NCBI RefSeq assembly: GCF_013403565.1
Contig: NZ_CP058627.1
Coordinates: 496,001 to 560,000, forward strand
Direction of reading: 5' to 3'
DNA: 64,000 nucleotides
DNA from: Chitinibacter bivalviorum
GTDB taxonomy: Bacteria > Pseudomonadota > Gammaproteobacteria > Burkholderiales > Chitinibacteraceae
Shown: positions 1 to 64,000 of the stretch, one piece after another
How the letters are laid out: each line of letters opens with the position of its first letter
Numbering within the stretch: position 1 is the stretch's first letter
Notes under the pieces: model-generated
What the model saw: only the letters and a program-made list of their open reading frames with translations
What the model was told of the DNA's origin: nothing
Databases searched by the model: none
Translations under genes and position numbers: made by a program

Positions 1-3000
1 CACTCGGCAATTACACTGGAAGCTCTCGACGTTCATGCCGTGCCGCTGGCGGGGCGCAATCTGATCGAGGCCTCGGCGGGGACGGGCAAGACATTTAATA
101 TTACCGGCCTTTATGCTCGGCTAATTTTGGGCGCGGCAGATCCTGATGCCGACTCTGATACGAATGCGGCTGGCCAGCCTTGTTTTGACGCGAGTCGCGG
201 CCTGTTGCCCGAGCAGATTTTGCTGGTGACCTTTACCAAGGCGGCAACGGCCGAGCTCAAAGATCGTATTCGCACTCGATTATCGCAGTTGGCACAAACC
301 TTTGCGCAGGGCTCGCCGGTGCTGCTGGATGGCAAACCCGAGCCTTTTTGCGCCACCGTGTGGCAGCAGGTTCAGAGCGATGTTCGCGTCGATGCTGAGC
401 AACTACTCAACCAACTGCGCCTCGCACTGGCCACACTCGATCAAGCGGCGATTTCAACGATCCATAGTTTTTGTCAGCGCTTGCTGACCGAGCAGGCTTT
501 TGAAGCTGGCTTTGACTTTGATCGCGAAATGGTGAGCGATGAGAGCGAGGTATTGGCTCAGATAACTCGTGATTTCTGGCGTTCAGAGGTATACCCGTCG
601 CCAACATTCTGGGCTGATTATTTACGCTCAATCTCGATTGCACCGCGTACCCGTGGCGTTAATGTCGAGACCTTAAGCCGTATCGCCGCGAGTTTGGCCA
701 AACTTGATGTCGAGACTTTGCTGGCTTTGCCCGAGCAGCCCGATTTGCTGGCGCTGCAAACGCGCTGGAATACGGCAGTGGGCGCCGCGCGCCGCGCGTG
801 GCATGAGGCTGAGATTGCGAGCTTGCTGCAAGCCAAATGGCGAGACGGCATTTACAAAAAAACCGCCAAGCTTGATTTCACCGCCGACACTGCGTGGGCA
901 AGCGAGATCAGCGATTTTCTGGCCCAGCCGGGCTGGAGTATGCCGCCCGAGTTAAAGCTGCTGACGCACAGCAAATTGGCCGATGCGGTATTGAAAAAGT
1001 TTCAGGATCAAGCGCCCGAGCACGAATTTTTTGCCGCGCTGGAAGACCTGCAAGACAGCCGTGCGACACTGGAAACCGATCTAGCGGTGTACTTTAATCA
1101 TTGGCTGCTGAAATTTGGCGCGTATGCGCGCGAGCAACTGGTGCTGCGCAAAGCACAAGCGGGGCAAATGTCGTTTGACGATAGCTTGACGCTGCTGGCG
1201 TCGGCGCTGCGCGATGAGACGCGAGCGAGCAATCTGATTGCCAAAGTGCACGCCAAATACCGCGCCGCGCTGGTCGATGAATTTCAAGATACCGACCCGA
1301 CGCAGTTTTTGATTATTGATACCTTGTTTGGCACGCCGACGGCCGATGGTGATGTGTTGCCGTTTTTTATGGTGGGCGACCCCAAGCAGGCGATTTATGC
1401 CTTTCGCGGCGCGGATGTGTACGCCTATCTGGGCGCGCGCGAGGCCGCCAAAGGGCAATATTCGATCGACACCAATTATCGCTCGGACGCGCCGATTATT
1501 AGTTTTGTAAACCGCCTGTTTGCGCCCGAAACCGCGTTTGTCGAAGCGCAGATCCAGCATCCCACGATCAAAGCCAATCAATGTGGCGCATCGAAATGCC
1601 AAATCGCCGATGATCGTGCCGCCGTGCACGCTTTTGTCTGGCAGGCGAGCAAAAAGGACGCGGCGGAAAAAGACTGCTATCGCGGTGTGGCGAACGAAAT
1701 CGCGGGGCTACTTAAATTGGCGCAGCAAGGCCAAGCCAATTTGGGCGCGCGCCCTCTGGCGCCCGGCGATATGGCGGTGTTGGTGAGCAATCATCATCAG
1801 GCCGCGCAAGTGCGCCGTGCGCTGGCTCAGGTCGGCGTGCCATCGGTTTCGCAATCGCGCGACAACGTCTTTGCCAGTAGCGAAGCGCAAGGCTTGCTCG
1901 CTTTGCTCAAAGCGGTGAACGAGCCCGCCAACGAGCCACAATTGCGCCGCGCCTTGGTCAGTGGCGTGATGGGCTATTCGGTGGCGCAACTGATTGAATT
2001 GCAGAATGACGATGCTGCATGGCTGGCGCAGATTGAGATGCTGCAGGCTTTGCGCGATGAATGGCGCAAGGCGGGCTTTATGGCGATGTTCCGCAGCTGG
2101 TTGGTCGGCAGCCAAGCGCCTGCGCGGCTATTGAGCTTTGACGACGGCGAACGGAGTCTGACCAATTTACTGCACGTAGCCGAATTGATCCAAAACGAAA
2201 CACGCTCCCGACCAAGCCCGGCGCTACTGTTGGCGTGGCTAGAGCGGCAAGTGGCCGAGCCCAATGCCCAAGCGGAAGCGCAGCAAATGCGGCTGGAAAG
2301 CGACGCTGATCGCGTCAAGATTGTAACGATCCATGCGTCCAAAGGTTTGGAATATCCCATCGTGTTTTGCCCCTTTGCGTGGGCTGGCCGTAAAGAGCTG
2401 CTGCGCGATACGCGGCTGGTAGCGTTTCACGACGATGACGGACATTTGCATGTTGATGCCGGCACGATGGCGAAAAATGAAGCCATCGCTGCCGCCGAGA
2501 TCGAAGCCTACGCCGAGCAAATGCGGCTGTTGTACGTCGCGCTGACACGCGCCAAACATCGCCTGTATCTGGCGTATCCGGCGTTTGAAAAATTGCATCA
2601 CACCTCCAAAGCGGGCATGAAAAACGCGCCGCTGGCGCAAGTGCTGTTTCGCGACGACGGTATCCGCTTGCGCGATCAGGTCGGCGAATGGGATGTGGGG
2701 ACTCTAGGCAAAGCCTTTGTGCATTTGGGTGCAGCCGATGCGCCGGTGTCAGTCGGTGCGTGGCCTGAGCCGGGGGGCAAATATCGCGCCAGCAATGCGC
2801 AAACCGATGAGTTGCAAGTGGCGCCATGGCGCAATCGGGCGCTGGCTGCACCGTGGCGTTTGGTTAGTTTTTCCTCGTTGTCACGCGGGCAGGCCAAGCA
2901 TGCCCACGCCGAAAGTGCTGAAGATCATGATGGCGCCAGCACAGCGCTCGCGCTGACTTTGCCCCCGGTTGATTTGCCAACGCGATTTACCTTTACGCGC

Positions 3001-3738
3001 GGTGCTGACGCTGGCACGGCGCTGCACGGGATGTTTGAGCATTGGGATTTTGCCGCGCGCGAGCGGCAAGGCTGGAACGACATCATCACGCGCCAATTAC
3101 AGCGGGCGGGTTTGCTGAGCTTGGATAGTGACGATATACCTGAGCAGGGTATAGCTTCAAACATCAATCAATGGTTGGGTGAAGTGATTGATACCCCTCT
3201 GGGTGATCTGGGCTGGCGTTTGGCCGATTTGCCCGCCAAAGCGCGCTTGAACGAATGGCCATTTTTAATGCATTGCCCCAAGCTCAATTTAGCGGCGTTT
3301 TGCCGTGTGTTGGCACAGCCGCAGTTTGGCGTTCCGGCTGAATTTATCGCCGCCAGCGAACGGCTCAAACCTGAGCAACTCACTGCCTATCTGAACGGCG
3401 TGATTGACTTGGTGTGCGTTCACAATGACCAGTATTTTATTGCTGATTACAAATCTAATTTCCTTGGCGACGAGTTTGCGGCTTACGGCCATGAATCGAT
3501 GACCGAGGCGATGGCTGACGCGCACTATTATTTGCAATATCTACTGTATGTGATCGCATGGCAGCGCCATATGCGCGTGCGGCGTGGTGATGATTACAAC
3601 TATGAGCGCGATTTTGGTGGTGTGCTGTATCTGTTTATTCGCGGCATGCATCCCGCACATGGCGGTGCCGGGGTGTGGTTTGATAAACCGTGCGCGCCAT
3701 TGATCGCTGCGCTCGACGCTGCATTGGGAGGCCAATAA
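1..3738 (+). CDS. recB: RecBCD nuclease/helicase subunit RecB (5' partial)
   Basis: Beta subunit of exonuclease V (RecBCD), which unwinds and degrades double-strand ends and loads RecA at Chi. The reading frame is open to the first base of the window. Visible translation begins HSAITLEALDVHAVPLAGRN, so the GTG at 40 is internal and the true start lies upstream. UvrD-like helicase motifs in order: ASAGTGKT (Walker A, codons near 73-96), LLVTFTKAATAEL, STIHSFCQRLL, VDEFQDTDPTQF (near 1272), VGDPKQAIYAFRGAD, TIHASKGLEYPI and LLYVALTRAKHRLYL. The C-terminal nuclease domain shows GVIDLV and then IADYKSN near 3400-3460, the catalytic Asp/Lys signature. About 1245 residues are visible, slightly longer than the 1180 of E. 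coli. The stop codon overlaps the recD start (TAATG), so the two are translationally coupled; recC is expected upstream. Confidence 0.97.
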   Translation, partial: HSAITLEALDVHAVPLAGRNLIEASAGTGKTFNITGLYARLILGAADPDADSDTNAAGQPCFDASRGLLPEQILLVTFTKAATAELKDRIRTRLSQLAQTFAQGSPVLLDGKPEPFCATVWQQVQSDVRVDAEQLLNQLRLALATLDQAAISTIHSFCQRLLTEQAFEAGFDFDREMVSDESEVLAQITRDFWRSEVYPSPTFWADYLRSISIAPRTRGVNVETLSRIAASLAKLDVETLLALPEQPDLLALQTRWNTAVGAARRAWHEAEIASLLQAKWRDGIYKKTAKLDFTADTAWASEISDFLAQPGWSMPPELKLLTHSKLADAVLKKFQDQAPEHEFFAALEDLQDSRATLETDLAVYFNHWLLKFGAYAREQLVLRKAQAGQMSFDDSLTLLASALRDETRASNLIAKVHAKYRAALVDEFQDTDPTQFLIIDTLFGTPTADGDVLPFFMVGDPKQAIYAFRGADVYAYLGAREAAKGQYSIDTNYRSDAPIISFVNRLFAPETAFVEAQIQHPTIKANQCGASKCQIADDRAAVHAFVWQASKKDAAEKDCYRGVANEIAGLLKLAQQGQANLGARPLAPGDMAVLVSNHHQAAQVRRALAQVGVPSVSQSRDNVFASSEAQGLLALLKAVNEPANEPQLRRALVSGVMGYSVAQLIELQNDDAAWLAQIEMLQALRDEWRKAGFMAMFRSWLVGSQAPARLLSFDDGERSLTNLLHVAELIQNETRSRPSPALLLAWLERQVAEPNAQAEAQQMRLESDADRVKIVTIHASKGLEYPIVFCPFAWAGRKELLRDTRLVAFHDDDGHLHVDAGTMAKNEAIAAAEIEAYAEQMRLLYVALTRAKHRLYLAYPAFEKLHHTSKAGMKNAPLAQVLFRDDGIRLRDQVGEWDVGTLGKAFVHLGAADAPVSVGAWPEPGGKYRASNAQTDELQVAPWRNRALAAPWRLVSFSSLSRGQAKHAHAESAEDHDGASTALALTLPPVDLPTRFTFTRGADAGTALHGMFEHWDFAARERQGWNDIITRQLQRAGLLSLDSDDIPEQGIASNINQWLGEVIDTPLGDLGWRLADLPAKARLNEWPFLMHCPKLNLAAFCRVLAQPQFGVPAEFIAASERLKPEQLTAYLNGVIDLVCVHNDQYFIADYKSNFLGDEFAAYGHESMTEAMADAHYYLQYLLYVIAWQRHMRVRRGDDYNYERDFGGVLYLFIRGMHPAHGGAGVWFDKPCAPLIAALDAALGGQ

Positions 3739-5522
3739 TGCACTCAGAACTTTCAATGCGAAGCAGCTCGCCGTTTGCGCAGGCTTTTGTAGATTTGCTC
3801 CGCCGCCAAGTTCCCGATGCGCCGCCCGATTTGCTCGGCGTGGCGTTGCAAGCGGCCAGCGCCACCGAGCGGGGCGATGTGTGCGTCGCCTTGCCTAAGG
3901 CGGTGGATTTGAACGCTTGGCGCGCGACGGGTTTGGTTGGGGCTGCGGGCGATTTTGCGCCGCTGATTGCCGAATATGACCGCCTGTATCTGGCGCGCTA
4001 TCACGCTTACGAATCCAGCCTAGCGCAGCAAATTCGGGATATGGCGGCGCAAGCCGTATCTGTACCCGCCGATTTAGCCGCGCAAATCTCGGCGCTGTTT
4101 GGTGAGGCTGACCCGCAAGACGTTGATTGGCAGCGTGTTGCCGCCGCAGCGGCTTTGCATAAAAAATTGATGGTGATTAGCGGTGGCCCCGGCACGGGCA
4201 AAACGACGACGGTGGTGAAACTGCTTGCCCTGCTGCAATCAGGCGAGACACCGCTGCACATTATGCTTGCCGCGCCGACGGGCAAGGCCGCGATGCGGAT
4301 GCAGGAGGCGATCCGCCAAGCCAAAACCAAGCTCCCCGCAGCACTGGCGGCGCGGATTCCCGATCAAGCCAGTACGATTCACCGCTTGCTGGGCTCGCGC
4401 CCAAATACGGTGCAGTTCCGCCATCATGCCGCGAATCCACTGGTGCTGGATGTGCTGGTGGTCGATGAAGCATCGATGATTGATCTGGCCTTGATGAGCA
4501 AATTGCTCGCCGCCTTGCCCGCGCATGCGCGGCTGGTGTTGCTCGGCGATAAAGATCAACTCGCTTCGGTGGAGGCGGGGGCGGTGATGGGCGATTTATG
4601 CGATGGCGTAGGTTTGTCGCCGACGTTTGCTGCGCAATTGAGCGAAGTCTGTGGTCAAACCGTACAGCCTGAGTTTTCACCGACGATCATGGGCGATCAC
4701 GTGATTACGCTGCAAAAAAGCTATCGTTTCTCTGGCGTGATCGGGCAATTGGCCAAGGCGATTAATTTTGAGCAGAGCAAAAAAGTGTTTGAGCTGCTAC
4801 AGGCGGCTCTGTACTCAGCAACAGTCAAATCCGATACGCCACTGTGCTGGCGCGACAGCAATCCGGCGCAAGCGGGGCAAGGCTTGCTCGCGCCGATTTG
4901 GAGCGCGTATGCGCCCTATTTTGCTGCGGTGGCTGCGTATCAAGCGGCCGTAAGCGATGCTGAAGGTCAAGCTGACGCCGCTGCCGTTTTTGCTGCTTTT
5001 GAGCAGTTCCGCGTGTTAAGCCCGCTCAAGCGCGGTTTGGCCAGCGTTGAGCAGGTGAATTTGCTGCTGGAGCAAGCCTTGCAAAAACGCGGGCTACGTC
5101 AACCCGAGCAAACTTGGTACGCAGGCCGCGCCGTGCTGGTGCCGCAAAATATGTACGAGCTGGAGCTCTATAACGGCGATATCGGCCTGACTTTGCCCGA
5201 TGCCAGTGGCAAGCTATGGGTGCATTTTTTGCAGGCCGATGGCGCAACGCGGGCGGTGGCTACATCGCGGCTGGTCGGCGTGGAAAGTGCGTTTGCAATG
5301 ACGGTGCATAAATCGCAGGGCTCGGAATTTGCGCATGTGCTGCTGTTGCTGCCCAGTAGCGAGGCGGGCGCAGGGCAATTACTGAGCCGCGAGTTGGTCT
5401 ACACCGCGATCACGCGCGCCAAATCGCAAGTTACGCTGTGGGGCGAGGCGGCAACGATCAGGCAAGCCGTGGCGAAAAAAGTCGAGCGCCAATCTGGGCT
5501 GGCGGAACGCTTGTTGAAATAG
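3738..5522 (+). CDS. recD: RecBCD helicase subunit RecD
   Basis: Alpha subunit of exonuclease V, a 5'-3' SF1 helicase. The ATG at 3738 overlaps the recB stop by one base and gives 594 aa. An in-frame upstream start at 3690 would run into recB and is unlikely. Motifs: ISGGPGTGKTTTVVKLL (Walker A, about residue 147-160), APTGKAAMRMQEAI, STIHRLLGS, VLVVDEASMIDLALMSKLL (Walker B, about 240), LLGDKDQLASVEAGAV, TLQKSYRF, MTVHKSQGSEFAHVLLLLP (about 520) and LVYTAITRAKSQVTLWG. The N-terminal 130 residues form the RecB-contacting domain. Nine bases after the stop lies a copy of the 49-bp palindromic element. Confidence 0.97.
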   Translation: MHSELSMRSSSPFAQAFVDLLRRQVPDAPPDLLGVALQAASATERGDVCVALPKAVDLNAWRATGLVGAAGDFAPLIAEYDRLYLARYHAYESSLAQQIRDMAAQAVSVPADLAAQISALFGEADPQDVDWQRVAAAAALHKKLMVISGGPGTGKTTTVVKLLALLQSGETPLHIMLAAPTGKAAMRMQEAIRQAKTKLPAALAARIPDQASTIHRLLGSRPNTVQFRHHAANPLVLDVLVVDEASMIDLALMSKLLAALPAHARLVLLGDKDQLASVEAGAVMGDLCDGVGLSPTFAAQLSEVCGQTVQPEFSPTIMGDHVITLQKSYRFSGVIGQLAKAINFEQSKKVFELLQAALYSATVKSDTPLCWRDSNPAQAGQGLLAPIWSAYAPYFAAVAAYQAAVSDAEGQADAAAVFAAFEQFRVLSPLKRGLASVEQVNLLLEQALQKRGLRQPEQTWYAGRAVLVPQNMYELELYNGDIGLTLPDASGKLWVHFLQADGATRAVATSRLVGVESAFAMTVHKSQGSEFAHVLLLLPSSEAGAGQLLSRELVYTAITRAKSQVTLWGEAATIRQAVAKKVERQSGLAERLLK

Positions 5523-5530
5523 CGTTTGAT

Positions 5531-5579
5531 GGGTATTGCTAGGAAATCAAATTTTCAATTGCTATTTAAAGCAATACCC
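5531..5579. repeat. 49-bp intergenic element, copy 1
   Basis: Perfect 10-bp inverted ends GGGTATTGCT and AGCAATACCC around a 29-bp AT-rich centre. It starts 9 bp after the recD stop and ends 11 bp before the truC stop on the other strand. It is the only obvious hairpin between these convergent genes. An inner ATTGCT can pair alternatively with the right arm. There is no G+C-rich stem with a U-run, so it is not a textbook intrinsic terminator. Confidence 0.85.
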
Positions 5580-5590
5580 TTGCTAGGTAT

Positions 5591-6385
5591 CTAAACCCAA
5601 ATCGTACGATTGCGCGGCGTGGTGATGGTGGGCTCGTCCCAAGTCATGCCCGCCTTGCGCAGCGCATCCAGGCCATCGAGCTGCGCAATCACATGGGCAA
5701 AATCACCGGCGAGTGGGCAGCGCAGCTCGATTTTTTGCTGCGTGCGCGGGTGGATAAAATCGAGCCCCGTGCAAGCGAGCAAGAGCCGATCGACTTCGAA
5801 GGCTTCGGCAAATGCGCGATTGTGGCGACCTTTTCCATAGGTGCTGTCGCCAATAATCGGATGGCTGATGTGTTTCAAATGGCGGCGAATCTGATGGCGC
5901 CGCCCAGTGATCGGGTTGAGCGCAAGCAAAGCGTAGCGGCTGGTCGGGTAGCGTTCAACTTCCCAGTTAAGGGTAAATTGCGCCAGCGAGCGATAGTGAG
6001 TGGCGGCTTCCTGCGGTGCTTTATGATCAATATTGCTGCGCGGATCAACGTCATCTTGCCGCACCGACAGCGCGTGCTCGATCAAGCCTGATTCGTCCGC
6101 CCAGCCACGCACCAGCGCCAGATAGCTTTTATCCACGCGGCGCTCGCTAAATGCTTCACCCATTAAGCGGGCCATGTCTGAATTGAGCGCAAACAGCAGT
6201 GCACCCGAGGTGGCTTTATCTAGCCGATGGATCGGATAAACATGCTGGCCGATCTGATCGCGTAGTTTTTGCAAAGCAAATTCGGTCTCGAAAAAATCCA
6301 GATCAGTTTTGTGCACCAACAGATTGCTTGGTTTGTGGATCGCTATCAACTCGGGGTCACGGTATAAAATTGGTAACATAAACAT
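5591..6385 (-). CDS. truC: tRNA pseudouridine(65) synthase TruC
   Basis: RluA-family pseudouridine synthase, about 264 aa, the size of E. coli TruC (260). It isomerises U65 in certain tRNAs. The N-terminus reads LPILYRDPELIAIHKPSNLLVH. The family motif is YPIHRLDKATSGALLF, with catalytic Asp in HRLDKATSG. Further conserved blocks are SYLALVRGW, NPITGRRHQIRRHLKHISHPIIGDSTYGKG and LLLACTGLDFIHPRT. The RDQIGQHVYPIHRLD context matches TruC better than RluC/RluD because no S4 domain precedes it. Starts possible are GTG 6388, ATG 6385 and ATG 6379; none has a clear Shine-Dalgarno, and 6385 is a compromise. It is divergent from the unknown gene at 6450. Confidence 0.9.
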   Translation of the reverse strand: MFMLPILYRDPELIAIHKPSNLLVHKTDLDFFETEFALQKLRDQIGQHVYPIHRLDKATSGALLFALNSDMARLMGEAFSERRVDKSYLALVRGWADESGLIEHALSVRQDDVDPRSNIDHKAPQEAATHYRSLAQFTLNWEVERYPTSRYALLALNPITGRRHQIRRHLKHISHPIIGDSTYGKGRHNRAFAEAFEVDRLLLACTGLDFIHPRTQQKIELRCPLAGDFAHVIAQLDGLDALRKAGMTWDEPTITTPRNRTIWV

Positions 6386-6449
6386 CACTTGATCAATGGT
6401 GCTTTAGCATAAAATTAACCTGTGTTATTCTTAACTCAGTCTTACAGGT

Positions 6450-6953
6450 ATGGAATTAATTGAAATGACGGTGGCTGTGGCAAATCAGGTTTATAAGTGT
6501 GGACATGCACATCTGGCGGATCAGCTCGACGAGAGTAAAGAGCACTTGGCGACGCTGATGAATTCGGCCAAGGATACTTTATGTCCGGAATGTTGCCGTG
6601 TCGAATTCCAACTATTAGAACTCGATTGCCAAGCTTATGCCAACTTGCAGCACATGTCGTCGGAAATGTCGGCCTTTGTGATCGAGGTTTCGGGCATTAC
6701 CGAGCCACTGAGCTCGATTTTGGCGCTCAACGATTATCACCAACGCGCGCCTTCGATCGATGAATTAACGCCCGGCGGCGAAGCTTTCGATTTGCCGCAC
6801 TCGGTATGGCGTAAGGAATTTTGGTTTGCCAATACTACCGATCCGGTCCACGTGGTGATGTTGATGGATCACCTCAAGCAAGAAATGGATTGGCTGGCTT
6901 CCTATATGCCGTCTGGCAAGGCAGGGATGCATTTTGGTCGGTTTATCGGCTAA
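6450..6953 (+). CDS. Hypothetical protein with Cys-rich N-terminal half
   Basis: 167-aa soluble protein that I do not recognise. The N-terminal part has KCGHAHL (C17, H19, H21) and later LCPECC (C45, C48, C49), a spacing that could bind zinc or another metal. The middle contains SSEMSAFVIEVSGITEPLSS. The C-terminal half is acidic to aromatic, with SVWRKEFWFANTTDP and QEMDWLASYMPSG. No signal peptide or membrane segment is seen. ATG 6450 and the in-frame ATG at codon 6 are both possible starts. It stands alone between divergent truC and convergent glnE and ends in a shared bidirectional terminator. Codon use looks like its neighbours, so it is probably a real lineage-specific gene. Confidence 0.75.
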   Translation: MELIEMTVAVANQVYKCGHAHLADQLDESKEHLATLMNSAKDTLCPECCRVEFQLLELDCQAYANLQHMSSEMSAFVIEVSGITEPLSSILALNDYHQRAPSIDELTPGGEAFDLPHSVWRKEFWFANTTDPVHVVMLMDHLKQEMDWLASYMPSGKAGMHFGRFIG

Positions 6954-6986
6954 CCTCCTCGCAAGTCGGATTAGTCTGCAATAAAA

Positions 6987-7009
6987 AAACGGCGCTTTAA
7001 GCGCCGTTT
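6987..7009. terminator. Bidirectional intrinsic terminator
   Basis: Stem AAACGGCGC / GCGCCGTTT with loop TTTAA, flanked by A-run and T-rich sequence. It lies between the convergent unknown gene (+) and glnE (-) and can serve both. Confidence 0.85.
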
Positions 7010-7017
7010 GTGTTTGC

Positions 7018-9702
7018 CTAGGGCTGTGGAAATAATTGCTCCCACAATGCCTGCACCGCATTCATCTCCAGTGTCAGCGGCTCGATCATGGCCAGACTCA
7101 GCTCGGTGCCGTTGAGCCGATGCGTATGTTGCAAGCGGCGCAGTTCGCGGTATGCGGTACGTGCATGCTCGGCCGCGTGGCTGCTGATCAAATGATGCTG
7201 CGCGGCCACATCAAGTAGCGCGATATTGCCTGCGTTGGCGGTGAGCTGCGGCAAGGTGCGCGCGTGAGCCAGAATCAAAAACTGCACAATAAACTCAATA
7301 TCGACAATGCCACCTCGGCGATGCTTCACATCATGGGCAAGCGCCGGATGCGTTTCGAGCATTTTATTGCGCATTTTGAGTACTTCGGCCTGCAAGGCTG
7401 CGATATCTCGTTCCTTGCATAGAATATCGTGGCGGATTTGCTCAAAGTTTTTGCCAACGTGCGTGTCGCCCGCGCAAAAGCGTGCTCGGGTAATGGCCTG
7501 ATGCTCCCACACCCAAGCCGATTGGTGCTGATATTCGCTAAACGCTTGCACCGTGGACACCAGCAAGCCTGATGAGCCATTGGGACGCAGGCGTAAATCA
7601 ATATCGTAAAGCTGGCCAGCGGAGGTGAGCGAAGTGAGCCAATTGACGATGCGCTTGGCGAGGCGCGCATAGATTTCGGGTGCGTTGGCGTGATCGTCGT
7701 CATATAGGTACACAATATCCAGATCTGACGCAAAGCCCAATTCTTTGCCGCCCAGTTTGCCGTAGCCGATGATGGCAAAATTGGCTTGTTCGCGGTGCTT
7801 ATTGGGCAGATCTTTCCACGCTTGCTCCAGCGCGACGCTCAAAATCAGATCGGCCAAATCGGACAAATGATCCGATAGCCGTTCCAGCGGCAATAATCCA
7901 GCCAGATCTTGCGATACCAGACGAAAGATTTGCGAGTGCTGGAAATGGCGCAGGCAATCCATACGCGCTTCAATATCATCCGCCAGCTCATTCATTTCCT
8001 GTCGCAAAATCCGGCCCAATTTATCCCATTCTGGTTCTTGATGCAGCAGGCGGAAATCGAGCAATTCATCGAGCAAAATCGGATGGCGGGTCAGGTATTC
8101 CGACACCCAAGGGCTGGCGCTATACAAGCTCGCGAGGCGTTTCAAGGTTTGCGGGTGTTCAGCGAGCAGCGCCAAATATGATTCGCGGCGGCTAATCGCA
8201 TCGAGCAAATCGAGTAGGCGCATCAGTGTGGCGTCGGGATTGCCAAATTGAGCCGTGGTACTGATTAAGGACGGCAAAATGCTATCGAGACGACGACGGC
8301 AGCGATCGGGCATTTGCCGGTATTTGCTGCTGTCTTGCATGGCCGTAAGGCGACGCTGAATTTCGGCTGGATTTTGGTAGCCCAATTGTTGGTAGTAGGG
8401 GGTATTGCCATCACTGAAAGCATCAATGGGATCTTCAGTCTCATCCTGTGTGGGAGTATTTTGTTCTGGCTGCAGAAAGACTTCTTCAAAGTGCTTACTG
8501 ACGATGGTGCGATGGGCGTCGAGCGCCGCTCTAAATTGCGCCCAATCGCCAAAGCCCATGCTAATCGCCAATTTATGCTGATCTTCCTCATTGCTTGGCA
8601 GCATCTGGGTTTGTGCGTCATCCAGATACATAATCCGGTGTTCCACATCGCGCAAAAACACATAGGCCGCTTGTAACTCGGTGACGACGTCTTGCGGCAA
8701 ATTTCCTTGTGCTGCCAATTCATTCAAAATCGCTTGGGTCGCACGTGACCGCAGCGTTTTATTACGCCCCCCCCGTATAAGCTGGAAGACCTGGCCGATA
8801 AACTCGATTTCGCGGATACCCCCAGGGCCGAGCTTGACATTGTCGAGACGGTCTTTGCGCTCGACCTCGCGGCGAATCTGGCTGTGCAGCTCGCGCATTG
8901 AATGGTAAGCGCCGTAATCGAGGTATTTGCGATAGACAAATGGCGTCACCAGATCCATCAAGCCCTGTTCATCGCCGGTGAGCGCGCGGCCTTTAATCCA
9001 TGCGTAGCGTTCCCACTCGCGTCCTTGGGTGAGCAGGTAGTTTTCCAGTGCGGCAAAGCTCGTCACCAAGGGCCCTGAGTCACCAAAGGGGCGTAAGCGC
9101 ATATCGACACGGAAGACAAAGCCGTTGGCATCGGTATCGCCAATCAGGCGAATCAGGCGTTTGCCGATGTTGGCGAAATACTCATGATTGCTGATTTTGC
9201 GTGGCCCGGTGGTTTCACCGTCTTCGGGGTAGACAAAAATCAGATCAATATCAGAAGACACATTGAGCTCGCGCTCACCGAGCTTGCCCATGCCAACGAC
9301 GATGAGTTGCTGCACTTCGCCGGTTTCTTCGCCGATCGGCTGGCCATAACGCTCATCAGGTTTGCTGACCCAAGCGAGCGCGGTTTCGACGGCAACTTCG
9401 GCCAGATCGGTGATCGTATGCATCGCTTCTTTCAGATCGGATAAGCCATTGATTTCGCGCACGACAAGTCGGGCCATCACGGCTTGGCGTAAATGCCGCA
9501 ATTGCATCGCCAGCTCTTCTTCACTTTGGGCGGGTTTGGCGAGCAAACGCAATTGCATTTCGGCTTTGTGAAAGGCTTGCGTGGCGTGTTCGGCGGTTTC
9601 TTGTGCCAGAGCGGGGCGGCATAAAAAGAGGCGTTGCAGGTATCGGCTATGGTTTTGAGCTGAAATCAGTTGTGGATGCGCTTCAATGATGTTTTCTGTC
9701 AT
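7018..9702 (-). CDS. glnE: Bifunctional glutamine synthetase adenylyltransferase/deadenylase GlnE
   Basis: Adds or removes AMP on glutamine synthetase in response to PII and PII-UMP. 894 aa, somewhat shorter than the 946 of E. coli. Two nucleotidyltransferase modules are visible: VGMGKLGERELNVSSDIDLI (about residues 131-150; deadenylylase half) and IGYGKLGGKELGFASDLDIV (about 642-661; adenylyltransferase half). Each is followed by its DxRLRP block (RVDMRLRPFGDSGPL; YDIDLRLRPNGSSGLL). The GGIREIEFIGQ and GGIVDIEFIVQ segments are also typical. Its regulator glnB is also in this window (16726-17064) but not in an operon with it. ATG 9702 gives a normal N-terminus. Confidence 0.97.
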   Translation of the reverse strand: MTENIIEAHPQLISAQNHSRYLQRLFLCRPALAQETAEHATQAFHKAEMQLRLLAKPAQSEEELAMQLRHLRQAVMARLVVREINGLSDLKEAMHTITDLAEVAVETALAWVSKPDERYGQPIGEETGEVQQLIVVGMGKLGERELNVSSDIDLIFVYPEDGETTGPRKISNHEYFANIGKRLIRLIGDTDANGFVFRVDMRLRPFGDSGPLVTSFAALENYLLTQGREWERYAWIKGRALTGDEQGLMDLVTPFVYRKYLDYGAYHSMRELHSQIRREVERKDRLDNVKLGPGGIREIEFIGQVFQLIRGGRNKTLRSRATQAILNELAAQGNLPQDVVTELQAAYVFLRDVEHRIMYLDDAQTQMLPSNEEDQHKLAISMGFGDWAQFRAALDAHRTIVSKHFEEVFLQPEQNTPTQDETEDPIDAFSDGNTPYYQQLGYQNPAEIQRRLTAMQDSSKYRQMPDRCRRRLDSILPSLISTTAQFGNPDATLMRLLDLLDAISRRESYLALLAEHPQTLKRLASLYSASPWVSEYLTRHPILLDELLDFRLLHQEPEWDKLGRILRQEMNELADDIEARMDCLRHFQHSQIFRLVSQDLAGLLPLERLSDHLSDLADLILSVALEQAWKDLPNKHREQANFAIIGYGKLGGKELGFASDLDIVYLYDDDHANAPEIYARLAKRIVNWLTSLTSAGQLYDIDLRLRPNGSSGLLVSTVQAFSEYQHQSAWVWEHQAITRARFCAGDTHVGKNFEQIRHDILCKERDIAALQAEVLKMRNKMLETHPALAHDVKHRRGGIVDIEFIVQFLILAHARTLPQLTANAGNIALLDVAAQHHLISSHAAEHARTAYRELRRLQHTHRLNGTELSLAMIEPLTLEMNAVQALWEQLFPQP

Positions 9703-9810
9703 GGGTTGCCATTCAATTTCAGGTTAAAATACGCAGCAATAAATTACATATCTTCTCACCGTAGCACAGCTGGCTGTATTTGGGTGCTCGGTGTCTTATT
9801 CGGAATCTAG

Positions 9811-12800
9811 ATGTCTTTGGCTTTTTTGCGTCAGCTCAAATCGCTGACTGCTCGTGTGACTGATTGGCATCTAAGATGGCTCAAACGCGCGTTCTTCACC
9901 TGTGTTTTGCTGTTGGCGCTCTGTGCTTTGACTTGGCAATTCTGGCTGCTGCCGCGTCTGAATGATTACAAGCCTTGGCTAGAGCAGGAAATCAGCACCA
10001 AGGTTGGTGCGCCTGTACAAATCGCATCGATTGACGGCGGTTGGCGCGGTATTCGCCCCAGTTTAGCTTTGCATCAATTTCAAATGCTCGATCAACACCA
10101 GCGCAGCGTGCTGGAGTTTGATCGCATGGAAGGCGATCTGTCGTGGTGGAATTTGCTCATTGGGCAGGTGCGCTTTAGCCATTTGTTATTGCAATCTCCG
10201 CAGCTGGATATGAAACGCTTGGCCGATGGGCGCTGGCAGATTGCGGGCATGACGCTGGCGGCAGAAGGCCATAGCGATAATCAATTGCTCAATTGGTTAC
10301 TTAGCCAAGGTGAACTCACTATTGCGCAAGGGCGCTTGCAACTGAATGATCTACGCGGCGAATTTCCAACGCTCAGCGCAAATGATTTGCAGTTGAATGT
10401 GAGTAATTGGTTGGGCACGCATCAGCTCAATTTGCAATTTACCCCGCCCCAATTGTCGGGCAAGGTCGTGCAATTGAGTGCGCGGTTGAAGGGTGATGAT
10501 GTCAACTTGTGGTCGCAGTGGTCAGGCTGGGTCAAGCTGAACTTGCCTCAAGCAGATTTGAAACAAGTTGCGCCATGGCTTACGGCCATGCTGCCTGATT
10601 TTAAAATGTTATCTGGGCTTGGCGCTTTGGGGCTCAAACTGGAGCTGGACGAGGGCGTACTGCAAGGGGTCGAGGCCGATGTCACACTCAAAGATTGGCG
10701 GCTAAAATTGGCCGAGCAACCCGAGCTGGTGCTGCCGTTGTTTGATGGCCGAGTGGTGTGGCGTGATATTCAGAAAAAACGCAGCTTGCAACTGAATGCC
10801 AAACAAATTGTCGGTGCCACAGGCTTGCTGTGTCGTCTGTGCGATCTGGAATACACCCAAACGAAGTCAGGGCAGACCTTGGATCTGCGCAATTGGTATC
10901 TCGAGGGGCTCAATGGGTATTTAGCCTATTTGCCAGAGCCTTTGCGCCAGTATCGGCAAGCCCATTTGCAAGGCGTCGTGAATCAATTGAGTTTTGAATG
11001 GCAAGGCGGCTGGCCATTCAAAGCGCAGGCCGCTATGCCTGAATTAGGAGCTATCAAAGGCGAGGCTAAGCTGAGTCAACTGGCTTGGCGTCAGGTGGCG
11101 GATTTACCATCAGTCAGCGGCATCAATGTCGATCTACAGTTTGCGCCTAAAGGCGTACGGCTTGCCTTGGAGGGTGAAAACGTTGATTTTGATTATCCAG
11201 CACAATTTTTGGAGCCACTCAAGTTTGGTCTGCTGCAAACCAAATTGGATTGGGTGCGTGATGGCAAAACCTGGACGCTCAATTTAGATGCGTTCAAGCT
11301 CGCCAATGCGGAAATGTCGCTGACGGCGCAGGGCAATTATGTCTGGCCAGGCAAGGGCGCTGGGCAAGTTGATCTGAAGGCCGACATCGAGCGCCTCGCA
11401 ACATCACGGGTCTATGCTTACCTGCCTCGCGTGCTGACGGATGAAGTTTTGATCTGGTTAAAAACCTCGCTCTTAGCGGGTGAAGCACGCAAAGGGCAAT
11501 TGATCTGGCGCGGCGATGTAGCGCAGTTTCCCTATACCAAAAATACCGATGCGGCCAAAGCGGGTCAATTTACCATTGTGACCCAAGGTGCTGGCGTGAC
11601 AATCAATTATGGTGAGGGCTGGCCCAATATTACTGAGATCGATGGCTTGGTGACGATCGATGGGATGGCGCTGACCGTTGATGCGAAAAAAGGCAATATC
11701 ACGGGCACCTCGCTGCGTGATGTGAAAGTGACCATTCCCAACCTAGAACACGATCAGCACGTTTTGGTGACGGGGCAAGTGAAAGGCCGTACCAGCGACT
11801 TTTTGAAGTACGTCGAAACCAGTCCGGTACGTACTGCAACCCATGGTTTTCTTGATACCTTGACCGCGCAAGGCGAAGGGCAGCTGGATTTAAAGCTGGA
11901 TATTCCGGTGGCTGATATCGAAAAAACCAAAATCAATGGCACGTACGCTTTTAGCGCCAACCGACTTAATTTTGGCGGCGCGATTCCTGTGCTCGATAGT
12001 GCTAAAGGCGTCGTGAGCTTTACCGAGTCGACGATGAAAGTACAGCCCTCACATGCCAAAGCGCTGGGTGGCTCGGTGACGCTGCAAGGTGAGACCGATG
12101 CAAGCGGCGCGCTGGCGCTCAAGTTGGCGGGGCAAGCCGATCTGGCACCGACGTTAAAGCATTATTTCTCGCCACTTAGCCCTTGGTTGCAAGGCATCGT
12201 GCCTTTTCAAGCACTATTGCAGGTCAGTGAAGACAAGTACGATTTGGCGCTGAGCTCGGATTTAGTTGGTGGAGTGAGTCAATTGCCCGCGCCACTCGAT
12301 AAAGTTGCCACTACCTCACGCGCTTTTCAACTCAAAGTTAGTGGTTCGAATGACTCTCAGCCCCGCATCGATTTTGCCTACGATAAATTGCTGCAAGGCG
12401 CGATACAGTTGAATCAAAACCCACAATTAACGCGCGGGAAAATCGTACTCGGTAGTGAATCGAGCGCGAGTTCGACGCCCAAATTGGGGGCGATTAATCT
12501 GGATGCCAAAGGTGTTGCGCTCACTGGTTTCTGGCCACAATTGAATGTAAATGACTGGCTGCCGCTGAAAGATAGCGCCTTGACTGGTGCGGATCATGTT
12601 GCGGGTTCGACGAAAAATGCGCCACCCATTTTGCTGCAAAATTTGGGTTTTGAGCGCGTTACCCTGTGGGGGCGGCAGTTAAATGACGTGCGTTTGGGCG
12701 GCCAGATTACCGAACATGGCGCGCAATTTAATCTGAGCAGCCAGCAAATTGCCGGTGAATTGCAATGGCAATCTCAACCTAGCCAAATCAAAGCTCAGCT

Positions 12801-13770
12801 CAGCAAGCTGTGGCTGCCGCTAAAATTGACTAAACCAGAATCGCCGGCGATCGAGAAATTGACTCCCTCTTTGCTCAATTCGCGCGAGGCTGCGCTGTTA
12901 AAAAATGCGGCTATGTCGGCAGAGACGCCTGATGAATTAATGCAGTTACCCGCGCTCAACCTGCTCGTGAATGATTTACGCTACAAAGACGTCGAGCTAG
13001 GTGTGCTCAAGGTGGTGAGTAAGCCACAGGGTACGCAGGGTATGCTGTTTGATGAATTGAGCATGACTAATCCCGATGGGGCTTTGATGCTCAGTGGGGC
13101 TTGGTCTAAGGTGGATGGCACGCAGCGCACACAAGGGAAAATCAAAATAGATTCGCCCAATATGGGTAAATTGCTCAAACGCTTTGGCTATCCTGAGGCC
13201 ATGAAAGGCGCACCATTAAAGTTAAGTGGTGAAGGCCAGTGGCAGGGAGAGCCTTGGGCTCCCAAATGGCCAAGCCTGCAAGGCAAAATCAATCTTGACG
13301 TCGGCGCTGGCCAGTTTATGAAACTCGACCCGGGCGTTGGGCGTTTCTTATCGATTTTAAGCTTGCAGGCTTTGCCACGGCGCTTGAAGCTCGATTTTAG
13401 TGACGTATTTAGTGATGGCTTTGAATTTGACGCAATTCGTGGCGATGCTTTGATTGAGCAGGGCATCGCTAAAACCAATAATCTGCAAATTAATGGACCA
13501 GCCGCCAAAATCAACTTCACGGGCGACGCCAATTTCATCGCCAGTACCCAGCATTTGCGGGTGCGGATTGTGCCGAGTATTAGCGGTGCGGTTGCACTCG
13601 GGGTCACGGTCGTCAACCCCTTGGCGGGTTTGGCTACGTTGGCGGTGCAGTCGGTGATGGATAATCCGCTCGGTGAGTTGGTGGCTTACGAGTTTCAAAT
13701 TGATGGCTCGATGTCTGATCCGCAAATTAAAAAGATCGGTATTCGCCCCGAAGGGATACGCCGAAATTAG
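9811..13770 (+). CDS. yhdP: YhdP family AsmA-like envelope lipid-transport protein
   Basis: 1319-aa protein of the YhdP/TIGR02099 family (DUF3971/AsmA-like). In E. coli, YhdP works with TamB and YdbH as a bridge that moves phospholipid from inner to outer membrane. One N-terminal membrane anchor is clear (residues about 28-50, AFFTCVLLLALCALTWQFW). It is followed by the family opening LEQEISTKVGAPVQIASIDG and RPSLALHQFQM. The rest is a long beta-rich periplasmic region. The conserved C-terminus includes GRFLSILSLQALPRRLKLDF, DVFSDGFEFDAIRGD and VNPLAGLATLAVQSVM. It is followed closely by nit and tldD, a common neighbourhood in beta- and gammaproteobacteria. Confidence 0.93.
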   Translation: MSLAFLRQLKSLTARVTDWHLRWLKRAFFTCVLLLALCALTWQFWLLPRLNDYKPWLEQEISTKVGAPVQIASIDGGWRGIRPSLALHQFQMLDQHQRSVLEFDRMEGDLSWWNLLIGQVRFSHLLLQSPQLDMKRLADGRWQIAGMTLAAEGHSDNQLLNWLLSQGELTIAQGRLQLNDLRGEFPTLSANDLQLNVSNWLGTHQLNLQFTPPQLSGKVVQLSARLKGDDVNLWSQWSGWVKLNLPQADLKQVAPWLTAMLPDFKMLSGLGALGLKLELDEGVLQGVEADVTLKDWRLKLAEQPELVLPLFDGRVVWRDIQKKRSLQLNAKQIVGATGLLCRLCDLEYTQTKSGQTLDLRNWYLEGLNGYLAYLPEPLRQYRQAHLQGVVNQLSFEWQGGWPFKAQAAMPELGAIKGEAKLSQLAWRQVADLPSVSGINVDLQFAPKGVRLALEGENVDFDYPAQFLEPLKFGLLQTKLDWVRDGKTWTLNLDAFKLANAEMSLTAQGNYVWPGKGAGQVDLKADIERLATSRVYAYLPRVLTDEVLIWLKTSLLAGEARKGQLIWRGDVAQFPYTKNTDAAKAGQFTIVTQGAGVTINYGEGWPNITEIDGLVTIDGMALTVDAKKGNITGTSLRDVKVTIPNLEHDQHVLVTGQVKGRTSDFLKYVETSPVRTATHGFLDTLTAQGEGQLDLKLDIPVADIEKTKINGTYAFSANRLNFGGAIPVLDSAKGVVSFTESTMKVQPSHAKALGGSVTLQGETDASGALALKLAGQADLAPTLKHYFSPLSPWLQGIVPFQALLQVSEDKYDLALSSDLVGGVSQLPAPLDKVATTSRAFQLKVSGSNDSQPRIDFAYDKLLQGAIQLNQNPQLTRGKIVLGSESSASSTPKLGAINLDAKGVALTGFWPQLNVNDWLPLKDSALTGADHVAGSTKNAPPILLQNLGFERVTLWGRQLNDVRLGGQITEHGAQFNLSSQQIAGELQWQSQPSQIKAQLSKLWLPLKLTKPESPAIEKLTPSLLNSREAALLKNAAMSAETPDELMQLPALNLLVNDLRYKDVELGVLKVVSKPQGTQGMLFDELSMTNPDGALMLSGAWSKVDGTQRTQGKIKIDSPNMGKLLKRFGYPEAMKGAPLKLSGEGQWQGEPWAPKWPSLQGKINLDVGAGQFMKLDPGVGRFLSILSLQALPRRLKLDFSDVFSDGFEFDAIRGDALIEQGIAKTNNLQINGPAAKINFTGDANFIASTQHLRVRIVPSISGAVALGVTVVNPLAGLATLAVQSVMDNPLGELVAYEFQIDGSMSDPQIKKIGIRPEGIRRN

Positions 13771-13771
13771 C

Positions 13772-13820
13772 AGGTATTGCTGTGGAGTTATTTAATTTGT
13801 TCATCTTTGTATAAATACTA
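13772..13820. repeat. 49-bp intergenic element, copy 2 (diverged)
   Basis: Begins AGGTATTGCT two bases after the yhdP stop and ends AAATACTA; the span is again 49 bp. GGTATT (columns 2-7) pairs with AATACT, including one G-T wobble. TCTTTG is at columns 33-38 where other copies have TCTTTA. It lies between co-directional yhdP and nit, just before the nit ribosome binding site. Confidence 0.55.
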
Positions 13821-13831
13821 ATGGAGGGTAT

Positions 13832-14665
13832 ATGCAATCGATTTCTGCGGCAGCCATTCAAATGGTTTCTAGCCCCGACGTGGCGGAAAATCTGCGCCAA
13901 GTTGCCGCGCTCATTGATCGTGCAGCTAGCGCAGGCGCGAAGTTGATTGTATTACCCGAGTATTTTGCAATTATGGGGCTCAGCGACAAGGATAAGCTGG
14001 CGCAGCAAGAGCCTTTCAAATTCGCTGGTGCTGCCTCCGAGCCCACACCGTTGCAAGATTTTCTCGCGCAGCAAGCGCAGCAGCACGGTATCTGGCTGGT
14101 GGGCGGCACGATCCCTTTGCAGTCAGGGCAAGTTGATAAAGTGATGAATACTTGCCTCGCGTTTAATCCGCAGGGCGAGTGTGTAGCGCGTTACGACAAA
14201 GTGCATTTGTTTGGTTTTGCCAACGGCAGCGAGTGTTTTCAGGAATCCGACACCATCAGCCCCGGTGCGCTGCCCGTTGCGTTTGATACGCCGTTTGGCC
14301 GCGTCGGTTTAGCTGTGTGCTATGACATCCGTTTTCCCGAGTTTTTCCGCGCTTTGCAACATGTCGGCACAGTCGATATCTGGGCTATTCCGGCGGCGTT
14401 TACCGCCACCACGGGGCGAGCGCACTGGGAAGTATTGCTGCGCGCCCGTGCAATTGAAAACCAATGTTTTATCATTGCATCGGGTCAAGGCGGCACCCAT
14501 GCAAGCGGTCGTACAACCTATGGTCATAGCATGCTGATTGACCCGTGGGGCGCAGTATTAGCGGTGTGGCCAGAGGGCGAAGGCGTGGTGTCGGCTGAGC
14601 TCAAAGCGAGCCAGTTGCAACGCGTGCGCACAATCCTGCCTGCATTAAAGCATCGTGTGTTTTAA
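13832..14665 (+). CDS. nit1: Carbon-nitrogen hydrolase, Nit1-type (deaminated glutathione amidase)
   Basis: 277-aa nitrilase-superfamily amidase. The catalytic triad is visible: Glu in LIVLPEYFAIMG (about residue 41), Lys in ARYDKVHLFGF (about 122) and Cys in GLAVCYDIRFPEFFRAL (about 162). The VHLF and CYDIRFPE forms point to the Nit1/YbeM group, which hydrolyses deaminated glutathione, a side product of transaminases. That substrate is inferred from the family. The start has a strong Shine-Dalgarno (GGAGGG) four bases before ATG. It is placed between yhdP and tldD. Confidence 0.88.
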   Translation: MQSISAAAIQMVSSPDVAENLRQVAALIDRAASAGAKLIVLPEYFAIMGLSDKDKLAQQEPFKFAGAASEPTPLQDFLAQQAQQHGIWLVGGTIPLQSGQVDKVMNTCLAFNPQGECVARYDKVHLFGFANGSECFQESDTISPGALPVAFDTPFGRVGLAVCYDIRFPEFFRALQHVGTVDIWAIPAAFTATTGRAHWEVLLRARAIENQCFIIASGQGGTHASGRTTYGHSMLIDPWGAVLAVWPEGEGVVSAELKASQLQRVRTILPALKHRVF

Positions 14666-14740
14666 TAGCCATTAATCTATTCAAAATAAGTCACTGTCTG
14701 GTTTGCCAGCCGATAAGTCAGGTTTTTTACAGGTAAAACA

Positions 14741-16192
14741 ATGAGCGCCTCTTTCGATTATTTTGCAATTGCCGAGCAACAGCTGCTCACGCCTTTCCAG
14801 CTCGATGATCAGGCGATTAATAATGTGTTTGGCCAGATGCTGACGCACGACATTGATTATGCCGATTTGTATTTTCAATTCAGCCGTTCGGAAGCGTGGA
14901 GCTTGGACGAAGGGATTGTGAAATCGGGTAGTTTTAATATCGACCAAGGCGTCGGTGTCCGCGCAGTGAGTGGAGAGAAAACGGCCTTTGCTTATTCAGA
15001 TGACATCAGTTTGCCAGCTTTGACCCAAGCGGCGCAGGCTACGCGCGCAATTGGTCGCCAAGGCGGGCAGGGTATTGCACCTTTAAGCCATAAAAATAAA
15101 GGATTGCAGCTCTATACACCAGTTGATCCGCTGGCCAGTCTGGATGAAGTGGCGAAAGTCGCCTTGCTGGAAAAAATCGAGCAAATTGCGCGCAGCCTCG
15201 ATCCCCGCGTCGTGCAGGTAATGGCGAGTTTGGCGAGTGAGTATGAAGTCATCTATATCGCGCGCCATGATGGGCATCGCGCTGCCGATGTGCGCCCGCT
15301 GTGTCGCCTATCAATTAATGTGATTATCGAAGCCAATGGCGCGCGCGAGCAGGGTAGTGCGGGCGGTGGTGGCCGCTTTGATTATGCTTATTTCACCGAT
15401 GCCGTATTGCTCGACTATGCCAAAAAAGCTGTCGATCAAGCGGTATTGAATCTCGATGCACGCCCCGCGCCAGCGGGTGAAATGACGGTCGTGCTTGGTA
15501 GCGGTTGGCCCGGTATTTTATTGCACGAAGCGATTGGCCATGGTTTGGAAGGCGATTTTAACCGTAAAGGCAGCTCGGCGTTTGCCGGTAAAATCGGTCA
15601 GCGCGTCGCAGCGAAGGGCGTCACTGTGGTCGATGACGGCACGATCGCCGATCGCCGTGGCTCGCTTAATATCGACGATGAAGGTAATCCAACGCAACGG
15701 ACAGTGTTGATTGAAGACGGTATTTTGAAAGGTTATTTGCAAGATAGCCTGAACGCCCGGCTGATGGGTATGCCCGTCACTGGCAATGGCCGTCGCGAAA
15801 GCTACGCGCATATCACGATGCCGCGCATGACGAATACGCTGATGGAAAATGGCGACAAAGACCCGGCTGAAATCATTGCCTCGATCGATCGCGGGCTGTA
15901 TGCGGTGAATTTCGGCGGTGGGCAGGTGGATATTACCAGCGGCAAATTTGTATTTTCGGCGGCTGAGGCTTGGTACGTTGAAAACGGCAAAATGCTCTAC
16001 CCAGTGAAAGGAGCAACGCTGATTGGCAATGGCCCCGATGTACTGACGCGGGTGTCCATGATCGGCAACGACATGGCGCTCGACCCCGGTGTGGGAACCT
16101 GCGGTAAAGACGGTCAAAGCGTGCCCGTGGGCGTAGGGCAGCCTACGCTACGCATCGATGGCGGTCTGACAGTTGGCGGCACGGCAGGTTAA
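14741..16192 (+). CDS. tldD: Metalloprotease TldD
   Basis: 483 aa, the usual length of TldD. With TldE/PmbA it forms a cytoplasmic Zn protease that degrades unfolded peptides and, in some bacteria, matures microcins. The metal motif HEAIGHGLEGD is at about residues 261-271 in GWPGILLHEAIGHGLEGDF. Other family blocks are GTIADRRGSLNIDDEG, ESYAHITMPRMTNT and FGGGQVDITSGKFVFSAAEA. The ATG at 14741 follows ACAGG with good spacing. The partner pmbA is not in this window. The downstream GNAT gene starts 3 bp after the stop, so the two are probably co-transcribed. Confidence 0.96.
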   Translation: MSASFDYFAIAEQQLLTPFQLDDQAINNVFGQMLTHDIDYADLYFQFSRSEAWSLDEGIVKSGSFNIDQGVGVRAVSGEKTAFAYSDDISLPALTQAAQATRAIGRQGGQGIAPLSHKNKGLQLYTPVDPLASLDEVAKVALLEKIEQIARSLDPRVVQVMASLASEYEVIYIARHDGHRAADVRPLCRLSINVIIEANGAREQGSAGGGGRFDYAYFTDAVLLDYAKKAVDQAVLNLDARPAPAGEMTVVLGSGWPGILLHEAIGHGLEGDFNRKGSSAFAGKIGQRVAAKGVTVVDDGTIADRRGSLNIDDEGNPTQRTVLIEDGILKGYLQDSLNARLMGMPVTGNGRRESYAHITMPRMTNTLMENGDKDPAEIIASIDRGLYAVNFGGGQVDITSGKFVFSAAEAWYVENGKMLYPVKGATLIGNGPDVLTRVSMIGNDMALDPGVGTCGKDGQSVPVGVGQPTLRIDGGLTVGGTAG

Positions 16193-16195
16193 TCG

Positions 16196-16639
16196 ATGGC
16201 GCTAGAAATTCGTCCGATCGCGCTTGCTGAATATGAGCTGGCTTCGCAAGTTGCGCTGAATTCTTTTACGCATTTGGCCGCGCAATACCAAAGCGCCCAA
16301 GGTGTCGCGACTTTTGCTGAGGTTGCAAGCCCTGCGCAAATGCGCGCGCGTGATGCGGCGGGTGGCGCTACTTGGGTAGCGATCATACAAAGCACGATTA
16401 TTGGATTAATACAGGTGCGCGCTGATGCACACATTACTTTGTTATTTATTTTGCCGGAGTTTCAAAGTCGGGGCGTGGGTCGCGCATTGATCAAGGCTGC
16501 GGATGCGCAGCAAAGATTGGAAACCGTGCATGCTAGCCCGAATAGTGTTATGGCCTATATGCGCTACGGCTTTATGCCGATAGGGGCGGAGCAGTTGAGT
16601 GAGACTGGGATACGGTTTGTGCCGATGAAACGAAATTGA
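16196..16639 (+). CDS. GNAT family N-acetyltransferase
   Basis: 147-aa acetyl-CoA-dependent acyltransferase. Motif A is clear in LLFILPEFQSRGVGRALIKAA (Q/R-x-x-G-x-G/A, about residues 83-103). A C-terminal GFMPIGAEQ block follows, as in small GNAT enzymes. The substrate cannot be told. ATG 16196 lies 3 bp after the tldD stop without a separate Shine-Dalgarno, suggesting coupled translation. An AMRARD-type N-terminal half is divergent. Confidence 0.8.
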   Translation: MALEIRPIALAEYELASQVALNSFTHLAAQYQSAQGVATFAEVASPAQMRARDAAGGATWVAIIQSTIIGLIQVRADAHITLLFILPEFQSRGVGRALIKAADAQQRLETVHASPNSVMAYMRYGFMPIGAEQLSETGIRFVPMKRN

Positions 16640-16666
16640 TTACGTACTAGAAGAGTCTAATGGTGG

Positions 16667-16715
16667 GGGTATTGAATTGAAGGCTATCTATTGCTTGGTC
16701 TTTAATTCAATACCC
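16667..16715. repeat. 49-bp intergenic element, copy 3
   Basis: GGGTATTGAATT pairs perfectly with AATTCAATACCC; one further G/C pair extends the stem outward at 16666 and 16716. It sits 28 bp after the GNAT stop and 11 bp before the stop of convergent glnB, with no other hairpin between them. TCTTTA occupies columns 33-38. The inner arm sequence differs from copy 1 but remains complementary. Confidence 0.9.
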
Positions 16716-16725
16716 CTTGGTTTTC

Positions 16726-17154
<429 letters not shown>

Positions 17155-17201
17155 TCAAGCAAGGGTTTACGAAAATAATCTGAAGTTTTTCGAATAAGTT
17201 A

Positions 17202-17231
17202 TTGTGCTTTTTTGTGGCCTTCATCTATAAT
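17202..17231 (+). promoter_or_regulatory. Promoter of tRNA-Leu (and probably tig)
   Basis: -35 TTGTGC (17202-17207), 18-bp spacer and perfect -10 TATAAT (17226-17231), followed by a GC-rich discriminator GCGCTCC typical of stable-RNA promoters. Transcription would begin about 40 bp before the tRNA. Confidence 0.75.
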
Positions 17232-17278
17232 GCGCTCCTAGAACATTTCAGCGATCAAAACTTTGATTGCTAAATTAT

Positions 17279-17363
17279 GCGAGCGTGGCGGAATTGGTAG
17301 ACGCACTGGATTTAGGTTCCAGCGCCGTAAGGTGTGAGAGTTCGAGTCTCTCCGCTCGCACCA
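17279..17363 (+). tRNA. tRNA-Leu (UAG)
   Basis: 85-nt class II tRNA. Acceptor GCGAGCG pairs with CGCTCGC, discriminator A, CCA encoded. Anticodon stem CTGGA/TCCAG has loop TTTAGGT, giving anticodon TAG (reads CUA/CUN). The long variable arm and the TTCGAGT T-loop are present. The trigger factor gene follows 82 bp downstream. Confidence 0.97.
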
Positions 17364-17445
17364 TCGAATTATTTCAAAATCGTAGCAACATCCAAGTCTA
17401 TTGCCGGGTGAGTCCATCCGGAGCACCTGTGAGGAATAACTGGTC

Positions 17446-18753
17446 ATGCAAGCACAATTGGAAACCTTGAGCGCTTTAGAGCGTCGCCTGTCGATTTCAG
17501 TTCCACGCGAAGAAGTTAATAAGCAAATTGACTCGCGCGTACGTCGCGTAGCGAAAACTGCGAAAATTGATGGCTTCCGTCCAGGTAAAGCTCCATTGAA
17601 AGTGGTTTTGCAAAATTACGGTTTTCGTATCCAAGAAGAAGTATTGGGTGAAACTGTAGAGCGTAGCTTCGGTGAAGCTGTTGTGGCGCAAAACTTGCAA
17701 GTTGCTGGTTACCCACGTTTCGAGCCAAAAGAAAGCGGCGAAGCGGGTGATTTCGAATTCTCTGCAACATTTGAAGTGTATCCAGAAGTGACTTTGGGTG
17801 ACTTGTCAGGAGTTGAATTGCAAAAACCAACGCTAGAAGTTGGTGACGCAGAAGTTGATCAAACGGTCATGATTTTGCGCACTCAGCGCACTCGCTACGA
17901 GCGCGTTGAACGCGCTGCAGCGGATGGTGATCGTGTAATTATCGATTTCAAAGGCTCAATCGACGGCGTTGAGTTCGCTGGCGGTTCTTCTGAAAATTAC
18001 GCTTTCCTGATCGGTAAAGGCCAAATGCTGCCTGAATTCGAAGCCGGCGTGATTGGCATGAAAGAAGGCGAAACTAAAGACGTTACCGTTAATTTCCCTG
18101 CTGAATATCATGGTAAAGACGTAGCTGGCAAAACTGCCGTATTTGCAATTAGCGTGAAAAATGTAGCTGCTGCAAATATTCCTGAATTGGATGCTGAATT
18201 TGCGAAGAGCTTGGGTATTGTTGATGGCGACATCGAAAAAATGCGCGCCGAAGTTAAAGCAAACCTTGAGCGTGAAGTGCGCTTCCGTCTGAAATCACGC
18301 ATTAAAGAAACTGCTTTGACTGCAGTGATTGATGCGTCTCCAATTGAATTGCCAAAATCATTGGTTTCTTTGGAAATCGGTCGTTTGGTAGAAGGCGCTC
18401 AAGGCGACTTGAAATCACGCGGTATCGACCCATCTACAGTACCATTCAACCCAGCATTGTTTGAAGCTCAAGCACGTCGTCGCGTTCACTTGGGTCTGAC
18501 TTTGTCTGAGTTGGTTAAAGCTGAAAAACTGGAAGCTAAACCAGAACAAGTTAAAGCAATTGTTGAAGACTTGGCACAAAACTACGAAGATCCAGCTGAA
18601 GTCGTTGCTTGGTACTACGCGAGCCCAGAACGTCTGGCTGCGCCTACCAATATGGCTCTGGAAGATAATGTAGTTGAGTTTGTACTGTCAAAAGCTAAAG
18701 TAACAGAACAAGCTGTTGCTTTTGACGAATTGATGGGTCAGCAACAAGCTTAA
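17446..18753 (+). CDS. tig: Trigger factor
   Basis: 435-aa ribosome-bound chaperone and peptidyl-prolyl isomerase. The N-terminal ribosome-binding signature GFRPGKAP is seen as DGFRPGKAPLKVV (about residue 43). The FKBP domain includes GDRVIIDFKGSIDGVEF and GQMLPEFEAGVIGMKEGE (about 160-230), followed by the long helical C-terminal arms. GAGGA lies upstream of ATG 17446 with slightly long spacing. It heads the order tig-clpP-clpX-lon-hupB-ppiD, the same as in E. coli. Confidence 0.97.
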   Translation: MQAQLETLSALERRLSISVPREEVNKQIDSRVRRVAKTAKIDGFRPGKAPLKVVLQNYGFRIQEEVLGETVERSFGEAVVAQNLQVAGYPRFEPKESGEAGDFEFSATFEVYPEVTLGDLSGVELQKPTLEVGDAEVDQTVMILRTQRTRYERVERAAADGDRVIIDFKGSIDGVEFAGGSSENYAFLIGKGQMLPEFEAGVIGMKEGETKDVTVNFPAEYHGKDVAGKTAVFAISVKNVAAANIPELDAEFAKSLGIVDGDIEKMRAEVKANLEREVRFRLKSRIKETALTAVIDASPIELPKSLVSLEIGRLVEGAQGDLKSRGIDPSTVPFNPALFEAQARRRVHLGLTLSELVKAEKLEAKPEQVKAIVEDLAQNYEDPAEVVAWYYASPERLAAPTNMALEDNVVEFVLSKAKVTEQAVAFDELMGQQQA

Positions 18754-18775
18754 TTTAATTCATTAAGAGGTGGAA

Positions 18776-19405
18776 ATGTCTCGTATGGAATTTGATCCGC
18801 AAAATATTGGTTTGGTACCGATGGTCGTTGAGCAAAGCGGCCGTGGTGAGCGCGCATATGATATTTATTCGCGCTTGCTCAAAGAGCGGGTTATTTTCTT
18901 GGTTGGCCCAGTGAATGATCAAATGGCTAACTTAGTAGTGGCTCAGTTGTTATTTCTTGAGTCAGAAAATCCAGATAAAGACATTTCTCTGTATATCAAT
19001 TCGCCAGGTGGTTCAGTGACGGCGGGGATGGCGATTTACGACACGATGCAATTTATTAAGCCGGATGTGTCTACGCTTTGCGTAGGGATGGCGGCTTCGA
19101 TGGGTGCATTTTTGTTGTCTGGTGGCGCTAAAGGTAAGCGTTACTCATTGCCTAATTCACGCATTATGATCCACCAGCCATTGATTGGTGGCTTGGCAGG
19201 CCAAGCGTCTGATATTGAAATTCATGCGCGTGAATTGCTAAAAACCAAACGTACCTTGAATGAATTGCTGGCTAGCCATACTGGCCAGAGTTTAGAAACA
19301 ATTGAACGTGATACTGATCGAGATAATTTCATGAATGCCGAAGAAGCTCAGGCTTACGGTCTTGTGGATCAAGTCTTGGTATCACGAGCAGCACTGGCGG
19401 GTTAA
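18776..19405 (+). CDS. clpP: ATP-dependent Clp protease proteolytic subunit
   Basis: 209-aa serine protease that forms the 14-mer chamber used by ClpX. Catalytic residues are Ser108 (GMAASMGAF), His133 (MIHQPLIGG) and Asp182 ([10 protein letters not shown]). The in-frame GTG at 18770 overlaps the Shine-Dalgarno AAGAGG, so ATG 18776 is the start. It is 22 bp after tig and probably co-transcribed with it. A terminator follows. Confidence 0.97.
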
Positions 19406-19427
19406 GCCCTAAGCCAGCATTAACGAG

Positions 19428-19456
19428 GCCGCCAGCACCACTGGCGGCTTTTCTTT
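19428..19456 (+). terminator. Intrinsic terminator after clpP
   Basis: Perfect 8-bp stem GCCGCCAG / CTGGCGGC with 5-nt loop followed by TTTTCTTT. It separates clpP from clpX, which may therefore be partly independent or served by read-through. Confidence 0.85.
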
Positions 19457-19489
19457 CTCTGCGTGTCTTGAAATTCGGAATGGCTGTTT

Positions 19490-20761
19490 ATGTCTGATAA
19501 ACCTAGCGATAAACTTCTCTATTGTTCGTTTTGCGGCAAAAGCCAGCACGAAGTGCAAAAGCTCATTGCTGGCCCGCAAGTATTTATCTGCAATGAATGT
19601 ATTGAGCTGTGCACGGATGTGATTCAAGAAGAATCGGCGCAGCTTGGTGCCGTGGCGGCGCAAACTCCTGATGGCAAGCGTTTGCCGCTACCGACCGAGA
19701 TTCGTGATGTATTGAATCAATATGTTGTTGGTCAGGAACGCGCTAAAAAGATTTTGGCTGTTGCGGTATATAACCACTACAAACGCTTGTCTACCAAGGG
19801 TAAGGGCGGGGATGGTGAAGTTGAGCTGGCCAAGTCAAATATCCTGCTAATCGGCCCTACTGGTTCGGGTAAAACCTTGCTGGCGCAAACAATGGCGAAG
19901 ACATTGGATGTACCCTTCGTTATCGCAGATGCAACGACGCTGACTGAGGCGGGTTATGTGGGTGAGGACGTCGAGCACATCATTGCTAAATTATTGGCCC
20001 AGTGTGATTACGACGTTGAAAAAGCGCAACGTGGTATTGTTTACCTCGACGAGGTTGATAAGATTGCCCGTAAGTCTGAAAATCCGTCCATCACGCGAGA
20101 TGTTTCGGGTGAAGGTGTTCAGCAAGCCTTGCTCAAATTAATTGAGGGTACAGTTGCATCAGTGCCGCCGCACGGTGGTCGCAAACACCCAAATCAGGAT
20201 ATGCCTAAGGTTGATACAACCAATATCTTGTTCATTTGTGGTGGTGCTTTTGAAGGCTTGGATAAAATCATCCGCAATCGTTCAGTTAAAGGCGGGATTG
20301 GCTTTGGTGCGGAAGTGACCAGTAAAGATGAAAGCAAAGGCATTGGTGCTTTATTGCACGAAGTAGAGCCTGATGACTTGATTCGTTTTGGTTTGATCCC
20401 TGAGTTTGTTGGACGCTTGCCTGTGGTTGCAACTTTAGCTGAGCTCGATGAGGCAGCTTTGATTTCTATTCTGACCGAACCCAAAAACGCCCTGATCAAA
20501 CAATATCAAAAATTGTTTGAGATGGAAGACGTTGAGCTCGAGATTGAAGCTGAGGCATTGCTGGCTATTGCGAAAAAAGCGATGGAGCGCAAAACAGGTG
20601 CGCGTGGGTTGCGCTCGATTGTAGAGCAGACCCTACTCGATACGATGTTTGAATTGCCTGCAATGGAAGGTATTGCCAAAGTAGTGGTAACGCCTGATGT
20701 GATTTCAGGTAAAGCAAATCCAGTTTATGTACCAGTTGCGTCTGAAAAAACCGCTAGTTAA
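19490..20761 (+). CDS. clpX: ATP-dependent Clp protease ATPase subunit ClpX
   Basis: 423-aa AAA+ unfoldase. The N-terminal zinc-binding domain has C12, C15, C34 and C37 (YCSFCGK and ICNECIELC). Walker [13 protein letters not shown] (about residue 118) and Walker [11 protein letters not shown] are present, as are the pore loop GYVGEDVE and the C-terminal sensor ARGLRSIVE. The ClpP-docking loop IGFGAEV is retained. No strong Shine-Dalgarno precedes ATG 19490. Confidence 0.97.
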
Positions 20762-20774
20762 GCATTGATCTCTA

Positions 20775-20823
20775 ACGCCCAGCCCCAATCAATCCAGATT
20801 GCGGCTGGGCGTATGTTTTTTTG
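20775..20823 (+). terminator. Intrinsic terminator after clpX
   Basis: Long stem ACGCCCAGCC / GGCTGGGCGT with an inner CAATC/GATTG helix, followed by TATG and seven T residues. It separates clpX from lon. Confidence 0.85.
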
Positions 20824-20890
20824 CAAGTCGATTGAATTAATCGCATCTAGCCCACATATTGTCTGTATATCTTCGATCAGGTCATAAAAA

Positions 20891-23305
20891 ATGTCTGAGC
20901 ACACATTATTACCAGCAGAATCAACTTCCTTTCCTGTCTTGCCATTACGTGATGTGGTCGTGTTTCCACATATGGTGATTCCTTTGTTTGTGGGGCGCCC
21001 AAAATCAATCAAAGCCCTCGAAGCTGCGATGGATTCAGGTAAGCATATTTTGCTGGTGGCACAAAAAAATGCAGCAAAAGATGAGCCAGCATTTGCAGAT
21101 ATTTATCCGATTGGTACCGTTGCAACGGTATTGCAATTATTGAAACTGCCTGATGGCACTGTGAAAGTGCTAGTGGAAGGCTTGCAGCGTGCTCAGGTTG
21201 AAGAGTTGCTTGATGATGATGGCTTTTATCGAGTGGTGGCAACCCCATTGCCGCCTGCGCCAGAGGACAGTAATGAAACTGAAGCTATGCGCCGGACTTT
21301 GCTCGCGCAATTCGATCAATATGTAAAACTGAATAAAAAAATTCCACCTGAAATTCTTTCTTCATTGGCTGGAATTGAAACTGCTGGCCGTTTGGCTGAC
21401 ACGGTTGCGGCACACTTGCCACTGAAATTAGAGCAAAAACAAGCCGTGCTCGAAATGGAAGATGTGTCGGCCCGCATGGATCATTTGCTCAAGCAGCTTG
21501 AGTCTGAGCTTGATATTTTGCAGGTCGAGAAACGCATCCGTGGGCGTGTCAAACGTCAAATGGAAAAAAGCCAGCGTGAATACTATTTGAATGAGCAGGT
21601 TAAGGCCATTCAAAAAGAGCTGGGTGAGCTTGATGAAAATGCCGATTTGGATGAACTTGAAAAGCGCATCAAAGCAGCAGGCATGAGCAAAGAAGCTCGG
21701 GAGAAGACTGATGGCGAGTTGAAAAAACTGCGCATGATGTCTCCTATGTCAGCCGAAGCGACTGTAGTGCGTAATTACATTGATACGATTTTGGCGCTTC
21801 CTTGGAAAAAGAAAACCAAAATTAGCAAAGACATTGCCGAAGCTGATCAGGTGCTCGATGCTGATCACTATGGCTTAGAAAAAGTCAAAGAGCGCATTGT
21901 TGAGTATTTGGCGGTACAAACGCGAGTTGAAAAGCTTAAAGCACCAATTTTGTGCTTAGTTGGCCCTCCTGGTGTAGGTAAAACTTCGCTGGGTGAAAGT
22001 ATTGCACGTGCTACGAATCGCAAATTTGTGCGCATGGCTTTGGGCGGTGTACGTGATGAAGCAGAGATTCGTGGTCATCGCCGTACTTATATAGGTTCGA
22101 TGCCAGGTAAAATTTTGCAAAGCATGACCAAGGTTGGCGTGAAAAACCCTTTGTTCTTGCTCGATGAAGTAGACAAGCTAGGTAGTGACTTCCGCGGCGA
22201 TCCATCTTCAGCCTTGCTGGAGGTCTTGGATCCAGAGCAAAATCATTCCTTCAGTGATCATTACTTAGAGGTCGATTACGACTTATCTGATGTAATGTTT
22301 GTGGCGACGGCGAACTCGCTCAATATCCCTGCGCCATTACTGGACCGGATGGAGATTATTCGACTTTCCGGGTATACCGAAGATGAAAAGGTCAATATTG
22401 CGCTGAAATACCTCGTTCCCAAGCAAATGAAGAATAACGGCGTTGCTGAGGGCGAATTGCAGATTGCAGATACCGCAGTGCGCGATATTATTCGCTACTA
22501 CACACGTGAAGCAGGTGTGCGTAGTTTGGATCGTGAAATAGCGAAAATTTGTCGCAAAGTAGTGAAGGCACTGCTGCTTAAGCCATCAGACAAAAAAATT
22601 ACTGTTAATGCGAAAAACCTCGATAAGTATTTGGGCGTTCATCGTTTTGAATTCGGCGTTGCAGAATTGAAAAACCAAATCGGTCAGGTGACAGGTTTGG
22701 CTTGGACTGAAGTTGGCGGCGAGTTACTGACTATCGAAACGGTAAAATTGCCAGGCAAAGGCAAAATGATCCAGACGGGGCAGCTCGGTGATGTGATGCA
22801 AGAATCCATACAAGCGGCCTTGTCAGTTGTGCGCTCGCGTGCAATTAGCTTGGGGATTGACCCTGAGTTTTACCAGAAAAACGATATGCACATTCACCTG
22901 CCTGAAGGTGCAACACCAAAAGATGGCCCATCAGCTGGTATTGCTATCGCAACCGCATTGACCTCTGTGTTGACGGGTATACCCGTACGCTGCGATGTTG
23001 CAATGACGGGTGAAATTACCTTGCGCGGTGAAGTCTTGCCAATTGGTGGATTGAAAGAAAAACTGCTCGCGGCACATCGCGGCGGGATCAAACAAGTCTT
23101 AATTCCAGAAGGAAATGTCAAAGACCTGATTGAAATACCCGACAATGTCAAACGAGGGCTTGCTATTCACTCGGTCAAGTGGTTTGATGAGGTGTTGGCC
23201 TATGCGCTGGAACGGATGCCAGTAGCTACCGTTGAGGCGGCGAGTGCTGAAGAGGCATTGGCAGCGCCAAACGTTGACACAAACCAACACAGCCTTAAGC
23301 ATTAA
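20891..23305 (+). CDS. lon: ATP-dependent protease Lon
   Basis: 804-aa AAA+ serine protease of regulators and misfolded proteins. N-terminal LAN substrate domain ([20 protein letters not shown]), central ATPase with Walker [12 protein letters not shown] and Walker [12 protein letters not shown], and C-terminal protease with catalytic Ser681 in PKDGPSAG and Lys724 in [10 protein letters not shown] (E. coli Ser679/Lys722). ATG 20891 lies ten bases after an AGGT. I see no clear heat-shock promoter in the 70-bp upstream stretch. Confidence 0.97.
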
Positions 23306-23335
23306 TTGACACTTATTTTGGGGTCTTGATATAAA
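23306..23335 (+). promoter_or_regulatory. Strong promoter of hupB
   Basis: -35 TTGACA (perfect, 23306-23311) immediately after the lon stop, 18-bp spacer and -10 TATAAA (23330-23335). It would give hupB its own high expression, independent of lon. Confidence 0.7.
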
Positions 23336-23389
23336 CATCAAGCAATGCACCAACCAGATTCATCTAATCAAAATTGAAAGGGGATGTAA

Positions 23390-23662
23390 GTGAATAAATC
23401 GGAACTCATCGACGCGATCGCCGAATCAGCAGGTCTGTCTAAAGCCGCTGCTGGTAAAGCTCTGGATGCAACCGTAGAAGCGATCTCCAACGCGCTTAAA
23501 AGTGGCGAAGAAGTAACGCTGGTTGGTTTTGGTTCTTTCTACGTGTCAGAGCGTGAAGAGCGTACTGGCCGTAACCCACGTACTGGCGAATCAATCAAGA
23601 TCGCAGCTGCAAAACAGCCAAAATTCCGCGCTGGTAAATCATTGAAAGATGCGGTTCAATAA
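23390..23662 (+). CDS. hupB: DNA-binding protein HU
   Basis: 90-aa nucleoid protein that bends DNA. N-terminus [23 protein letters not shown]-binding arm signature [18 protein letters not shown] and [15 protein letters not shown]. The start codon is GTG at 23390 with a good Shine-Dalgarno AAGGGGA. Placed between lon and ppiD as in E. coli, but here tRNA-Asp lies between hupB and ppiD. Confidence 0.97.
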
Positions 23663-23715
23663 TTGACCGTATCGACTCCCACTCATTGCTAAAGTGCGAT
23701 CGGGTGATGAGTTAA

Positions 23716-23792
23716 GGAGTGGTAGTTCAGTTGGTTAGAATACCGGCCTGTCACGCCGGGGGTCGCGGGTTCGAGTCCCGTCCACTCCGCCA
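23716..23792 (+). tRNA. tRNA-Asp (GUC)
   Basis: 77-nt tRNA. Acceptor GGAGTGG pairs with CCACTCC, discriminator G, CCA encoded. Anticodon stem CCGGC/GCCGG with loop CTGTCAC gives anticodon GTC. It lies 53 bp after hupB with no separate promoter seen, so it may share the hupB transcript. Confidence 0.97.
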
Positions 23793-23799
23793 ATATCAC

Positions 23800-23831
23800 A
23801 AGGGCAAACGTTAAGTTTGCCCTTTTGTTTT
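23800..23831 (+). terminator. Intrinsic terminator after tRNA-Asp
   Basis: Stem AAGGGCAAAC / GTTTGCCCTT with loop GTTAA followed by TTGTTTT, directly behind tRNA-Asp. Confidence 0.88.
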
Positions 23832-23915
23832 ATGCACAGAATGTTGCAACTCTTACAGACATAAGTGGCGCAATCTGGCATGATAACGCGCATGTAAAGC
23901 AGGAGTGCGTAGTCC

Positions 23916-25751
23916 ATGTTTGAATTTGTTCACAATAATAAAACCGCAGTTCAGATTGTATTGGGTTTGGTTTCTGCAGGTTTGGTCATTGGTTTTGGCT
24001 TGAGCGGTTATAGCGCGATGGGCGAGAGTGACAATTACCTCGCAAAAGTTGGTAAAACTCAAATTACTGAGCGCCAGTTAGCTGAAGCGATTGGCAATCA
24101 AGCTGTACCAGACGATATGAAGCCGATGGTTGTTGAACAATTGGTTAGCCAGCAATTGTTGCAAGAAAAAGCCCAACAATTGCGTATGACTGTGCCAGAC
24201 GCTGTATTGCGTGAAGCGATTGGTAGCATCCCCGCATTTCAAGTTGATGGAAAATTTGATTCAAAACGCTATCAAGAGTTATTAGCCGCGCAGCAAATGA
24301 CGCCCACTCAATTTGAAGATAAATTGAAGAAAGATTTGGTATTGCGCCAGCTGATGGATGGCGTGATGCAAACCGGCTTTGTTTCAAATTCTGAGTTGCA
24401 ACGCTTAAATAGCTTGATGGGCGATAAGCGTGAAGTGAGTGTTGCTACGCTATCTCCTGAGCAATATCTGGCGAAAGTAAGCGTTTCAGATGCTGAGATC
24501 AAACAATATTACGATGCAAATCTAACGCAATTTAAAGCCCCAGAAATGGTTAAGCTCGAATATGTGAGCTATTCACAAGCTGATTTGGCTGCTCAGCAGA
24601 CGGTATCAGATGCTGAAGTGCAAAAGTACTTTGATGAGCATAAGAGTGAGCTGGCGAAAGAAGAGCGAAAAGTGCGTCATATTTTGCTCACCGCACCAAA
24701 AGACATGAAAGCGGATGACAAAGCGAAAGTGCGTCAACAGGCTGAAGTTATTCTGCTTGAAGTGAAAAAGAACCCTGCGCAGTTTTCTGCTATCGCTAAA
24801 GCTAAATCACAGGATCCTGGTTCTGCCGCCAACGGTGGTGACTTGGGTTACTTTGCCAAAGGTGCGATGGTTAAGCCTTTTGAAGAGGTTGCATTTAAAC
24901 TCAAAAAAGGTGAAATTAGCGGCATTGTAGAAAGTGATTTTGGTTTCCACATTTTAGTTTTGGATGATGTAAAAGGCGCGAGTCTGGCCGATGTGAAACC
25001 GCAGATCGAACAAAAAATAAAGCAAGATAAAGCGCAAGTTGCTTATCAAGCTCAGGTAGATAAGTTTAGCGAATTAGTTTATCAGCAAGCCGATAGCCTG
25101 AAACCTGCCGCTGATGCCTTGAAATTGAAAGTAGTTCAAAGTGGCTGGGTAACGCGTAAAGCCGCTGAAGAGCCATTGCTCAATAACCCTAAACTGATCG
25201 AAGCGGTATTCTCGGATGATGTTTTGAAAAAGAAACACAACTCTGAAGCCATCGAAGTGGGTCGCGATCAACTGGTTTCTGCCCGCCTATTGGAATATAA
25301 ACCATCACAAACACAGGCTTTAGCAGATGTATCAGCTGTGATTTCTAGCAAACTGAAGTTAGAAAAAGCGGCAAAACTGTTGGCCAGTGATGGCGAGGCT
25401 AAACTTAAGGCGCTCAATGCAGGTAATGCAGTTGAATTAGCTTGGGGAGAGGCAAAACCCTTCAGCAGAATTGGTGAGCAAGGCGTTGCAGAGGCTGATT
25501 TAAAAGCCATTTTCAAGGCTGATAACAGCAAGCCCGTTTATGTGGGTGCCAATGTACCCAATCGAGGTTATGTTTTCTATAAAGTAGGCAATAGCGTGGC
25601 TGCGCCAGCATTGACGCCAGAAAACAAATTCCGTATGGGCGAGAGCTTGGCCAAGATGTACGGTCAGGTTGAGCTTACTGCGTATCTCGATTCCCTGAAG
25701 AAAGATATCAAAGTGCAATACAGTCATCGACTGAAAAAGTCAGTTGAATAA
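23916..25751 (+). CDS. ppiD: Peptidyl-prolyl cis-trans isomerase PpiD
   Basis: 611-aa periplasmic folding factor anchored in the inner membrane near the Sec translocon. The N-terminal anchor is residues about 11-34 (TAVQIVLGLVSAGLVIGFGL). SurA-like N-terminal helices follow (QLAEAIGNQ, FQVDGKFDSKRYQELLA). A parvulin domain at about 250-350 shows RKVRHILLTAP, AKSQDPGSAANGGDLGYFAK and ESDFGFHILVLDDV. AGGAG precedes ATG 23916. Its position after hupB supports the assignment. Confidence 0.94.
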   Translation: MFEFVHNNKTAVQIVLGLVSAGLVIGFGLSGYSAMGESDNYLAKVGKTQITERQLAEAIGNQAVPDDMKPMVVEQLVSQQLLQEKAQQLRMTVPDAVLREAIGSIPAFQVDGKFDSKRYQELLAAQQMTPTQFEDKLKKDLVLRQLMDGVMQTGFVSNSELQRLNSLMGDKREVSVATLSPEQYLAKVSVSDAEIKQYYDANLTQFKAPEMVKLEYVSYSQADLAAQQTVSDAEVQKYFDEHKSELAKEERKVRHILLTAPKDMKADDKAKVRQQAEVILLEVKKNPAQFSAIAKAKSQDPGSAANGGDLGYFAKGAMVKPFEEVAFKLKKGEISGIVESDFGFHILVLDDVKGASLADVKPQIEQKIKQDKAQVAYQAQVDKFSELVYQQADSLKPAADALKLKVVQSGWVTRKAAEEPLLNNPKLIEAVFSDDVLKKKHNSEAIEVGRDQLVSARLLEYKPSQTQALADVSAVISSKLKLEKAAKLLASDGEAKLKALNAGNAVELAWGEAKPFSRIGEQGVAEADLKAIFKADNSKPVYVGANVPNRGYVFYKVGNSVAAPALTPENKFRMGESLAKMYGQVELTAYLDSLKKDIKVQYSHRLKKSVE

Positions 25752-25752
25752 T

Positions 25753-25784
25753 AAAAAGCCCAGCATTCGCTGGGCTTTTTATTT
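25753..25784. terminator. Bidirectional intrinsic terminator
   Basis: Stem AAAAAGCCCAGC / GCTGGGCTTTTT with loop ATTC, between convergent ppiD (+) and the enoyl-CoA hydratase gene (-). Confidence 0.9.
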
Positions 25785-26574
25785 AACTGGCTAACCAGTT
25801 AGGATCACATTGATTGAGATACGCCTGCAAGCCTTCCTGTGCTTCTTCGTGTGTTCGAATATGCGCCATTCTATGTGCGGTATCGGAGAGCATTGCATCA
25901 TCGATTGGACGATGTTCAACCGAGGTAATAAAGCGTTTTGCAGCAGTTAAAGCGTGCGGGCTATTTTTGATTAATTCTGAGACCCAAAGATCGACTTGAT
26001 TTTGGGCTTCTTGCGCCGAAGGTGGGCATTCGTGAATTAAGCCAAGTCGCTGAGCGGTGGTTGGGTTGAATTTTTCAGTGCTCAAGAAATAGCGCCTAGC
26101 CGCGCTGCTGCCAATCTTATTGATCACATAAGGACCAAATACGGCGGGGATTAAGCCTAGGCGAGTATCTGGAATGCTAAACCAGCTATTGGGGGTGCAG
26201 ACTGCCATATCACAGCAAGAAATTAAACCAATGCCAGTGCCGATTGCGGGGCCATTGATATGGGCAATCGTGGGGATGGGAAGTCGATCGAGCGTGCGCA
26301 GTAGGCGAGCAATATGTAAGGCATCTTCAAAGTTATGATCGGGCCCAGCTTTTGAGCCACGAAGCATCCATTGATGATCGGTTCCGGCACAGAAAAAATC
26401 ACCAGAGCCCGTTAAGATCAATACGCGAGCGGATGAGTTTTGACTGATCGCCGCTAAGGTTGCGGTCAGCTCGGCAACCATAATCTCATTGATGGCATTA
26501 CAAACTTCTGGGCGCTGTAAACTCAGGGTAACGACGCCTGTTTCGCTCATTTGACAAAGGATCGTATCGCTCAT
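25783..26574 (-). CDS. Enoyl-CoA hydratase/isomerase family protein (LiuC-like)
   Basis: 263-aa crotonase-fold protein. FFCAGTDHQWM (about residues 60-70) and GPAIGTGIGLISCCDMA (about 108-124) form the CoA-binding oxyanion hole. RLGLIPAVFGPYVINKIG and ARRYFLSTEKF resemble methylglutaconyl-CoA hydratase (LiuC) of leucine/isoprenoid catabolism. No other liu genes flank it, so the substrate is open. AAGGAG lies 7 nt before ATG 26574. The C-terminal ..EEAQEGLQAYL.. tail is usual. Confidence 0.85.
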   Translation of the reverse strand: MSDTILCQMSETGVVTLSLQRPEVCNAINEIMVAELTATLAAISQNSSARVLILTGSGDFFCAGTDHQWMLRGSKAGPDHNFEDALHIARLLRTLDRLPIPTIAHINGPAIGTGIGLISCCDMAVCTPNSWFSIPDTRLGLIPAVFGPYVINKIGSSAARRYFLSTEKFNPTTAQRLGLIHECPPSAQEAQNQVDLWVSELIKNSPHALTAAKRFITSVEHRPIDDAMLSDTAHRMAHIRTHEEAQEGLQAYLNQCDPNWLAS

Positions 26575-26828
26575 TGACTGGCTCCTTCTCGCCGATGGCT
26601 ACTTTGAGTTAAGCGGCAGGGGGTATGCCCAGCGCAGTAGTATGTTGCAATGCAATGTACACTGCCTCTACGGTTTAGTGCAAAATTGAGTACTTAGCCA
26701 GATATTTTCCGCACAATGTAATGACTAGTATTTCGAGACAAAATAATTGTTTGAAAGCTAGGCTGGATAGAGCGTAAAATCCTCGACCTTATTCGCCAAG
26801 CGAATGGTCTGTAACGAGGGAGTTTTTC

Positions 26829-27167
26829 ATGAACGCAATAGCGCAGAGCAATGCGCCGTCACAAGATTCTCGCAATATCGCGGTATTGGTGTATCTACTG
26901 ACGATATTTTTTAGCTTTATCCCTGGTTTAGTCATCTTCATCCTGAAAAAAGAGGATGAGTTTATTTTTGATGCGGGTAAAGAAGCGCTAAATTGGTCGA
27001 TTACGCTGATGTTGGCCTCCCTGATTTTAGGTTGGATTCCAATATTAGGCTGGATGATGTTGGGCGTTTTATGGGTTTGTAATATTGTCTGCAGTATTCT
27101 GGGCGCTCTTAATGCGAGTAAAGGCCTGTTTTATCGTTACCCATTTACTTTGCGTTTGATTGCTTAA
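26829..27167 (+). CDS. DUF4870 family membrane protein
   Basis: 112-aa small membrane protein of the DUF4870/Tic20-like group. Three hydrophobic segments: about residues 17-38 (NIAVLVYLLTIFFSFIPGLV), 53-72 and 76-98. The conserved D-G/A-K-E-A-L-N-W motif is FDAGKEALNWSI. Function is unknown. GAGGGAG precedes ATG 26829. The stop overlaps the ATG of the next gene (TAATG), so the two are translated together. Confidence 0.85.
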   Translation: MNAIAQSNAPSQDSRNIAVLVYLLTIFFSFIPGLVIFILKKEDEFIFDAGKEALNWSITLMLASLILGWIPILGWMMLGVLWVCNIVCSILGALNASKGLFYRYPFTLRLIA

Positions 27168-28000
27168 TGAAATATTTGAGTGTGCTTTTTTGTTTTCTTG
27201 CTGGATCATCGTTGGCCAATTCTGTCTCGATGTCGGTTGGGAAGGCGCGTTTGAATGGTGAGTATTTTGCCGCCCCCAAAGCGCCTGCGCCGGCCGTGGT
27301 CTTGTTGCCTGGCTGTGGTGGGCTCTATGCCAAGGATAAGCAGCCTGCAGTGCGTTACGCCAGAATGGCGAGCCAGTTACAAGAGTTAGGATTTGCAGTG
27401 TTGATGCTCAATCCTGAGCGGTCAATCACGCTTAAAAACCGTTGCCAAGTGAGCAATATTCAGCAACAAAAAAAAGAAATGAAACGTCGCGCCAATGAGG
27501 CGCAGCTGGCCATTACTTGGCTGAAGGCTCGGCGCGATATTGATTCCAACCGAATCGCGGTCGTCGGTTGGGATAATGGTGCATCTGCTGCTTTATCACT
27601 GCTTAATCGCACCAATCCTGGCGTTCGATCTGCCGTCGTGTTTTATCCAAATTGTCGGCTTTTGCTCGGCGCGGATTTCAGAGTGGCGGCACCAACTATT
27701 TTATTAACGGGTGAACGCGATACGCTCACGCCGTATGCGCAATGCACGGAGTTGAGCCGTATTTCGGGTCAAAGCCTATTCCATCTAGTGAGCTACCCCA
27801 ATGCGCGGCATGATTTTGACTTAATGCTCGATCATTTGGAGGATGAAGCACTCAACCTGCCAAAAAATCATTTGGCGCTAGATGTCATTGCTGAGTCTGA
27901 TTCAGCGCAAGATGCATGGCGGCGCACATATAAATGGTTGTCGCGCTGGTTTGACCCCGAGCGGAGTATGGAAGGGGTGCCTCCGCGGAATCTGCAGTAG
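27167..28000 (+). CDS. Secreted dienelactone-hydrolase-family protein with Asp in the nucleophile elbow
   Basis: 277-aa alpha/beta hydrolase with an N-terminal signal peptide (MKYLSVLFCFLAGSSLANS), so probably periplasmic. AVVLLPGCGGLYAKDKQ gives the oxyanion loop. The nucleophile elbow reads VVGWDNGASA: position 136, usually Ser or Cys in this family, is Asp. D185 (TGERDTLTPY) and H215 (NARHDFD) complete a possible Asp-Asp-His triad. A G-x-D-x-G elbow is typical of haloalkane dehalogenases and epoxide hydrolases, but the rest resembles COG0412 proteins. Either the chemistry has changed or the site is inactive. It is coupled to the DUF4870 gene. Confidence 0.8.
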   Translation: MKYLSVLFCFLAGSSLANSVSMSVGKARLNGEYFAAPKAPAPAVVLLPGCGGLYAKDKQPAVRYARMASQLQELGFAVLMLNPERSITLKNRCQVSNIQQQKKEMKRRANEAQLAITWLKARRDIDSNRIAVVGWDNGASAALSLLNRTNPGVRSAVVFYPNCRLLLGADFRVAAPTILLTGERDTLTPYAQCTELSRISGQSLFHLVSYPNARHDFDLMLDHLEDEALNLPKNHLALDVIAESDSAQDAWRRTYKWLSRWFDPERSMEGVPPRNLQ

Positions 28001-28130
28001 TGTTGATAGCGAGCTATGCATCAAAGTTGCTTGAGAATGAGCAATATTTACCGCGTCAACGAGTGGAAGCCTGTAAGTGTTGGCTTTAATTGCAGTAAAA
28101 TAGCGGACTAAGTTTGAGGAGCAATGACTG

Positions 28131-29030
28131 ATGAGCAATATCGATTATTCAACAATTCTGACTGGCATTGAGGGTGTGCGTATTGTTTCGTCCAACGAAA
28201 AATATGCGCAATCTGGCGCAGGCTTGCCAATCGTCGTGGTTGAAAACCAGCTGGGCTCTGCAAGTTTAGCTTTGCAAGGCTGCCATTTGCTCTCGTTTGT
28301 TCCTGCTCATGGCAACGATTTACTGTGGCTTTCCCCCTTGGCGAGCTTTGACCCTGATAAAGCAATTCGTGGTGGAATACCATTGTGTTTACCATGGTTT
28401 GGTGGCCATCCTGCTGGCTTGCAATCACATGGCTTTGCGCGCACCAGTGACTGGACCCTAGAAAAAGCGAGCAATCAGCCTGATGGCTCGACATTGCTGA
28501 TTTTAAGTTTGAGTAGCACAACTGAAACCTTGGCGATGTGGCCACATGCTTTCCGCTTCGAGATGCAAATTGAAGTAGGGACTGAACTCAAGCTCACATT
28601 AAATGTCGATAACCTGAGTGATACCCCCGCACCGTTTACGTATGCATTCCATACCTACTTTGCTGTTGATGACTATACCCAGTGTCCAATTCTAGGATTG
28701 GAAGATTTAACCTATATCGACACAGTGGGTGAAGTACGTCGCCTGCCGCAAGAGGGGACTTTACAGCTCACTGGCCACACCGATCGCGTGTATTTGGATG
28801 TGCCTGAGGCGCAAACCATTGTCGATGGCGCGCGCCAAATTCATATACACGGTACGGCAAAAAGCGCAATTGTTTGGAATGCGGCAGAACATGCTCTGAA
28901 TATCGCAGACATAGGTCCAGCTTATACTCGCTATGTGTGCGTGGAGCGCGGTGATGTGTTTGATAATGCGCTGACGATCGCCCCACAATCTCGTTTTAGC
29001 TCAGTGATGACGTTGTCTGAAACACGTTAA
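28131..29030 (+). CDS. yeaD: D-hexose-6-phosphate mutarotase (YeaD family)
   Basis: 299-aa aldose-1-epimerase-like enzyme that interconverts anomers of glucose-6-phosphate. Family blocks: AIRGGIPLCLPWFGGHP, QSHGFARTSDW (substrate His), FTYAFHTYFAVDD and YVCVERGDVFDNALTI (catalytic Glu in CVERG). GAGGAG is about 10 nt before ATG 28131. An out-of-frame ATG at 28124 is not used. A terminator follows the gene. Confidence 0.88.
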   Translation: MSNIDYSTILTGIEGVRIVSSNEKYAQSGAGLPIVVVENQLGSASLALQGCHLLSFVPAHGNDLLWLSPLASFDPDKAIRGGIPLCLPWFGGHPAGLQSHGFARTSDWTLEKASNQPDGSTLLILSLSSTTETLAMWPHAFRFEMQIEVGTELKLTLNVDNLSDTPAPFTYAFHTYFAVDDYTQCPILGLEDLTYIDTVGEVRRLPQEGTLQLTGHTDRVYLDVPEAQTIVDGARQIHIHGTAKSAIVWNAAEHALNIADIGPAYTRYVCVERGDVFDNALTIAPQSRFSSVMTLSETR

Positions 29031-29064
29031 TTGGCTACGCTTGGGCTGATGGCCTAGTTATCAA

Positions 29065-29094
29065 AACGCCCGTTGTTGACCGGGCGTTTTTTTT
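29065..29094 (+). terminator. Intrinsic terminator after yeaD
   Basis: Stem AACGCCCG / CGGGCGTT with 8-nt loop, then a run of T. It lies just upstream of the ubiD start. Confidence 0.85.
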
Positions 29095-29106
29095 GGATGG
29101 ATAACG

Positions 29107-30630
29107 ATGAAATACCGTGATTTGCGTGACTTTATGTCGCAACTGGAAGCGCAAGGTGAATTGAAGCGAGTCCAAACCCCCGTTTCTGCCAAACTTGAAA
29201 TGACTGAGTTATGCGACCGTATCTTGCGCAGTGCTGGGCCTGCCGTGCTGTTTGAGAATGTACCCGGCTATAGTATGCCAGTGCTCGGGAATCTTTTCGG
29301 TACGCCGCGCCGGGTTGCGCTGGGTATGGGGGCGCAGGATGTCAGCGCCTTGCGCGAAATCGGTACCACCTTGGCTTATCTGAAAGAGCCTGAGCCTCCC
29401 AAAGGGTTAAAAGACGCGTGGGAAAAACTGCCACTGCTCAAGCAGGTGCTGAATATGGCGCCCAAGGAAGTGCGCAAAGGCATCTGCCAAGAGATCGTGA
29501 TTGAAGGCCCGGATGTTGATCTGGGTATGATCCCGATCCAGCATTGCTGGTCGGGTGATGTGGCCCCGCTGATTACCTGGGGTTTAGTGGTCACGCGTGG
29601 ACCGAATAAAAAGCGGCAAAATTTGGGGATTTATCGTCAACAGGTCATCGCGAAAAATCAGGTGATTATGCGCTGGCTGGCGCATCGTGGTGGTGCGCTC
29701 GACTTTCGTGAACACGCCAAGCAAAATCCAGGCAAACCATATCCTGTCGCCGTCGTGCTGGGATGTGATCCCGCGACAATCTTGGGCGCAGTAACGCCCG
29801 TGCCCGATACGCTCAGCGAATACCAGTTTGCTGGCTTGCTGCGTGGTAGCAAGACCGAGCTGGTGCAATGTATCGGCTCCGATCTGCAAGTGCCGGCGAC
29901 GGCTGAGATTGTGCTTGAAGGCGTACTCAAACCTTGTGAGGCAGGCTACGTCGGTGTTTCCGAGCATGGTGTGCCGATGAAAGAAGTGAACGGCTTTTTG
30001 CACGCGTTGGAAGGCCCGTATGGTGATCACACCGGGTACTACAATGAGCAAGATTGGTTTCCAGTATTTGAAGTCGATCGCATCACGACGCGCCCAGATC
30101 CGATTTATCACAGCACCTACACCGGCAAACCGCCTGATGAACCAGCGATCTTGGGCGTGGCGCTGAATGAAGTGTTTGTGCCGATATTGCAAAAGCAGTT
30201 TCCGGAAATCGTCGATTTTTATTTGCCGCCTGAAGGGTGTAGCTATCGGATGGCAATTGTGTCGATCAAAAAGCAATATCCGGGGCATGCCAAGCGGGTG
30301 ATGTTTGGCGTCTGGTCGTTCCTGCGCCAGTTTATGTACACCAAATACATTGTGATCGTCGATGACGATGTCGATTGTCGCGACTGGAAAGAAGTCATTT
30401 GGGCGATTACGACGCGGATGGATCCGGTGCGTGATACCACTCTGGTGGAACATACGCCGATTGATTATCTCGATTTTGCCAGCCCGATTTCGGGTCTGGG
30501 TGGCAAAATGGGCTTGGATGCCACCAATAAAATGCCCGGTGAAACCCACCGTGAATGGGGTAGGGTGATCGAGCGCGATCCTGCGGCTGTGGCGCGGATT
30601 GATGCGATTTGGCAAGAGTTAAATATCTAA
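29107..30630 (+). CDS. ubiD: 4-hydroxy-3-polyprenylbenzoate decarboxylase UbiD
   Basis: 507-aa prenylated-FMN-dependent decarboxylase of ubiquinone synthesis (E. coli 497 aa). Start [20 protein letters not shown]. Conserved blocks include [52 protein letters not shown] (with break at residue 20 of the motif here), and [15 protein letters not shown], the E-x-P-x-G-D-H/Y-T-G-Y-Y segment. C-terminus [19 protein letters not shown]. The prFMN-making ubiX is not in the window. Confidence 0.95.
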
Positions 30631-30681
30631 GCCAGTTTGGTCTATTCTAAAAACTATCTGTTCAGCACTTGGAATAAGCGC

Positions 30682-31524
30682 ATGTTGCCATTGAACCGCG
30701 AATTTGAATTTACTCACGCCGATTTCGAAAAAATTCGGACGATGATCTACAACTATGCCGGCATCGCCTTGTCCGAATCGAAACACGATATGGTGTATGG
30801 GCGTTTAGCGAAACGATTGCGTGCGCTCAACCTGAAAACGTTTCAGCAGTATTTACAGGTGCTGGAACGCGGCGATCATAAAGAATTTGAGCTGTTTACC
30901 AACTCAATGACGACCAACCTCACCTCGTTTTTCCGTGAGTCACACCACTTTGATACGCTGGCCAAATACTTAAAAGATAAACGCAGCAATGGTAGTTTTA
31001 ATGTGTGGTGCTCGGCATCTAGTACGGGTGAGGAGCCTTATTCGCTCGCGATTACGGCCTGCGAAGCTTTTGATAGCTTGCGCCCGCCAGTTAAAATCAT
31101 TGCCACTGATCTTGATACTAATGTGCTCGAAGTGGGGCGAATTGGCATTTACCCGGGGGACGAAATCAAAAAGCTCTCGCCACAACGGGTGAGCAAATTC
31201 TTTAATTTACAAGCCGATGGCAAATACCAACTCAAGCAAGAACTGCGAGACATGATTACCTTTCGCCGCTTGAATTTGATTGAGCCCAATTGGACCGTGC
31301 GTGGGCCATTTGATGCCATTTTCTGTCGCAATGTGATGATCTATTTCGATAAAGAAACGCAATATAAAATCTTGCAGCGTTTTGCGCCCTTGATGAAACC
31401 AGAAGGTTTGCTCTATGTTGGGCATTCCGAAAATCTTTACCATGCCGCTGAGTTTTTCAAATTACAGGGTAAAACGGTCTACGAGCTAGCGAAACCCAAT
31501 GCGGGTCTGGCAATGGGGCGTTAA
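30682..31524 (+). CDS. cheR: Chemotaxis protein methyltransferase CheR
   Basis: 280-aa SAM-dependent glutamate O-methyltransferase acting on chemoreceptors. N-terminal CheR_N helices (FEKIRTMIYNYAGIALSESK), then TTNLTSFFRESHHFD, the SAM motif WCSASSTGEEPYSLAI, ATDLDTNVL, and DAIFCRNVMIYFDKETQ. ATG 30682 gives a standard N-terminus; the TTG at 30637 would add 15 unlikely residues. No other che genes are near. The stop overlaps the next ATG. Confidence 0.93.
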   Translation: MLPLNREFEFTHADFEKIRTMIYNYAGIALSESKHDMVYGRLAKRLRALNLKTFQQYLQVLERGDHKEFELFTNSMTTNLTSFFRESHHFDTLAKYLKDKRSNGSFNVWCSASSTGEEPYSLAITACEAFDSLRPPVKIIATDLDTNVLEVGRIGIYPGDEIKKLSPQRVSKFFNLQADGKYQLKQELRDMITFRRLNLIEPNWTVRGPFDAIFCRNVMIYFDKETQYKILQRFAPLMKPEGLLYVGHSENLYHAAEFFKLQGKTVYELAKPNAGLAMGR

Positions 31525-31922
31525 TGGAGCCAAGAGTTAGCTTTATTACCTTGGGCGTCGCTGATTTAGCCGTTTCGCTGCATTTTTATCGGGACATCCT
31601 TGGCCTGACCCCCCGTAAAATTCATGACGATGTCGTGTTTTTTGCCATGGGGGCGAGCTGGCTTGCTTTATATCCACGCCATTTGCTCGCCCTAGATGCG
31701 GGCGTGGCTGAAACTGGGCATGGTTTTCGTGGCGTGGCGCTGGCACATAATGTGCGGAGCCAGGCCGAAGTGGATCAACTGCTGCATATTGCCCAAGAGG
31801 GGGGCGGGAAGTTAATCAAGCCAGCGCAGCCGACGTCATGGGGGGGTTATGCAGGCTATTTTGCCGATCCCGATGGTCACTTATGGGAGGTGGCTTGGAA
31901 TCCTGAATTTCCGATTGATTAG
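31524..31922 (+). CDS. VOC (glyoxalase/bleomycin-resistance) family protein
   Basis: 132-aa small metalloenzyme-fold protein. The N-terminus is VSFITLGVADLAVSLHFYRD and the C-terminus GYFADPDGHLWEVAWNP, the two ends of the paired beta-alpha-beta-beta-beta module. The substrate is unknown. TAATG overlap with cheR suggests co-translation, although no functional link is obvious. A related protein lies at 43345-43764. Confidence 0.88.
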   Translation: MEPRVSFITLGVADLAVSLHFYRDILGLTPRKIHDDVVFFAMGASWLALYPRHLLALDAGVAETGHGFRGVALAHNVRSQAEVDQLLHIAQEGGGKLIKPAQPTSWGGYAGYFADPDGHLWEVAWNPEFPID

Positions 31923-31927
31923 TCTTT

Positions 31928-31976
31928 GGGTATATTCATTAGCATCATTATTTGTAATGTCTTTATCAATATACCC
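31928..31976. repeat. 49-bp intergenic element, copy 4
   Basis: GGGTATATT and AATATACCC form a perfect 9-bp inverted end pair; TCTTTA lies at columns 33-38. It begins 6 bp after the VOC stop and ends 6 bp before the stop of convergent ydcF, filling almost the whole gap. No other hairpin is present between these genes. Confidence 0.88.
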
Positions 31977-31982
31977 CTGATT

Positions 31983-32738
31983 TTACTGTCCTCTGAGGCT
32001 GTACCAAATCTGCCCGATGAGCTCGCGCAGTGCAATGCTGCTGACCTGTAAGGCTCTTGCTTGCGGCAAAAAGCTATTCAGCGAAATTGGCTCGCGATTT
32101 ATATAATCAGTTGGTGCTAGGTGCACAGTAAACCCCTGTTTCGTAAAACTACGTGCCGCACGTGCCATATGATCGGCCGAGGTGACCAGCGTAATTTTGC
32201 GAATGCTCGGGCCAAGTAGCTGGGCACTCTTTGCTGCATTTTCTGCCGTGTCGACTGAGCCGCCTTCGACCCACCGAACCGGGATTTGAAACTCGCCCTC
32301 TAATACTTGCCGCATATAGTGAGCCTCGCTCATTCCGCCTAGCGGCGCTCCGCCAGATACCAGAATAGGTAATCGGCTTAAACGAGCCAGCTTAGCGCCA
32401 TAGCGGATACGACTTAATGTGACATTGTTCAGCGTTTCACCTTCCAGAATGTCATAGGCTCCAAAGCGTTTACCACCACCCAGAATCACGATCGCCTGAC
32501 TGTCTGCGAGCGCGGCGGGGAAGGTCGTCGGTTTGGTCTCGATGAGTGACATTATACCGCTGGCCACGATCGGTAAAGAGAACAGCCACAGCAAACCCAA
32601 AGCCACCAGCACTCCTCGATGAGCCCAAAGCCCCAGCCGGGCTCGAAACAAGGTACATGCCAATGCGAGCAAAAGGAGTGCGCCGGGAGGCAACAATAGT
32701 GCGCGTAGGGCTTCTTTGATTAAAACTGACAGATCCAT
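31983..32738 (-). CDS. YdcF/ElyC family (DUF218) membrane protein
   Basis: 251-aa protein with two N-terminal membrane segments (about residues 13-32 and 38-60) and a DUF218 domain: SQAIVILGGGKRFGAYD, RIRYGAKLARLSRLPILVSGG, AENAAKSAQLLG and ITLVTSADHMARAARSF. ElyC-type members are linked to cell-envelope polysaccharide metabolism in E. coli; the role here is inferred only. ATG 32738 has GAGG six nt upstream. The in-frame start at 32777 lacks a binding site. Confidence 0.85.
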   Translation of the reverse strand: MDLSVLIKEALRALLLPPGALLLLALACTLFRARLGLWAHRGVLVALGLLWLFSLPIVASGIMSLIETKPTTFPAALADSQAIVILGGGKRFGAYDILEGETLNNVTLSRIRYGAKLARLSRLPILVSGGAPLGGMSEAHYMRQVLEGEFQIPVRWVEGGSVDTAENAAKSAQLLGPSIRKITLVTSADHMARAARSFTKQGFTVHLAPTDYINREPISLNSFLPQARALQVSSIALRELIGQIWYSLRGQ

Positions 32739-32816
32739 TTTTGCCTCGGAACACGACGCCAAAAATGACGTCACCATGAATACGATGGCATATTCTAAAG
32801 CAGGACTTTCAATCGG

Positions 32817-32846
32817 CGAAAAAAAAGCCCGGCGATGACCGGGCTT
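32817..32846 (-). terminator. Intrinsic terminator of the porin gene
   Basis: Read on the minus strand: AAGCCCGG, 6-nt loop, CCGGGCTT, then a run of T. It lies 18 bp after the stop of the KdgM-like gene. Confidence 0.88.
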
Positions 32847-32863
32847 GGTGGCGTATGGGCGAC

Positions 32864-33568
32864 TTAAAAACTATACCCTGCACCGATCCGAATGCGCCAT
32901 TCGGCGTCCTGCTGTGCATTTGCGGTGTCACCTAAATAGCCGATTTCTGCATAAGGTTTGAATGCCGGCGTAACTTTGTAGCTTACGCCCAGATTGTTTT
33001 CAAAGTAGTTCGGGCTTTTGTTGACGTACTCGTAGTTATTGAGTTTGTAGTCCCAACGGAAATTGTAGTAGGTATCAATCTGCTCATTGACGGCTTTACG
33101 TAGCCATAAATCCATCCGCGTCGTGTTGTCGTGATCCAGATGTTTACTCAAATCTTTGGATTCGTAATCTTTATATTCATAACGCAGACGCGAATCAAAG
33201 CGCCAGCTGGGGGCAAATGCCCAGTTCGCTTGCAGGCCAATCTTATAGATGTCACCTTTACTGCGTACCACATCAATTAAAGCGCTAGGGATCAAGGTTA
33301 CCGTGTCATTGAGCTTGTACTTATAGTAAATCTGATACTCGGTGTCTTTCCAATTGACCTGATCAATTCCTTCTCCACTTTTACTGGTGTTGTTCATTGT
33401 GTATTCAATGCTGCCACCAATTCCGTTGGCAAAATCATGGCCGAATAGAAAGCGTGATTCATAGGCTTCACTGCCAGTTTTATACTGGCCGCGAAAATCG
33501 ATACTGAGGGCATGGGCTTGAAGTGTAATGGCGCTGCAGGCTAATGCGATTAAGGCTTTAAGCTTCAT
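32864..33568 (-). CDS. KdgM-like outer-membrane porin
   Basis: 234-aa protein. A signal peptide (MKLKALIALACSAITLQAHA) is followed by LSIDFRGQYKTGSEAYESRF, typical of the oligogalacturonate-specific KdgM monomeric porins. The mature protein has alternating Tyr/charged amphipathic strands (YKYKLNDTVTLIPSALIDVV, SRLRYEYKDYESKD). It ends in GAGYSF with terminal Phe, as expected for outer-membrane insertion. GGAGATC precedes ATG 33568; the longer 252-aa reading adds 18 non-signal residues. It is divergent from the histidine kinase at 33843, which may control it. The actual ligand is unknown. Confidence 0.85.
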   Translation of the reverse strand: MKLKALIALACSAITLQAHALSIDFRGQYKTGSEAYESRFLFGHDFANGIGGSIEYTMNNTSKSGEGIDQVNWKDTEYQIYYKYKLNDTVTLIPSALIDVVRSKGDIYKIGLQANWAFAPSWRFDSRLRYEYKDYESKDLSKHLDHDNTTRMDLWLRKAVNEQIDTYYNFRWDYKLNNYEYVNKSPNYFENNLGVSYKVTPAFKPYAEIGYLGDTANAQQDAEWRIRIGAGYSF

Positions 33569-33842
33569 CTTGATCTCCAGATAGTTTGTGCAGCGGCGAA
33601 TTTCACCTGTGTCCGATTGCACTTATAGGTTACGTTTGACTTAGTTATTTTTATTTGAAATGCAAATGAAATACAAATGAAACAAAAGACTAATCACAAA
33701 GAGGTGGTGTTTGTTGTGATTTAAGCGACAGTTTTAAGTCAGAAAGTGAGCGAATTAGCCTAAAGCAAGATCGGCTTTGTCGAATGGCGCTGCGGGTATT
33801 AAGGTATGGAAATGATTGAATTTTTCCAAGTATCCTCGTGCC

Positions 33843-36173
33843 ATGATTTCTGTTCGTAAATTGTTTGTGCGCTTTAATGCGCGCTGGCATCGCCAATGGC
33901 CATGGTGGATGGCCTATGGTCTGGTCTTGCTATTGATTACTGCTTTGGGCTTTTACGTCTGGCAGACCATGCGCAATGAACAACACGTCCGCGAGGCTGC
34001 GTTTGCGCAAGATTTGCTCTGGCAAGAGCAAGAGTTACGTGTTCGCCTGCAAAGCAATCAAAATGTACTGGAAAATCTCGCCTACGCGCTGGCGGCCGAT
34101 GCAATCGGCATCAATGATTTTCGTGCGCGTGCTGATAGTTTAATGAAGGGCAATCCTGAAATATTGGCGGTTGAATGGGTCGATGCCAGCGGCTTATACC
34201 GCGGCGGCATGCCGATTCATAGTGGCCGACCTGAATTCCTGCCCCAGTTGACCGAGCCGCAATTTATCGAGGCCCTCGATGGTGTCGCCACCTTGGGCTA
34301 TCCGATATTTTCCAATGTGATCGAGCGCAAAGAGCCGCTAATGATTCAGTTGGTGCCGATCTTTCGGGGTACAGCCTTTCGAGGTGCGGTGTTGGCCACC
34401 TATAGTTTGGCGGGTATTTTGCAGCAGCGCGTGCCTTGGTGGCTGGTACAACGCTACCAATTGCAATTGGTCGATTCGCAAAATCGGGTTCTAGCGCCGA
34501 GTGAGTTTCATGCCAAGCTCGATGGCGATAATGTTCGCGAGGTCGCATTTGGCAATGTGGGCTCGGGCGTACGTTTGCTGGCCAAACCCGTTGGTGCTGG
34601 GCATCAACCGAGTAATTGGGGATTATTTGCGCTCTTGTTGGTGTTGCTTGGCTTATTAACGTGGTCTTTGCAATTACTGCGCTTACGCATGCAGGAGCGC
34701 CAATTGGCCGAGGCGGCCCTACGCGATGAGATTTTATTTCGTACCGCAATGGAAAATTCGCTGCTGACGGGTTTGCGCGCTACCGATACCAGTGGCCGAC
34801 TGATTTATGCCAACCCTGCTTTTGCCCAAATGGTGGGCTGGTCGCTGGAAGAGTTACAAGGATTAAAGCCGCCATTACCGTTCTGGGCTCCGGAAGCACT
34901 CGATGAATGCGCCAAGGCGTATGAGGCAATTTTATCTGGCAATAATCCAGCCAGTGGTTTCGAGCTGCGTTATATGCGCAAGAATGGCGAGCGCTTTGAT
35001 GTGCGTTTGTATTCGTCACGACTCATTGATAGCAAAGGTGAGCATCGTGGTTGGATGGCCTCGATCAATGACATTACCGAAATTAAGCGCGAACGCGAAG
35101 CATTGCAGCAATCACGCCAGCAATTGCGCACCGTATTGGAAGGCTTGGAGGCCGCTGTTTGCGTCAGCGATGTTGCGTCAGGCTCAGTACTATATCGAAA
35201 TCGCCAACATTTGAAACGTTTTCCCATTCCGCAGACTGAAGGCGAACATTGTTGGGTGTCTTGGCGACGATCGCATGGGTATCAGCCTGGAAGCTATGAA
35301 TTTGATGATGTTGATTTGATTACTGGTAGGCAGTATCAGATTGAGCAACGGCGCATCGATTGGCTCGGCGGGCGAGGGGCGCTACTGGAAATCTGCTCGG
35401 ACATTACCGAGCAACGGCAGGCTGAAGAAGAAGCGCGTTTGCGTAATGAACGATTGCAGCATACCGCGCGCTTGGTGAATATGGGCGAGTTGGCTTCGAG
35501 TTTGGCGCATGAGCTTAATCAACCGCTTGCTGCGATTGCCAGCTACAGTACGGCATGCGAAACCATGCTCTACAAACCCAACCCCCCGATTGGCAAAGTG
35601 CAAGAAACCCTCGTAAAAATGACCGAGCAAGCTCGCCGGGCGGGGCAGATTATCCGTGGCATCCGGCAGTTGGTGGTGAAGCGCACGAGCCAGCAAGCGC
35701 CGTGTAGCTTCGCTGAATTGGTCGACGTGGTCTTGCCGCTGCTCACGCCACTAGCACAAAAAACCAAAGTCAAAATTGAAGTCAACCTGCCCCAGCCTTG
35801 CCCGAACGTGATGGGCGATGCGGTCTTATTGGAGCAGGTGTTATTTAATCTATTGAAAAATGGCCTCGAAGCCATGGCCGATACGCCGGAATCTGCACGT
35901 GCTATCGCCATACATGCCCTGCAAAGCCACGGTGATTTGGAAGTGCGCGTCATCGATCGTGGCTGTGGGCTGGCGGATCTTACCCAACTGTTTCAGCCTT
36001 TCTACACCACCAAAGGGGAAGGGATGGGCATGGGATTGAATATCTGCCGCTCGGTGATCGAGCAGCATAAAGGCAGGCTGTGGGCCGAAGCCAATCCAGG
36101 CGGAGGTACGCAAATGTGCTTTCGCCTACCTACAATAAAAACTGACGAAATTATTTTGGAGTCTCGTACATGA
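33843..36173 (+). CDS. PAS-containing sensor histidine kinase (FixL/DctS-like)
   Basis: About 776 aa. TM1 (about residues 24-44, WWMAYGLVLLLITALGFYVW), a periplasmic sensor of about 200 residues, and TM2 (NWGLFALLLVLLGLLTW). A PAS domain follows (RATDTSGRLIYANPAFAQMV), with a second, weaker PAS-like stretch. HisKA has the phospho-acceptor His556 in SSLAHELNQPLAAIASYS. HATPase has LEQVLFNLLKNGLEAMAD, DRGCGLADL, TTKGEGMGMGLNIC and NPGGGTQMCFRLP. The signal is unknown; relatives sense C4-dicarboxylates or aromatic compounds. Translation starts at ATG 33843 or TTG 33816. The stop overlaps the regulator start by ATGA. It is divergent from the porin gene. Confidence 0.9.
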   Translation: MISVRKLFVRFNARWHRQWPWWMAYGLVLLLITALGFYVWQTMRNEQHVREAAFAQDLLWQEQELRVRLQSNQNVLENLAYALAADAIGINDFRARADSLMKGNPEILAVEWVDASGLYRGGMPIHSGRPEFLPQLTEPQFIEALDGVATLGYPIFSNVIERKEPLMIQLVPIFRGTAFRGAVLATYSLAGILQQRVPWWLVQRYQLQLVDSQNRVLAPSEFHAKLDGDNVREVAFGNVGSGVRLLAKPVGAGHQPSNWGLFALLLVLLGLLTWSLQLLRLRMQERQLAEAALRDEILFRTAMENSLLTGLRATDTSGRLIYANPAFAQMVGWSLEELQGLKPPLPFWAPEALDECAKAYEAILSGNNPASGFELRYMRKNGERFDVRLYSSRLIDSKGEHRGWMASINDITEIKREREALQQSRQQLRTVLEGLEAAVCVSDVASGSVLYRNRQHLKRFPIPQTEGEHCWVSWRRSHGYQPGSYEFDDVDLITGRQYQIEQRRIDWLGGRGALLEICSDITEQRQAEEEARLRNERLQHTARLVNMGELASSLAHELNQPLAAIASYSTACETMLYKPNPPIGKVQETLVKMTEQARRAGQIIRGIRQLVVKRTSQQAPCSFAELVDVVLPLLTPLAQKTKVKIEVNLPQPCPNVMGDAVLLEQVLFNLLKNGLEAMADTPESARAIAIHALQSHGDLEVRVIDRGCGLADLTQLFQPFYTTKGEGMGMGLNICRSVIEQHKGRLWAEANPGGGTQMCFRLPTIKTDEIILESRT

Positions 36174-36799
36174 AAGCAATTCCTATCCCTATGGTCGCGA
36201 TTATTGATGATGATGAAGCCGTACGCGATTCACTCAGTTTATTGCTAGAAACCGAGGGCTGGACGGCCCTCAACTATCCTTCGGCCGAAGACTTTTTGGA
36301 GGAAGGCGATGCCAGTCGCTTTGCATGTCTGATCGTTGACGTGCGGATGGATGGGATGAGTGGCTTGGAGCTGTTTACCGAACTCAAACAAGGCAATTAT
36401 CTGCCGCCGGTGATTTTCCTCACCGGCCACGGTGATGTGCCGATGGCAGTCAATGCGCTTAAAGATGGCGCGACTGATTTCTTGCAAAAACCGTGTGATC
36501 AGCAAGAGTTGTTAGCGCGAGTGCGGCTCTGTATTGAAAAAGACATCGAGCGCCGCAGCGTGACGGCACACCAGCAAAAGGTCAGCGAGTTGGTCGCCGA
36601 GCTCACGCCTCGTGAGCGAGATGTATTAAAAGAGATCATGCTTGGACGACTCAATAAACAAATCGCCGATCGACTCGATATCAGCACCAAAACGGTCGAA
36701 GTCCACCGCGCACGTATTTTTATCAAAATGAAAGTGCATTCAGCGATGGAGCTGGCTGCAATGTTGAAAGAAATCCCGATGGATGAGTTGTTAAGCTAA
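36170..36799 (+). CDS. FixJ-family response regulator
   Basis: 209 aa. Receiver domain with acidic pocket IIDDDEAVRD, phospho-acceptor Asp57 (LIVDVRMDGMSG), Thr in FLTGHGDVPMAV and Lys in DFLQKPCD. The LuxR-type DNA-binding domain at about 140-200 has LTPRERDVLKEIMLGRLNKQ and STKTVEVHRARIF. Coupled to the kinase by ATGA overlap. Likely targets are the divergent porin gene and perhaps the sugar transporter downstream of the intron; this is inference from position. Confidence 0.93.
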   Translation: MKAIPIPMVAIIDDDEAVRDSLSLLLETEGWTALNYPSAEDFLEEGDASRFACLIVDVRMDGMSGLELFTELKQGNYLPPVIFLTGHGDVPMAVNALKDGATDFLQKPCDQQELLARVRLCIEKDIERRSVTAHQQKVSELVAELTPRERDVLKEIMLGRLNKQIADRLDISTKTVEVHRARIFIKMKVHSAMELAAMLKEIPMDELLS

Positions 36800-36808
36800 T
36801 ACATGGCT

Positions 36809-36857
36809 ATGTATATTATTGAAACATAGATAAATATTTGTTCTTAGCGGGATACCC
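36809..36857. repeat. 49-bp intergenic element, copy 5 (diverged left end)
   Basis: Starts ATGTAT ten bases after the regulator stop and ends ATACCC exactly 49 bp later. ATGTAT is also the left end of copy 9, and its complement ATACAT is the right end of copy 6, so it may be a recurrent end variant. A true terminator follows directly. Confidence 0.5.
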
Positions 36858-36860
36858 ATT

Positions 36861-36892
36861 AAAAAGCTCAGTCTGAGGACTGAGCTTTTTTT
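36861..36892 (+). terminator. Intrinsic terminator after the response regulator
   Basis: Perfect stem AAAAAGCTCAGTC / GACTGAGCTTTTT with loop TGAG, then T residues to 36892. The group II intron starts 6 nt behind it, the position favoured by class C introns. Confidence 0.92.
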
Positions 36893-36897
36893 GATAT

Positions 36898-38733
36898 GTG
36901 CGCCCAGCATGGGCGCATTCTTGCGGGTGTAAGTCCCGCCGTAAGTTGATCACAGCGAACGAAGTGAAGCGCAACTGCGTGAGGGTGACCGAGCGTGGGA
37001 AGGAAGCGTGGATCGAAACTGTGAGCCGATGAACAAGAACCGGATACAAGGCGTTGTCGAGCAGGGCGAGCGGCCATATGACCGCAAAGCTCTCGTGATC
37101 AAGGCTCAGGCGGCGTAAATCCGGCGGTTGTGCAGTGAAGGAATGCGTTCTTACCTGGGGAGATCTCGCTTTACGCCTGAAAGGGCAACGATGTTAATCG
37201 GCGCGAGAAGTCAGCAGAGGCCGTAGTAGCTGCCCGTTCGGAGCAAAGGGCCAAACGAGAAGGAGAGTCTGTTTTCATGTCGCATGGACGTGTAATGCAT
37301 CAGAAGCCTGAATCATCAGGGCGCAATACCAACGGGCAAGGTGAAGCCAAACCCAAGGTACTGCGTGATGAAACACGGCTGGCGCGGCAAGAGTCAAACA
37401 GCTCAGGGCAAGACCTGCTACAGCAGGTGCTTGCGCGAGATAATCTGATTCAAGCATGGCAACGTGTTAAAGCCAATCAAGGCAGTGCTGGCGTGGACGG
37501 TCTGAATATTGACTCGACCAAGGTTTATCTGCAAACGCACTGGCCACAGATTCGGGAGCGCATCTTGCGAGGTAGCTACCGACCTTTACCGGTACGCCGA
37601 GTGCAGATTCCCAAACCGGATGGCGGCCAGCGAGAGCTAGGTATACCAACCGTCACAGATCGGTTAATCCAACAGGCACTGCTGCAAATTCTTCAACCCC
37701 TGATTGATCCGACATTCTCCGAGCACAGCTATGGCTTCAGGCCAGGTCGGCGAGCGCATGATGCAGTCCGTCAGGCACAAGCCTATGTGCAGGCAGGAAG
37801 GCGGATCGTCGTCGACGTCGATCTGGCGCAGTTCTTTGATCGAGTAAACCACGACATCCTGATGGATAGGTTAGCAAAACGCATCAAGGATGCCGCATTG
37901 CTGCGGCTGATAAGGCGCTACTTGCAAGCCGGGATTCTGGATGGAGGGATCAAACTGGAGCGACACGAAGGCACGCCGCAGGGCGGCCCTTTGTCGCCTT
38001 TGCTCGCCAATATCATGTTGGACGAAGTGGATCGTGAGCTGGAGAAGCGCGGTCTTTGCTTTGTGCGTTATGCAGATGACTGCAATGTTTATGTGCGTAG
38101 CTACCGAGCAGGACAGCGAGTACTGGCGGGTCTACGTCGCCTGTATGCCAAACTTCACTTACAAGTGAACGAAAGCAAAACTGCAGTTGCATCGGTATTC
38201 GGTCGCAAATTCCTGGGGTTCAGCCTCTGGGTTGGGCGGGGCGGCGTCGTCAATCGAAAGGTGGCGGACAAAGCGCTGGAGAAGTACAAACAGCGCATCC
38301 GGCAACTGACGCGACGAAACGGCGGTCGTAGTCTGGAAGAAGTGATTGAGAAACTGCGGATGTATATACCGGGCTGGAAAGGCTATTTCCAACTGGCACA
38401 AACGCCGAAAGTATTTCGAGAGCTTGACGAATGGTTACGGCACCGACTACGCGCGGTACAACTGAAGCAGTGGAAAAGAGGAAAGACCATCTACCGGGAA
38501 ATGCGGCGACTTGGGAGTATCGAAAGCGAAGCCTTAAAAGTGGCTGCCAATTCCGGTCGTTGGTGGCATAACAGCTGTATGGCCTTGAATCGAGTATTGC
38601 CGATCAGTCACTTTGATCGTCTGGGTTTGCCCCGTCTTGCATAACCTCAATATCTCGAACCGCCCGGTGCGGACCCGCATGCCGGGTGGTGTGGCAGGGG
38701 TCGATCAGTTGCACTGATCGCCCCTATGCCGAT
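36898..38733 (+). mobile_element. Group II intron, probably class C
   Basis: The 5' end GTGCGCCC is a group II start and folds at once into GCGCCCAGCATGGGCGC. At the 3' end, domain V is visible at 38659-38690 (ACCGCCCGG paired with CCGGGTGGT) and domain VI at about 38693-38730 (GGCAGGGG paired with CCCCTATGCC, with an unpaired A near the end). The intron probably ends GAT at 38733. It carries its own reverse transcriptase/maturase without an endonuclease domain and sits just behind an intrinsic terminator. Both facts fit class C. Exact 3' boundary is accurate to a few bases. Confidence 0.85.
37277..38644 (+). CDS. ltrA: Group II intron reverse transcriptase/maturase
   Basis: 455-aa intron-encoded protein that assists splicing and reverse transcription of the intron. 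Reverse transcriptase blocks: ANQGSAGVDG, YRPLPVRRVQIPKPDGG, RELGIPTVTDRLIQQAL, YGFRPGRRAHDAV, VVDVDLAQFFDRVNHDIL, GTPQGGPLSPLLANIMLDEV, the catalytic YADD (FVRYADDCNVYV, about residue 262-273) and KFLGFSLWVG. The X/maturase domain (MYIPGWKGYFQLA, LDEWLRHRLRAVQLKQWKRG) ends the protein. No HNH endonuclease follows. AAGGAGAG precedes ATG 37277. The gene lies in intron domain IV and appears intact. Confidence 0.95.
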   Translation: MSHGRVMHQKPESSGRNTNGQGEAKPKVLRDETRLARQESNSSGQDLLQQVLARDNLIQAWQRVKANQGSAGVDGLNIDSTKVYLQTHWPQIRERILRGSYRPLPVRRVQIPKPDGGQRELGIPTVTDRLIQQALLQILQPLIDPTFSEHSYGFRPGRRAHDAVRQAQAYVQAGRRIVVDVDLAQFFDRVNHDILMDRLAKRIKDAALLRLIRRYLQAGILDGGIKLERHEGTPQGGPLSPLLANIMLDEVDRELEKRGLCFVRYADDCNVYVRSYRAGQRVLAGLRRLYAKLHLQVNESKTAVASVFGRKFLGFSLWVGRGGVVNRKVADKALEKYKQRIRQLTRRNGGRSLEEVIEKLRMYIPGWKGYFQLAQTPKVFRELDEWLRHRLRAVQLKQWKRGKTIYREMRRLGSIESEALKVAANSGRWWHNSCMALNRVLPISHFDRLGLPRLA

Positions 38734-38884
38734 CGGCATTTAGAAAATGGGCAAAACCAGAGTGCAACATTTCTAAAAATGAGTACTTCCTTAAAATGAC
38801 GATAAGGTAATAACCCTAGGGCGTCAGCCTAACAGGAGATTACCTGATTTCGAGCAGTGCGTAGTGTGCGTATTCTGACTACAA

Positions 38885-38906
38885 CCGAACGGATGACCGT
38901 TTTCGG
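38885..38906. promoter_or_regulatory. Imperfect palindrome upstream of gtsA
   Basis: CCGAACGG, ATGA, CCGTTTTCGG: an inverted repeat with one extra T in the right arm, 36 bp before the gtsA start. It could be an operator or an mRNA leader hairpin. This is the main structure seen in the 208 bp between the intron and gtsA. Confidence 0.35.
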
Positions 38907-38941
38907 CGACAACAAAAAATGACCTTACCGGAGATTCGATA

Positions 38942-40186
38942 ATGCGCAACTTGAAATTGGGTTTGATGGCCGCCAGCATGGGCTTGGCTTTTTCTGTCCA
39001 CGCAGCAGAAGTAGAAGTACTCCATTACTGGACTTCAGGTGGTGAAGCCAAGGCCGCTGCCGAATTGAAAAAAATGATGGAAGCTAAAGGCAATAAATGG
39101 AAAGACTTTGCCGTGGCCGGTGGTGGTGGTGAAAACGCCATGACCGCACTCAAAACGCGCGTAGTTTCTGGTAACCCGCCTGCTGCGGCGCAAATCAAAG
39201 GCCCATCCATTCAAGAGTGGGGCGATGAAGGCGTATTGACTTCAATCGACGGGGTCGCGAAAAAAGAAGGCTGGGATAAAGTATTGCCGCCTGTCGTATC
39301 GAATGTCATGAAATACAAAGGTCAGTATGTTGCTGCGCCAGTCAATGTACACCGCGTGAACTGGCTGTGGATTAACCCAGAACTGCTGAAAAAAGCCAAC
39401 GCCAAAGTACCAAACACTTGGGATGAATTCTTTGTGACTGCTGCTGCGCTGCAGAAAGCCGGCATCCAGCCATTGGCCTACGGTGGCCAGCCTTGGCAAG
39501 ACAGCACCGTATTTGAATCTGTCGCACTGGGTGTCGGTGGTGTTGATTTCTATAAAAAAGCGTTTGTACAGCTGGACCCTGCAACCATGAGCGGTCCAAC
39601 CATGATCAAAGTGCTGGAAACGTACAAAAAACTCAAACCCTTTACCGATAAAAATGCGTCTGGCCGAGAATGGAATCTGGCGACCAGTATGGTAATTAAT
39701 GGTAAAGCGGCAATGCAATTTATGGGTGACTGGGCTAAAGGCGAATTCTTGGCTGCAGGTAAAGTGCCTGGTAAAGACTTCCTTTGCGTCGCAGCTCCTG
39801 GCACTGCGAATGCGTACACCTTCAATATCGACAGCTTTGCTTTCTTTAAATTGAAAGACAAAGATGCCGTGAAAGGTCAGATGGATTTAGCCAGCACCTT
39901 GATGAGCCCGGAATTCCAAGAAGTATTTAACTTGAACAAAGGCTCAATCCCTGCGCGTACTGACTTGAGCATGGCGAAATTTGATGAATGCGGCAAAAAA
40001 TCAGCCGAAGACTTCAAAGCCACGTCAGCCAAAGGCTCCTTGGTTCCTTCTTGGGCGCATGGCATGGCGATGCACTCATCGACTCAGGGTGCGGTTTATG
40101 ACGTCGTAACCCAATTCTGGAATGACGACAAAATGAGCGCCAAAGACGCGGCTAGCAAACTCGCTGCTGCGGCAAAAACCAAGTAA
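38942..40186 (+). CDS. gtsA: Sugar ABC transporter substrate-binding protein (glucose/mannose type)
   Basis: 414-aa periplasmic protein of the carbohydrate-binding family 1. The signal peptide MRNLKLGLMAASMGLAFSVHA is cleaved before AEVEVLHYWTSGGEAKA. The aromatic and glycine-rich ligand pocket pieces HYWTSGGE, VAGGGGENAMTALK and NVHRVNWLWIN match the Pseudomonas GtsA glucose-binding proteins. GGAG precedes ATG 38942. First gene of gtsA-gtsB-gtsC-ATPase. The substrate is inferred from similarity. Confidence 0.88.
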   Translation: MRNLKLGLMAASMGLAFSVHAAEVEVLHYWTSGGEAKAAAELKKMMEAKGNKWKDFAVAGGGGENAMTALKTRVVSGNPPAAAQIKGPSIQEWGDEGVLTSIDGVAKKEGWDKVLPPVVSNVMKYKGQYVAAPVNVHRVNWLWINPELLKKANAKVPNTWDEFFVTAAALQKAGIQPLAYGGQPWQDSTVFESVALGVGGVDFYKKAFVQLDPATMSGPTMIKVLETYKKLKPFTDKNASGREWNLATSMVINGKAAMQFMGDWAKGEFLAAGKVPGKDFLCVAAPGTANAYTFNIDSFAFFKLKDKDAVKGQMDLASTLMSPEFQEVFNLNKGSIPARTDLSMAKFDECGKKSAEDFKATSAKGSLVPSWAHGMAMHSSTQGAVYDVVTQFWNDDKMSAKDAASKLAAAAKTK

Positions 40187-40291
40187 ACCCTCGCGTTTCT
40201 GTGACGTAATGACCATGGCCTGTACCGAGCGTGCAGGTCATGGCGAACTACGCCAATCAATTTGTAATACAGGGTTTTTCAGGAGTTCCCC

Positions 40292-41185
40292 ATGTCTACG
40301 CCAACTGCCCATTACGGGTTTGCCGAGCGCTGGCTGCCGCGTCTTGTTTTGGCGCCTTCCTTCTTATTATCGTTGATCTTTTTGTACGGCTTTATCGCGT
40401 GGAATGGTTATCTGTCTTTCACCACGTCGCGCTTGCTGCCCAGCTATGAATGGGCAGGTTTAGTGCAATACGCTACCTTGTTTGACAATGAACGCTGGTG
40501 GGTTGCGGTGCGTAATCTGGGTATTTTTGCCGTGTTGTTCATCGGTGGCTCAATGGCCATCGGGATTACCTTGGCCATTTTGCTCGATCAGAAAGTGCGT
40601 TTTGAAGGTGCGATTCGTACGCTGTATTTGTATCCCATGGCGCTGTCGTTTGTCGTGACGGGCACTGCTTGGAAATGGATGCTTAACCCCGGCCTTGGGC
40701 TGGAAAAATTAATGCATGATTGGGGCTTTACCAATTTCACTTTCGATTGGTTGGTCAATTCCGATATGTCGATTTATACCGTGGTGATCGCTGGCTTGTG
40801 GCAATCATCAGGGTTTGTGATGGCCTTGTTCCTCGCGGGTTTACGTGGTGTTGATGATTCAATTATTAAAGCCGCGCAAATTGATGGGGCAAGCCTGCCG
40901 CGCATTTACTGGAAAATCATCCTACCAGCGCTACGCCCGGTGGTGTTTTCTACGCTGATGATTCTGTCGCACATTGCGATCAAGAGCTTCGATCTGGTGA
41001 TGGCCTTAACGGGTGGCGGCCCCGGCTTTTCGTCTGATTTGCCCGCAACGTTTATGTATTCAATGGCGTTTACCCGAGGCCAGACGGGCTTGGGGGCTGC
41101 CAGCGCGATGATGATGCTGGCCACAGTGGCCGCGATTGTTGTGCCGTATTTGTATTCAGAATTAAGGAAAGACAACAATGGCTAA
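40292..41185 (+). CDS. gtsB: Sugar ABC transporter permease, MalF/UgpA type
   Basis: 297-aa inner-membrane protein with six predicted membrane helices (first LVLAPSFLLSLIFLYGFIAW). The EAA loop that docks on the ATPase reads IIKAAQIDGASLPRIYWKIILPALRP. AGGAG lies a few bases before ATG 40292. It overlaps gtsC by 8 bp. Confidence 0.9.
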   Translation: MSTPTAHYGFAERWLPRLVLAPSFLLSLIFLYGFIAWNGYLSFTTSRLLPSYEWAGLVQYATLFDNERWWVAVRNLGIFAVLFIGGSMAIGITLAILLDQKVRFEGAIRTLYLYPMALSFVVTGTAWKWMLNPGLGLEKLMHDWGFTNFTFDWLVNSDMSIYTVVIAGLWQSSGFVMALFLAGLRGVDDSIIKAAQIDGASLPRIYWKIILPALRPVVFSTLMILSHIAIKSFDLVMALTGGGPGFSSDLPATFMYSMAFTRGQTGLGAASAMMMLATVAAIVVPYLYSELRKDNNG

Positions 41186-42050
41186 TGCTGAACGGACTTC
41201 GTCAGAGCGTTTTTGGCGCTTTGCACTGTATGGCGCGCTGCTGTTTGCTGCGGCGTATTACCTGTTGCCGCTGTACGTAATGGTCACGACCTCGGTAAAA
41301 GGCATCGAGGAAATTCGCGCCGGTAATCTGATTGCGATGCCAACGGCGATTACGTTTGATGCCTGGAGCAAGGCGTGGAGCAGCGCGTGTACTGGTGTGT
41401 CATGTAATGGTTTATCTGGGTATTTCTGGAATTCGGTGCGGATGGTGATACCTGCAGTGGCGATCTCGACGATGTTGGGCGCGATCAACGGCTATATCCT
41501 GTCTAAATGGCGTTTTCCAGGCTCAAATCTGGTATTCGCGATGATTTTGTTTGGCGTGTTTATGCCGTTCCAAGTTTTGCTCTTACCCATGGCTCAAACC
41601 TTGGGCTGGTTGGGGCTAGCGAATACCACGACTGGATTGGTGTTCGTGCATGTGGTGTGCGGTACGGCTTCGACGACACTGTTTTTTCGCAATTACTACG
41701 TTGGTATTCCCGATGAGTTGATCAAAGCGGCACGACTTGATGGTGCGGGCTTTTGGCGAATTTTCTGGCGCATCATTTTGCCGATGAGCACGCCGATCAT
41801 CATGGTGACGTTGATCTGGCAATTTACCCAGATCTGGAATGATTTCCTGTTTGGTGTGGTGTTTGCTTCGGGCGATGCGCAGCCGATTACGGTGGGGTTG
41901 AATAATCTCGCGAATACCTCGACCAGCGTGAAGGAATACAACGTCGATATGGCCGCAGCCCTGATTGCCGCCTTGCCCACGATCTTGGTCTATGTGTTTG
42001 CCGGTAAATATTTTGTTCGTGGTTTGACCGCGGGTGCAGTGAAAGGTTAA
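41178..42050 (+). CDS. gtsC: Sugar ABC transporter permease, MalG/UgpE type
   Basis: 290-aa second membrane subunit with six helices. The EAA loop is LIKAARLDGAGFWRIFWRIILP. Starts ATG 41178 inside the end of gtsB. A 49-bp element follows 2 bp after its stop, separating it from the ATPase gene. Confidence 0.9.
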   Translation: MANAERTSSERFWRFALYGALLFAAAYYLLPLYVMVTTSVKGIEEIRAGNLIAMPTAITFDAWSKAWSSACTGVSCNGLSGYFWNSVRMVIPAVAISTMLGAINGYILSKWRFPGSNLVFAMILFGVFMPFQVLLLPMAQTLGWLGLANTTTGLVFVHVVCGTASTTLFFRNYYVGIPDELIKAARLDGAGFWRIFWRIILPMSTPIIMVTLIWQFTQIWNDFLFGVVFASGDAQPITVGLNNLANTSTSVKEYNVDMAAALIAALPTILVYVFAGKYFVRGLTAGAVKG

Positions 42051-42051
42051 T

Positions 42052-42100
42052 GGGTACTGCTCTGTGGATATTTAAATAAATAATCTTCAGAGCAATACAT
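42052..42100. repeat. 49-bp intergenic element, copy 6
   Basis: Starts GGGTACTGCTCTG two bases after the gtsC stop and ends CAGAGCAATACAT. Columns 7-13 (TGCTCTG) pair perfectly with CAGAGCA, while the outer ends carry mismatches. It is located between the second permease and ATPase genes of one transporter, so it is unlikely to be a full terminator. Confidence 0.75.
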
Positions 42101-42160
42101 AGCTAGAGTATTTAAGTCTGGCCACAGGCCAGCGAATGCCAAGCACAATGGAGAATAAAA

Positions 42161-43249
42161 ATGGGCGCTTTAGCCATCAAAAACGTCACCAAAAGTTTTG
42201 GCGATACAGATATTTTGAAAGGCATCAATATTGATATTGAAGCCGGTGAGTTTTTAATCTTGGTCGGGCCTTCAGGCTGCGGCAAATCAACGCTGATGAA
42301 CATCATCGCTGGCTTGGAGCAACCGACCAGTGGTGAAGTGCATATCGCAGATCGCCTCGTGAATAATGTTGCACCGAAAGATCGCGACATCGCAATGGTG
42401 TTCCAAAGTTACGCCTTGTACCCCACGATGAATGTACGGCAAAACATTGCTTTCGGCATGGAAACCCGCGGCGTTCCCAAGGCTGAGCAAAACGAGATCA
42501 TTGCCCGTGTCGCCAAGATGCTGCAGATGGATCATCTACTCGATCGTAAACCATCGGCGCTGTCAGGTGGCCAGCGTCAGCGCGTGGCGATGGGTCGAGC
42601 TTTAGCGCGTGACCCCAAGTTATTCCTGTTTGACGAGCCCTTATCAAATCTGGATGCCAAGCTGCGCGTGGAAATGCGCGTCGAGATCAAACAACTGCAT
42701 CAACGCCTGAAAACCACAATTGTGTATGTGACGCACGATCAGATTGAAGCGATGACCTTGGGCGACAAAATCGCCGTGATGAAAGATGGCATCATCCAGC
42801 AATTTGGCTCACCGCAAGACATCTACGAGCGCCCATCGAATATGTTTGTCGCCAGCTTTATTGGCTCACCATCGATGAACTTTATCCCTTGCCACTTGGT
42901 GCAGCAGGGTGAGCAAATCGGTGTGACTTTGCAAGGCAATGGCGTGCCGCTGTTTGTGGCGCTGAATAATCGCCCTGAGTTGAAAGATCGCATCGGCCAA
43001 AAAGTGGTGCTGGGTGTGCGCCCCGAGCAATGGGATGTGGCCGAGAGTGAACATGCGCTGCAATGCCAAGTCAAAATCACCGAGCCGACCGGCCCAGATA
43101 CTATGGTTTACAGCGAAGTGAACGGCGTAGAAATGATTGCCCGCATCCATCCACGCGCCGCAACTGGCCCGGGTACATCGTTGCCACTGATACTGGATGT
43201 GAAAAAAGCCGTGGTTTTCGATCCTGAGACCGAGCTACGCATTGCCTAA
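42161..43249 (+). CDS. gtsD: Sugar ABC transporter ATP-binding protein (UgpC/MsmK type)
   Basis: 362-aa ATPase. Walker A VGPSGCGKSTLMN (about residue 35), Q-loop MVFQSYALYPTMNV, signature LSGGQRQRVAMGRAL, Walker B LFLFDEPLSNLDAKLR and switch VTHDQIEAMTLGD. A C-terminal TOBE/MalK regulatory domain follows (VVLGVRPEQWDV). GGAG precedes ATG 42161. It ends the transporter cluster at a strong terminator. Confidence 0.94.
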   Translation: MGALAIKNVTKSFGDTDILKGINIDIEAGEFLILVGPSGCGKSTLMNIIAGLEQPTSGEVHIADRLVNNVAPKDRDIAMVFQSYALYPTMNVRQNIAFGMETRGVPKAEQNEIIARVAKMLQMDHLLDRKPSALSGGQRQRVAMGRALARDPKLFLFDEPLSNLDAKLRVEMRVEIKQLHQRLKTTIVYVTHDQIEAMTLGDKIAVMKDGIIQQFGSPQDIYERPSNMFVASFIGSPSMNFIPCHLVQQGEQIGVTLQGNGVPLFVALNNRPELKDRIGQKVVLGVRPEQWDVAESEHALQCQVKITEPTGPDTMVYSEVNGVEMIARIHPRAATGPGTSLPLILDVKKAVVFDPETELRIA

Positions 43250-43266
43250 ATGGATATGCACTGAGC

Positions 43267-43297
43267 AAAAGGCCTAAGCAATGCTTAGGCCTTTTTG
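43267..43297 (+). terminator. Intrinsic terminator of the sugar transporter cluster
   Basis: Stem AAAAGGCCTAAGC / GCTTAGGCCTTTT with loop AAT and T-run. Confidence 0.92.
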
Positions 43298-43344
43298 TAT
43301 TCTGCGCCGAGCTGCCCCTTGGCTAAATCTTGGAAGTAGTAAAA

Positions 43345-43764
43345 TTAGACAACTAAATTATCGTGTTCGTCGAAAATCCAGCCATCTTCATAACACACCT
43401 CGAATAAATGTCCATCCAGATCGCGAAAGTAACCTGCAATGCCCCAATTATTGGCCGTAGCGGGTTTCACGATCTGCGCGCCGAGGCGTTCCGCATCAGC
43501 CAATACTTGCCCCACTTCGTCGGCCGAGTGGGCAATATACGCCAGCGCAAAGCCCGCAAAACCGTGATTTTCAACTTCGGCTGAATTACTGTCTTGAGCA
43601 AAATGGCTTCGAGATTGCAGCGCCAGCACTACGCCGCCTAGATCAAATTTCACAAACTCGGCATGGCTCGTGCGCGCTTTGGGCCAGCCAAGTGCTTCGT
43701 AAAAGGCCGTTGATTTGGCAATATCGGCTACGCCGAGCAAAATTAAATTCAGTCGAGGGCGCAT
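43345..43764 (-). CDS. VOC (glyoxalase) family protein
   Basis: About 140 aa. N-terminus MRPRLNLILLGVADIAKSTA and C-terminus GIAGYFRDLDGHLFEVCYED, the same end motifs as the VOC protein at 31524 (GYFADPDGHLWEV), to which it may be paralogous. The ATG at 43764 fits the domain edge; an upstream in-frame TTG at 43830 would add 22 residues without similarity. Substrate unknown. Confidence 0.82.
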   Translation of the reverse strand: MRPRLNLILLGVADIAKSTAFYEALGWPKARTSHAEFVKFDLGGVVLALQSRSHFAQDSNSAEVENHGFAGFALAYIAHSADEVGQVLADAERLGAQIVKPATANNWGIAGYFRDLDGHLFEVCYEDGWIFDEHDNLVV

Positions 43765-44239
43765 TTGGAATTTGAGTAAAGTTGATATGGAACGATTGTT
43801 CTGTGTGTTGAGGGTAAAGTCAAGACTCAAACAATCCTAGGTAAGGAAAGTTGAGCGGCGGCCTATTTTTTAAATTTGAAACCTTGTTGCAGAATCAGTA
43901 AAAAATAGCCGCGTCTCGACGTCGAACTTGATGAATTCGTCCCTATCACGATGCGGGTCGTTATTGCAGACTAACTGGTGCAAAATAAAGTGAGTTAAAG
44001 GCTGTGCGTTTTATTTGGAGATTACGAAATAAGCGAAATAATGGCTTCAATGTTGAAACGCTGCAATTGCAGAAACCTGTGGCGGGACAAGCTAGTAGTA
44101 AGGGGTTTGATCTAGTTAAAGAATATAGATAGAAAAGTTTGCGCAAATCAGCTGATTTGAATATCTGCAATAGCGAGGAGCGGAACGAAGAATTGATTTG
44201 GGGGAAATAGAGGTGCTTTTGTTAAAGCTTTGATTTGAT
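43765..44239. other. Gene-free stretch between VOC gene and tRNA-Arg
   Basis: About 475 bp without a credible gene. It contains one inverted repeat (43859-43911, listed separately). Short reading frames here show no family resemblance. Parts may be decayed sequence or leader regions. Confidence 0.5.
43859..43911. repeat. Inverted repeat with 26-nt loop
   Basis: Left arm CGGCCTATTTTTTA, right arm TAAAAAATAGCCG, pairing over 13 bp with one bulged C. It is 53 bp long, but its ends differ from the 49-bp family. It is not next to a stop codon of a plus-strand gene. Could be a terminator-like structure or a transposon remnant. Confidence 0.55.
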
Positions 44240-44316
44240 TGGCGCGTCCAGCAGGAATCGAACCTGCGACCTTCAGCTTCGGAAACTGACACTCTATCCA
44301 ACTGAGCTATGGACGC
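44240..44316 (-). tRNA. tRNA-Arg (CCG)
   Basis: 77-nt tRNA on the minus strand. Acceptor GCGTCCA pairs with TGGACGC, discriminator G, CCA encoded. Anticodon loop TTCCGAA gives anticodon CCG (reads CGG). D-arm GCTCAGTTGGATAGAGT and T-loop GGTTCGATTCC are standard. Confidence 0.96.
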
Positions 44317-44370
44317 TTTGAGAGGGCAGATAATAACTGCTTTGCTACTGTGCGTCTAGCAGGGTAAAGC

Positions 44371-44398
44371 TTGTGGTGCTTTGGATTAGCGGTATAAT
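44371..44398 (+). promoter_or_regulatory. Promoter of the cytochrome c5 gene
   Basis: -35 TTGTGG (44371-44376), 16-bp spacer and perfect -10 TATAAT (44393-44398), 59 bp before the cytochrome start. No regulator site was recognised. Confidence 0.6.
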
Positions 44399-44457
44399 TG
44401 CACACTAGAAAAGCTGTATAAGCTCAATTATTAACGATTTCTACAAGGGATGACAGC

Positions 44458-45207
44458 ATGGGCGGATCCAACGCGACTGCGTCGAAGGGCGTTGCTGGTA
44501 TGATTCTGGCGGCTTTGATTGGCGTGCCATTGGTTGTTTATTTGCTGATTAAGTTATTTACGTCTGGTATGGCAACAAACCTGACGAGTACCACAATGAC
44601 CAACGAAGCAGTTTCTGCCCGTTTGCAGCCAGTCGGTGCTGTGAAAATTGTAGAAGGTGGTGCACCTGGTTCTCGTAGTGGTAAAAGTGTATTTGAAGGT
44701 ATCTGTATTTCCTGTCACGGCGCAGGCTTGGCTGGCGCACCCAAATTTGGTGATGCAGCTGCTTGGGGTCCTCGTATTGCTCAAGGTTACGATACGCTGG
44801 TAAAACACGCGTTGGGTGGTTTTAAAGCGATGCCTGCTAAAGGTGGTGCTGCGGATCTAACGGATGATGAAGTTAAACGCGCAGTGGCTTATATGGGCAA
44901 TGCAGGTGGTGCTAAATTTGAAGAGCCAAAAGTAGCGGGTGCAGCAGCAGGTGCTGCGGTTGATCCAAATACCAAAGGTAAAGAAATTTATGCTTCAACC
45001 TGTGTAGCCTGTCATGGCAGTGGTGCAGCGGGTGCGCCTAAATTTGGCGATAAAGCTGCTTGGGCTCCACGCTTGAAAGATGGTGTTGATGCTGCGATTG
45101 CAATTGGTGTCAAAGGTCTGAATGCAATGCCACCAAAAGGTGGTTACAGTGGTTCGGATGATGAATTCAAAGCCGCAGCTACATATATGATCAACAACTC
45201 TAAATAA
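44458..45207 (+). CDS. Membrane-anchored dihaem cytochrome c5
   Basis: 249-aa c-type cytochrome. The N-terminal anchor is residues about 12-33 (GVAGMILAALIGVPLVVYLL). Two cytochrome c5-like domains follow, each with a CXXCH haem site: CISCH (about residue 83) and CVACH (about 182). Both have the AGAPKFGDAAAW / AGAPKFGDKAAW block and a Met ligand in KAMPAKGG / NAMPPKGG. The domains are linked by an Ala-rich hinge. This resembles Neisseria c5, an electron carrier to terminal oxidase or nitrite reductase. AAGGGATG precedes ATG 44458. Confidence 0.92.
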   Translation: MGGSNATASKGVAGMILAALIGVPLVVYLLIKLFTSGMATNLTSTTMTNEAVSARLQPVGAVKIVEGGAPGSRSGKSVFEGICISCHGAGLAGAPKFGDAAAWGPRIAQGYDTLVKHALGGFKAMPAKGGAADLTDDEVKRAVAYMGNAGGAKFEEPKVAGAAAGAAVDPNTKGKEIYASTCVACHGSGAAGAPKFGDKAAWAPRLKDGVDAAIAIGVKGLNAMPPKGGYSGSDDEFKAAATYMINNSK

Positions 45208-45224
45208 TAGTTGTCTTGATTGGG

Positions 45225-45255
45225 AAAAACGCCGCATTTTATGCGGCGTTTTTTA
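45225..45255. terminator. Bidirectional intrinsic terminator
   Basis: Stem AAAAACGCCGCAT / ATGCGGCGTTTTT with loop TTT, between convergent cytochrome c5 (+) and the GlmS-like gene (-). Confidence 0.92.
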
Positions 45256-45276
45256 TTGGCGAATCAAACCATCCAT

Positions 45277-47016
45277 TTATTCGATGTCGATCGTTTTGCT
45301 AATGTTGCGAGGTGAGTCCACATTATTCCCGCGTGTTAAGGCTGTGAAATAACTTAATAGTTGAAATGCCACGGTGTATAAAATTGGATTTAGGTGGGGT
45401 AGTTTCTGTGGCATGTGGATGAAATTAAAGCCATCACTCGAGCTTAATCCCACATCACTTAGTACAAAAAGTTCGCCTTGGCGAGCGCGTACCTCTTGTA
45501 AATTGGCTAGCGTCTTTTCCGCCATTAAATCCCAAGGTAAGCAGGCAATAACCGGTACTGTGCGATCAATCAGCGTGACTGGCCCATGCTTTAATTCTCC
45601 CCCTAAATAGCCCTCTGCGTGCAAATAGGCCACCTCTTTCATTTTCTGGGCCGCCTCTAGCGCGATAGGGAAGTGAGCGTTGCGCCCAACCATGAATAAG
45701 TTGCTGACCTTAGCCAATTGCAAAGCCCAATTTTTAAGGGGAATGCTCAGCTTGAGCGTATCCGCAACGGCTCTTGGCAATAGCTGCAATTCTCTATCAG
45801 CACTGGCGGTGCTGATGTGTTTCCCTTGGGCGAGTTTGAGCGCTACAAAATAAAGGCACATCAATTGAGTCGTAAAGGTCTTGGTGGACGTGGCCCCTAT
45901 TTCTTTGCCTGCATGTTGACCAATTTGATGGGCGGCAAGTTTAGCAAGTGTGCTATCGGCCTGATTGGTAATTGCCAAGGTGTGATGATGCCCCAATTGA
46001 ATGGCGTGTCTTAACGAGGCGATTGTGTCGGCAGTCTCGCCCGATTGGGATATGGCAATAAGCAAAGTATTAGCTTGTAATATATTGGGCAAAAATCGAT
46101 ATTCGCTACCGTATTCCACCTGAACGGGAAGTCCGGCAATTTGTTCTATCCAATACCGTGCGCTTGTGGCCGCGTGGTGACTTGAGCCACTGGCGAGCAT
46201 CAGTACGCGCTCAAATTGATGCCCGCATCCAAGTTCAGTTAGGTAATCGGCCAGGGTGTCATTTTGATAATGCCGGACTAATTCTGCCAATACACGCGGT
46301 TGGGTTTCTATATCGGCCAGCATATGATGGGCGAAGTATCCGGCGGCATGGGCTGGGACTGGATCTTTTTTGATGGCTTTGCCGTCAGCGTTAAAGCAGG
46401 CAATGTGCTGACTGTTGAGTTCGGCAAATTCGCCGTCTTTTAATTCAATGAGCAAGGATGCACGTTCACGGATTAACGCGGGGTCCGTTGAAAAATAAGA
46501 GCCATCACTACCCTGGCCTAAATAAAGACTCGGGCCACGTGATCCGCACAGCAAAAAATCATGGCGAGCACGCTTAAATGCCGCGACTGCAAAAAAACCT
46601 TGTGCTTCGCTCAGCGCCAATTGAAATGCCATATTCAAATCTTTATGCACGCGGTCATACCAATCGATCAATGTGGCGATGAGTTCTTCGTGCGATTTGA
46701 TGACTTGCTCGTAACCGAGTGAGCGCAGTTTGTTTTGAAGCGCTTCGGTATTTTCGATGCAACCCGTCAGAGAAATGGTCAGTCGATCCCGAAAGAGGAT
46801 GGGGCTGCTATTGTGTTTGTACAGACTGGCGCAGGCCAAGCCGACATTAAAAGTGGGCGTGTTCTGCGGGTAGCTATTGCTACGGTAGACATCAATATCG
46901 TCAGCCAGATTGTAGGCAAGGCCAAAAAAATAGGGGTTTTCGGGTAGGTGTGACAGCGCCCGACTCAGTAGAGCCCCTGCGTGATGTTGCGATACCGCGC
47001 CGATCAGCGTATTCAT
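45277..47016 (-). CDS. GlmS paralogue with degenerate glutaminase domain
   Basis: 579 aa, collinear with glucosamine-6-phosphate synthase (about 609). The start is MNTLIGAVSQ where GlmS has MCGIVGAV: the catalytic Cys1 is Asn. The glutamine-site blocks TRWATHG and HNGIIEN are replaced by GLACASLY and LTGCIEN, so the N-terminal amidohydrolase cannot work as usual. Both SIS domains look intact: ASGSSHHAATSARYWIEQIA, LLIAISQSGETADTIASLRH, HAEGYLGGELKHGPVTLID and the terminal DSPRNISKTIDIE with the active-site Lys. It could be an ammonia-dependent synthase, a sugar-phosphate isomerase or a regulator. A GT14 glycosyltransferase gene lies 96 bp upstream on the same strand. Confidence 0.85.
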   Translation of the reverse strand: MNTLIGAVSQHHAGALLSRALSHLPENPYFFGLAYNLADDIDVYRSNSYPQNTPTFNVGLACASLYKHNSSPILFRDRLTISLTGCIENTEALQNKLRSLGYEQVIKSHEELIATLIDWYDRVHKDLNMAFQLALSEAQGFFAVAAFKRARHDFLLCGSRGPSLYLGQGSDGSYFSTDPALIRERASLLIELKDGEFAELNSQHIACFNADGKAIKKDPVPAHAAGYFAHHMLADIETQPRVLAELVRHYQNDTLADYLTELGCGHQFERVLMLASGSSHHAATSARYWIEQIAGLPVQVEYGSEYRFLPNILQANTLLIAISQSGETADTIASLRHAIQLGHHHTLAITNQADSTLAKLAAHQIGQHAGKEIGATSTKTFTTQLMCLYFVALKLAQGKHISTASADRELQLLPRAVADTLKLSIPLKNWALQLAKVSNLFMVGRNAHFPIALEAAQKMKEVAYLHAEGYLGGELKHGPVTLIDRTVPVIACLPWDLMAEKTLANLQEVRARQGELFVLSDVGLSSSDGFNFIHMPQKLPHLNPILYTVAFQLLSYFTALTRGNNVDSPRNISKTIDIE

Positions 47017-47112
47017 CTTGAGTCATTAATTTAAATGGGATGATCTTTATCCTAGCTGCAGCGGTGCTGACTTAAAAGCAGGTGTTGCGTAACTCTCAGC
47101 TCTAGCAACAGT

Positions 47113-47961
47113 TTATGACTTGCTGTGCTCGTCGAGCATTTGAGTCAACTCGCCATCGGCGGCAAACTTGCGCGCAAATAGCTCAGTGCGTTGCTGCAAT
47201 AAATCCAGATCCTGCTTTTCAAATGTGCGTGGTGACCATGCACCAGCTTGCCATTCTAAATAGCGCAGCGATTGCCAACTGATCTGCGATGCAATCGGTG
47301 AATGATGCAAAATGGTTTGAAAGAACATCTCATCGGGCACCAAGGTTTGACTAAAGAAAGCCTCTATCTTTGGGTGCTGATCTAATATTGCAAAAATCTC
47401 GGCCACCGCTTCCTGTGACAGCATCCACCACTGCGAGCCAGCGCAAACTTGCGTGATTGGGGCGGGTAATGTACGACGCAGGCCGCAGGCATTAAGTCCG
47501 CGCTGGATTTTTTGCACTAATTTGCCCAATGGTTTGCCATTGATGCGCTCCCAGTGCCAGGCCTGATAACGATAGCGCACATCAAAATCAGGTTTCGATT
47601 CAATAAAGCCTTTGGCCGAGGTATTGGCTAAGTAGTCTGCAATGAAACTATTACTTTTGAGCGGATAATCTTGGCCCGACAGCAATATCGCCCAATCAAA
47701 GCCGTCAACTTGTGCTGCGCGTAACAAATCCAGACTGGCTGCCACCAGTGAAAACCCGCCCCAGCGACACGCGCGACGCTGAATAAAGGTCACATTGGCC
47801 TGCGCTGGCATTGCGGCTTCAATAGCCTGATAGACCTCATTGGGCGTATTGGCATCGATGTGGAGGTAAAATCTAACGTGATCGGCATGCAAACGCTGCA
47901 CGAGCCGGCCAATTTGTTTTGGGTGAGCATGAGCCAGAATCAAATAGGCCAGAGAAATCAT
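47113..47961 (-). CDS. Core-2/I-branching-type (GT14) glycosyltransferase
   Basis: 282-aa protein of the GT14 beta-1,6-N-acetylglucosaminyltransferase/xylosyltransferase family. N-terminal ISLAYLILAHAHPKQIGRLV and YLHIDANT, then RACRWGGFSLVAASLDLL, LLSGQDYPL, CAGSQWWMLS and VPDEMFFQTIL are the usual family blocks. No signal peptide or membrane anchor, so cytoplasmic. ATG 47961 is preferred over the TTG at 47976. It is upstream of the GlmS-like gene on the same strand and possibly in one operon with it. Both would handle hexosamine units; that link is inference. Confidence 0.83.
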   Translation of the reverse strand: MISLAYLILAHAHPKQIGRLVQRLHADHVRFYLHIDANTPNEVYQAIEAAMPAQANVTFIQRRACRWGGFSLVAASLDLLRAAQVDGFDWAILLSGQDYPLKSNSFIADYLANTSAKGFIESKPDFDVRYRYQAWHWERINGKPLGKLVQKIQRGLNACGLRRTLPAPITQVCAGSQWWMLSQEAVAEIFAILDQHPKIEAFFSQTLVPDEMFFQTILHHSPIASQISWQSLRYLEWQAGAWSPRTFEKQDLDLLQQRTELFARKFAADGELTQMLDEHSKS

Positions 47962-48224
47962 CGTAAGGACATCCAATCAAAAATCGGTCTAAAGCGTTTA
48001 AATAGAGCGCAAAGTAGCAGGCAGTTTGGCGAGTAAAACCAGCATGACCATGCAGTAGGCAGAGCATTGACTGTCTGCTTGTGGAATGCAGCTATTTTAC
48101 CAGTAGCGCAGCTAGCGCAAGGCAAAATCGGTGTGCTGAGGTAGAATAGCGACCTTCAGATTCGCCCTCTTTACGCTAAAAAAGTAGAGCAGGGCTTTAA
48201 TCTTTGATTAAGTTGAGATTTCCC

Positions 48225-48464
48225 ATGGCCAAAGCTGCTGCAAAACCCAATTTGCCCGAAAGTTATGAGGCTGGCGTTGCCGAGCTCGACGCGCTGATTG
48301 CGCAAATGGAAGGCGGCCAATTGCCGCTCGAAGCCAGTTTGGCGGCCTATCAGCGTGGCACCGAGTTACTGCGCTTTTGCGAGAGCAAGCTTGCCGCTGC
48401 TGAGCAACAAGTCAAAATACTAGAGGCAGGCGAGCTCAAAGCCATGCCCGATGCTGGAGCGTAA
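48225..48464 (+). CDS. xseB: Exodeoxyribonuclease VII small subunit
   Basis: 79 aa. Family core LPESYEAGVAELDALIAQME and GQLPLEASLAAYQRGTELLR followed by CESKLAAAEQQVKIL. ATG 48225 removes seven residues of an unlikely TTG-started extension. The stop overlaps the ispA ATG (TAATG). xseB-ispA-dxs is the widespread order. Confidence 0.94.
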   Translation: MAKAAAKPNLPESYEAGVAELDALIAQMEGGQLPLEASLAAYQRGTELLRFCESKLAAAEQQVKILEAGELKAMPDAGA

Positions 48465-49375
48465 TGGTAATGGCGACAGATTCCGTAATCGATTTCAAAG
48501 TTTGGATGAGCCAAGTTCAAGTGCAAATGGAAATTGCGCTTGATCGCTACTTGCCAGCCAGCACCCATATCCCCGAACGTCTGCACGACGCGATGCGCTA
48601 TAGCGTACTTGACGGCGGTAAACGCGTTCGCCCTTTACTGGCCTTCGCAGCAGGCGCACTCGTCGATGCCGATCCTGCACGCTTGGAAGCGGCCGGTGCG
48701 GCGCTGGAAATGATTCATGCTTACTCGCTGGTGCATGACGATATGCCCGCGATGGACAACGATGTCTTGCGCCGTGGTAAACCTACTGTGCACGTAGCGT
48801 TTGGCGAGGCCACCGCACTGCTGGCTGGGGATGCCTTGCAAACTGCCGCGTTTGATGTTTTAAGCGCGACGACCTTGACAGATTCGCCGAGCGATCAGTT
48901 GAAAATGATCAATATCTTGGCGCGCGCATCGGGTAGTTTGGGGATGTGCGGCGGGCAGGGGATTGATCTGTATAGCGTTGGGCAAGAATTAACGCTGCCC
49001 GAGCTGGAAATGATGCATATTCTGAAAACCGGTGCCTTGATCCGTGCGGCGGTGTTGCTGGGCTCGTATTGCGGTACGCCACTGAGCGATGAAGCGCGTA
49101 ATGCGCTTGATCATTACGCCAAATGCGTCGGGCTGGCGTTTCAGGTGGTGGACGACATTCTCGATTGCGAAGCCGATTCGGCAACGCTGGGCAAAACGGC
49201 AGGGAAAGATGCCGCCAATAATAAGCCTACGTATGTGGCTTTGCTCGGTATGAAAGGCGCGAAAGAAAAGGCTGAAGAGCTGAAACAGGCGGCGTTTGAT
49301 GCGCTTGCGCCATTTGGTGAAAAAGCAAAATTACTACATGCCCTAGCTGGGTATATTGTTGATCGTAAATATTGA
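48464..49375 (+). CDS. ispA: Farnesyl diphosphate synthase IspA
   Basis: About 303 aa. Condenses IPP with DMAPP/GPP to farnesyl diphosphate. First Asp-rich motif LVHDDMPAMDNDVLRRGKP, second VVDDILDCEADS; also GGKRVRPLL and KTGALIRAAV. Two in-frame ATGs (48464, 48470) are possible. The last eight codons (GYIVDRKY) lie inside a copy of the 49-bp element. Confidence 0.95.
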   Translation: MVMATDSVIDFKVWMSQVQVQMEIALDRYLPASTHIPERLHDAMRYSVLDGGKRVRPLLAFAAGALVDADPARLEAAGAALEMIHAYSLVHDDMPAMDNDVLRRGKPTVHVAFGEATALLAGDALQTAAFDVLSATTLTDSPSDQLKMINILARASGSLGMCGGQGIDLYSVGQELTLPELEMMHILKTGALIRAAVLLGSYCGTPLSDEARNALDHYAKCVGLAFQVVDDILDCEADSATLGKTAGKDAANNKPTYVALLGMKGAKEKAEELKQAAFDALAPFGEKAKLLHALAGYIVDRKY

Positions 49376-49397
49376 TATTGCTTTCAAGGTTATACCC
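49349..49397. repeat. 49-bp intergenic element, copy 7 (overlaps ispA end)
   Basis: GGGTATA at the left and TATACCC at the right, 49 bp apart, with CTTTCA at columns 33-38. The left half encodes the last residues of IspA, and the stop codon is at columns 25-27. Dxs starts 26 bp after it. Confidence 0.7.
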
Positions 49398-49422
49398 CTT
49401 GATGAGCTGGATAAGGTAATCC

Positions 49423-51294
49423 ATGACTTACCCATTGCTTGATACCATTTCCTGTCCAATTGATTTGCGCAAAGTTGAGCGCAAAGATTTATCGCAGGTT
49501 GCGCAGGATGTGCGCCAATTTTTGCTCGACTCAGTGAGTCAGACGGGTGGCCATTTTGCGTCTAATCTCGGTGCGGTAGAGCTGACCGTTGCGCTGCATT
49601 ATGTCTTTGACACGCCGCACGATCGATTGGTGTGGGATGTTGGTCATCAGAGTTACCCGCATAAAATCCTCACTGGCCGCAAAAATCGCATGACAACGAT
49701 GCGCAAAAAAGGCGGTCTGGCGGGTTTTCCCAAACGCGATGAATCTGAATTTGATACGTTTGGCGTGGGTCATTCATCGACGTCGATCGGCGCTGCGCTC
49801 GGTATGGCTGAAGCGGCCTTGCTTAAAGGCGAGAAACGCAAAGCGATTGCCGTGATTGGCGATGGCGCAATGACGGCAGGGCAAGCGATTGAAGCCTTGT
49901 TTAACGCCGGACACCGAGATTTGACCGATTTGCTAGTGATTTTGAACGACAACGAAATGTCGATTTCACCGAATGTCGGCGCATTTAATAATTATCTGGC
50001 CAAGCTGCTGTCGGGCAAGTTTTACAACGGCATTCGCAATGCGTCGGGCAAAGTGTTGGACGTGATGCCGCCGCTCAAAGAGCTGGCGAAAAAAGGCGAA
50101 GAAAGCGTTAAGGGCTTCCTGACGCCGGGCACCTTGTTTGAAGAAATCGGCTTTAACTATATCGGCCCAATTGATGGTCATGATATGGAAACGCTGGTGT
50201 CGACGCTGTCGAACATCAAAGAGCTGCGCGGGCCACAGTTTTTGCACGTTGTCACCAAAAAAGGCAATGGGTATAAGCTGGCAGTGGCCGACCCTGTTAA
50301 GTATCACGCGGTTACCCCCTTTGTGCCGGAAGATGGCGTTTGCGGGAGCGGCAAACCGAGCAAGCCGAGCTTTACCCAAGTATTTGGCGATTGGCTCTGT
50401 GATATGGCGAAAGCCGACGACAAATTGGTCGGCATTACGCCCGCGATGCGCGAAGGCAGCGGCATGGTGCGCTTTCATCAGGAATACCCAACGCGTTATT
50501 TCGATGTGGGCATTGCCGAGCAGCATGCGGTGACGTTTGCGGGCGGTCTGGCTTGCGAGGGCTTGAAACCCGTCGTCGCGATTTACTCGACTTTCTTGCA
50601 ACGCGCGTATGACCAGCTCATTCATGACGTCGCGCTGCAAAATCTGGATGTGACCTTTGCGATTGACCGCGCTGGCTTGGTGGGCGCCGACGGCCCAACG
50701 CACGCTGGTAGTTTTGATTTATCTTTCCTGCGCTGTATTCCGAATGTCGCAATTTTGGCGCCGGGCGATGAAAATGAATGCCGTCAAATGCTCTACACCG
50801 CGTATGAGCACAAAGGCCCAGCTTGCGTGCGTTACCCGCGTGGCAGCGGCATGGGCGTTAAAGTGGCAGAGGCGATGACGCTATTGCCGTGGGGCAAAGG
50901 CGAAATTCGTCGCGCCGCCACTGAGCAAGAAGGCAAAAAAGTTGCCATTCTGGCCTTTGGTACGGTGCTCGAGCCTGCCTTGCAAGCCGCTGCTGAGCTC
51001 AATGCCACGGTGGCAAATATGCGCTTTATCAAGCCAATCGATACTGAGCTGGTGCTGCAGTTGGCGGCGACGCATGATCTGATTGTGACGGTAGAAGACA
51101 ACGCCATTATGGGCGGCGCGGGCAGTGCCGTGATTGAGGCGATGATGGCCGCTGGTGTTTGTAAACCAGTACTGCAATTGGGCTTGCCCGATAGCTATGT
51201 CGAACATGGCGAGCAAAAACAAATTCTGGCCGATTGCGGGCTCGATGCGGCAGGGATAAAGGGCAGTATTCAGCTCAGATTGCAAACAATCTAA
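49423..51294 (+). CDS. dxs: 1-deoxy-D-xylulose-5-phosphate synthase
   Basis: 623-aa thiamine-diphosphate enzyme, first step of the MEP isoprenoid route. Motifs: [36 protein letters not shown], thiamine diphosphate/Mg site [18 protein letters not shown] followed by [14 protein letters not shown], and the transketolase part [17 protein letters not shown] and [18 protein letters not shown]. Together with ispA it feeds prenyl precursor synthesis, including the ubiquinone side chain (see ubiD). Confidence 0.97.
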
Positions 51295-51314
51295 GCGTAA
51301 ATAATCTAAACCAT

Positions 51315-51342
51315 AAAAAACCCGGCGCTGCCGGGTTTTTTA
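51315..51342. terminator. Bidirectional intrinsic terminator
   Basis: Stem AAAAACCCGGC / GCCGGGTTTTT with loop GCT between convergent dxs (+) and the cupin gene (-). Confidence 0.9.
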
Positions 51343-51618
51343 TTAGTCAAAGAAATAATGCTTTTTCAAATCCGCCGTAATCTGCCATGTGCAGCTCATG
51401 CCAGCGGGGAAGGTGGCCAGATCTCCCGCGCTGATGGTGACGGGCTCGCCGCCTTTGGGCGTCACGATCACTTCGCCAGCACTCAGGTAGCAGGTTTCGC
51501 TGCTGTCATAAGTCCACGGGAAGGTGGAGATGGCTTTTTCCCAAATTGGCCAGCGGGGAATGCCGAGTTCTTCCTGCTGCTGTTGGCTGATAGCGCGTTC
51601 AATTTGAATGCGGGACAT
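51343..51618 (-). CDS. Cupin (DUF861) protein
   Basis: 91-aa single-domain cupin of the ureidoglycine-aminohydrolase-like cupin_3 group. Core: FPWTYDSSETCYLSAGEVIV, VTISAGDLATFPAGMSCTW. The metal-binding residues typical of larger cupins are only partly present. AGGAAACCCC precedes ATG 51618. Function unknown. Confidence 0.85.
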   Translation of the reverse strand: MSRIQIERAISQQQQEELGIPRWPIWEKAISTFPWTYDSSETCYLSAGEVIVTPKGGEPVTISAGDLATFPAGMSCTWQITADLKKHYFFD

Positions 51619-51688
51619 GGGGTTTCCTAAAAAAGATGGTGTGCCGTTATTTTATCCTTGCCGTTGGTCAAACACGTGAAATTTGCAC

Positions 51689-51730
51689 TTGTCAGGCGGT
51701 GATGTTTTTACGATAATGAGAACGGTTACT
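51689..51730 (+). promoter_or_regulatory. bfd promoter with overlapping Fur-box-like site
   Basis: -35 TTGTCA (51689-51694), 17-bp spacer and -10 GATAAT (51712-51717). A Fur-box-like 19-mer begins at the -10 (GATAATGAGAACGGTTACT, 51712-51730), matching 13 of 19 positions of the classical GATAATGAT-type consensus by my count. Fur binding would block the -10 when iron is high, as expected for bfd. Confidence 0.65.
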
Positions 51731-51746
51731 AATAAGGTTCTCAGTC

Positions 51747-51962
51747 ATGATCGTTTGTGTCTGCAACAATGTCAGCGATAAAGCCATCCGCAAAGCCGTC
51801 GAGCAATCCGGCGTGCGCACTTATATCCAGTTGCAACGCACGACGCAAACGGGCACTTGCTGCGGTAAATGCACTAGCTGTGCCAAACAGGTCTTGAAAG
51901 AGTCGGTTGATGCCTACGAAGAAAAAATGCAGGCCGATTTACAGGATTTGGCTTTTGCCTAG
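51747..51962 (+). CDS. bfd: Bacterioferritin-associated ferredoxin
   Basis: 71-aa [2Fe-2S] protein. Four Cys ligands are visible in IVCVCNNVSD (C4, C6) and GTCCGKCTSC (C38/C39, C42 region), the BFD-type spacing. It reduces ferric iron in bacterioferritin so that iron can be released. It is convergent with the two bacterioferritin genes. Expressed from an apparently Fur-regulated promoter. Confidence 0.92.
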   Translation: MIVCVCNNVSDKAIRKAVEQSGVRTYIQLQRTTQTGTCCGKCTSCAKQVLKESVDAYEEKMQADLQDLAFA

Positions 51963-51968
51963 TTGCAT

Positions 51969-52017
51969 GGGTATTGACTTGTAAGCATTATATTTATTAG
52001 CTTTGATGTATATACCC
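51969..52017. repeat. 49-bp intergenic element, copy 8
   Basis: GGGTAT at the left and ATACCC at the right, 49 bp, starting 7 bp after the bfd stop. CTTTGA lies at columns 33-38. A conventional terminator follows 20 bp later, so here the element is not needed for termination. Confidence 0.82.
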
Positions 52018-52036
52018 CGTTGCCAAGTTAGATGTG

Positions 52037-52070
52037 CAAAAGCCCGAGTTCATTACTCGGGCTTTTGTTT
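52037..52070. terminator. Bidirectional intrinsic terminator
   Basis: Stem CAAAAGCCCGAG / CTCGGGCTTTTG with 7-nt loop, between bfd (+) and the bacterioferritin genes (-). Confidence 0.9.
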
Positions 52071-52136
52071 TGGACAGCGGTCAGGGTTAAGCCAACTTAA
52101 CAAATCTGGCCGTGCCTACCTCGTGGCAGGTTTCGC

Positions 52137-52607
52137 TTAGGAAGCCTGCGATTGCAAATAATTTTGCAGCCCCATCGCTTTGATCAGGTTCAGTTGCTGC
52201 TCTAGCCAATGCGCGTGATCTTGCTCGGTGTCTTCCAAGAGCTTCAGCAGCATTTCACGTGTCACATAATCTTGCTCTGCTTCGCAAATTGCGATCACTT
52301 TTTTGAGCTCGGCAGCCACTTCGTATTCAGTTTTTAGATCAAATTGCAGCATTTCCTGTACGTCTTTGCCCACGCGCAGCGGCGTGCGAGCGGCAACATT
52401 GGGAATGCCTTCTAAAAATAAAATCCGCGCGATCAACAGCGTGGCGTGGCCGATTTCATCTTGGCGCTCGTGATCGATGCGCTCGTACAATTTGCCATAG
52501 CCCCAGTTGTGGTACATCTGGCTGTGTACGAAATATTGATCCACCGAGGTCAGCTCGGCGGCGAGCAGGTCGGATAATCCGGCGAGTACTTTGGCGCTTC
52601 CTTGCAT
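52137..52607 (-). CDS. bfr: Bacterioferritin subunit, ferroxidase-type
   Basis: 156 aa. Compared with E. coli Bfr, the diiron ligands are all kept: Glu18 (AAELTSVDQYF), Glu51 and His54 (HERQDEIGH), Glu94 (KTEYEVAAEL), Glu127 and His130 (TEQDHAHWLE). The haem-ligand position Met52 is Ile, so this subunit should oxidise iron but not bind inter-subunit haem on its own. AGGAG precedes ATG 52607. It lies 18 bp after the second bfr gene, in one operon. Confidence 0.93.
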   Translation of the reverse strand: MQGSAKVLAGLSDLLAAELTSVDQYFVHSQMYHNWGYGKLYERIDHERQDEIGHATLLIARILFLEGIPNVAARTPLRVGKDVQEMLQFDLKTEYEVAAELKKVIAICEAEQDYVTREMLLKLLEDTEQDHAHWLEQQLNLIKAMGLQNYLQSQAS

Positions 52608-52625
52608 GGTGTTCTCCTTGTCCGC

Positions 52626-53099
52626 TTATGCGCTGAACGCTTGTGATTGCAGGTAATTGGCGAGACTCATTTCTTTGATGAGCGTTTGCTGCGTTTCCAG
52701 CCAGTCGACGTATTCTTCTTCGTCTTCCAGAATCTCGGTCAGCAGATCCCGGCTAACATAATCTTGCGTGTCTTCGCAGATTTTAACTGCGTCACGCAGT
52801 TGACCCAGAAAACCCGTGTAGAGCTTGAGATCACAGCCGAGCATTTCCTGCACATCTTCGCCGATCAGTAATTTGCCCAAGTCTTGCAGATTGGGCAGGC
52901 CTTCGAGAAACAGCACGCGCTCGATCAATTTATCCGAGCGTTTCATTGCGGCTATGGATTCGTGATAGACCTGGTCGTTCAGCCCTTTAAAGCCCCAATT
53001 TTTGTAAATTCGAGCGTGCAAAAAGGTTTGATTGATTGCGATGAGCTCGTTGGCCAGAATGCCGTTGAGCGCCTTGATGACGTTTTTATCGCCTTGCAT
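52626..53099 (-). CDS. bfr: Bacterioferritin subunit, haem-type with lost ferroxidase site
   Basis: 157 aa. Keeps Met52 for haem ([11 protein letters not shown]) and Glu18 ([10 protein letters not shown]). By alignment with E. coli Bfr it lacks several diiron ligands: Glu51 is Ala, His54 is Arg, Glu94 is Tyr (LKLYTGFL) and His130 is Tyr ([10 protein letters not shown]). It therefore complements the neighbouring subunit, as in two-subunit bacterioferritins of Neisseria and Pseudomonas. GGAG precedes ATG 53099. Confidence 0.93.
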
Positions 53100-53246
53100 C
53101 GTGATTCTCCATGTTGGCTAAGCCAATCTAGTGATCAAAAGTCGTGTTATTTTGGCCGATTTGGGCGGCAAAACATAAAAATAGTGTACTCGTTTAGTCG
53201 GATAATTCAATGGAAATTACAAAATAAGTCATTGAATAGAAATATA

Positions 53247-53265
53247 AATAACAATAATTCTCATT
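53247..53265. promoter_or_regulatory. Possible Fur box upstream of the bfr genes
   Basis: AT-rich 19-mer AATAACAATAATTCTCATT with hexamer-like repeats, matching about 12 of 19 Fur-box positions. It is 148 bp upstream of the bfr operon and 117 bp upstream of hisN in their shared 282-bp divergent region. AT-rich background makes chance likely. Confidence 0.35.
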
Positions 53266-53381
53266 TTTTATACTCCAATTGCGATGGCCTCAGTCAAATC
53301 ATCTAGATGAAATTGTGCTATTGCATAGAAGTGGTCATAAAAAGCCAGTAAAATAGCCCGATATTTCCATAGGAGTGAGTT

Positions 53382-54158
53382 GTGATTCCCAGCCCAAAAC
53401 AAATTGCTTTTGCTCATCAGCTAGCAGACGCCAGTGCCGCCGTCATTCGACCCTATTACCGCAGTGGTCTGGCGATTGATGATAAAAGCGATGCCAGCCC
53501 GGTGACGCAGGCCGATCGCGAGGCGGAGTTGGCGATGCGTGCGCTGATTAATGAATGCCGACCCCAAGATGGCATTATTGGCGAAGAATTTGGCACTGAG
53601 CGCGATGACGCCGATTGGGTCTGGGTGCTCGATCCCGTCGATGGGACCAAAGCATTTATTACCGGTCGCCCATTGTTTGTGACCTTGATTGGTTTGCTGT
53701 ATCGCGGTGTACCCGTACTGGGTGTGATTAACCAGCCGATCGCGCATGAGCGTTGGGTGGGGGTCGTCGGGCAGGGCGCAACCTTGAATGATCAGCCGAT
53801 TACCGTGAGCGAAATCGCTGAAATGTCGCGCGCGCGCATTGGTACGACTGGCCCGCAATATTTTAGCGATGCAGGCCGTGCCGCGTTTATGGATTTGCAA
53901 AAAAACGGGCGTTTTACCGTGTATGGTGGCGACGGCTATCAATATGCACTGGTCGCCACTGGCGGGCTCGATTTGGTGATTGAAGAAGGCTTGAAGCTGC
54001 ATGACTTTGCTGCTGTTGCCCCTGTCGTGATTGCTGCCGGTGGCATCATGACCGACTGGCAAGGTGAAGCCTTGACGCGTACCAGCTCAGGTCGAGTGAT
54101 TGCCGCTGCTACCCCTGCCATGTATCAGATTGCACTCAATGCAATGAAAGCTGTTTAA
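53382..54158 (+). CDS. hisN: Inositol-monophosphatase-family phosphatase (probable histidinol-phosphatase HisN)
   Basis: 258 aa. Metal-binding motifs: GIIGEEFGTE, VLDPVDGTKAFITGRPLF (the DPIDGT-type Li-sensitive phosphatase motif) and LKLHDFAAVAPVVIAAGG. TKAFITGRPLFVTLIGL is characteristic of HisN rather than SuhB or CysQ. GTG 53382 is the start, with GGAG about 7 nt upstream. Not next to other his genes, so the role is inferred from the family. The last codons overlap a diverged 49-bp element. Confidence 0.82.
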   Translation: MIPSPKQIAFAHQLADASAAVIRPYYRSGLAIDDKSDASPVTQADREAELAMRALINECRPQDGIIGEEFGTERDDADWVWVLDPVDGTKAFITGRPLFVTLIGLLYRGVPVLGVINQPIAHERWVGVVGQGATLNDQPITVSEIAEMSRARIGTTGPQYFSDAGRAAFMDLQKNGRFTVYGGDGYQYALVATGGLDLVIEEGLKLHDFAAVAPVVIAAGGIMTDWQGEALTRTSSGRVIAAATPAMYQIALNAMKAV

Positions 54159-54168
54159 TCATATACCC
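54120..54168. repeat. 49-bp intergenic element, copy 9 (diverged, overlaps hisN end)
   Basis: Left end ATGTAT, right end ATACCC, exactly 49 bp, TGTTTA at columns 33-38. The left part encodes the hisN C-terminus. Only end spacing and the ATACCC end support it, so it is weaker than the other copies. Confidence 0.4.
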
Positions 54169-54182
54169 CCTCAGGAATAGCG

Positions 54183-55016
54183 ATGAAACCTCTGATCTCT
54201 GCCGCTGAATTAAAAACCATCCTCCCGCAAGATAATCTGGTCATCGTCGATTGCCGTCATGATCTCGCCAATGTCGATGCAGGTCGCGCTGCATATTTGG
54301 CTGGTCACATCCCGGGGGCGCGATTTCTGCATCTGGATGAAGATTTATCTGCGCCAAAAAATGGTCGGAATGGTCGTCATCCTTTGCCTAACGCGGCGAG
54401 CCTGGCTTTGAAGTTAGGTGGCTTGGGGATCACGAAAAATACGCATGTCGTCGCCTATGACGCCAGTGGCGGGCCATTTGCGGCTCGCTTGTGGTGGCTA
54501 TTGCGTTGGTTGGGGGCAGAAAACGTGCAAGTGCTGGACGGTGGCGTTGCCGCTTGGCTAGCCGCTGGCGGCGACATGGTGAGCGAATTAGCGCCGATCA
54601 CGCCGACTGAGTTTGTGGCCAGCCCAAATGATGCGCTGCATGTCAGTGCTGATGAGGTCTTGGCCAATATTGCGGTGCCCCAATTTCAAATTGTCGATGC
54701 CCGTACTGCCGAGCGTTTTGTCGGCGTGGGTGAAACACTCGATCCGGCTGGTGGACATATTCCGGAGGCCGCCAATCGATTTTTTATGCTCAATTTGCAA
54801 GATGGGTATTTTAAATCGGCTGACGTTTTGCGCGAAGAATGGGTGGTATTGCTGGGTGAACTAAGCCCTGATGAGCTTGTGCACCAATGCGGTAGTGGGG
54901 TAACGGCCTGTCATAATCTATTGGCGCTCGAAGTGGCCGGGATGCCGGGTGGCCGTTTGTATGCAGGCTCATGGAGTGAATGGTGCAGCGACCCAACGCG
55001 GCCAGTAGAAAAATAG
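54183..55016 (+). CDS. sseA: 3-mercaptopyruvate sulfurtransferase
   Basis: 277 aa with two rhodanese domains. The first (VIVDCRHDLANVDAGRAAYL) is inactive; the second has the catalytic loop HQCGSGVTACHN, whose CGSGVTA form indicates mercaptopyruvate rather than thiosulfate. AGGAATAG precedes ATG 54183. A terminator follows. Confidence 0.92.
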   Translation: MKPLISAAELKTILPQDNLVIVDCRHDLANVDAGRAAYLAGHIPGARFLHLDEDLSAPKNGRNGRHPLPNAASLALKLGGLGITKNTHVVAYDASGGPFAARLWWLLRWLGAENVQVLDGGVAAWLAAGGDMVSELAPITPTEFVASPNDALHVSADEVLANIAVPQFQIVDARTAERFVGVGETLDPAGGHIPEAANRFFMLNLQDGYFKSADVLREEWVVLLGELSPDELVHQCGSGVTACHNLLALEVAGMPGGRLYAGSWSEWCSDPTRPVEK

Positions 55017-55018
55017 AC

Positions 55019-55043
55019 AAAAGGAGCTAACGCTCCTTTTTTT
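55019..55043 (+). terminator. Intrinsic terminator after sseA
   Basis: Stem AAAAGGAGC / GCTCCTTTT with loop TAAC and T-run, between convergent sseA and the methyltransferase gene. Confidence 0.87.
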
Positions 55044-55506
55044 ACAGCCAGCGCCTGACTTTGGCGCAATAGGCATCAAATTCGGCACCGAATAATTCGC
55101 GCATCGCCTGTTCTTCTGGGGCAATCTGAAATCGGTTTAGATATCCCACAAACAGTGGCAACAGCGTGAAGGCAGCCAAATTGGCCTGCCAATCAGCCCA
55201 GCCAATCAGAACTAATAAAAACCCCAAATACATAGGATTGCGCGAATAAGCGTAAATCCCGCGTTGTACCAATTGGGATGCCGCTTTTGGCTGGCGTGGA
55301 TCAAACGTCGTTTGGGCGCGACGAAATGCGTGCCCGCCCGCCAATACCACGGCGATGCCCAGCATGATGAGCATCAAGCCGATGGGGCCATTTAGCGGGA
55401 GCTGGACATTCAACTGCGGTAGCGCTGCGGCCAAGCCCGCTTGCAATATGGCGATGATCAATACCAAAGCCATGGGCATAATTTTAAGTTCAAGATGTTT
55501 GAGCAT
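55042..55506 (-). CDS. Isoprenylcysteine carboxyl methyltransferase-family membrane protein
   Basis: 154 aa with three to four hydrophobic helices and the PEMT/ICMT motif YAYSRNPMYLGFLLVLIG plus C-terminal EEQAMRELFGAEFDAYCAKV. Such proteins methylate lipids or small molecules at membranes; the substrate here is unknown. ATG 55506. Confidence 0.85.
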   Translation of the reverse strand: MLKHLELKIMPMALVLIIAILQAGLAAALPQLNVQLPLNGPIGLMLIMLGIAVVLAGGHAFRRAQTTFDPRQPKAASQLVQRGIYAYSRNPMYLGFLLVLIGWADWQANLAAFTLLPLFVGYLNRFQIAPEEQAMRELFGAEFDAYCAKVRRWL

Positions 55507-55644
55507 AAACGTCGTCGATATGAAATTGACCTCAGTGTGCGAGTTGAATCATTTGCTGATTAATGGGCGATTCATCGGTTTGAGGTGTTTTAAGTGATTG
55601 GATTTCTTGAGAATTGCTTGAGGTGGCCGCAATCTGTTTGCAAT

Positions 55645-55672
55645 AAAAAAGGAGGCCGCAGCCTCCTTTTTT
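55645..55672 (-). terminator. Intrinsic terminator of the first LivK-type gene
   Basis: Stem AAAAAAGGAGGC / GCCTCCTTTTTT with loop CGCA, directly behind the 55688-56902 gene on the minus strand. Confidence 0.9.
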
Positions 55673-55687
55673 ATTCAGTCTCACTGA

Positions 55688-56902
55688 TTATTTGGCTTCA
55701 GCTTTGCCGCCACCAACGACTTCCAGCACTTCCCATTTACCATTTTTCACCGTGTAAACAGTAACCGCACCGTTTTTCAGGTCGCCTTTTTCATCAAAAG
55801 AGATGTTGCCAGTTGCGCCGCTGTATTCGGTTTTAGCCAATTCTGGCAGGTATTTAGCTGGGTCAGAAGAGCCTGCTTTTTGCATCGCGCCCACCATGAC
55901 TTTAACCGCGTCGTAGCAGAATGGTGCGTACAGTTGCACTTCAGTACCAAACTTGGCTTTGAATTTCTCAGCAAATTCTTTGCCGCCTGGCATTTGCTCC
56001 GTCGGTACGCCTGGGATAGAAGCGATCATGCCTTCAGAATCTGCGCCAGCCAATTTGATGAATTCTGGCGTTTGAGTACCGTCACCGCCCATGACTTTGG
56101 CGTTGATACCCAGTTTTTTCGCTTGTTTCTTCAGTGGCGCGCCTTGTGCATCCATACCGCCGAAGAAGATCAGGTCAGGCTTGCTGCCTTTAATGGTCGT
56201 TAAAATTGCATTGAAGTCGGTTTCTTGGTTGGTCGTGAATTCACGGCGAACTACTTCTGCGCCAGCCGCTTTGGCTGCTTTTTCAAATTCGTCTGCCAAA
56301 CCTTGGCCGTAGGCAGTGCGGTCATCAATGATCGCTACTTTTTTCGCGCCCAGTTTCACGGCATAAGAACCGAGTACTTTACCTTGCTGTGCATCGTTGG
56401 CCATAACGCGGAAGGCAGTTTTAAAGCCTTGTGCCGTGTAGGTCACAGCCGTTGCCGATGGAGAAATTTGTGGAATGCCGGCGTCAGAATAAATTTTTGA
56501 CGCTGGAATCGTCGTGCCTGAGTTAAGGTGGCCGATGATGCCCGATACTTTCTGGTCTACAAAACGCTGCGCTACGGTCGTTGCTGTTTTTGGATCGGCT
56601 TGATCATCTTCTGAAATCAATTCGAGTTTGACTTTTTTGCCTGCGATATCCACGCCACCCGCTTCGTTGATTTCGTCGATGGCCATTTTGACGCCATTCT
56701 CGTTATCTTTACCCAAGTGAGCGATATTGCCGGTCAGTGGCGCTGCGTGGCCGATTTTGATGACATCGGCAGCAGGCGCGGCTTCAACTTTAGAAGCAGG
56801 TACTGCGCTGGCTTGTTCGGTTGTAGCGGCTGGCTCTTGTTTGCCACAAGCAGTCATGGCCAAAATTGCAGCAGCGATCAGGCTGTAACGAGCAATAGTC
56901 AT
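55688..56902 (-). CDS. Branched-chain amino-acid ABC transporter binding lipoprotein (LivK-like), copy 1
   Basis: 404 aa. Signal peptide with lipobox AMTAC (Cys19), so a membrane-bound lipoprotein. A Thr/Ala-rich linker precedes a type I periplasmic-binding fold: DVIKIGHAAPLTGNIAHLGK, GIIGHLNSGTTIPASKIY and KPDLIFFGGMDAQGAPL. Closely related to the gene at 57312-58505. No permease or ATPase genes are near. Each copy has its own terminator. The ligand, Leu/Ile/Val or a related amino acid, is inferred. Confidence 0.9.
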   Translation of the reverse strand: MTIARYSLIAAAILAMTACGKQEPAATTEQASAVPASKVEAAPAADVIKIGHAAPLTGNIAHLGKDNENGVKMAIDEINEAGGVDIAGKKVKLELISEDDQADPKTATTVAQRFVDQKVSGIIGHLNSGTTIPASKIYSDAGIPQISPSATAVTYTAQGFKTAFRVMANDAQQGKVLGSYAVKLGAKKVAIIDDRTAYGQGLADEFEKAAKAAGAEVVRREFTTNQETDFNAILTTIKGSKPDLIFFGGMDAQGAPLKKQAKKLGINAKVMGGDGTQTPEFIKLAGADSEGMIASIPGVPTEQMPGGKEFAEKFKAKFGTEVQLYAPFCYDAVKVMVGAMQKAGSSDPAKYLPELAKTEYSGATGNISFDEKGDLKNGAVTVYTVKNGKWEVLEVVGGGKAEAK

Positions 56903-57262
56903 TTGGAATTCCCCAGTAAGTGGTTTTGTCAGACTTTATAAGTATTGAGCGCAAGGTATTGCATTTCTCATGCAAGGCAATCAACTAGCCATTAGCATTA
57001 GAAAGTACAAGTATCTGCTTCGCAATCTGCCGTCTTGAATCAGGGTTATCCTGTATCTGTACCGCAACAGTTTGATGCAGGATGTCAGGTTACAGTTTTG
57101 GGGTTCAGGTTTGGTCGAATGAAACAGCTGCAAAGCCACGGTTTTGTTGATTTGTTGCAATGCAATTAAATGATTGGCACTTCACACTGAAAGCAGGCAA
57201 AAAGGCCACTTATACGGGTATTGTAGTAGTCGTAAATTTGCTACATTTTTTCTGCCAGGCGC
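56903..57262. other. Gene-free stretch upstream of LivK copy 1
   Basis: About 360 bp between the two LivK-type genes. It must hold the promoter of copy 1. I see no clear -35/-10 pair, operator or small gene. A lone GGGTATTG at 57216 matches only the left end of the 49-bp family. Confidence 0.5.
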
Positions 57263-57292
57263 AAAAAAAGGGAGCCTAAGCTCCCTTTTTTT
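57263..57292 (-). terminator. Intrinsic terminator of the second LivK-type gene
   Basis: Stem AAAAAAAGGGAGC / GCTCCCTTTTTTT with loop CTAA. Confidence 0.92.
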
Positions 57293-57311
57293 AGTGGCGG
57301 ATACGCAATGA

Positions 57312-58505
57312 TTACTTAGCGCCACCCACCATTTCTGCCAATTCCCATTTGCCATTTTTCACGACATAAACGCCCACTGCGGCATTTTTAACGTCGCCTT
57401 TGTCGTCAAACTGGATAGGGCCAGTCAAACCTTTTGATTCGATTTTGGCCAGTACCGGCAAGTACTTCGCAGGGTCAGCCGAACCCGCTTGTTTCATCGC
57501 AGCCAGCATCAGCTTGGTCGCATCGTAGCTATAAGGTGCATACACTTGCACTTCTACGCCATATTTGGTTTTGAATTTTTCTTTAAATTCCAGGCCGCCA
57601 GGCATTTGATCGACTGATTGACCCGCTGACGAGCCATAAGTGCCTTCTGCATCAGCACCCGCCAGTTTCAAGAATTCAGGCGATTTTGTACCGTCCGCGC
57701 CCATCACAATCGCGGTTAGACCCAGTTTTTTGCTTTGTTTTTTCAGTGGTGCCGATTGTGCATCCATACCGCCGAAGAAAATCAGGTCGGGTTTTGCGCC
57801 TTTAATATTGGTCAGGATGGAATTGAAATCGGTTTCTTGATTGGTCGTGAATTCGCGTTTAACGATTTCAGCGCCAGCTGCTTTAGCCGCTTTTTCGAAC
57901 TCATCGGCCAAACCTTGGCCGTAAGCAGTGCGGTCATCAACGATGGCGATTTTCTTGGCGTTCAGTTTGCCAACCGCGTATTGCGCCAACACTTGACCTT
58001 GTTGGCCGTCATTGGCAGTCAGGCGGAATGCTGTTTTGAAGCCTTGTGCGGTGTAGGCTAGGGCAGTCGCAGACGGCGAAATTTGTGGAATGCCGGCGTC
58101 GTTATAGATTTTTGACGCAGGAATGCTGGTGCCTGATGTCAAATGACCCACGACACCGGCAATCTTTTGATCCACAAAACGCTGTGCAACCGTGGTAGCG
58201 TTTTTCGGGTCAGCTTGGTCGTCTTCAGCGACCAGAACCACTTTCTTTTTGCTGCCGCCCAAATCCAGACCGCCTTCAGCATTCACTTCTTCGATGGCCA
58301 TTTGTGCGCCGTATTCAACGTCTTTACCCAAATGCGCGATATTGCCGGTCAATGGCGCAGCCAAACCGATTTTGACAGTATCGCTACCGGTTTCAGTGGT
58401 GGCAGCAGGTGCGCTAGCCGCTTCGGTGGCTTGAGGCGTTTGCTGTTTGCAAGCAGAAAGGCCGAGAATGGCCGCAGCGATCAGGGTGTAAGAGGTCAAT
58501 TTCAT
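57312..58505 (-). CDS. Branched-chain amino-acid ABC transporter binding lipoprotein (LivK-like), copy 2
   Basis: 397 aa. Signal peptide with lipobox GLSAC (MKLTSYTLIAAAILGLSAC). Very similar to copy 1 along its length, with shared blocks AAPLTGNIAHLGK, TTVAQRFVDQK, DDRTAYGQGLADEFEKAAKA and DPAKYLP. Clear tandem duplication. ATG 58505 gives a proper signal peptide; the extension to 58529 does not. The binding-pocket regions differ (VDQMPGGLEFKEKF versus TEQMPGGKEFAEKF), so specificities may have diverged. Confidence 0.9.
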   Translation of the reverse strand: MKLTSYTLIAAAILGLSACKQQTPQATEAASAPAATTETGSDTVKIGLAAPLTGNIAHLGKDVEYGAQMAIEEVNAEGGLDLGGSKKKVVLVAEDDQADPKNATTVAQRFVDQKIAGVVGHLTSGTSIPASKIYNDAGIPQISPSATALAYTAQGFKTAFRLTANDGQQGQVLAQYAVGKLNAKKIAIVDDRTAYGQGLADEFEKAAKAAGAEIVKREFTTNQETDFNSILTNIKGAKPDLIFFGGMDAQSAPLKKQSKKLGLTAIVMGADGTKSPEFLKLAGADAEGTYGSSAGQSVDQMPGGLEFKEKFKTKYGVEVQVYAPYSYDATKLMLAAMKQAGSADPAKYLPVLAKIESKGLTGPIQFDDKGDVKNAAVGVYVVKNGKWELAEMVGGAK

Positions 58506-58735
58506 GATTTTTTGATTTCCGAGTGACAAACCAAGGGCGCAGCAATGCAGATTGCTACCGATTTGCTCTGATCATGACTGAGCTGGCGCGGAAGGAAAAC
58601 TGGGGTATTCCTGTAGTTTGCGTTTTAAACGCTACTTATTGAGCTAGAACTGTGTGCGGTGCAGTCCTTGTTGGATTGCTAATTTGCTGCCGCCTGAACC
58701 TGAATTTGGCTTGAGTCAGTACTGGCGTGGCGATT

Positions 58736-59728
58736 TTAGACACTGAGATCCAGTTGTTGCAGATTGCCGCCGCTGCCATCTTCATTGAGGTAAATCCCCG
58801 AGCTGCGAATTTGGCCGAGATTCTGATTTTGAGCATTATTCAAATCAAAATCAGCACGGGCATAGCCCAAATAGATTGCGCCCACTTTCATCGCGGTGAG
58901 GCTATTGAGCTGATCCTGCCCACTGCTGTCTTTCAGCCACAGCTTGAGCTGGCCAAAGACTTGATCGCCGCTGTCGATCCAGCCATTTTTATCCTGATCG
59001 TATTGCGCCAAATCGGCAAAGCCATTGCCGCTTTGCGTGCCGAATAATTCTTTGCCGTTATTGATTTTTCCATCGTGATTAAGATCGAGCGCCAAATAGG
59101 CACTGCCAGCATTGAGTTGATGGATTGTGTCTGCTTTGCCGTCGCTATCAATATCAAATTTCATCGTTTGATCGGACAAAGTGACCGCCGGCGCGGCGTA
59201 GTTTAGTACCAGTGGGTCTTTTTTCGGCCGGGCAAGGCTGCCGCTGGCGATGCTGACATCAAGCGTCTGCTCGTAAGTCCGCGCTAGCTTGAGCTGCGCT
59301 GCAAAACTAATCTCGCGACCATCTTCGGTTTTGACCACGCCACTGGCGTTAAATTGGGTTTGCTCGGATTCACTTTCTTGCTGATGTAGGTCGATGCGCG
59401 TACCGCCTTCATTGGCGCTGTTTTGAATACTGCCTTGGGTATTGCTATCAAGGCTATCACCAGATTGGTTTAGATGGAAATACCTCAGGTCAATTTTCTG
59501 CCCGGTGAGTTTTTCTATCATTTGGATGATCAATTGCAATTTGGGGTCGTTATTAATCGCTGTTTGCTGATCGTCGATCATTTTCGCCGCGCTCGAAATG
59601 TTGACCGTCTCATTGGCGGGAGGTGGACTCATGCGCGGCGCTTCGATGGTGATGGCCATTTTCTGGCTTTGCTCGCGACTAACAGCTCGCTGGGCGCTGA
59701 GGGCAACATTGGATTCGACGATGCGCAT
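58736..59728 (-). CDS. Hypothetical protein with EF-hand-like calcium motifs
   Basis: 330 aa. No signal peptide or membrane segment. The N-terminal part is polar and Gln/Ser-rich. The C-terminal part has DIDSDGKADTIH, DLNHDGKINNGKELFGTQSG and DQDKNGWIDSGDQVFGQLKL, the Asp/Asn-Gly loops of EF-hand/dockerin-like calcium sites. These commonly occur in large secreted adhesins (NGKELFG). AGAGG precedes ATG 59728. The function is unknown. Confidence 0.78.
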   Translation of the reverse strand: MRIVESNVALSAQRAVSREQSQKMAITIEAPRMSPPPANETVNISSAAKMIDDQQTAINNDPKLQLIIQMIEKLTGQKIDLRYFHLNQSGDSLDSNTQGSIQNSANEGGTRIDLHQQESESEQTQFNASGVVKTEDGREISFAAQLKLARTYEQTLDVSIASGSLARPKKDPLVLNYAAPAVTLSDQTMKFDIDSDGKADTIHQLNAGSAYLALDLNHDGKINNGKELFGTQSGNGFADLAQYDQDKNGWIDSGDQVFGQLKLWLKDSSGQDQLNSLTAMKVGAIYLGYARADFDLNNAQNQNLGQIRSSGIYLNEDGSGGNLQQLDLSV

Positions 59729-59816
59729 TTTAAGCCTCTTTGCGGTGCTCAAAGCGGCAAAATTAAAAGCGAGTTTGCGCTGAGCCTAGCAAAAATATCG
59801 GCATAAAATCAGCGAA

Positions 59817-60491
59817 TTACAGGTGTCCCAGCTCGGCCAGCGAGACCACCTGATGGGCGGCAACGATGAAATGGTCGAGTAGCTTAATATCGAGTAATTC
59901 CAAACCATGTTGCAACTGACGAGTGAGCAATAGATCGGCGCTGGAGGGCTCCGCACTGCCCGATGGGTGGTTATGCGCAACGATAATCGCGGCGGCATTG
60001 TGCGCAATCGCTTGGCGCGCAAGTTCACGCGGGTAGACGCGCGTTTCGTTGAGCGTGCCTTTAAAAACGGTTTCGGCGGCGATCAAGCGGTAGCCTGTAT
60101 CCAGATACAGTGCGTGAAATTCTTCATGCCCGATGCCGCGCAAGCGCATCCGTAAAAAGTCGCGCACTGCGGCGGGGTTTTCAAATGAATCGCGGGCTTT
60201 GAGTTGCTCGGTGAGTGCGCGCCGGCTCATTTCGAGCACCGCCTGCATTTGTGCGTATTTGGCTTCACCAATGCCGTTGATGAGCTCGAAATCGGCCAGC
60301 TTGGCGGCAAATAGGTTTTCCAGCGAGCCAAAATGCACCAACAGCTCACGCGCTAAGTCGACTGCGTTTTTACCCGGTAGCCCGACGCGCAAAAAAATCG
60401 CCAGCAACTCGGCATCGGAGAGCGAAATTGCGCCATGTTGCAGCAATTTTTCACGTGGACGCTCACAGCTAGGCCAATCAGTAATCGACAT
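59817..60491 (-). CDS. radC: RadC family JAB/MPN protein
   Basis: 224 aa. N-terminal helix-hairpin-helix region (LISDAELLAIFLRVG-like, ELINGIGEAKYAQMQAVLEM) and C-terminal JAMM metal motif AHNHPSGSAEPSSAD. Originally linked to DNA repair, but its function is not settled. Divergent from coaBC with a 23-bp gap, the same arrangement as in E. coli. No Shine-Dalgarno is seen at ATG 60491. Confidence 0.93.
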   Translation of the reverse strand: MSITDWPSCERPREKLLQHGAISLSDAELLAIFLRVGLPGKNAVDLARELLVHFGSLENLFAAKLADFELINGIGEAKYAQMQAVLEMSRRALTEQLKARDSFENPAAVRDFLRMRLRGIGHEEFHALYLDTGYRLIAAETVFKGTLNETRVYPRELARQAIAHNAAAIIVAHNHPSGSAEPSSADLLLTRQLQHGLELLDIKLLDHFIVAAHQVVSLAELGHL

Positions 60492-60514
60492 GGGCGTTTT
60501 TTCGGTAAACTACG

Positions 60515-61747
60515 ATGATTCTTTCTAGCAGAGGCGCGCAAGCTGTGAGCCCAATTAATCAGAAAAAAATCGTCCTTGGCATCACTGGCGGCGTGGCCGC
60601 GTATAAATCGGCCGAATTGACTCGCTTGCTGGTGAAGGCCGGCTACGACGTGCACGTGGTGATGACCGAGGCGGCGACGCACTTTGTCGGGACAGTGACG
60701 TTTCAAGCTTTGAGCGGCAATGTGGTGTACACCGATCAATGGGATGCGCGTCGCCCAAATAATATGCCGCATATCGATCTCACGCGCGGTGCAGCGGCAG
60801 TCTTGGTCGCGCCAGCGTCGGCTGATTTTCTGGCCAAAGTGGCGAACGGGCATTGCGATGATTTGCTCTCGACCTTGGTCGCTGCGCGCGATTGCCCATT
60901 GTTGGTCGCGCCAGCGATGAATCGTCAAATGTGGGAAAACGCACCCAATCAGCGCAATATTGCCCAGCTTAAAGCCGATGGTGTCGCGATCCTGGGGCCA
61001 GGCAATGGCGAGCAGGCCTGTGGCGAAGTGGGCGATGGTCGTATGCTCGAAGCAGAGCAATTATTCGAATACCTCGAAGCCTCATTGCAGCCCAAGCTGC
61101 TACTCGGCAAGCGAGTGCTGATTACTGCAGGCCCAACGTTCGAGCGCATTGACGCCGTGCGCGGCATTACCAATACCAGTAGCGGCAAGATGGGCTACGC
61201 CATTGCCAAAGCGGCGTATGAGGCCGGTGCAGACGTGGTATTGGTGTCGGGCGAAACCGCTTTGCCCACGCCGATTGGTAGCCGCCGCATCAATGTGCAG
61301 TCGGCGCAGCAAATGCAACAAGCGGTGAATGCCGAAGTCGATCAGGCGGATATTTTTATTGGTGTGGCGGCGGTGGCTGATTATTATGTGCTCAACCCAT
61401 CCGAGCAAAAAATCAAAAAAGACGCGCATATCTTGACGTTGGAACTAGCGCCCAACCCCGATATTCTGGCGGGAATCACCGCGCGCCCGAATGCGCCATT
61501 CTGCGTCGGCTTTGCGGCTGAATCGGAAAACCTGCTCGAATACGCCGAGGCCAAACGCTTACGCAAAAAGCTGCCGCTTTTGGTCGCTAATCTGGTGCAA
61601 ACCGCGATGGGGGCTGATCATAATGAAGTCATCTTGCTCGACGATCATGGTGAAACGCGTTTGCATAGCGCGCCAAAAATCGACATCGCGCGTAAATTGA
61701 TGGCTCATATTGCGCGGCTGTATCCTAGTATTCAACAAGATCATTAA
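60515..61747 (+). CDS. coaBC: Bifunctional phosphopantothenoylcysteine decarboxylase/synthetase
   Basis: 410 aa from ATG 60515; a GTG at 60545 with GAGG upstream is an alternative that fits E. coli better. The N-terminal HFCD flavoprotein (CoaC) has KIVLGITGGVAAYKSAEL, His in MPHIDLTRGA, PAMNRQMWENA and Cys in GEQACGEVGDGRM. The C-terminal CoaB has ITAGPTFERIDAVRGITN, SSGKMGYAIAKAA and AAVADY. Followed by dut, the E. coli order dfp-dut. Confidence 0.95.
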   Translation: MILSSRGAQAVSPINQKKIVLGITGGVAAYKSAELTRLLVKAGYDVHVVMTEAATHFVGTVTFQALSGNVVYTDQWDARRPNNMPHIDLTRGAAAVLVAPASADFLAKVANGHCDDLLSTLVAARDCPLLVAPAMNRQMWENAPNQRNIAQLKADGVAILGPGNGEQACGEVGDGRMLEAEQLFEYLEASLQPKLLLGKRVLITAGPTFERIDAVRGITNTSSGKMGYAIAKAAYEAGADVVLVSGETALPTPIGSRRINVQSAQQMQQAVNAEVDQADIFIGVAAVADYYVLNPSEQKIKKDAHILTLELAPNPDILAGITARPNAPFCVGFAAESENLLEYAEAKRLRKKLPLLVANLVQTAMGADHNEVILLDDHGETRLHSAPKIDIARKLMAHIARLYPSIQQDH

Positions 61748-61758
61748 ATACAGGGTGG

Positions 61759-61807
61759 GTGTATTGCCCTGTAAATCAATATAAACAATATTTTTAGATA
61801 GATACCC
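61759..61807. repeat. 49-bp intergenic element, copy 10
   Basis: Left end GTGTATTG (one change from GGGTATTG), right end GATACCC, 49 bp, TTTTTA at columns 33-38. Starts 11 bp after the coaBC stop and ends just before the dut Shine-Dalgarno. Confidence 0.65.
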
Positions 61808-61820
61808 AAAGGAAAAGCAA

Positions 61821-62276
61821 ATGGCTCAGCAAATGATGGACGTGAAAATTCTTGATCAGCGCCTGAAAGACAATTTGCCCGCTTATGCCACCCCGGGTGC
61901 CGCGGGTCTGGATTTGCGCGCTTGTCTGGATGCGCCAGTGGAATTAGCCCCCGGCGCGACGACGCTGGTACCGACAGGCATGGCGATCCATTTGGAAGAC
62001 CCAACGCTAGCCGCAATGATTTTGCCGCGCTCTGGCTTGGGCCATAAACACGGCATCGTACTGGGTAATTTGGTGGGGCTGATTGATTCAGATTACCAAG
62101 GCCAGCTGTTTGTGTCGGTGTGGAATCGCGGCACTACCAGCTTTACGATTCAGCCACTGGAGCGTATCGCGCAATTGGTCATCGTGCCCGTGGTGCAAGT
62201 GGGCTTTAATATCGTGGAAGAGTTTACTGAGTCTGACCGTGGCGAAGGTGGCTTTGGCAGTACTGGTAAACATTAA
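61821..62276 (+). CDS. dut: dUTP diphosphatase
   Basis: 151-aa trimeric dUTPase. All five motifs: [44 protein letters not shown] and the C-terminal [20 protein letters not shown] precedes ATG 61821. A palindromic terminator follows. Confidence 0.97.
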
Positions 62277-62300
62277 TCCCGACCATCAAGCGTGATGAAC

Positions 62301-62331
62301 AGAGGCCCGATCGGGCCTCTTTCCGTTTTTC
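62301..62331 (+). terminator. Intrinsic terminator after dut
   Basis: Perfect palindrome AGAGGCCCGATCGGGCCTCT followed by TTTCCGTTTTT. Confidence 0.85.
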
Positions 62332-62389
62332 CCAACTGTGCATTGCACCATTTACGCGTAATCTGCCGTTTTTCGTTCGGGTTTGCGTC

Positions 62390-63001
62390 ATGAGCCAAAT
62401 TGCCCAGCATCAGCCGCATCATTATTTGGAAGATTTCCAAGGCATTGTGACGGGCGTGCTTTTGGTTGCGCTGGCAATTCAGTTTTTTCGCGCTGCCGGT
62501 TTGATTACCGGTGGCACGACGGGCTTGGCATTTTTGCTGCATTACAGTCTGCAGATCGAATATGGCATGACGCTATTTTTGATTAATCTGCCGTTTTACT
62601 GGTTTGCCATTGAGCGCATGGGCTGGGAATTTGCCATCAAAACCTTTTGCTCGGTGGCGCTGTTGTCATGGCTGAGTGAGTTGATGAAAAACTGGCTGCC
62701 ATTGGGTCATCTTGACCCTTTTTTTGCTGCGATCATGGGCGGCTTGCTCGCTGGCGTGGGTATTTTGATGCTGATTCGACATAAGTCGAGCTTGGCCGGC
62801 GTGACGGTGCTGGCGCTTTTTCTGCAGCAGCGTTTTGGCTGGCGCGCGGGTAAAGTGCAGTTGGGCTTTGATCTGATGATTTTGACGCTGGGTTTTTTCT
62901 TGGTGCCGCGCGACTTATTGCTGTATTCGCTGGTCGGGGCCGTGGCGCTCAATGCGGTGATTTGGGTGAATCATAAACCCGGTCGCTATATGGGAATGTA
63001 A
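62390..63001 (+). CDS. YitT family membrane protein
   Basis: 203 aa with about five hydrophobic segments. Typical pattern: FFRAAGLITGGTTGLAFLLH, INLPFYWFAIERMGW, LLAGVGILMLIRHKSSLAGV. Function unknown; no strong Shine-Dalgarno at ATG 62390. Confidence 0.87.
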   Translation: MSQIAQHQPHHYLEDFQGIVTGVLLVALAIQFFRAAGLITGGTTGLAFLLHYSLQIEYGMTLFLINLPFYWFAIERMGWEFAIKTFCSVALLSWLSELMKNWLPLGHLDPFFAAIMGGLLAGVGILMLIRHKSSLAGVTVLALFLQQRFGWRAGKVQLGFDLMILTLGFFLVPRDLLLYSLVGAVALNAVIWVNHKPGRYMGM

Positions 63002-63050
63002 GGGTATCTTCATCAAGACCAATGAGTGATTGATTTTGATGAAGATACCT
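63002..63050. repeat. 49-bp intergenic element, copy 11
   Basis: GGGTATCTTCATCAA pairs with TTGATGAAGATACCT over 14 bp (only the last position mismatches), the longest arms of the family. It starts directly after the YitT stop and ends 15 bp before the stop of the convergent HAD gene; no other hairpin is present. Confidence 0.9.
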
Positions 63051-63065
63051 AGCGAGATTGAGGCA

Positions 63066-63731
63066 TTAAATGCATTCAGCCGCGAGAATGTCCTTGGCTT
63101 GATGCAATGAATCGACAATTTCCAGCTCAAGCTGGCGTACCGATTCTTCCGCTGGGCGCAAATCGGGCACCATGATCACGCGGCAGCCTGCCGCATGTCC
63201 GGCTTGAGCGCCGAAATTGCTGTCTTCAAACACCACGCATTCCTCGGGTAAGACGCCCAATTGAGTAATGGCTTTCAAGTAAATATCCGGCGCGGGTTTC
63301 GGGTGTGTGATTTCATCGCCGCACACGGCAAACTCGACGCGTGACCATAATCCCGCCATTTTCAAATGATGTTCGGCAATACTGCGGCGCGTTGAGGTCG
63401 CGATGGCTTTGCGTACGCCATTGGCTTCAAGAAAATCAAACAGCTCTAGCACGCCAGGGCGTAAGTCGATGCTGTCGGCACTGCGTTCCAGATAAATCTC
63501 GTGGGTGAGCTCTCGCAAGCGTTGCGTGGGAAAATCCACGCCCAGGCGTTCAATCAAATAAGCTTGCGTTTTAGAGGAATGCATCCCGACCATGCCCAGC
63601 GGAATCGACTCATGAATATCATGGCCCAATTGCCGTGCGGCATCGTGCCAGCACGTCAGTGCCATGCGTTCGGTTTCAAGCAGTAATCCATCCATATCAA
63701 AAATGGCGGCAATAATATTTGGGTGTTTCAT
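63066..63731 (-). CDS. HAD family phosphatase (beta-phosphoglucomutase-like)
   Basis: 221 aa. Motif I AAIFDMDGLLLETERM with nucleophile Asp, motif II AIATSTRRS, motif III Lys in HPKPAPDIY and motif IV VVFEDSNFGAQAGHAAG. The subfamily includes sugar-phosphate phosphatases and mutases. ATG 63731. Confidence 0.9.
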   Translation of the reverse strand: MKHPNIIAAIFDMDGLLLETERMALTCWHDAARQLGHDIHESIPLGMVGMHSSKTQAYLIERLGVDFPTQRLRELTHEIYLERSADSIDLRPGVLELFDFLEANGVRKAIATSTRRSIAEHHLKMAGLWSRVEFAVCGDEITHPKPAPDIYLKAITQLGVLPEECVVFEDSNFGAQAGHAAGCRVIMVPDLRPAEESVRQLELEIVDSLHQAKDILAAECI

Positions 63732-63789
63732 TTGCGAATTGCGGCTTTATCGAAAACAATGACATCAGTTTAACTGAGCCTGAGCGACC

Positions 63790-64000
63790 ATGCCCGTAAC
63801 TTCTACCGTCAAAGCTGAGCCTTGCCCGTGTGGCGGCGCCCAATACCAACAATGCTGCCAGCCCTATCATCAAGGCCATCGTGTTGAAACCCCCGAGCAA
63901 TTGATGCGCTCGCGCTACAGCGCCTATGTGCTGGGATTGGAAGATTATCTATTGGCCAGCTGGCACGCCAGTACCCGCCCCAGCCAATTGGATTTGAATG
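63790..64000 (+). CDS. YchJ family (UPF0225) SEC-C protein (3' partial)
   Basis: Starts ATG 63790, divergent from the HAD gene, and runs off the window. CPCGGAQYQQCCQPYHQG is the zinc-binding SEC-C type motif; MRSRYSAYVLG and YLLASWHASTRP match YchJ proteins. About 70 residues visible. Confidence 0.88.
   Translation, partial: MPVTSTVKAEPCPCGGAQYQQCCQPYHQGHRVETPEQLMRSRYSAYVLGLEDYLLASWHASTRPSQLDLN

What the first reader, a model, noticed from the sequence alone, without database searches (positions are those of the whole stretch)
5531..63050. A dispersed family of exactly 49-bp palindromic intergenic elements
Eleven sites share one format: left end GGGTAT (or a near variant), right end ATACCC (or near), and 49 bp in total. 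They start at 5531, 13772, 16667, 31928, 36809, 42052, 49349, 51969, 54120, 61759 and 63002. Five have both ends perfect. Beyond the ends, most copies have a Y-Y-T-T-Y-A-like hexamer at columns 33-38, roughly mirrored at columns 12-17. I know of no named family with these features; Correia elements, REPs and integron attC sites have different ends.
Basis: seen in the sequence. Interest (0 to 1): 0.88.

Follow-up and report, generated by a model that had tools for sequence, protein, structure and literature searches.

The report
Evenly spaced palindromic genome signposts
Three related genera of bacteria carry roughly a thousand copies of a two-ended DNA signal, spread at unusually even distances through genes and gaps alike, which looks like a new kind of recognition site, most likely one used to recognise the species' own DNA.

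Summary
GGGTAT-N37-ATACCC occurs 243 times in the host genome, 0 times reversed, and in quantity only in Chitinibacter, Chitinilyticum and (probably) Deefgea. It is not a family of copied elements but a recognition site: GTAT/ATAC at fixed 49-bp spacing is near invariant, the interior is free apart from a weak symmetric core, and the outer half may sit reversed one helical turn further out. About half of the sites lie inside genes; density is about 290 per Mb. GTAT/ATAC columns showed 0 changes in 336 positions between species differing at about 9%. Spacing is too even, coding sites fill gaps between intergenic ones, and low-GC stretches are depleted. REP/RAYT, insertion-element, terminator and cassette readings fail or are weak. 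Best reading: an uptake-signal-like self-DNA mark with a new bipartite two-fold architecture (0.45). Main rival: a site for an unknown intracellular chromosome-organising or self-marking protein (0.35). The cognate protein was not found. Site real and functional: about 0.95.

The parts
5531..5579 (.). 49-bp site, both ends exact, between convergent genes; outer half-site AGGTAT at 5585-5590
   Evidence: score 36.1
13772..13820 (.). 49-bp site with degenerate right end (ATACTA); compensating outer GGGTAT at 13826-13831, directly before the ATG of the carbon-nitrogen hydrolase gene; similar arrangement seen by eye at this place in other species
   Evidence: score 22.2
16667..16715 (.). 49-bp site, both ends exact, 27 bp after a stop codon
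   Evidence: score 33.8
31928..31976 (.). 49-bp site, both ends exact; fills the gap between convergent genes
   Evidence: score 33.2
36809..36857 (.). 49-bp site (ATGTAT..ATACCC), followed by a separate terminator-like stem with T-run (by eye)
   Evidence: score 26.3
42052..42100 (.). 49-bp site (GGGTAC..ATACAT) with outer GAGTAT at 42106-42111; the orthologous gap holds a site-like sequence with a different interior in three other species of the genus
   Evidence: score 31.6
49349..49397 (.). 49-bp site, both ends exact, overlapping the 3' end of an ORF
   Evidence: score 34.0
51969..52017 (.). 49-bp site, both ends exact, 6 bp after a stop codon
   Evidence: score 38.9
54120..54168 (.). 49-bp site (ATGTAT..ATACCC) overlapping the 3' end of an ORF
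   Evidence: score 24.2
61759..61807 (.). 49-bp site (GTGTAT..ATACCC), just after a stop codon
   Evidence: score 38.4
63002..63050 (.). 49-bp site (GGGTAT..ATACCT), long near-perfect stem, no T-run, directly after a stop codon
   Evidence: score 34.0
548..596 (.).
   Evidence: score 27.7
3147..3196 (.). 50-bp form inside a gene, both hexamers exact
   Evidence: score 18.8
8400..8448 (.). weak site in a gene; right end replaced by outer GAGTAT at 8454-8459
   Evidence: score 11.3, under the 12 threshold; two other species (L065, L067) have the direct GGGTAT..GGGTAT form in the same gene
8773..8821 (.). 49-bp site inside a gene
   Evidence: score 14.2
15070..15119 (.). 50-bp form inside the TldD gene
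   Evidence: score 21.8
22936..22984 (.). 49-bp site inside a gene
   Evidence: score 20.0
28632..28680 (.). 49-bp site inside a gene
   Evidence: score 19.9
35277..35325 (.). 49-bp site inside a gene, weak right end, outer CAGTAT at 35331-35336
   Evidence: score 21.6
59437..59485 (.). 49-bp site inside a gene, strong
   Evidence: score 37.5

Best explanation
SHOWN: the sequence is a genome-wide, bipartite, two-fold symmetric DNA recognition site. It has GTAT and ATAC at a fixed 41-bp gap, a weak symmetric core T-N2-A-N2-C-N-WW, and either half of an outer two-fold site (ATACCC-N5-GGGTAT, centred 27 bp from the element centre). It is kept unchanged in genes and gaps, spaced evenly at about one per 3 kb of chromosome, and depleted in low-GC (probably acquired) DNA. 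INFERRED: it works like a DNA uptake signal. A receptor or DNA-handling protein of the type IV pilus/competence machinery would prefer DNA bearing it. Sites would therefore accumulate wherever they cost little (3' gene ends, tolerant codons, not promoters), about one per exchanged fragment, by biased uptake and recombination. The palindromic arms in gaps would be a by-product of the symmetric site plus freedom to pair. The receptor is unknown.
For: Abundance about 290/Mb in the own genus (476 against 2 reversed in 1.664 Mb), 271/Mb in g7 (65 against 1), 219/Mb in g4 (35 against 0). Clade-specific: 15 of 43 family genomes, in 3 of 11 genera, have 100-291 exact copies; the other 28 have 0-2; in 300 genomes of the order, 22 of the 296 outside the carriers have 1-3 (reversed control: 9 by my count of the rows); all 33 hits of a strict pattern in named genomes are in Chitinibacter, Chitinilyticum and Deefgea. 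GTAT/ATAC columns 0 of 336 changed against 181 of 1,553 interior and 333 of 4,012 flank positions in two species pairs. Coding sites are real: 58 at 49 bp and 18 at 50 bp against about 1.3 at other spacings. Spacing too even: CV 0.58-0.88 against 0.94-0.98 simulated in 6 blocks (P below 0.004 in 4; 0.052 and 0.39 in 2); pairs under 400 bp 6 against 33.7. Coding sites keep away from intergenic ones: 5 within 600 bp against 22 expected, 0 of 200 draws as low. Counts in 60 20-kb stretches underdispersed, variance/mean 0.52 (P 0.0007). Four low-GC stretches 5 against 23.3. Three small contigs of the host genome: 4 sites in 50 kb against 14.3 expected, P 0.0014; the two GC-rich ones have 0 in 35 kb. 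Avoids divergent promoter gaps: 3 of 46 against 21 of 46 convergent and 47 of 142 tandem. ComEC and ComP_DUS-type pilins in all 43 genomes, a necessary condition only. Published DUS/USS share core-genome location, near-invariant short core, permissive positions, reported even spacing and absence from recent acquisitions (passages of PMC2397512, PMC1939737, PMC7811141).
Against: No uptake data. Known DUS/USS are short and not palindromic, and their known or predicted receptors are minor pilins (passages of PMC3630211 and PMC12616744); a two-fold site usable in either orientation one turn apart points rather to a dimeric, helix-turn-helix-like intracellular protein, although PMC12616744 reports two opposite site orientations in models of its predicted pilin receptor. 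ComEC and ComP-like pilins are equally present in the 28 non-carriers, and ComEC in 10 of 14 control genomes, so they discriminate nothing. A tree of 30 of 36 ComP_DUS hits from 8 of the 15 carriers and 7 non-carriers shows no pilin group shared by all sampled carriers and absent from the others. Three gene segments present in only one of two close species are flanked by sites. The third small contig has sites at chromosomal density.
Confidence: 0.45

Rival explanations
1. The site is bound inside the cell by an unknown dimeric DNA-binding protein (two outer dimer sites 54 bp apart and a core dimer between them) that organises, wraps or marks the chromosome as self about every 3 kb.
For: Two-fold symmetry and the either-half rule: outer GTAT present in 51 of 90 half-sites with no inner ATAC, 135 of 395 with ATAC only, 34 of 459 with ATACCC (0.6, 3.2 and 3.3 expected). 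Fixed spacing, 49 bp (50 tolerated in genes). Even spacing with gap filling and no broad gradient along the chromosome in sampled stretches also suit a per-region need.
Against: No candidate protein found. I know of no sequence-specific nucleoid protein with about 1,000 evenly spaced high-information sites (recall). Depletion in low-GC DNA fits both readings.
Confidence: 0.35
2. Recombination sites of a dispersed gene-cassette (attC-like) system: a gene plus its 3' element inserts at or leaves from another element.
For: Many sites lie 1-28 bp after a stop codon. Three gene presence/absence differences in one species pair have a site at each side and a single site in the empty allele.
Against: In 180 kb of that pair 3 of the 7 clean length differences (at least 350 bp, other side under 100 bp; of 19 gaps listed) have sites at both ends; 71 of 234 gaps carry a site anyway; and in one of the three the flank is duplicated, so the event was not precise. 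Sites deep inside genes and the even spacing are unexplained.
Confidence: 0.07
3. REP/REPIN or another miniature mobile element with short terminal inverted repeats.
For: Palindromic, often near 3' gene ends, hundreds of copies.
Against: Y1 transposase (PF01797) matches are absent from 5 of 15 carrier genomes (G005, G009, G010, G018, G023) and present in non-carriers. No target duplication seen by eye in 67 flanks. About half of the sites are in coding DNA. Even spacing; published REPINs are randomly distributed in extragenic space (PMC3116915 abstract). Interiors differ between orthologous positions.
Confidence: 0.04
4. Transcription terminators or RNA hairpins protecting 3' ends.
For: 3'-end location and strong folding of gap sites (mean z -2.63).
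Against: A T-run follows 10 of 408 ends, against 6 of 408 at a control position. Separate terminator-like stems stand beside several sites (by eye). Coding sites fold little (z -0.75). The direct arrangement cannot form the end stem.
Confidence: 0.05

Closest known systems
DNA uptake sequence (DUS) of Neisseriaceae
   Same: About a thousand or more copies, core-genome bias, permissive positions, short near-invariant core, inverted pairs in some gaps; the carriers belong to the same order (recall) and have ComEC and ComP_DUS-type pilin genes
   Different: DUS is one 10-12-mer, non-palindromic, about one per kb (partly recall); this is two GTAT half-sites 41 bp apart with a symmetric core, about one per 3 kb; no uptake shown
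Uptake signal sequence (USS) of Pasteurellaceae
   Same: Four-base essential core (GCGG there, GTAT here) with weaker flanks including A/T tracts; found in genes and gaps
   Different: USS is about 30 bp with a single core and an orientation, about one per kb; this site is two-fold symmetric with two cores and an interchangeable outer half
REP/REPIN with RAYT
   Same: Palindromic, many copies near gene ends
   Different: No matching transposase profile, even spacing, about half in genes, no copied interior
Integron attC
   Same: Imperfect palindrome, often after stop codons, with conserved ends
   Different: Different ends (attC motif recalled), dispersed single sites, found inside genes, outer half-site redundancy

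Membership tests
DNA uptake sequence / USS | Strong over-representation in the genome | tested here: met
   243 exact against 0 reversed; 476 profile sites against 2 reversed in 1.664 Mb
DNA uptake sequence / USS | Core-genome location, depleted in recently acquired DNA | tested here: met
   by proxy (GC): low-GC stretches 5 against 23.3; small contigs 4 in 50 kb against 14.3, all 4 in one of the three; core and accessory genes were not separated directly
DNA uptake sequence / USS | Present in coding and noncoding DNA, even spacing | tested here: met
   one of six blocks shows no evenness (P 0.39) and one is borderline (0.052)
DNA uptake sequence / USS | Host has competence machinery | tested here: met
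   ComEC 43 of 43, ComP_DUS-type pilins 43 of 43; not discriminating
DNA uptake sequence / USS | Short contiguous non-palindromic motif | tested here: not met
   bipartite two-fold site, 49 bp, with interchangeable outer halves
DNA uptake sequence / USS | Raises DNA uptake or transformation | not testable with these tools
   needs an uptake assay
REP/REPIN | Cognate RAYT (Y1 transposase) in the genome | tested here: not met
   no PF01797 match in 5 of 15 carriers, matches in non-carriers
REP/REPIN | Extragenic | tested here: not met
   138 coding, 141 intergenic, 5 partial
Miniature insertion element | Copies share one ancestral sequence, with target duplication | tested here: not met
   no shared interior beyond a weak core, no duplication seen by eye in 67 flanks
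Integron attC | Conserved 7-bp core sites RYYYAAC/GTTRRRY (recalled) | tested here: not met
   ends are GGGTAT/ATACCC
Integron attC | Exact cassette excision or insertion between sites | tested here: inconclusive
   3 of 7 clean indels have sites at both ends; one of the 3 not precise
Intrinsic terminator | Stem followed by a T-run | tested here: not met
   10 of 408 against 6 of 408 control
Described RNA family (Rfam) | Match to a covariance model | tested here: not met
   5 matches in the window at gathering threshold (tRNAs and a group II intron), none at the sites

The most novel reading that the evidence does not exclude
A previously undescribed genome-wide marking system: an unknown dimeric protein binds about a thousand evenly spaced 49-71-bp two-fold sites, with gaps in the intergenic array filled by sites written into genes, so that the cell's own chromosome is organised or recognised as self about every 3 kb. 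This would be neither a known uptake sequence nor a known nucleoid-protein site.
Probability: 0.35. Interest if true: 0.9.

Novelty: new variant of a known kind. Interest (0 to 1): 0.8.

Why it matters
Two bacterial families are cited as having strong self-DNA uptake signals of this density (Pasteurellaceae and Neisseriaceae; passage of PMC7811141). A third, built on a different architecture and shared by three genera, would allow a direct test of whether such arrays arise by biased uptake or serve the chromosome itself. If the cognate protein is cytoplasmic, it would be a new kind of sequence-specific chromosome organiser. Either way the sites constrain gene sequences at a cost that can be counted.

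Tried and rejected
REP/RAYT: rejected by gene profile. Rfam: no family at the sites. attC-like cassettes: looked strong in 80 kb, weakened by the systematic 180-kb check (the second pair, G018/G021, gave one large gap and no clean case). Terminus exclusion (nucleoid-occlusion-like): suggested by the first listings, not supported by sampled stretches; the low ones are mostly low-GC islands, plus one at the skew switch. RNA hairpin: pairing excess real in a subset of 67 exact elements, but coding and direct-arrangement sites cannot use it. Relatives with other hexamers: none clear in 40-80 kb samples of six other genera (g5, g6, g8, g9, g10, g11; g2 and g3 not sampled); the best hits there were A-runs and short stems, P no lower than 1e-7, so rarer or variant forms could be missed. 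ComP_DUS pilin as receptor: present in all 43 genomes and no carrier-only group in the tree, in which some rows are long-branched and 6 of 36 hits were not included. The strict pattern has 0 hits in viral contigs; weak evidence, as few phages of these hosts are likely to be held. Literature: searches. Those naming these genera or this motif (10, 22, 23, 52, 67) listed 5 different papers in all; of these I read passages of one (PMC11316581) and saw the others (PMC12748263, PMC3990533, PMC7036594) as listings only; I saw no description of this motif or of an uptake signal in these genera. Subscription journals and preprints are not held.

Limits: gene calls in scripts are a simple hexamer-scored ORF finder. 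The six spacing blocks include partly orthologous regions, so they are not fully independent. Some stretches were placed where I suspected low density, so the low-GC and dispersion tests are not on a random sample; the split of small contigs by GC was made after seeing the result. Profile and test data overlap; the reversed (not complemented) sequence is the control. Sites aligned over less than 49 columns were dropped before the substitution count (6 of 27 and 1 of 22). Window and L035 overlap by 4 kb in the pooled counts. Copy numbers per genome (about 1,000) are extrapolated from density. Names for genome handles are inferred from matching contig lengths (G007, G009, G010) and from the hit list; g7 as Deefgea is by elimination.
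Full report
WHAT IS THERE. All eleven sites stand at the stated coordinates. The host genome, 3.68 Mb in four contigs, has 243 exact copies of GGGTAT-N37-ATACCC and none of the reversed pattern. Among inverted GGGTAT/ATACCC pairs of 12-199 bp in 464 kb, 37 are 49 bp long, 5 are 50 bp, and no other length exceeds 1. A scan over all 5- and 6-mers and spacings of 24-109 bp, with no motif given, in 80-kb samples puts GGGTAT/49 or its inner GGTAT/47 first in g4 and in one g7 genome, and GGTAT/47 first at k=5 in the own genus and the second g7 genome; at k=6 a local AAGCTT tandem array outranks it in the own genus and the second g7 genome has no such hit. Samples of 40-80 kb from six non-carrier genera give only A-runs and short stems (P no lower than 1e-7, which is not far from the g7 values of 1e-9 to 4e-8).

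ANATOMY. A symmetrised profile built by iteration gives, at score above 12, 476 sites in 1.664 Mb of the own genus against 2 in the reversed sequence, 65 against 1 in 240 kb of g7, and 35 against 0 in 160 kb of g4. GTAT (columns 3-6) and its mirror ATAC are 94-100% conserved; the outer GG/CC 47-71%; then T12, A15, C18 and A/T at 20-22, stronger in g4 (T12 R N A G C C M T T T). Summed column information in the own genus is about 26 bits, inflated by selection on score, whereas about 12 bits would suffice to specify about 1,000 sites in this genome (my arithmetic), so the site looks over-specified. When the inner ATACCC is imperfect, a GGGTAT in the opposite orientation appears 11 bp further out. 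Outer GTAT (column 57, give or take 1) is found in 51 of 90 half-sites without ATAC, 135 of 395 with ATAC but not CC, and 34 of 459 with ATACCC, against 0.6, 3.2 and 3.3 expected; ATAC in the same place is found 1, 4 and 1 times. Direct GGGTAT pairs at that spacing are seen independently of the profile: 11 in the own stretches, 17 in other species of the genus, 5 in g7 and 3 in g4, some of them orthologous copies of one another. So each outer contact is one half of a two-fold site ATACCC-N5-GGGTAT, and either half serves. Direct-arrangement sites cannot form the end stem, which argues for recognition of double-stranded DNA.

WHERE. In six blocks (880 kb) 141 sites are intergenic, 138 coding and 5 partial. 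Coding sites are not an artefact of the profile: GGTAT..ATACC pairs wholly inside predicted genes number 58 at the 49-bp phase and 18 at the 50-bp phase against about 1.3 at each other length; in noncoding DNA 118, 1 and about 0.3. I read the 50-bp form as one that gaps can correct by a one-base deletion and genes cannot (inference). In 464 kb of the host genome, sites (score above 8.5) occur in 21 of 46 convergent, 47 of 142 tandem and 3 of 46 divergent gaps of at least 45 bp. Density shows no broad gradient along the chromosome in sampled stretches of two genomes but is low in four low-GC stretches (5 against 23.3 expected). The three small contigs of the host genome, of which I took 50 of 103 kb, have 4 sites against 14.3 expected (P 0.0014): none in the 35 kb taken from the two GC-rich ones and 4 in the 15 kb of the one with chromosome-like GC.

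EVOLUTION. At orthologous gene ends, site-like sequences recur by eye in other species of the genus, and in a few cases in g7, with different interiors. Many positions are not shared, so turnover is high: for the site at 16667 no counterpart is seen in the 170 bp after the gene in the five other species of the genus, while one g7 genome has one. Between G006/G007 and G018/G021, which differ at about 9% of aligned positions, the GTAT/ATAC columns have 0 changes in 336, GG/CC 7 in 168, the interior 181 in 1,553 and flanks 333 in 4,012 (sites chosen in one member of each pair, 42 of 49 fully aligned). Part of the interior-to-flank difference is that flanks are mostly coding. The three carrier genera are g1 and g7 (sister groups) and g4; the non-carrier g8 branches near the same unresolved base, so one gain with a possible loss fits (YhdP tree of 30 genomes). 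In the order at large, 22 of 296 sampled genomes outside the carriers have 1-3 exact matches, against 9 for the reversed pattern by my count.

SPACING. Distances between neighbours are too even: coefficients of variation 0.721, 0.814, 0.592, 0.579, 0.700 and 0.877 against 0.94-0.98 simulated (P 0.001, 0.052, 0.003, 0.002, 0.003, 0.39); 6 pairs closer than 400 bp against 33.7 expected. Gene structure alone could forbid close pairs of gap sites, so I tested coding sites against fixed gap sites: 5 of 138 lie within 600 bp of a gap site, against 22 on average for random coding positions and never so few in 200 draws. Coding sites thus fill the holes of the gap array. Counts in 60 stretches of 20 kb are underdispersed, variance/mean 0.52.

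MECHANISM. Features of uptake signals that I read in passages are: accumulation in the core genome, absence from recent acquisitions, stringent conservation, permissive positions and spacing matched to conversion fragments (PMC2397512, abstract and passages); a reported even spacing, with an opposing statement that it is not as even as a compaction role would need (PMC1939737, passages); and an essential four-base inner core with weak flanks (PMC7811141, passages). Frye et al. report DUS dialects with a three-base core, inverted DUS pairs at terminators, and five genomes of the family as then drawn, Chromobacterium and Laribacter among them, without an obvious DUS (PMC3630211, passages). The present site matches these in behaviour, and the carriers have ComEC and ComP_DUS-type pilins, but so do the non-carriers. 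It differs in being bipartite and two-fold symmetric. The either-half rule at the outer sites is what a dimeric DNA-binding domain would give, and a minor pilin would not obviously give it, though a predicted pilin receptor of Haemophilus was modelled with its signal in two opposite orientations (PMC12616744, passages). I therefore put the uptake reading at 0.45 and the intracellular reading at 0.35, and regard the existence of a functional site as settled (about 0.95).

OTHER READINGS. RAYT genes do not follow the site. T-runs do not follow it (10 of 408 against 6 of 408). Folding is strong for gap sites (mean z -2.63 on 120 of 204) and weak for coding sites (-0.75 on 120 of 237), and pairing beyond the consensus is seen in a subset of 67 exact elements. 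I take the arms to be a by-product of a symmetric site in unconstrained DNA (inference). A cassette reading arose from three gene differences bounded by sites; the systematic check gave 3 of 7 clean cases among 19 gaps, with 71 of 234 intergenic gaps holding a site by default, and one event duplicated its flank, so I keep it only as a minor rival.

NOT DONE. Core and accessory genes were not separated directly. I found no uptake experiment in these genera in the library that I searched.

Noticed in passing
window 36979-38644: Group II intron (Rfam D1D4-3 and D1D4-1 matches) with a reverse transcriptase/maturase ORF, starting soon after the terminator-like stem that follows the site at 36809; the same interval between flanking genes is 269-290 bp in three other species of the genus against 2.1 kb here.
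   Followed up: partly
joined stretches L059-L062 (A) and L063-L066 (B), 0-based: A20550-22162, B25802-26839, B65238-66522: Three gene presence/absence differences between two close species (G006, G007), each with a 49-bp site at both sides and a single site in the empty allele.
   Followed up: partly
L244 1-20000 (contig C2 of the host genome, 42,950 bases): The ORF pattern repeats with a period of about 13.5 kb, as if a plasmid of that size had been assembled as a multimer; GC 0.645 and no sites in the 20 kb taken.
   Followed up: no
L042 1602-1965: A tandem array of a 51-bp unit with AAGCTT in each of 8 copies.
   Followed up: no
own genus, coding DNA: The 50-bp form of the site is found almost only inside genes (18 against 1 in noncoding DNA).
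   Followed up: partly
G005:C1:900001-920000 (L118): A stretch with strong GC skew (-0.195) and one site, perhaps a recent island.
   Followed up: no
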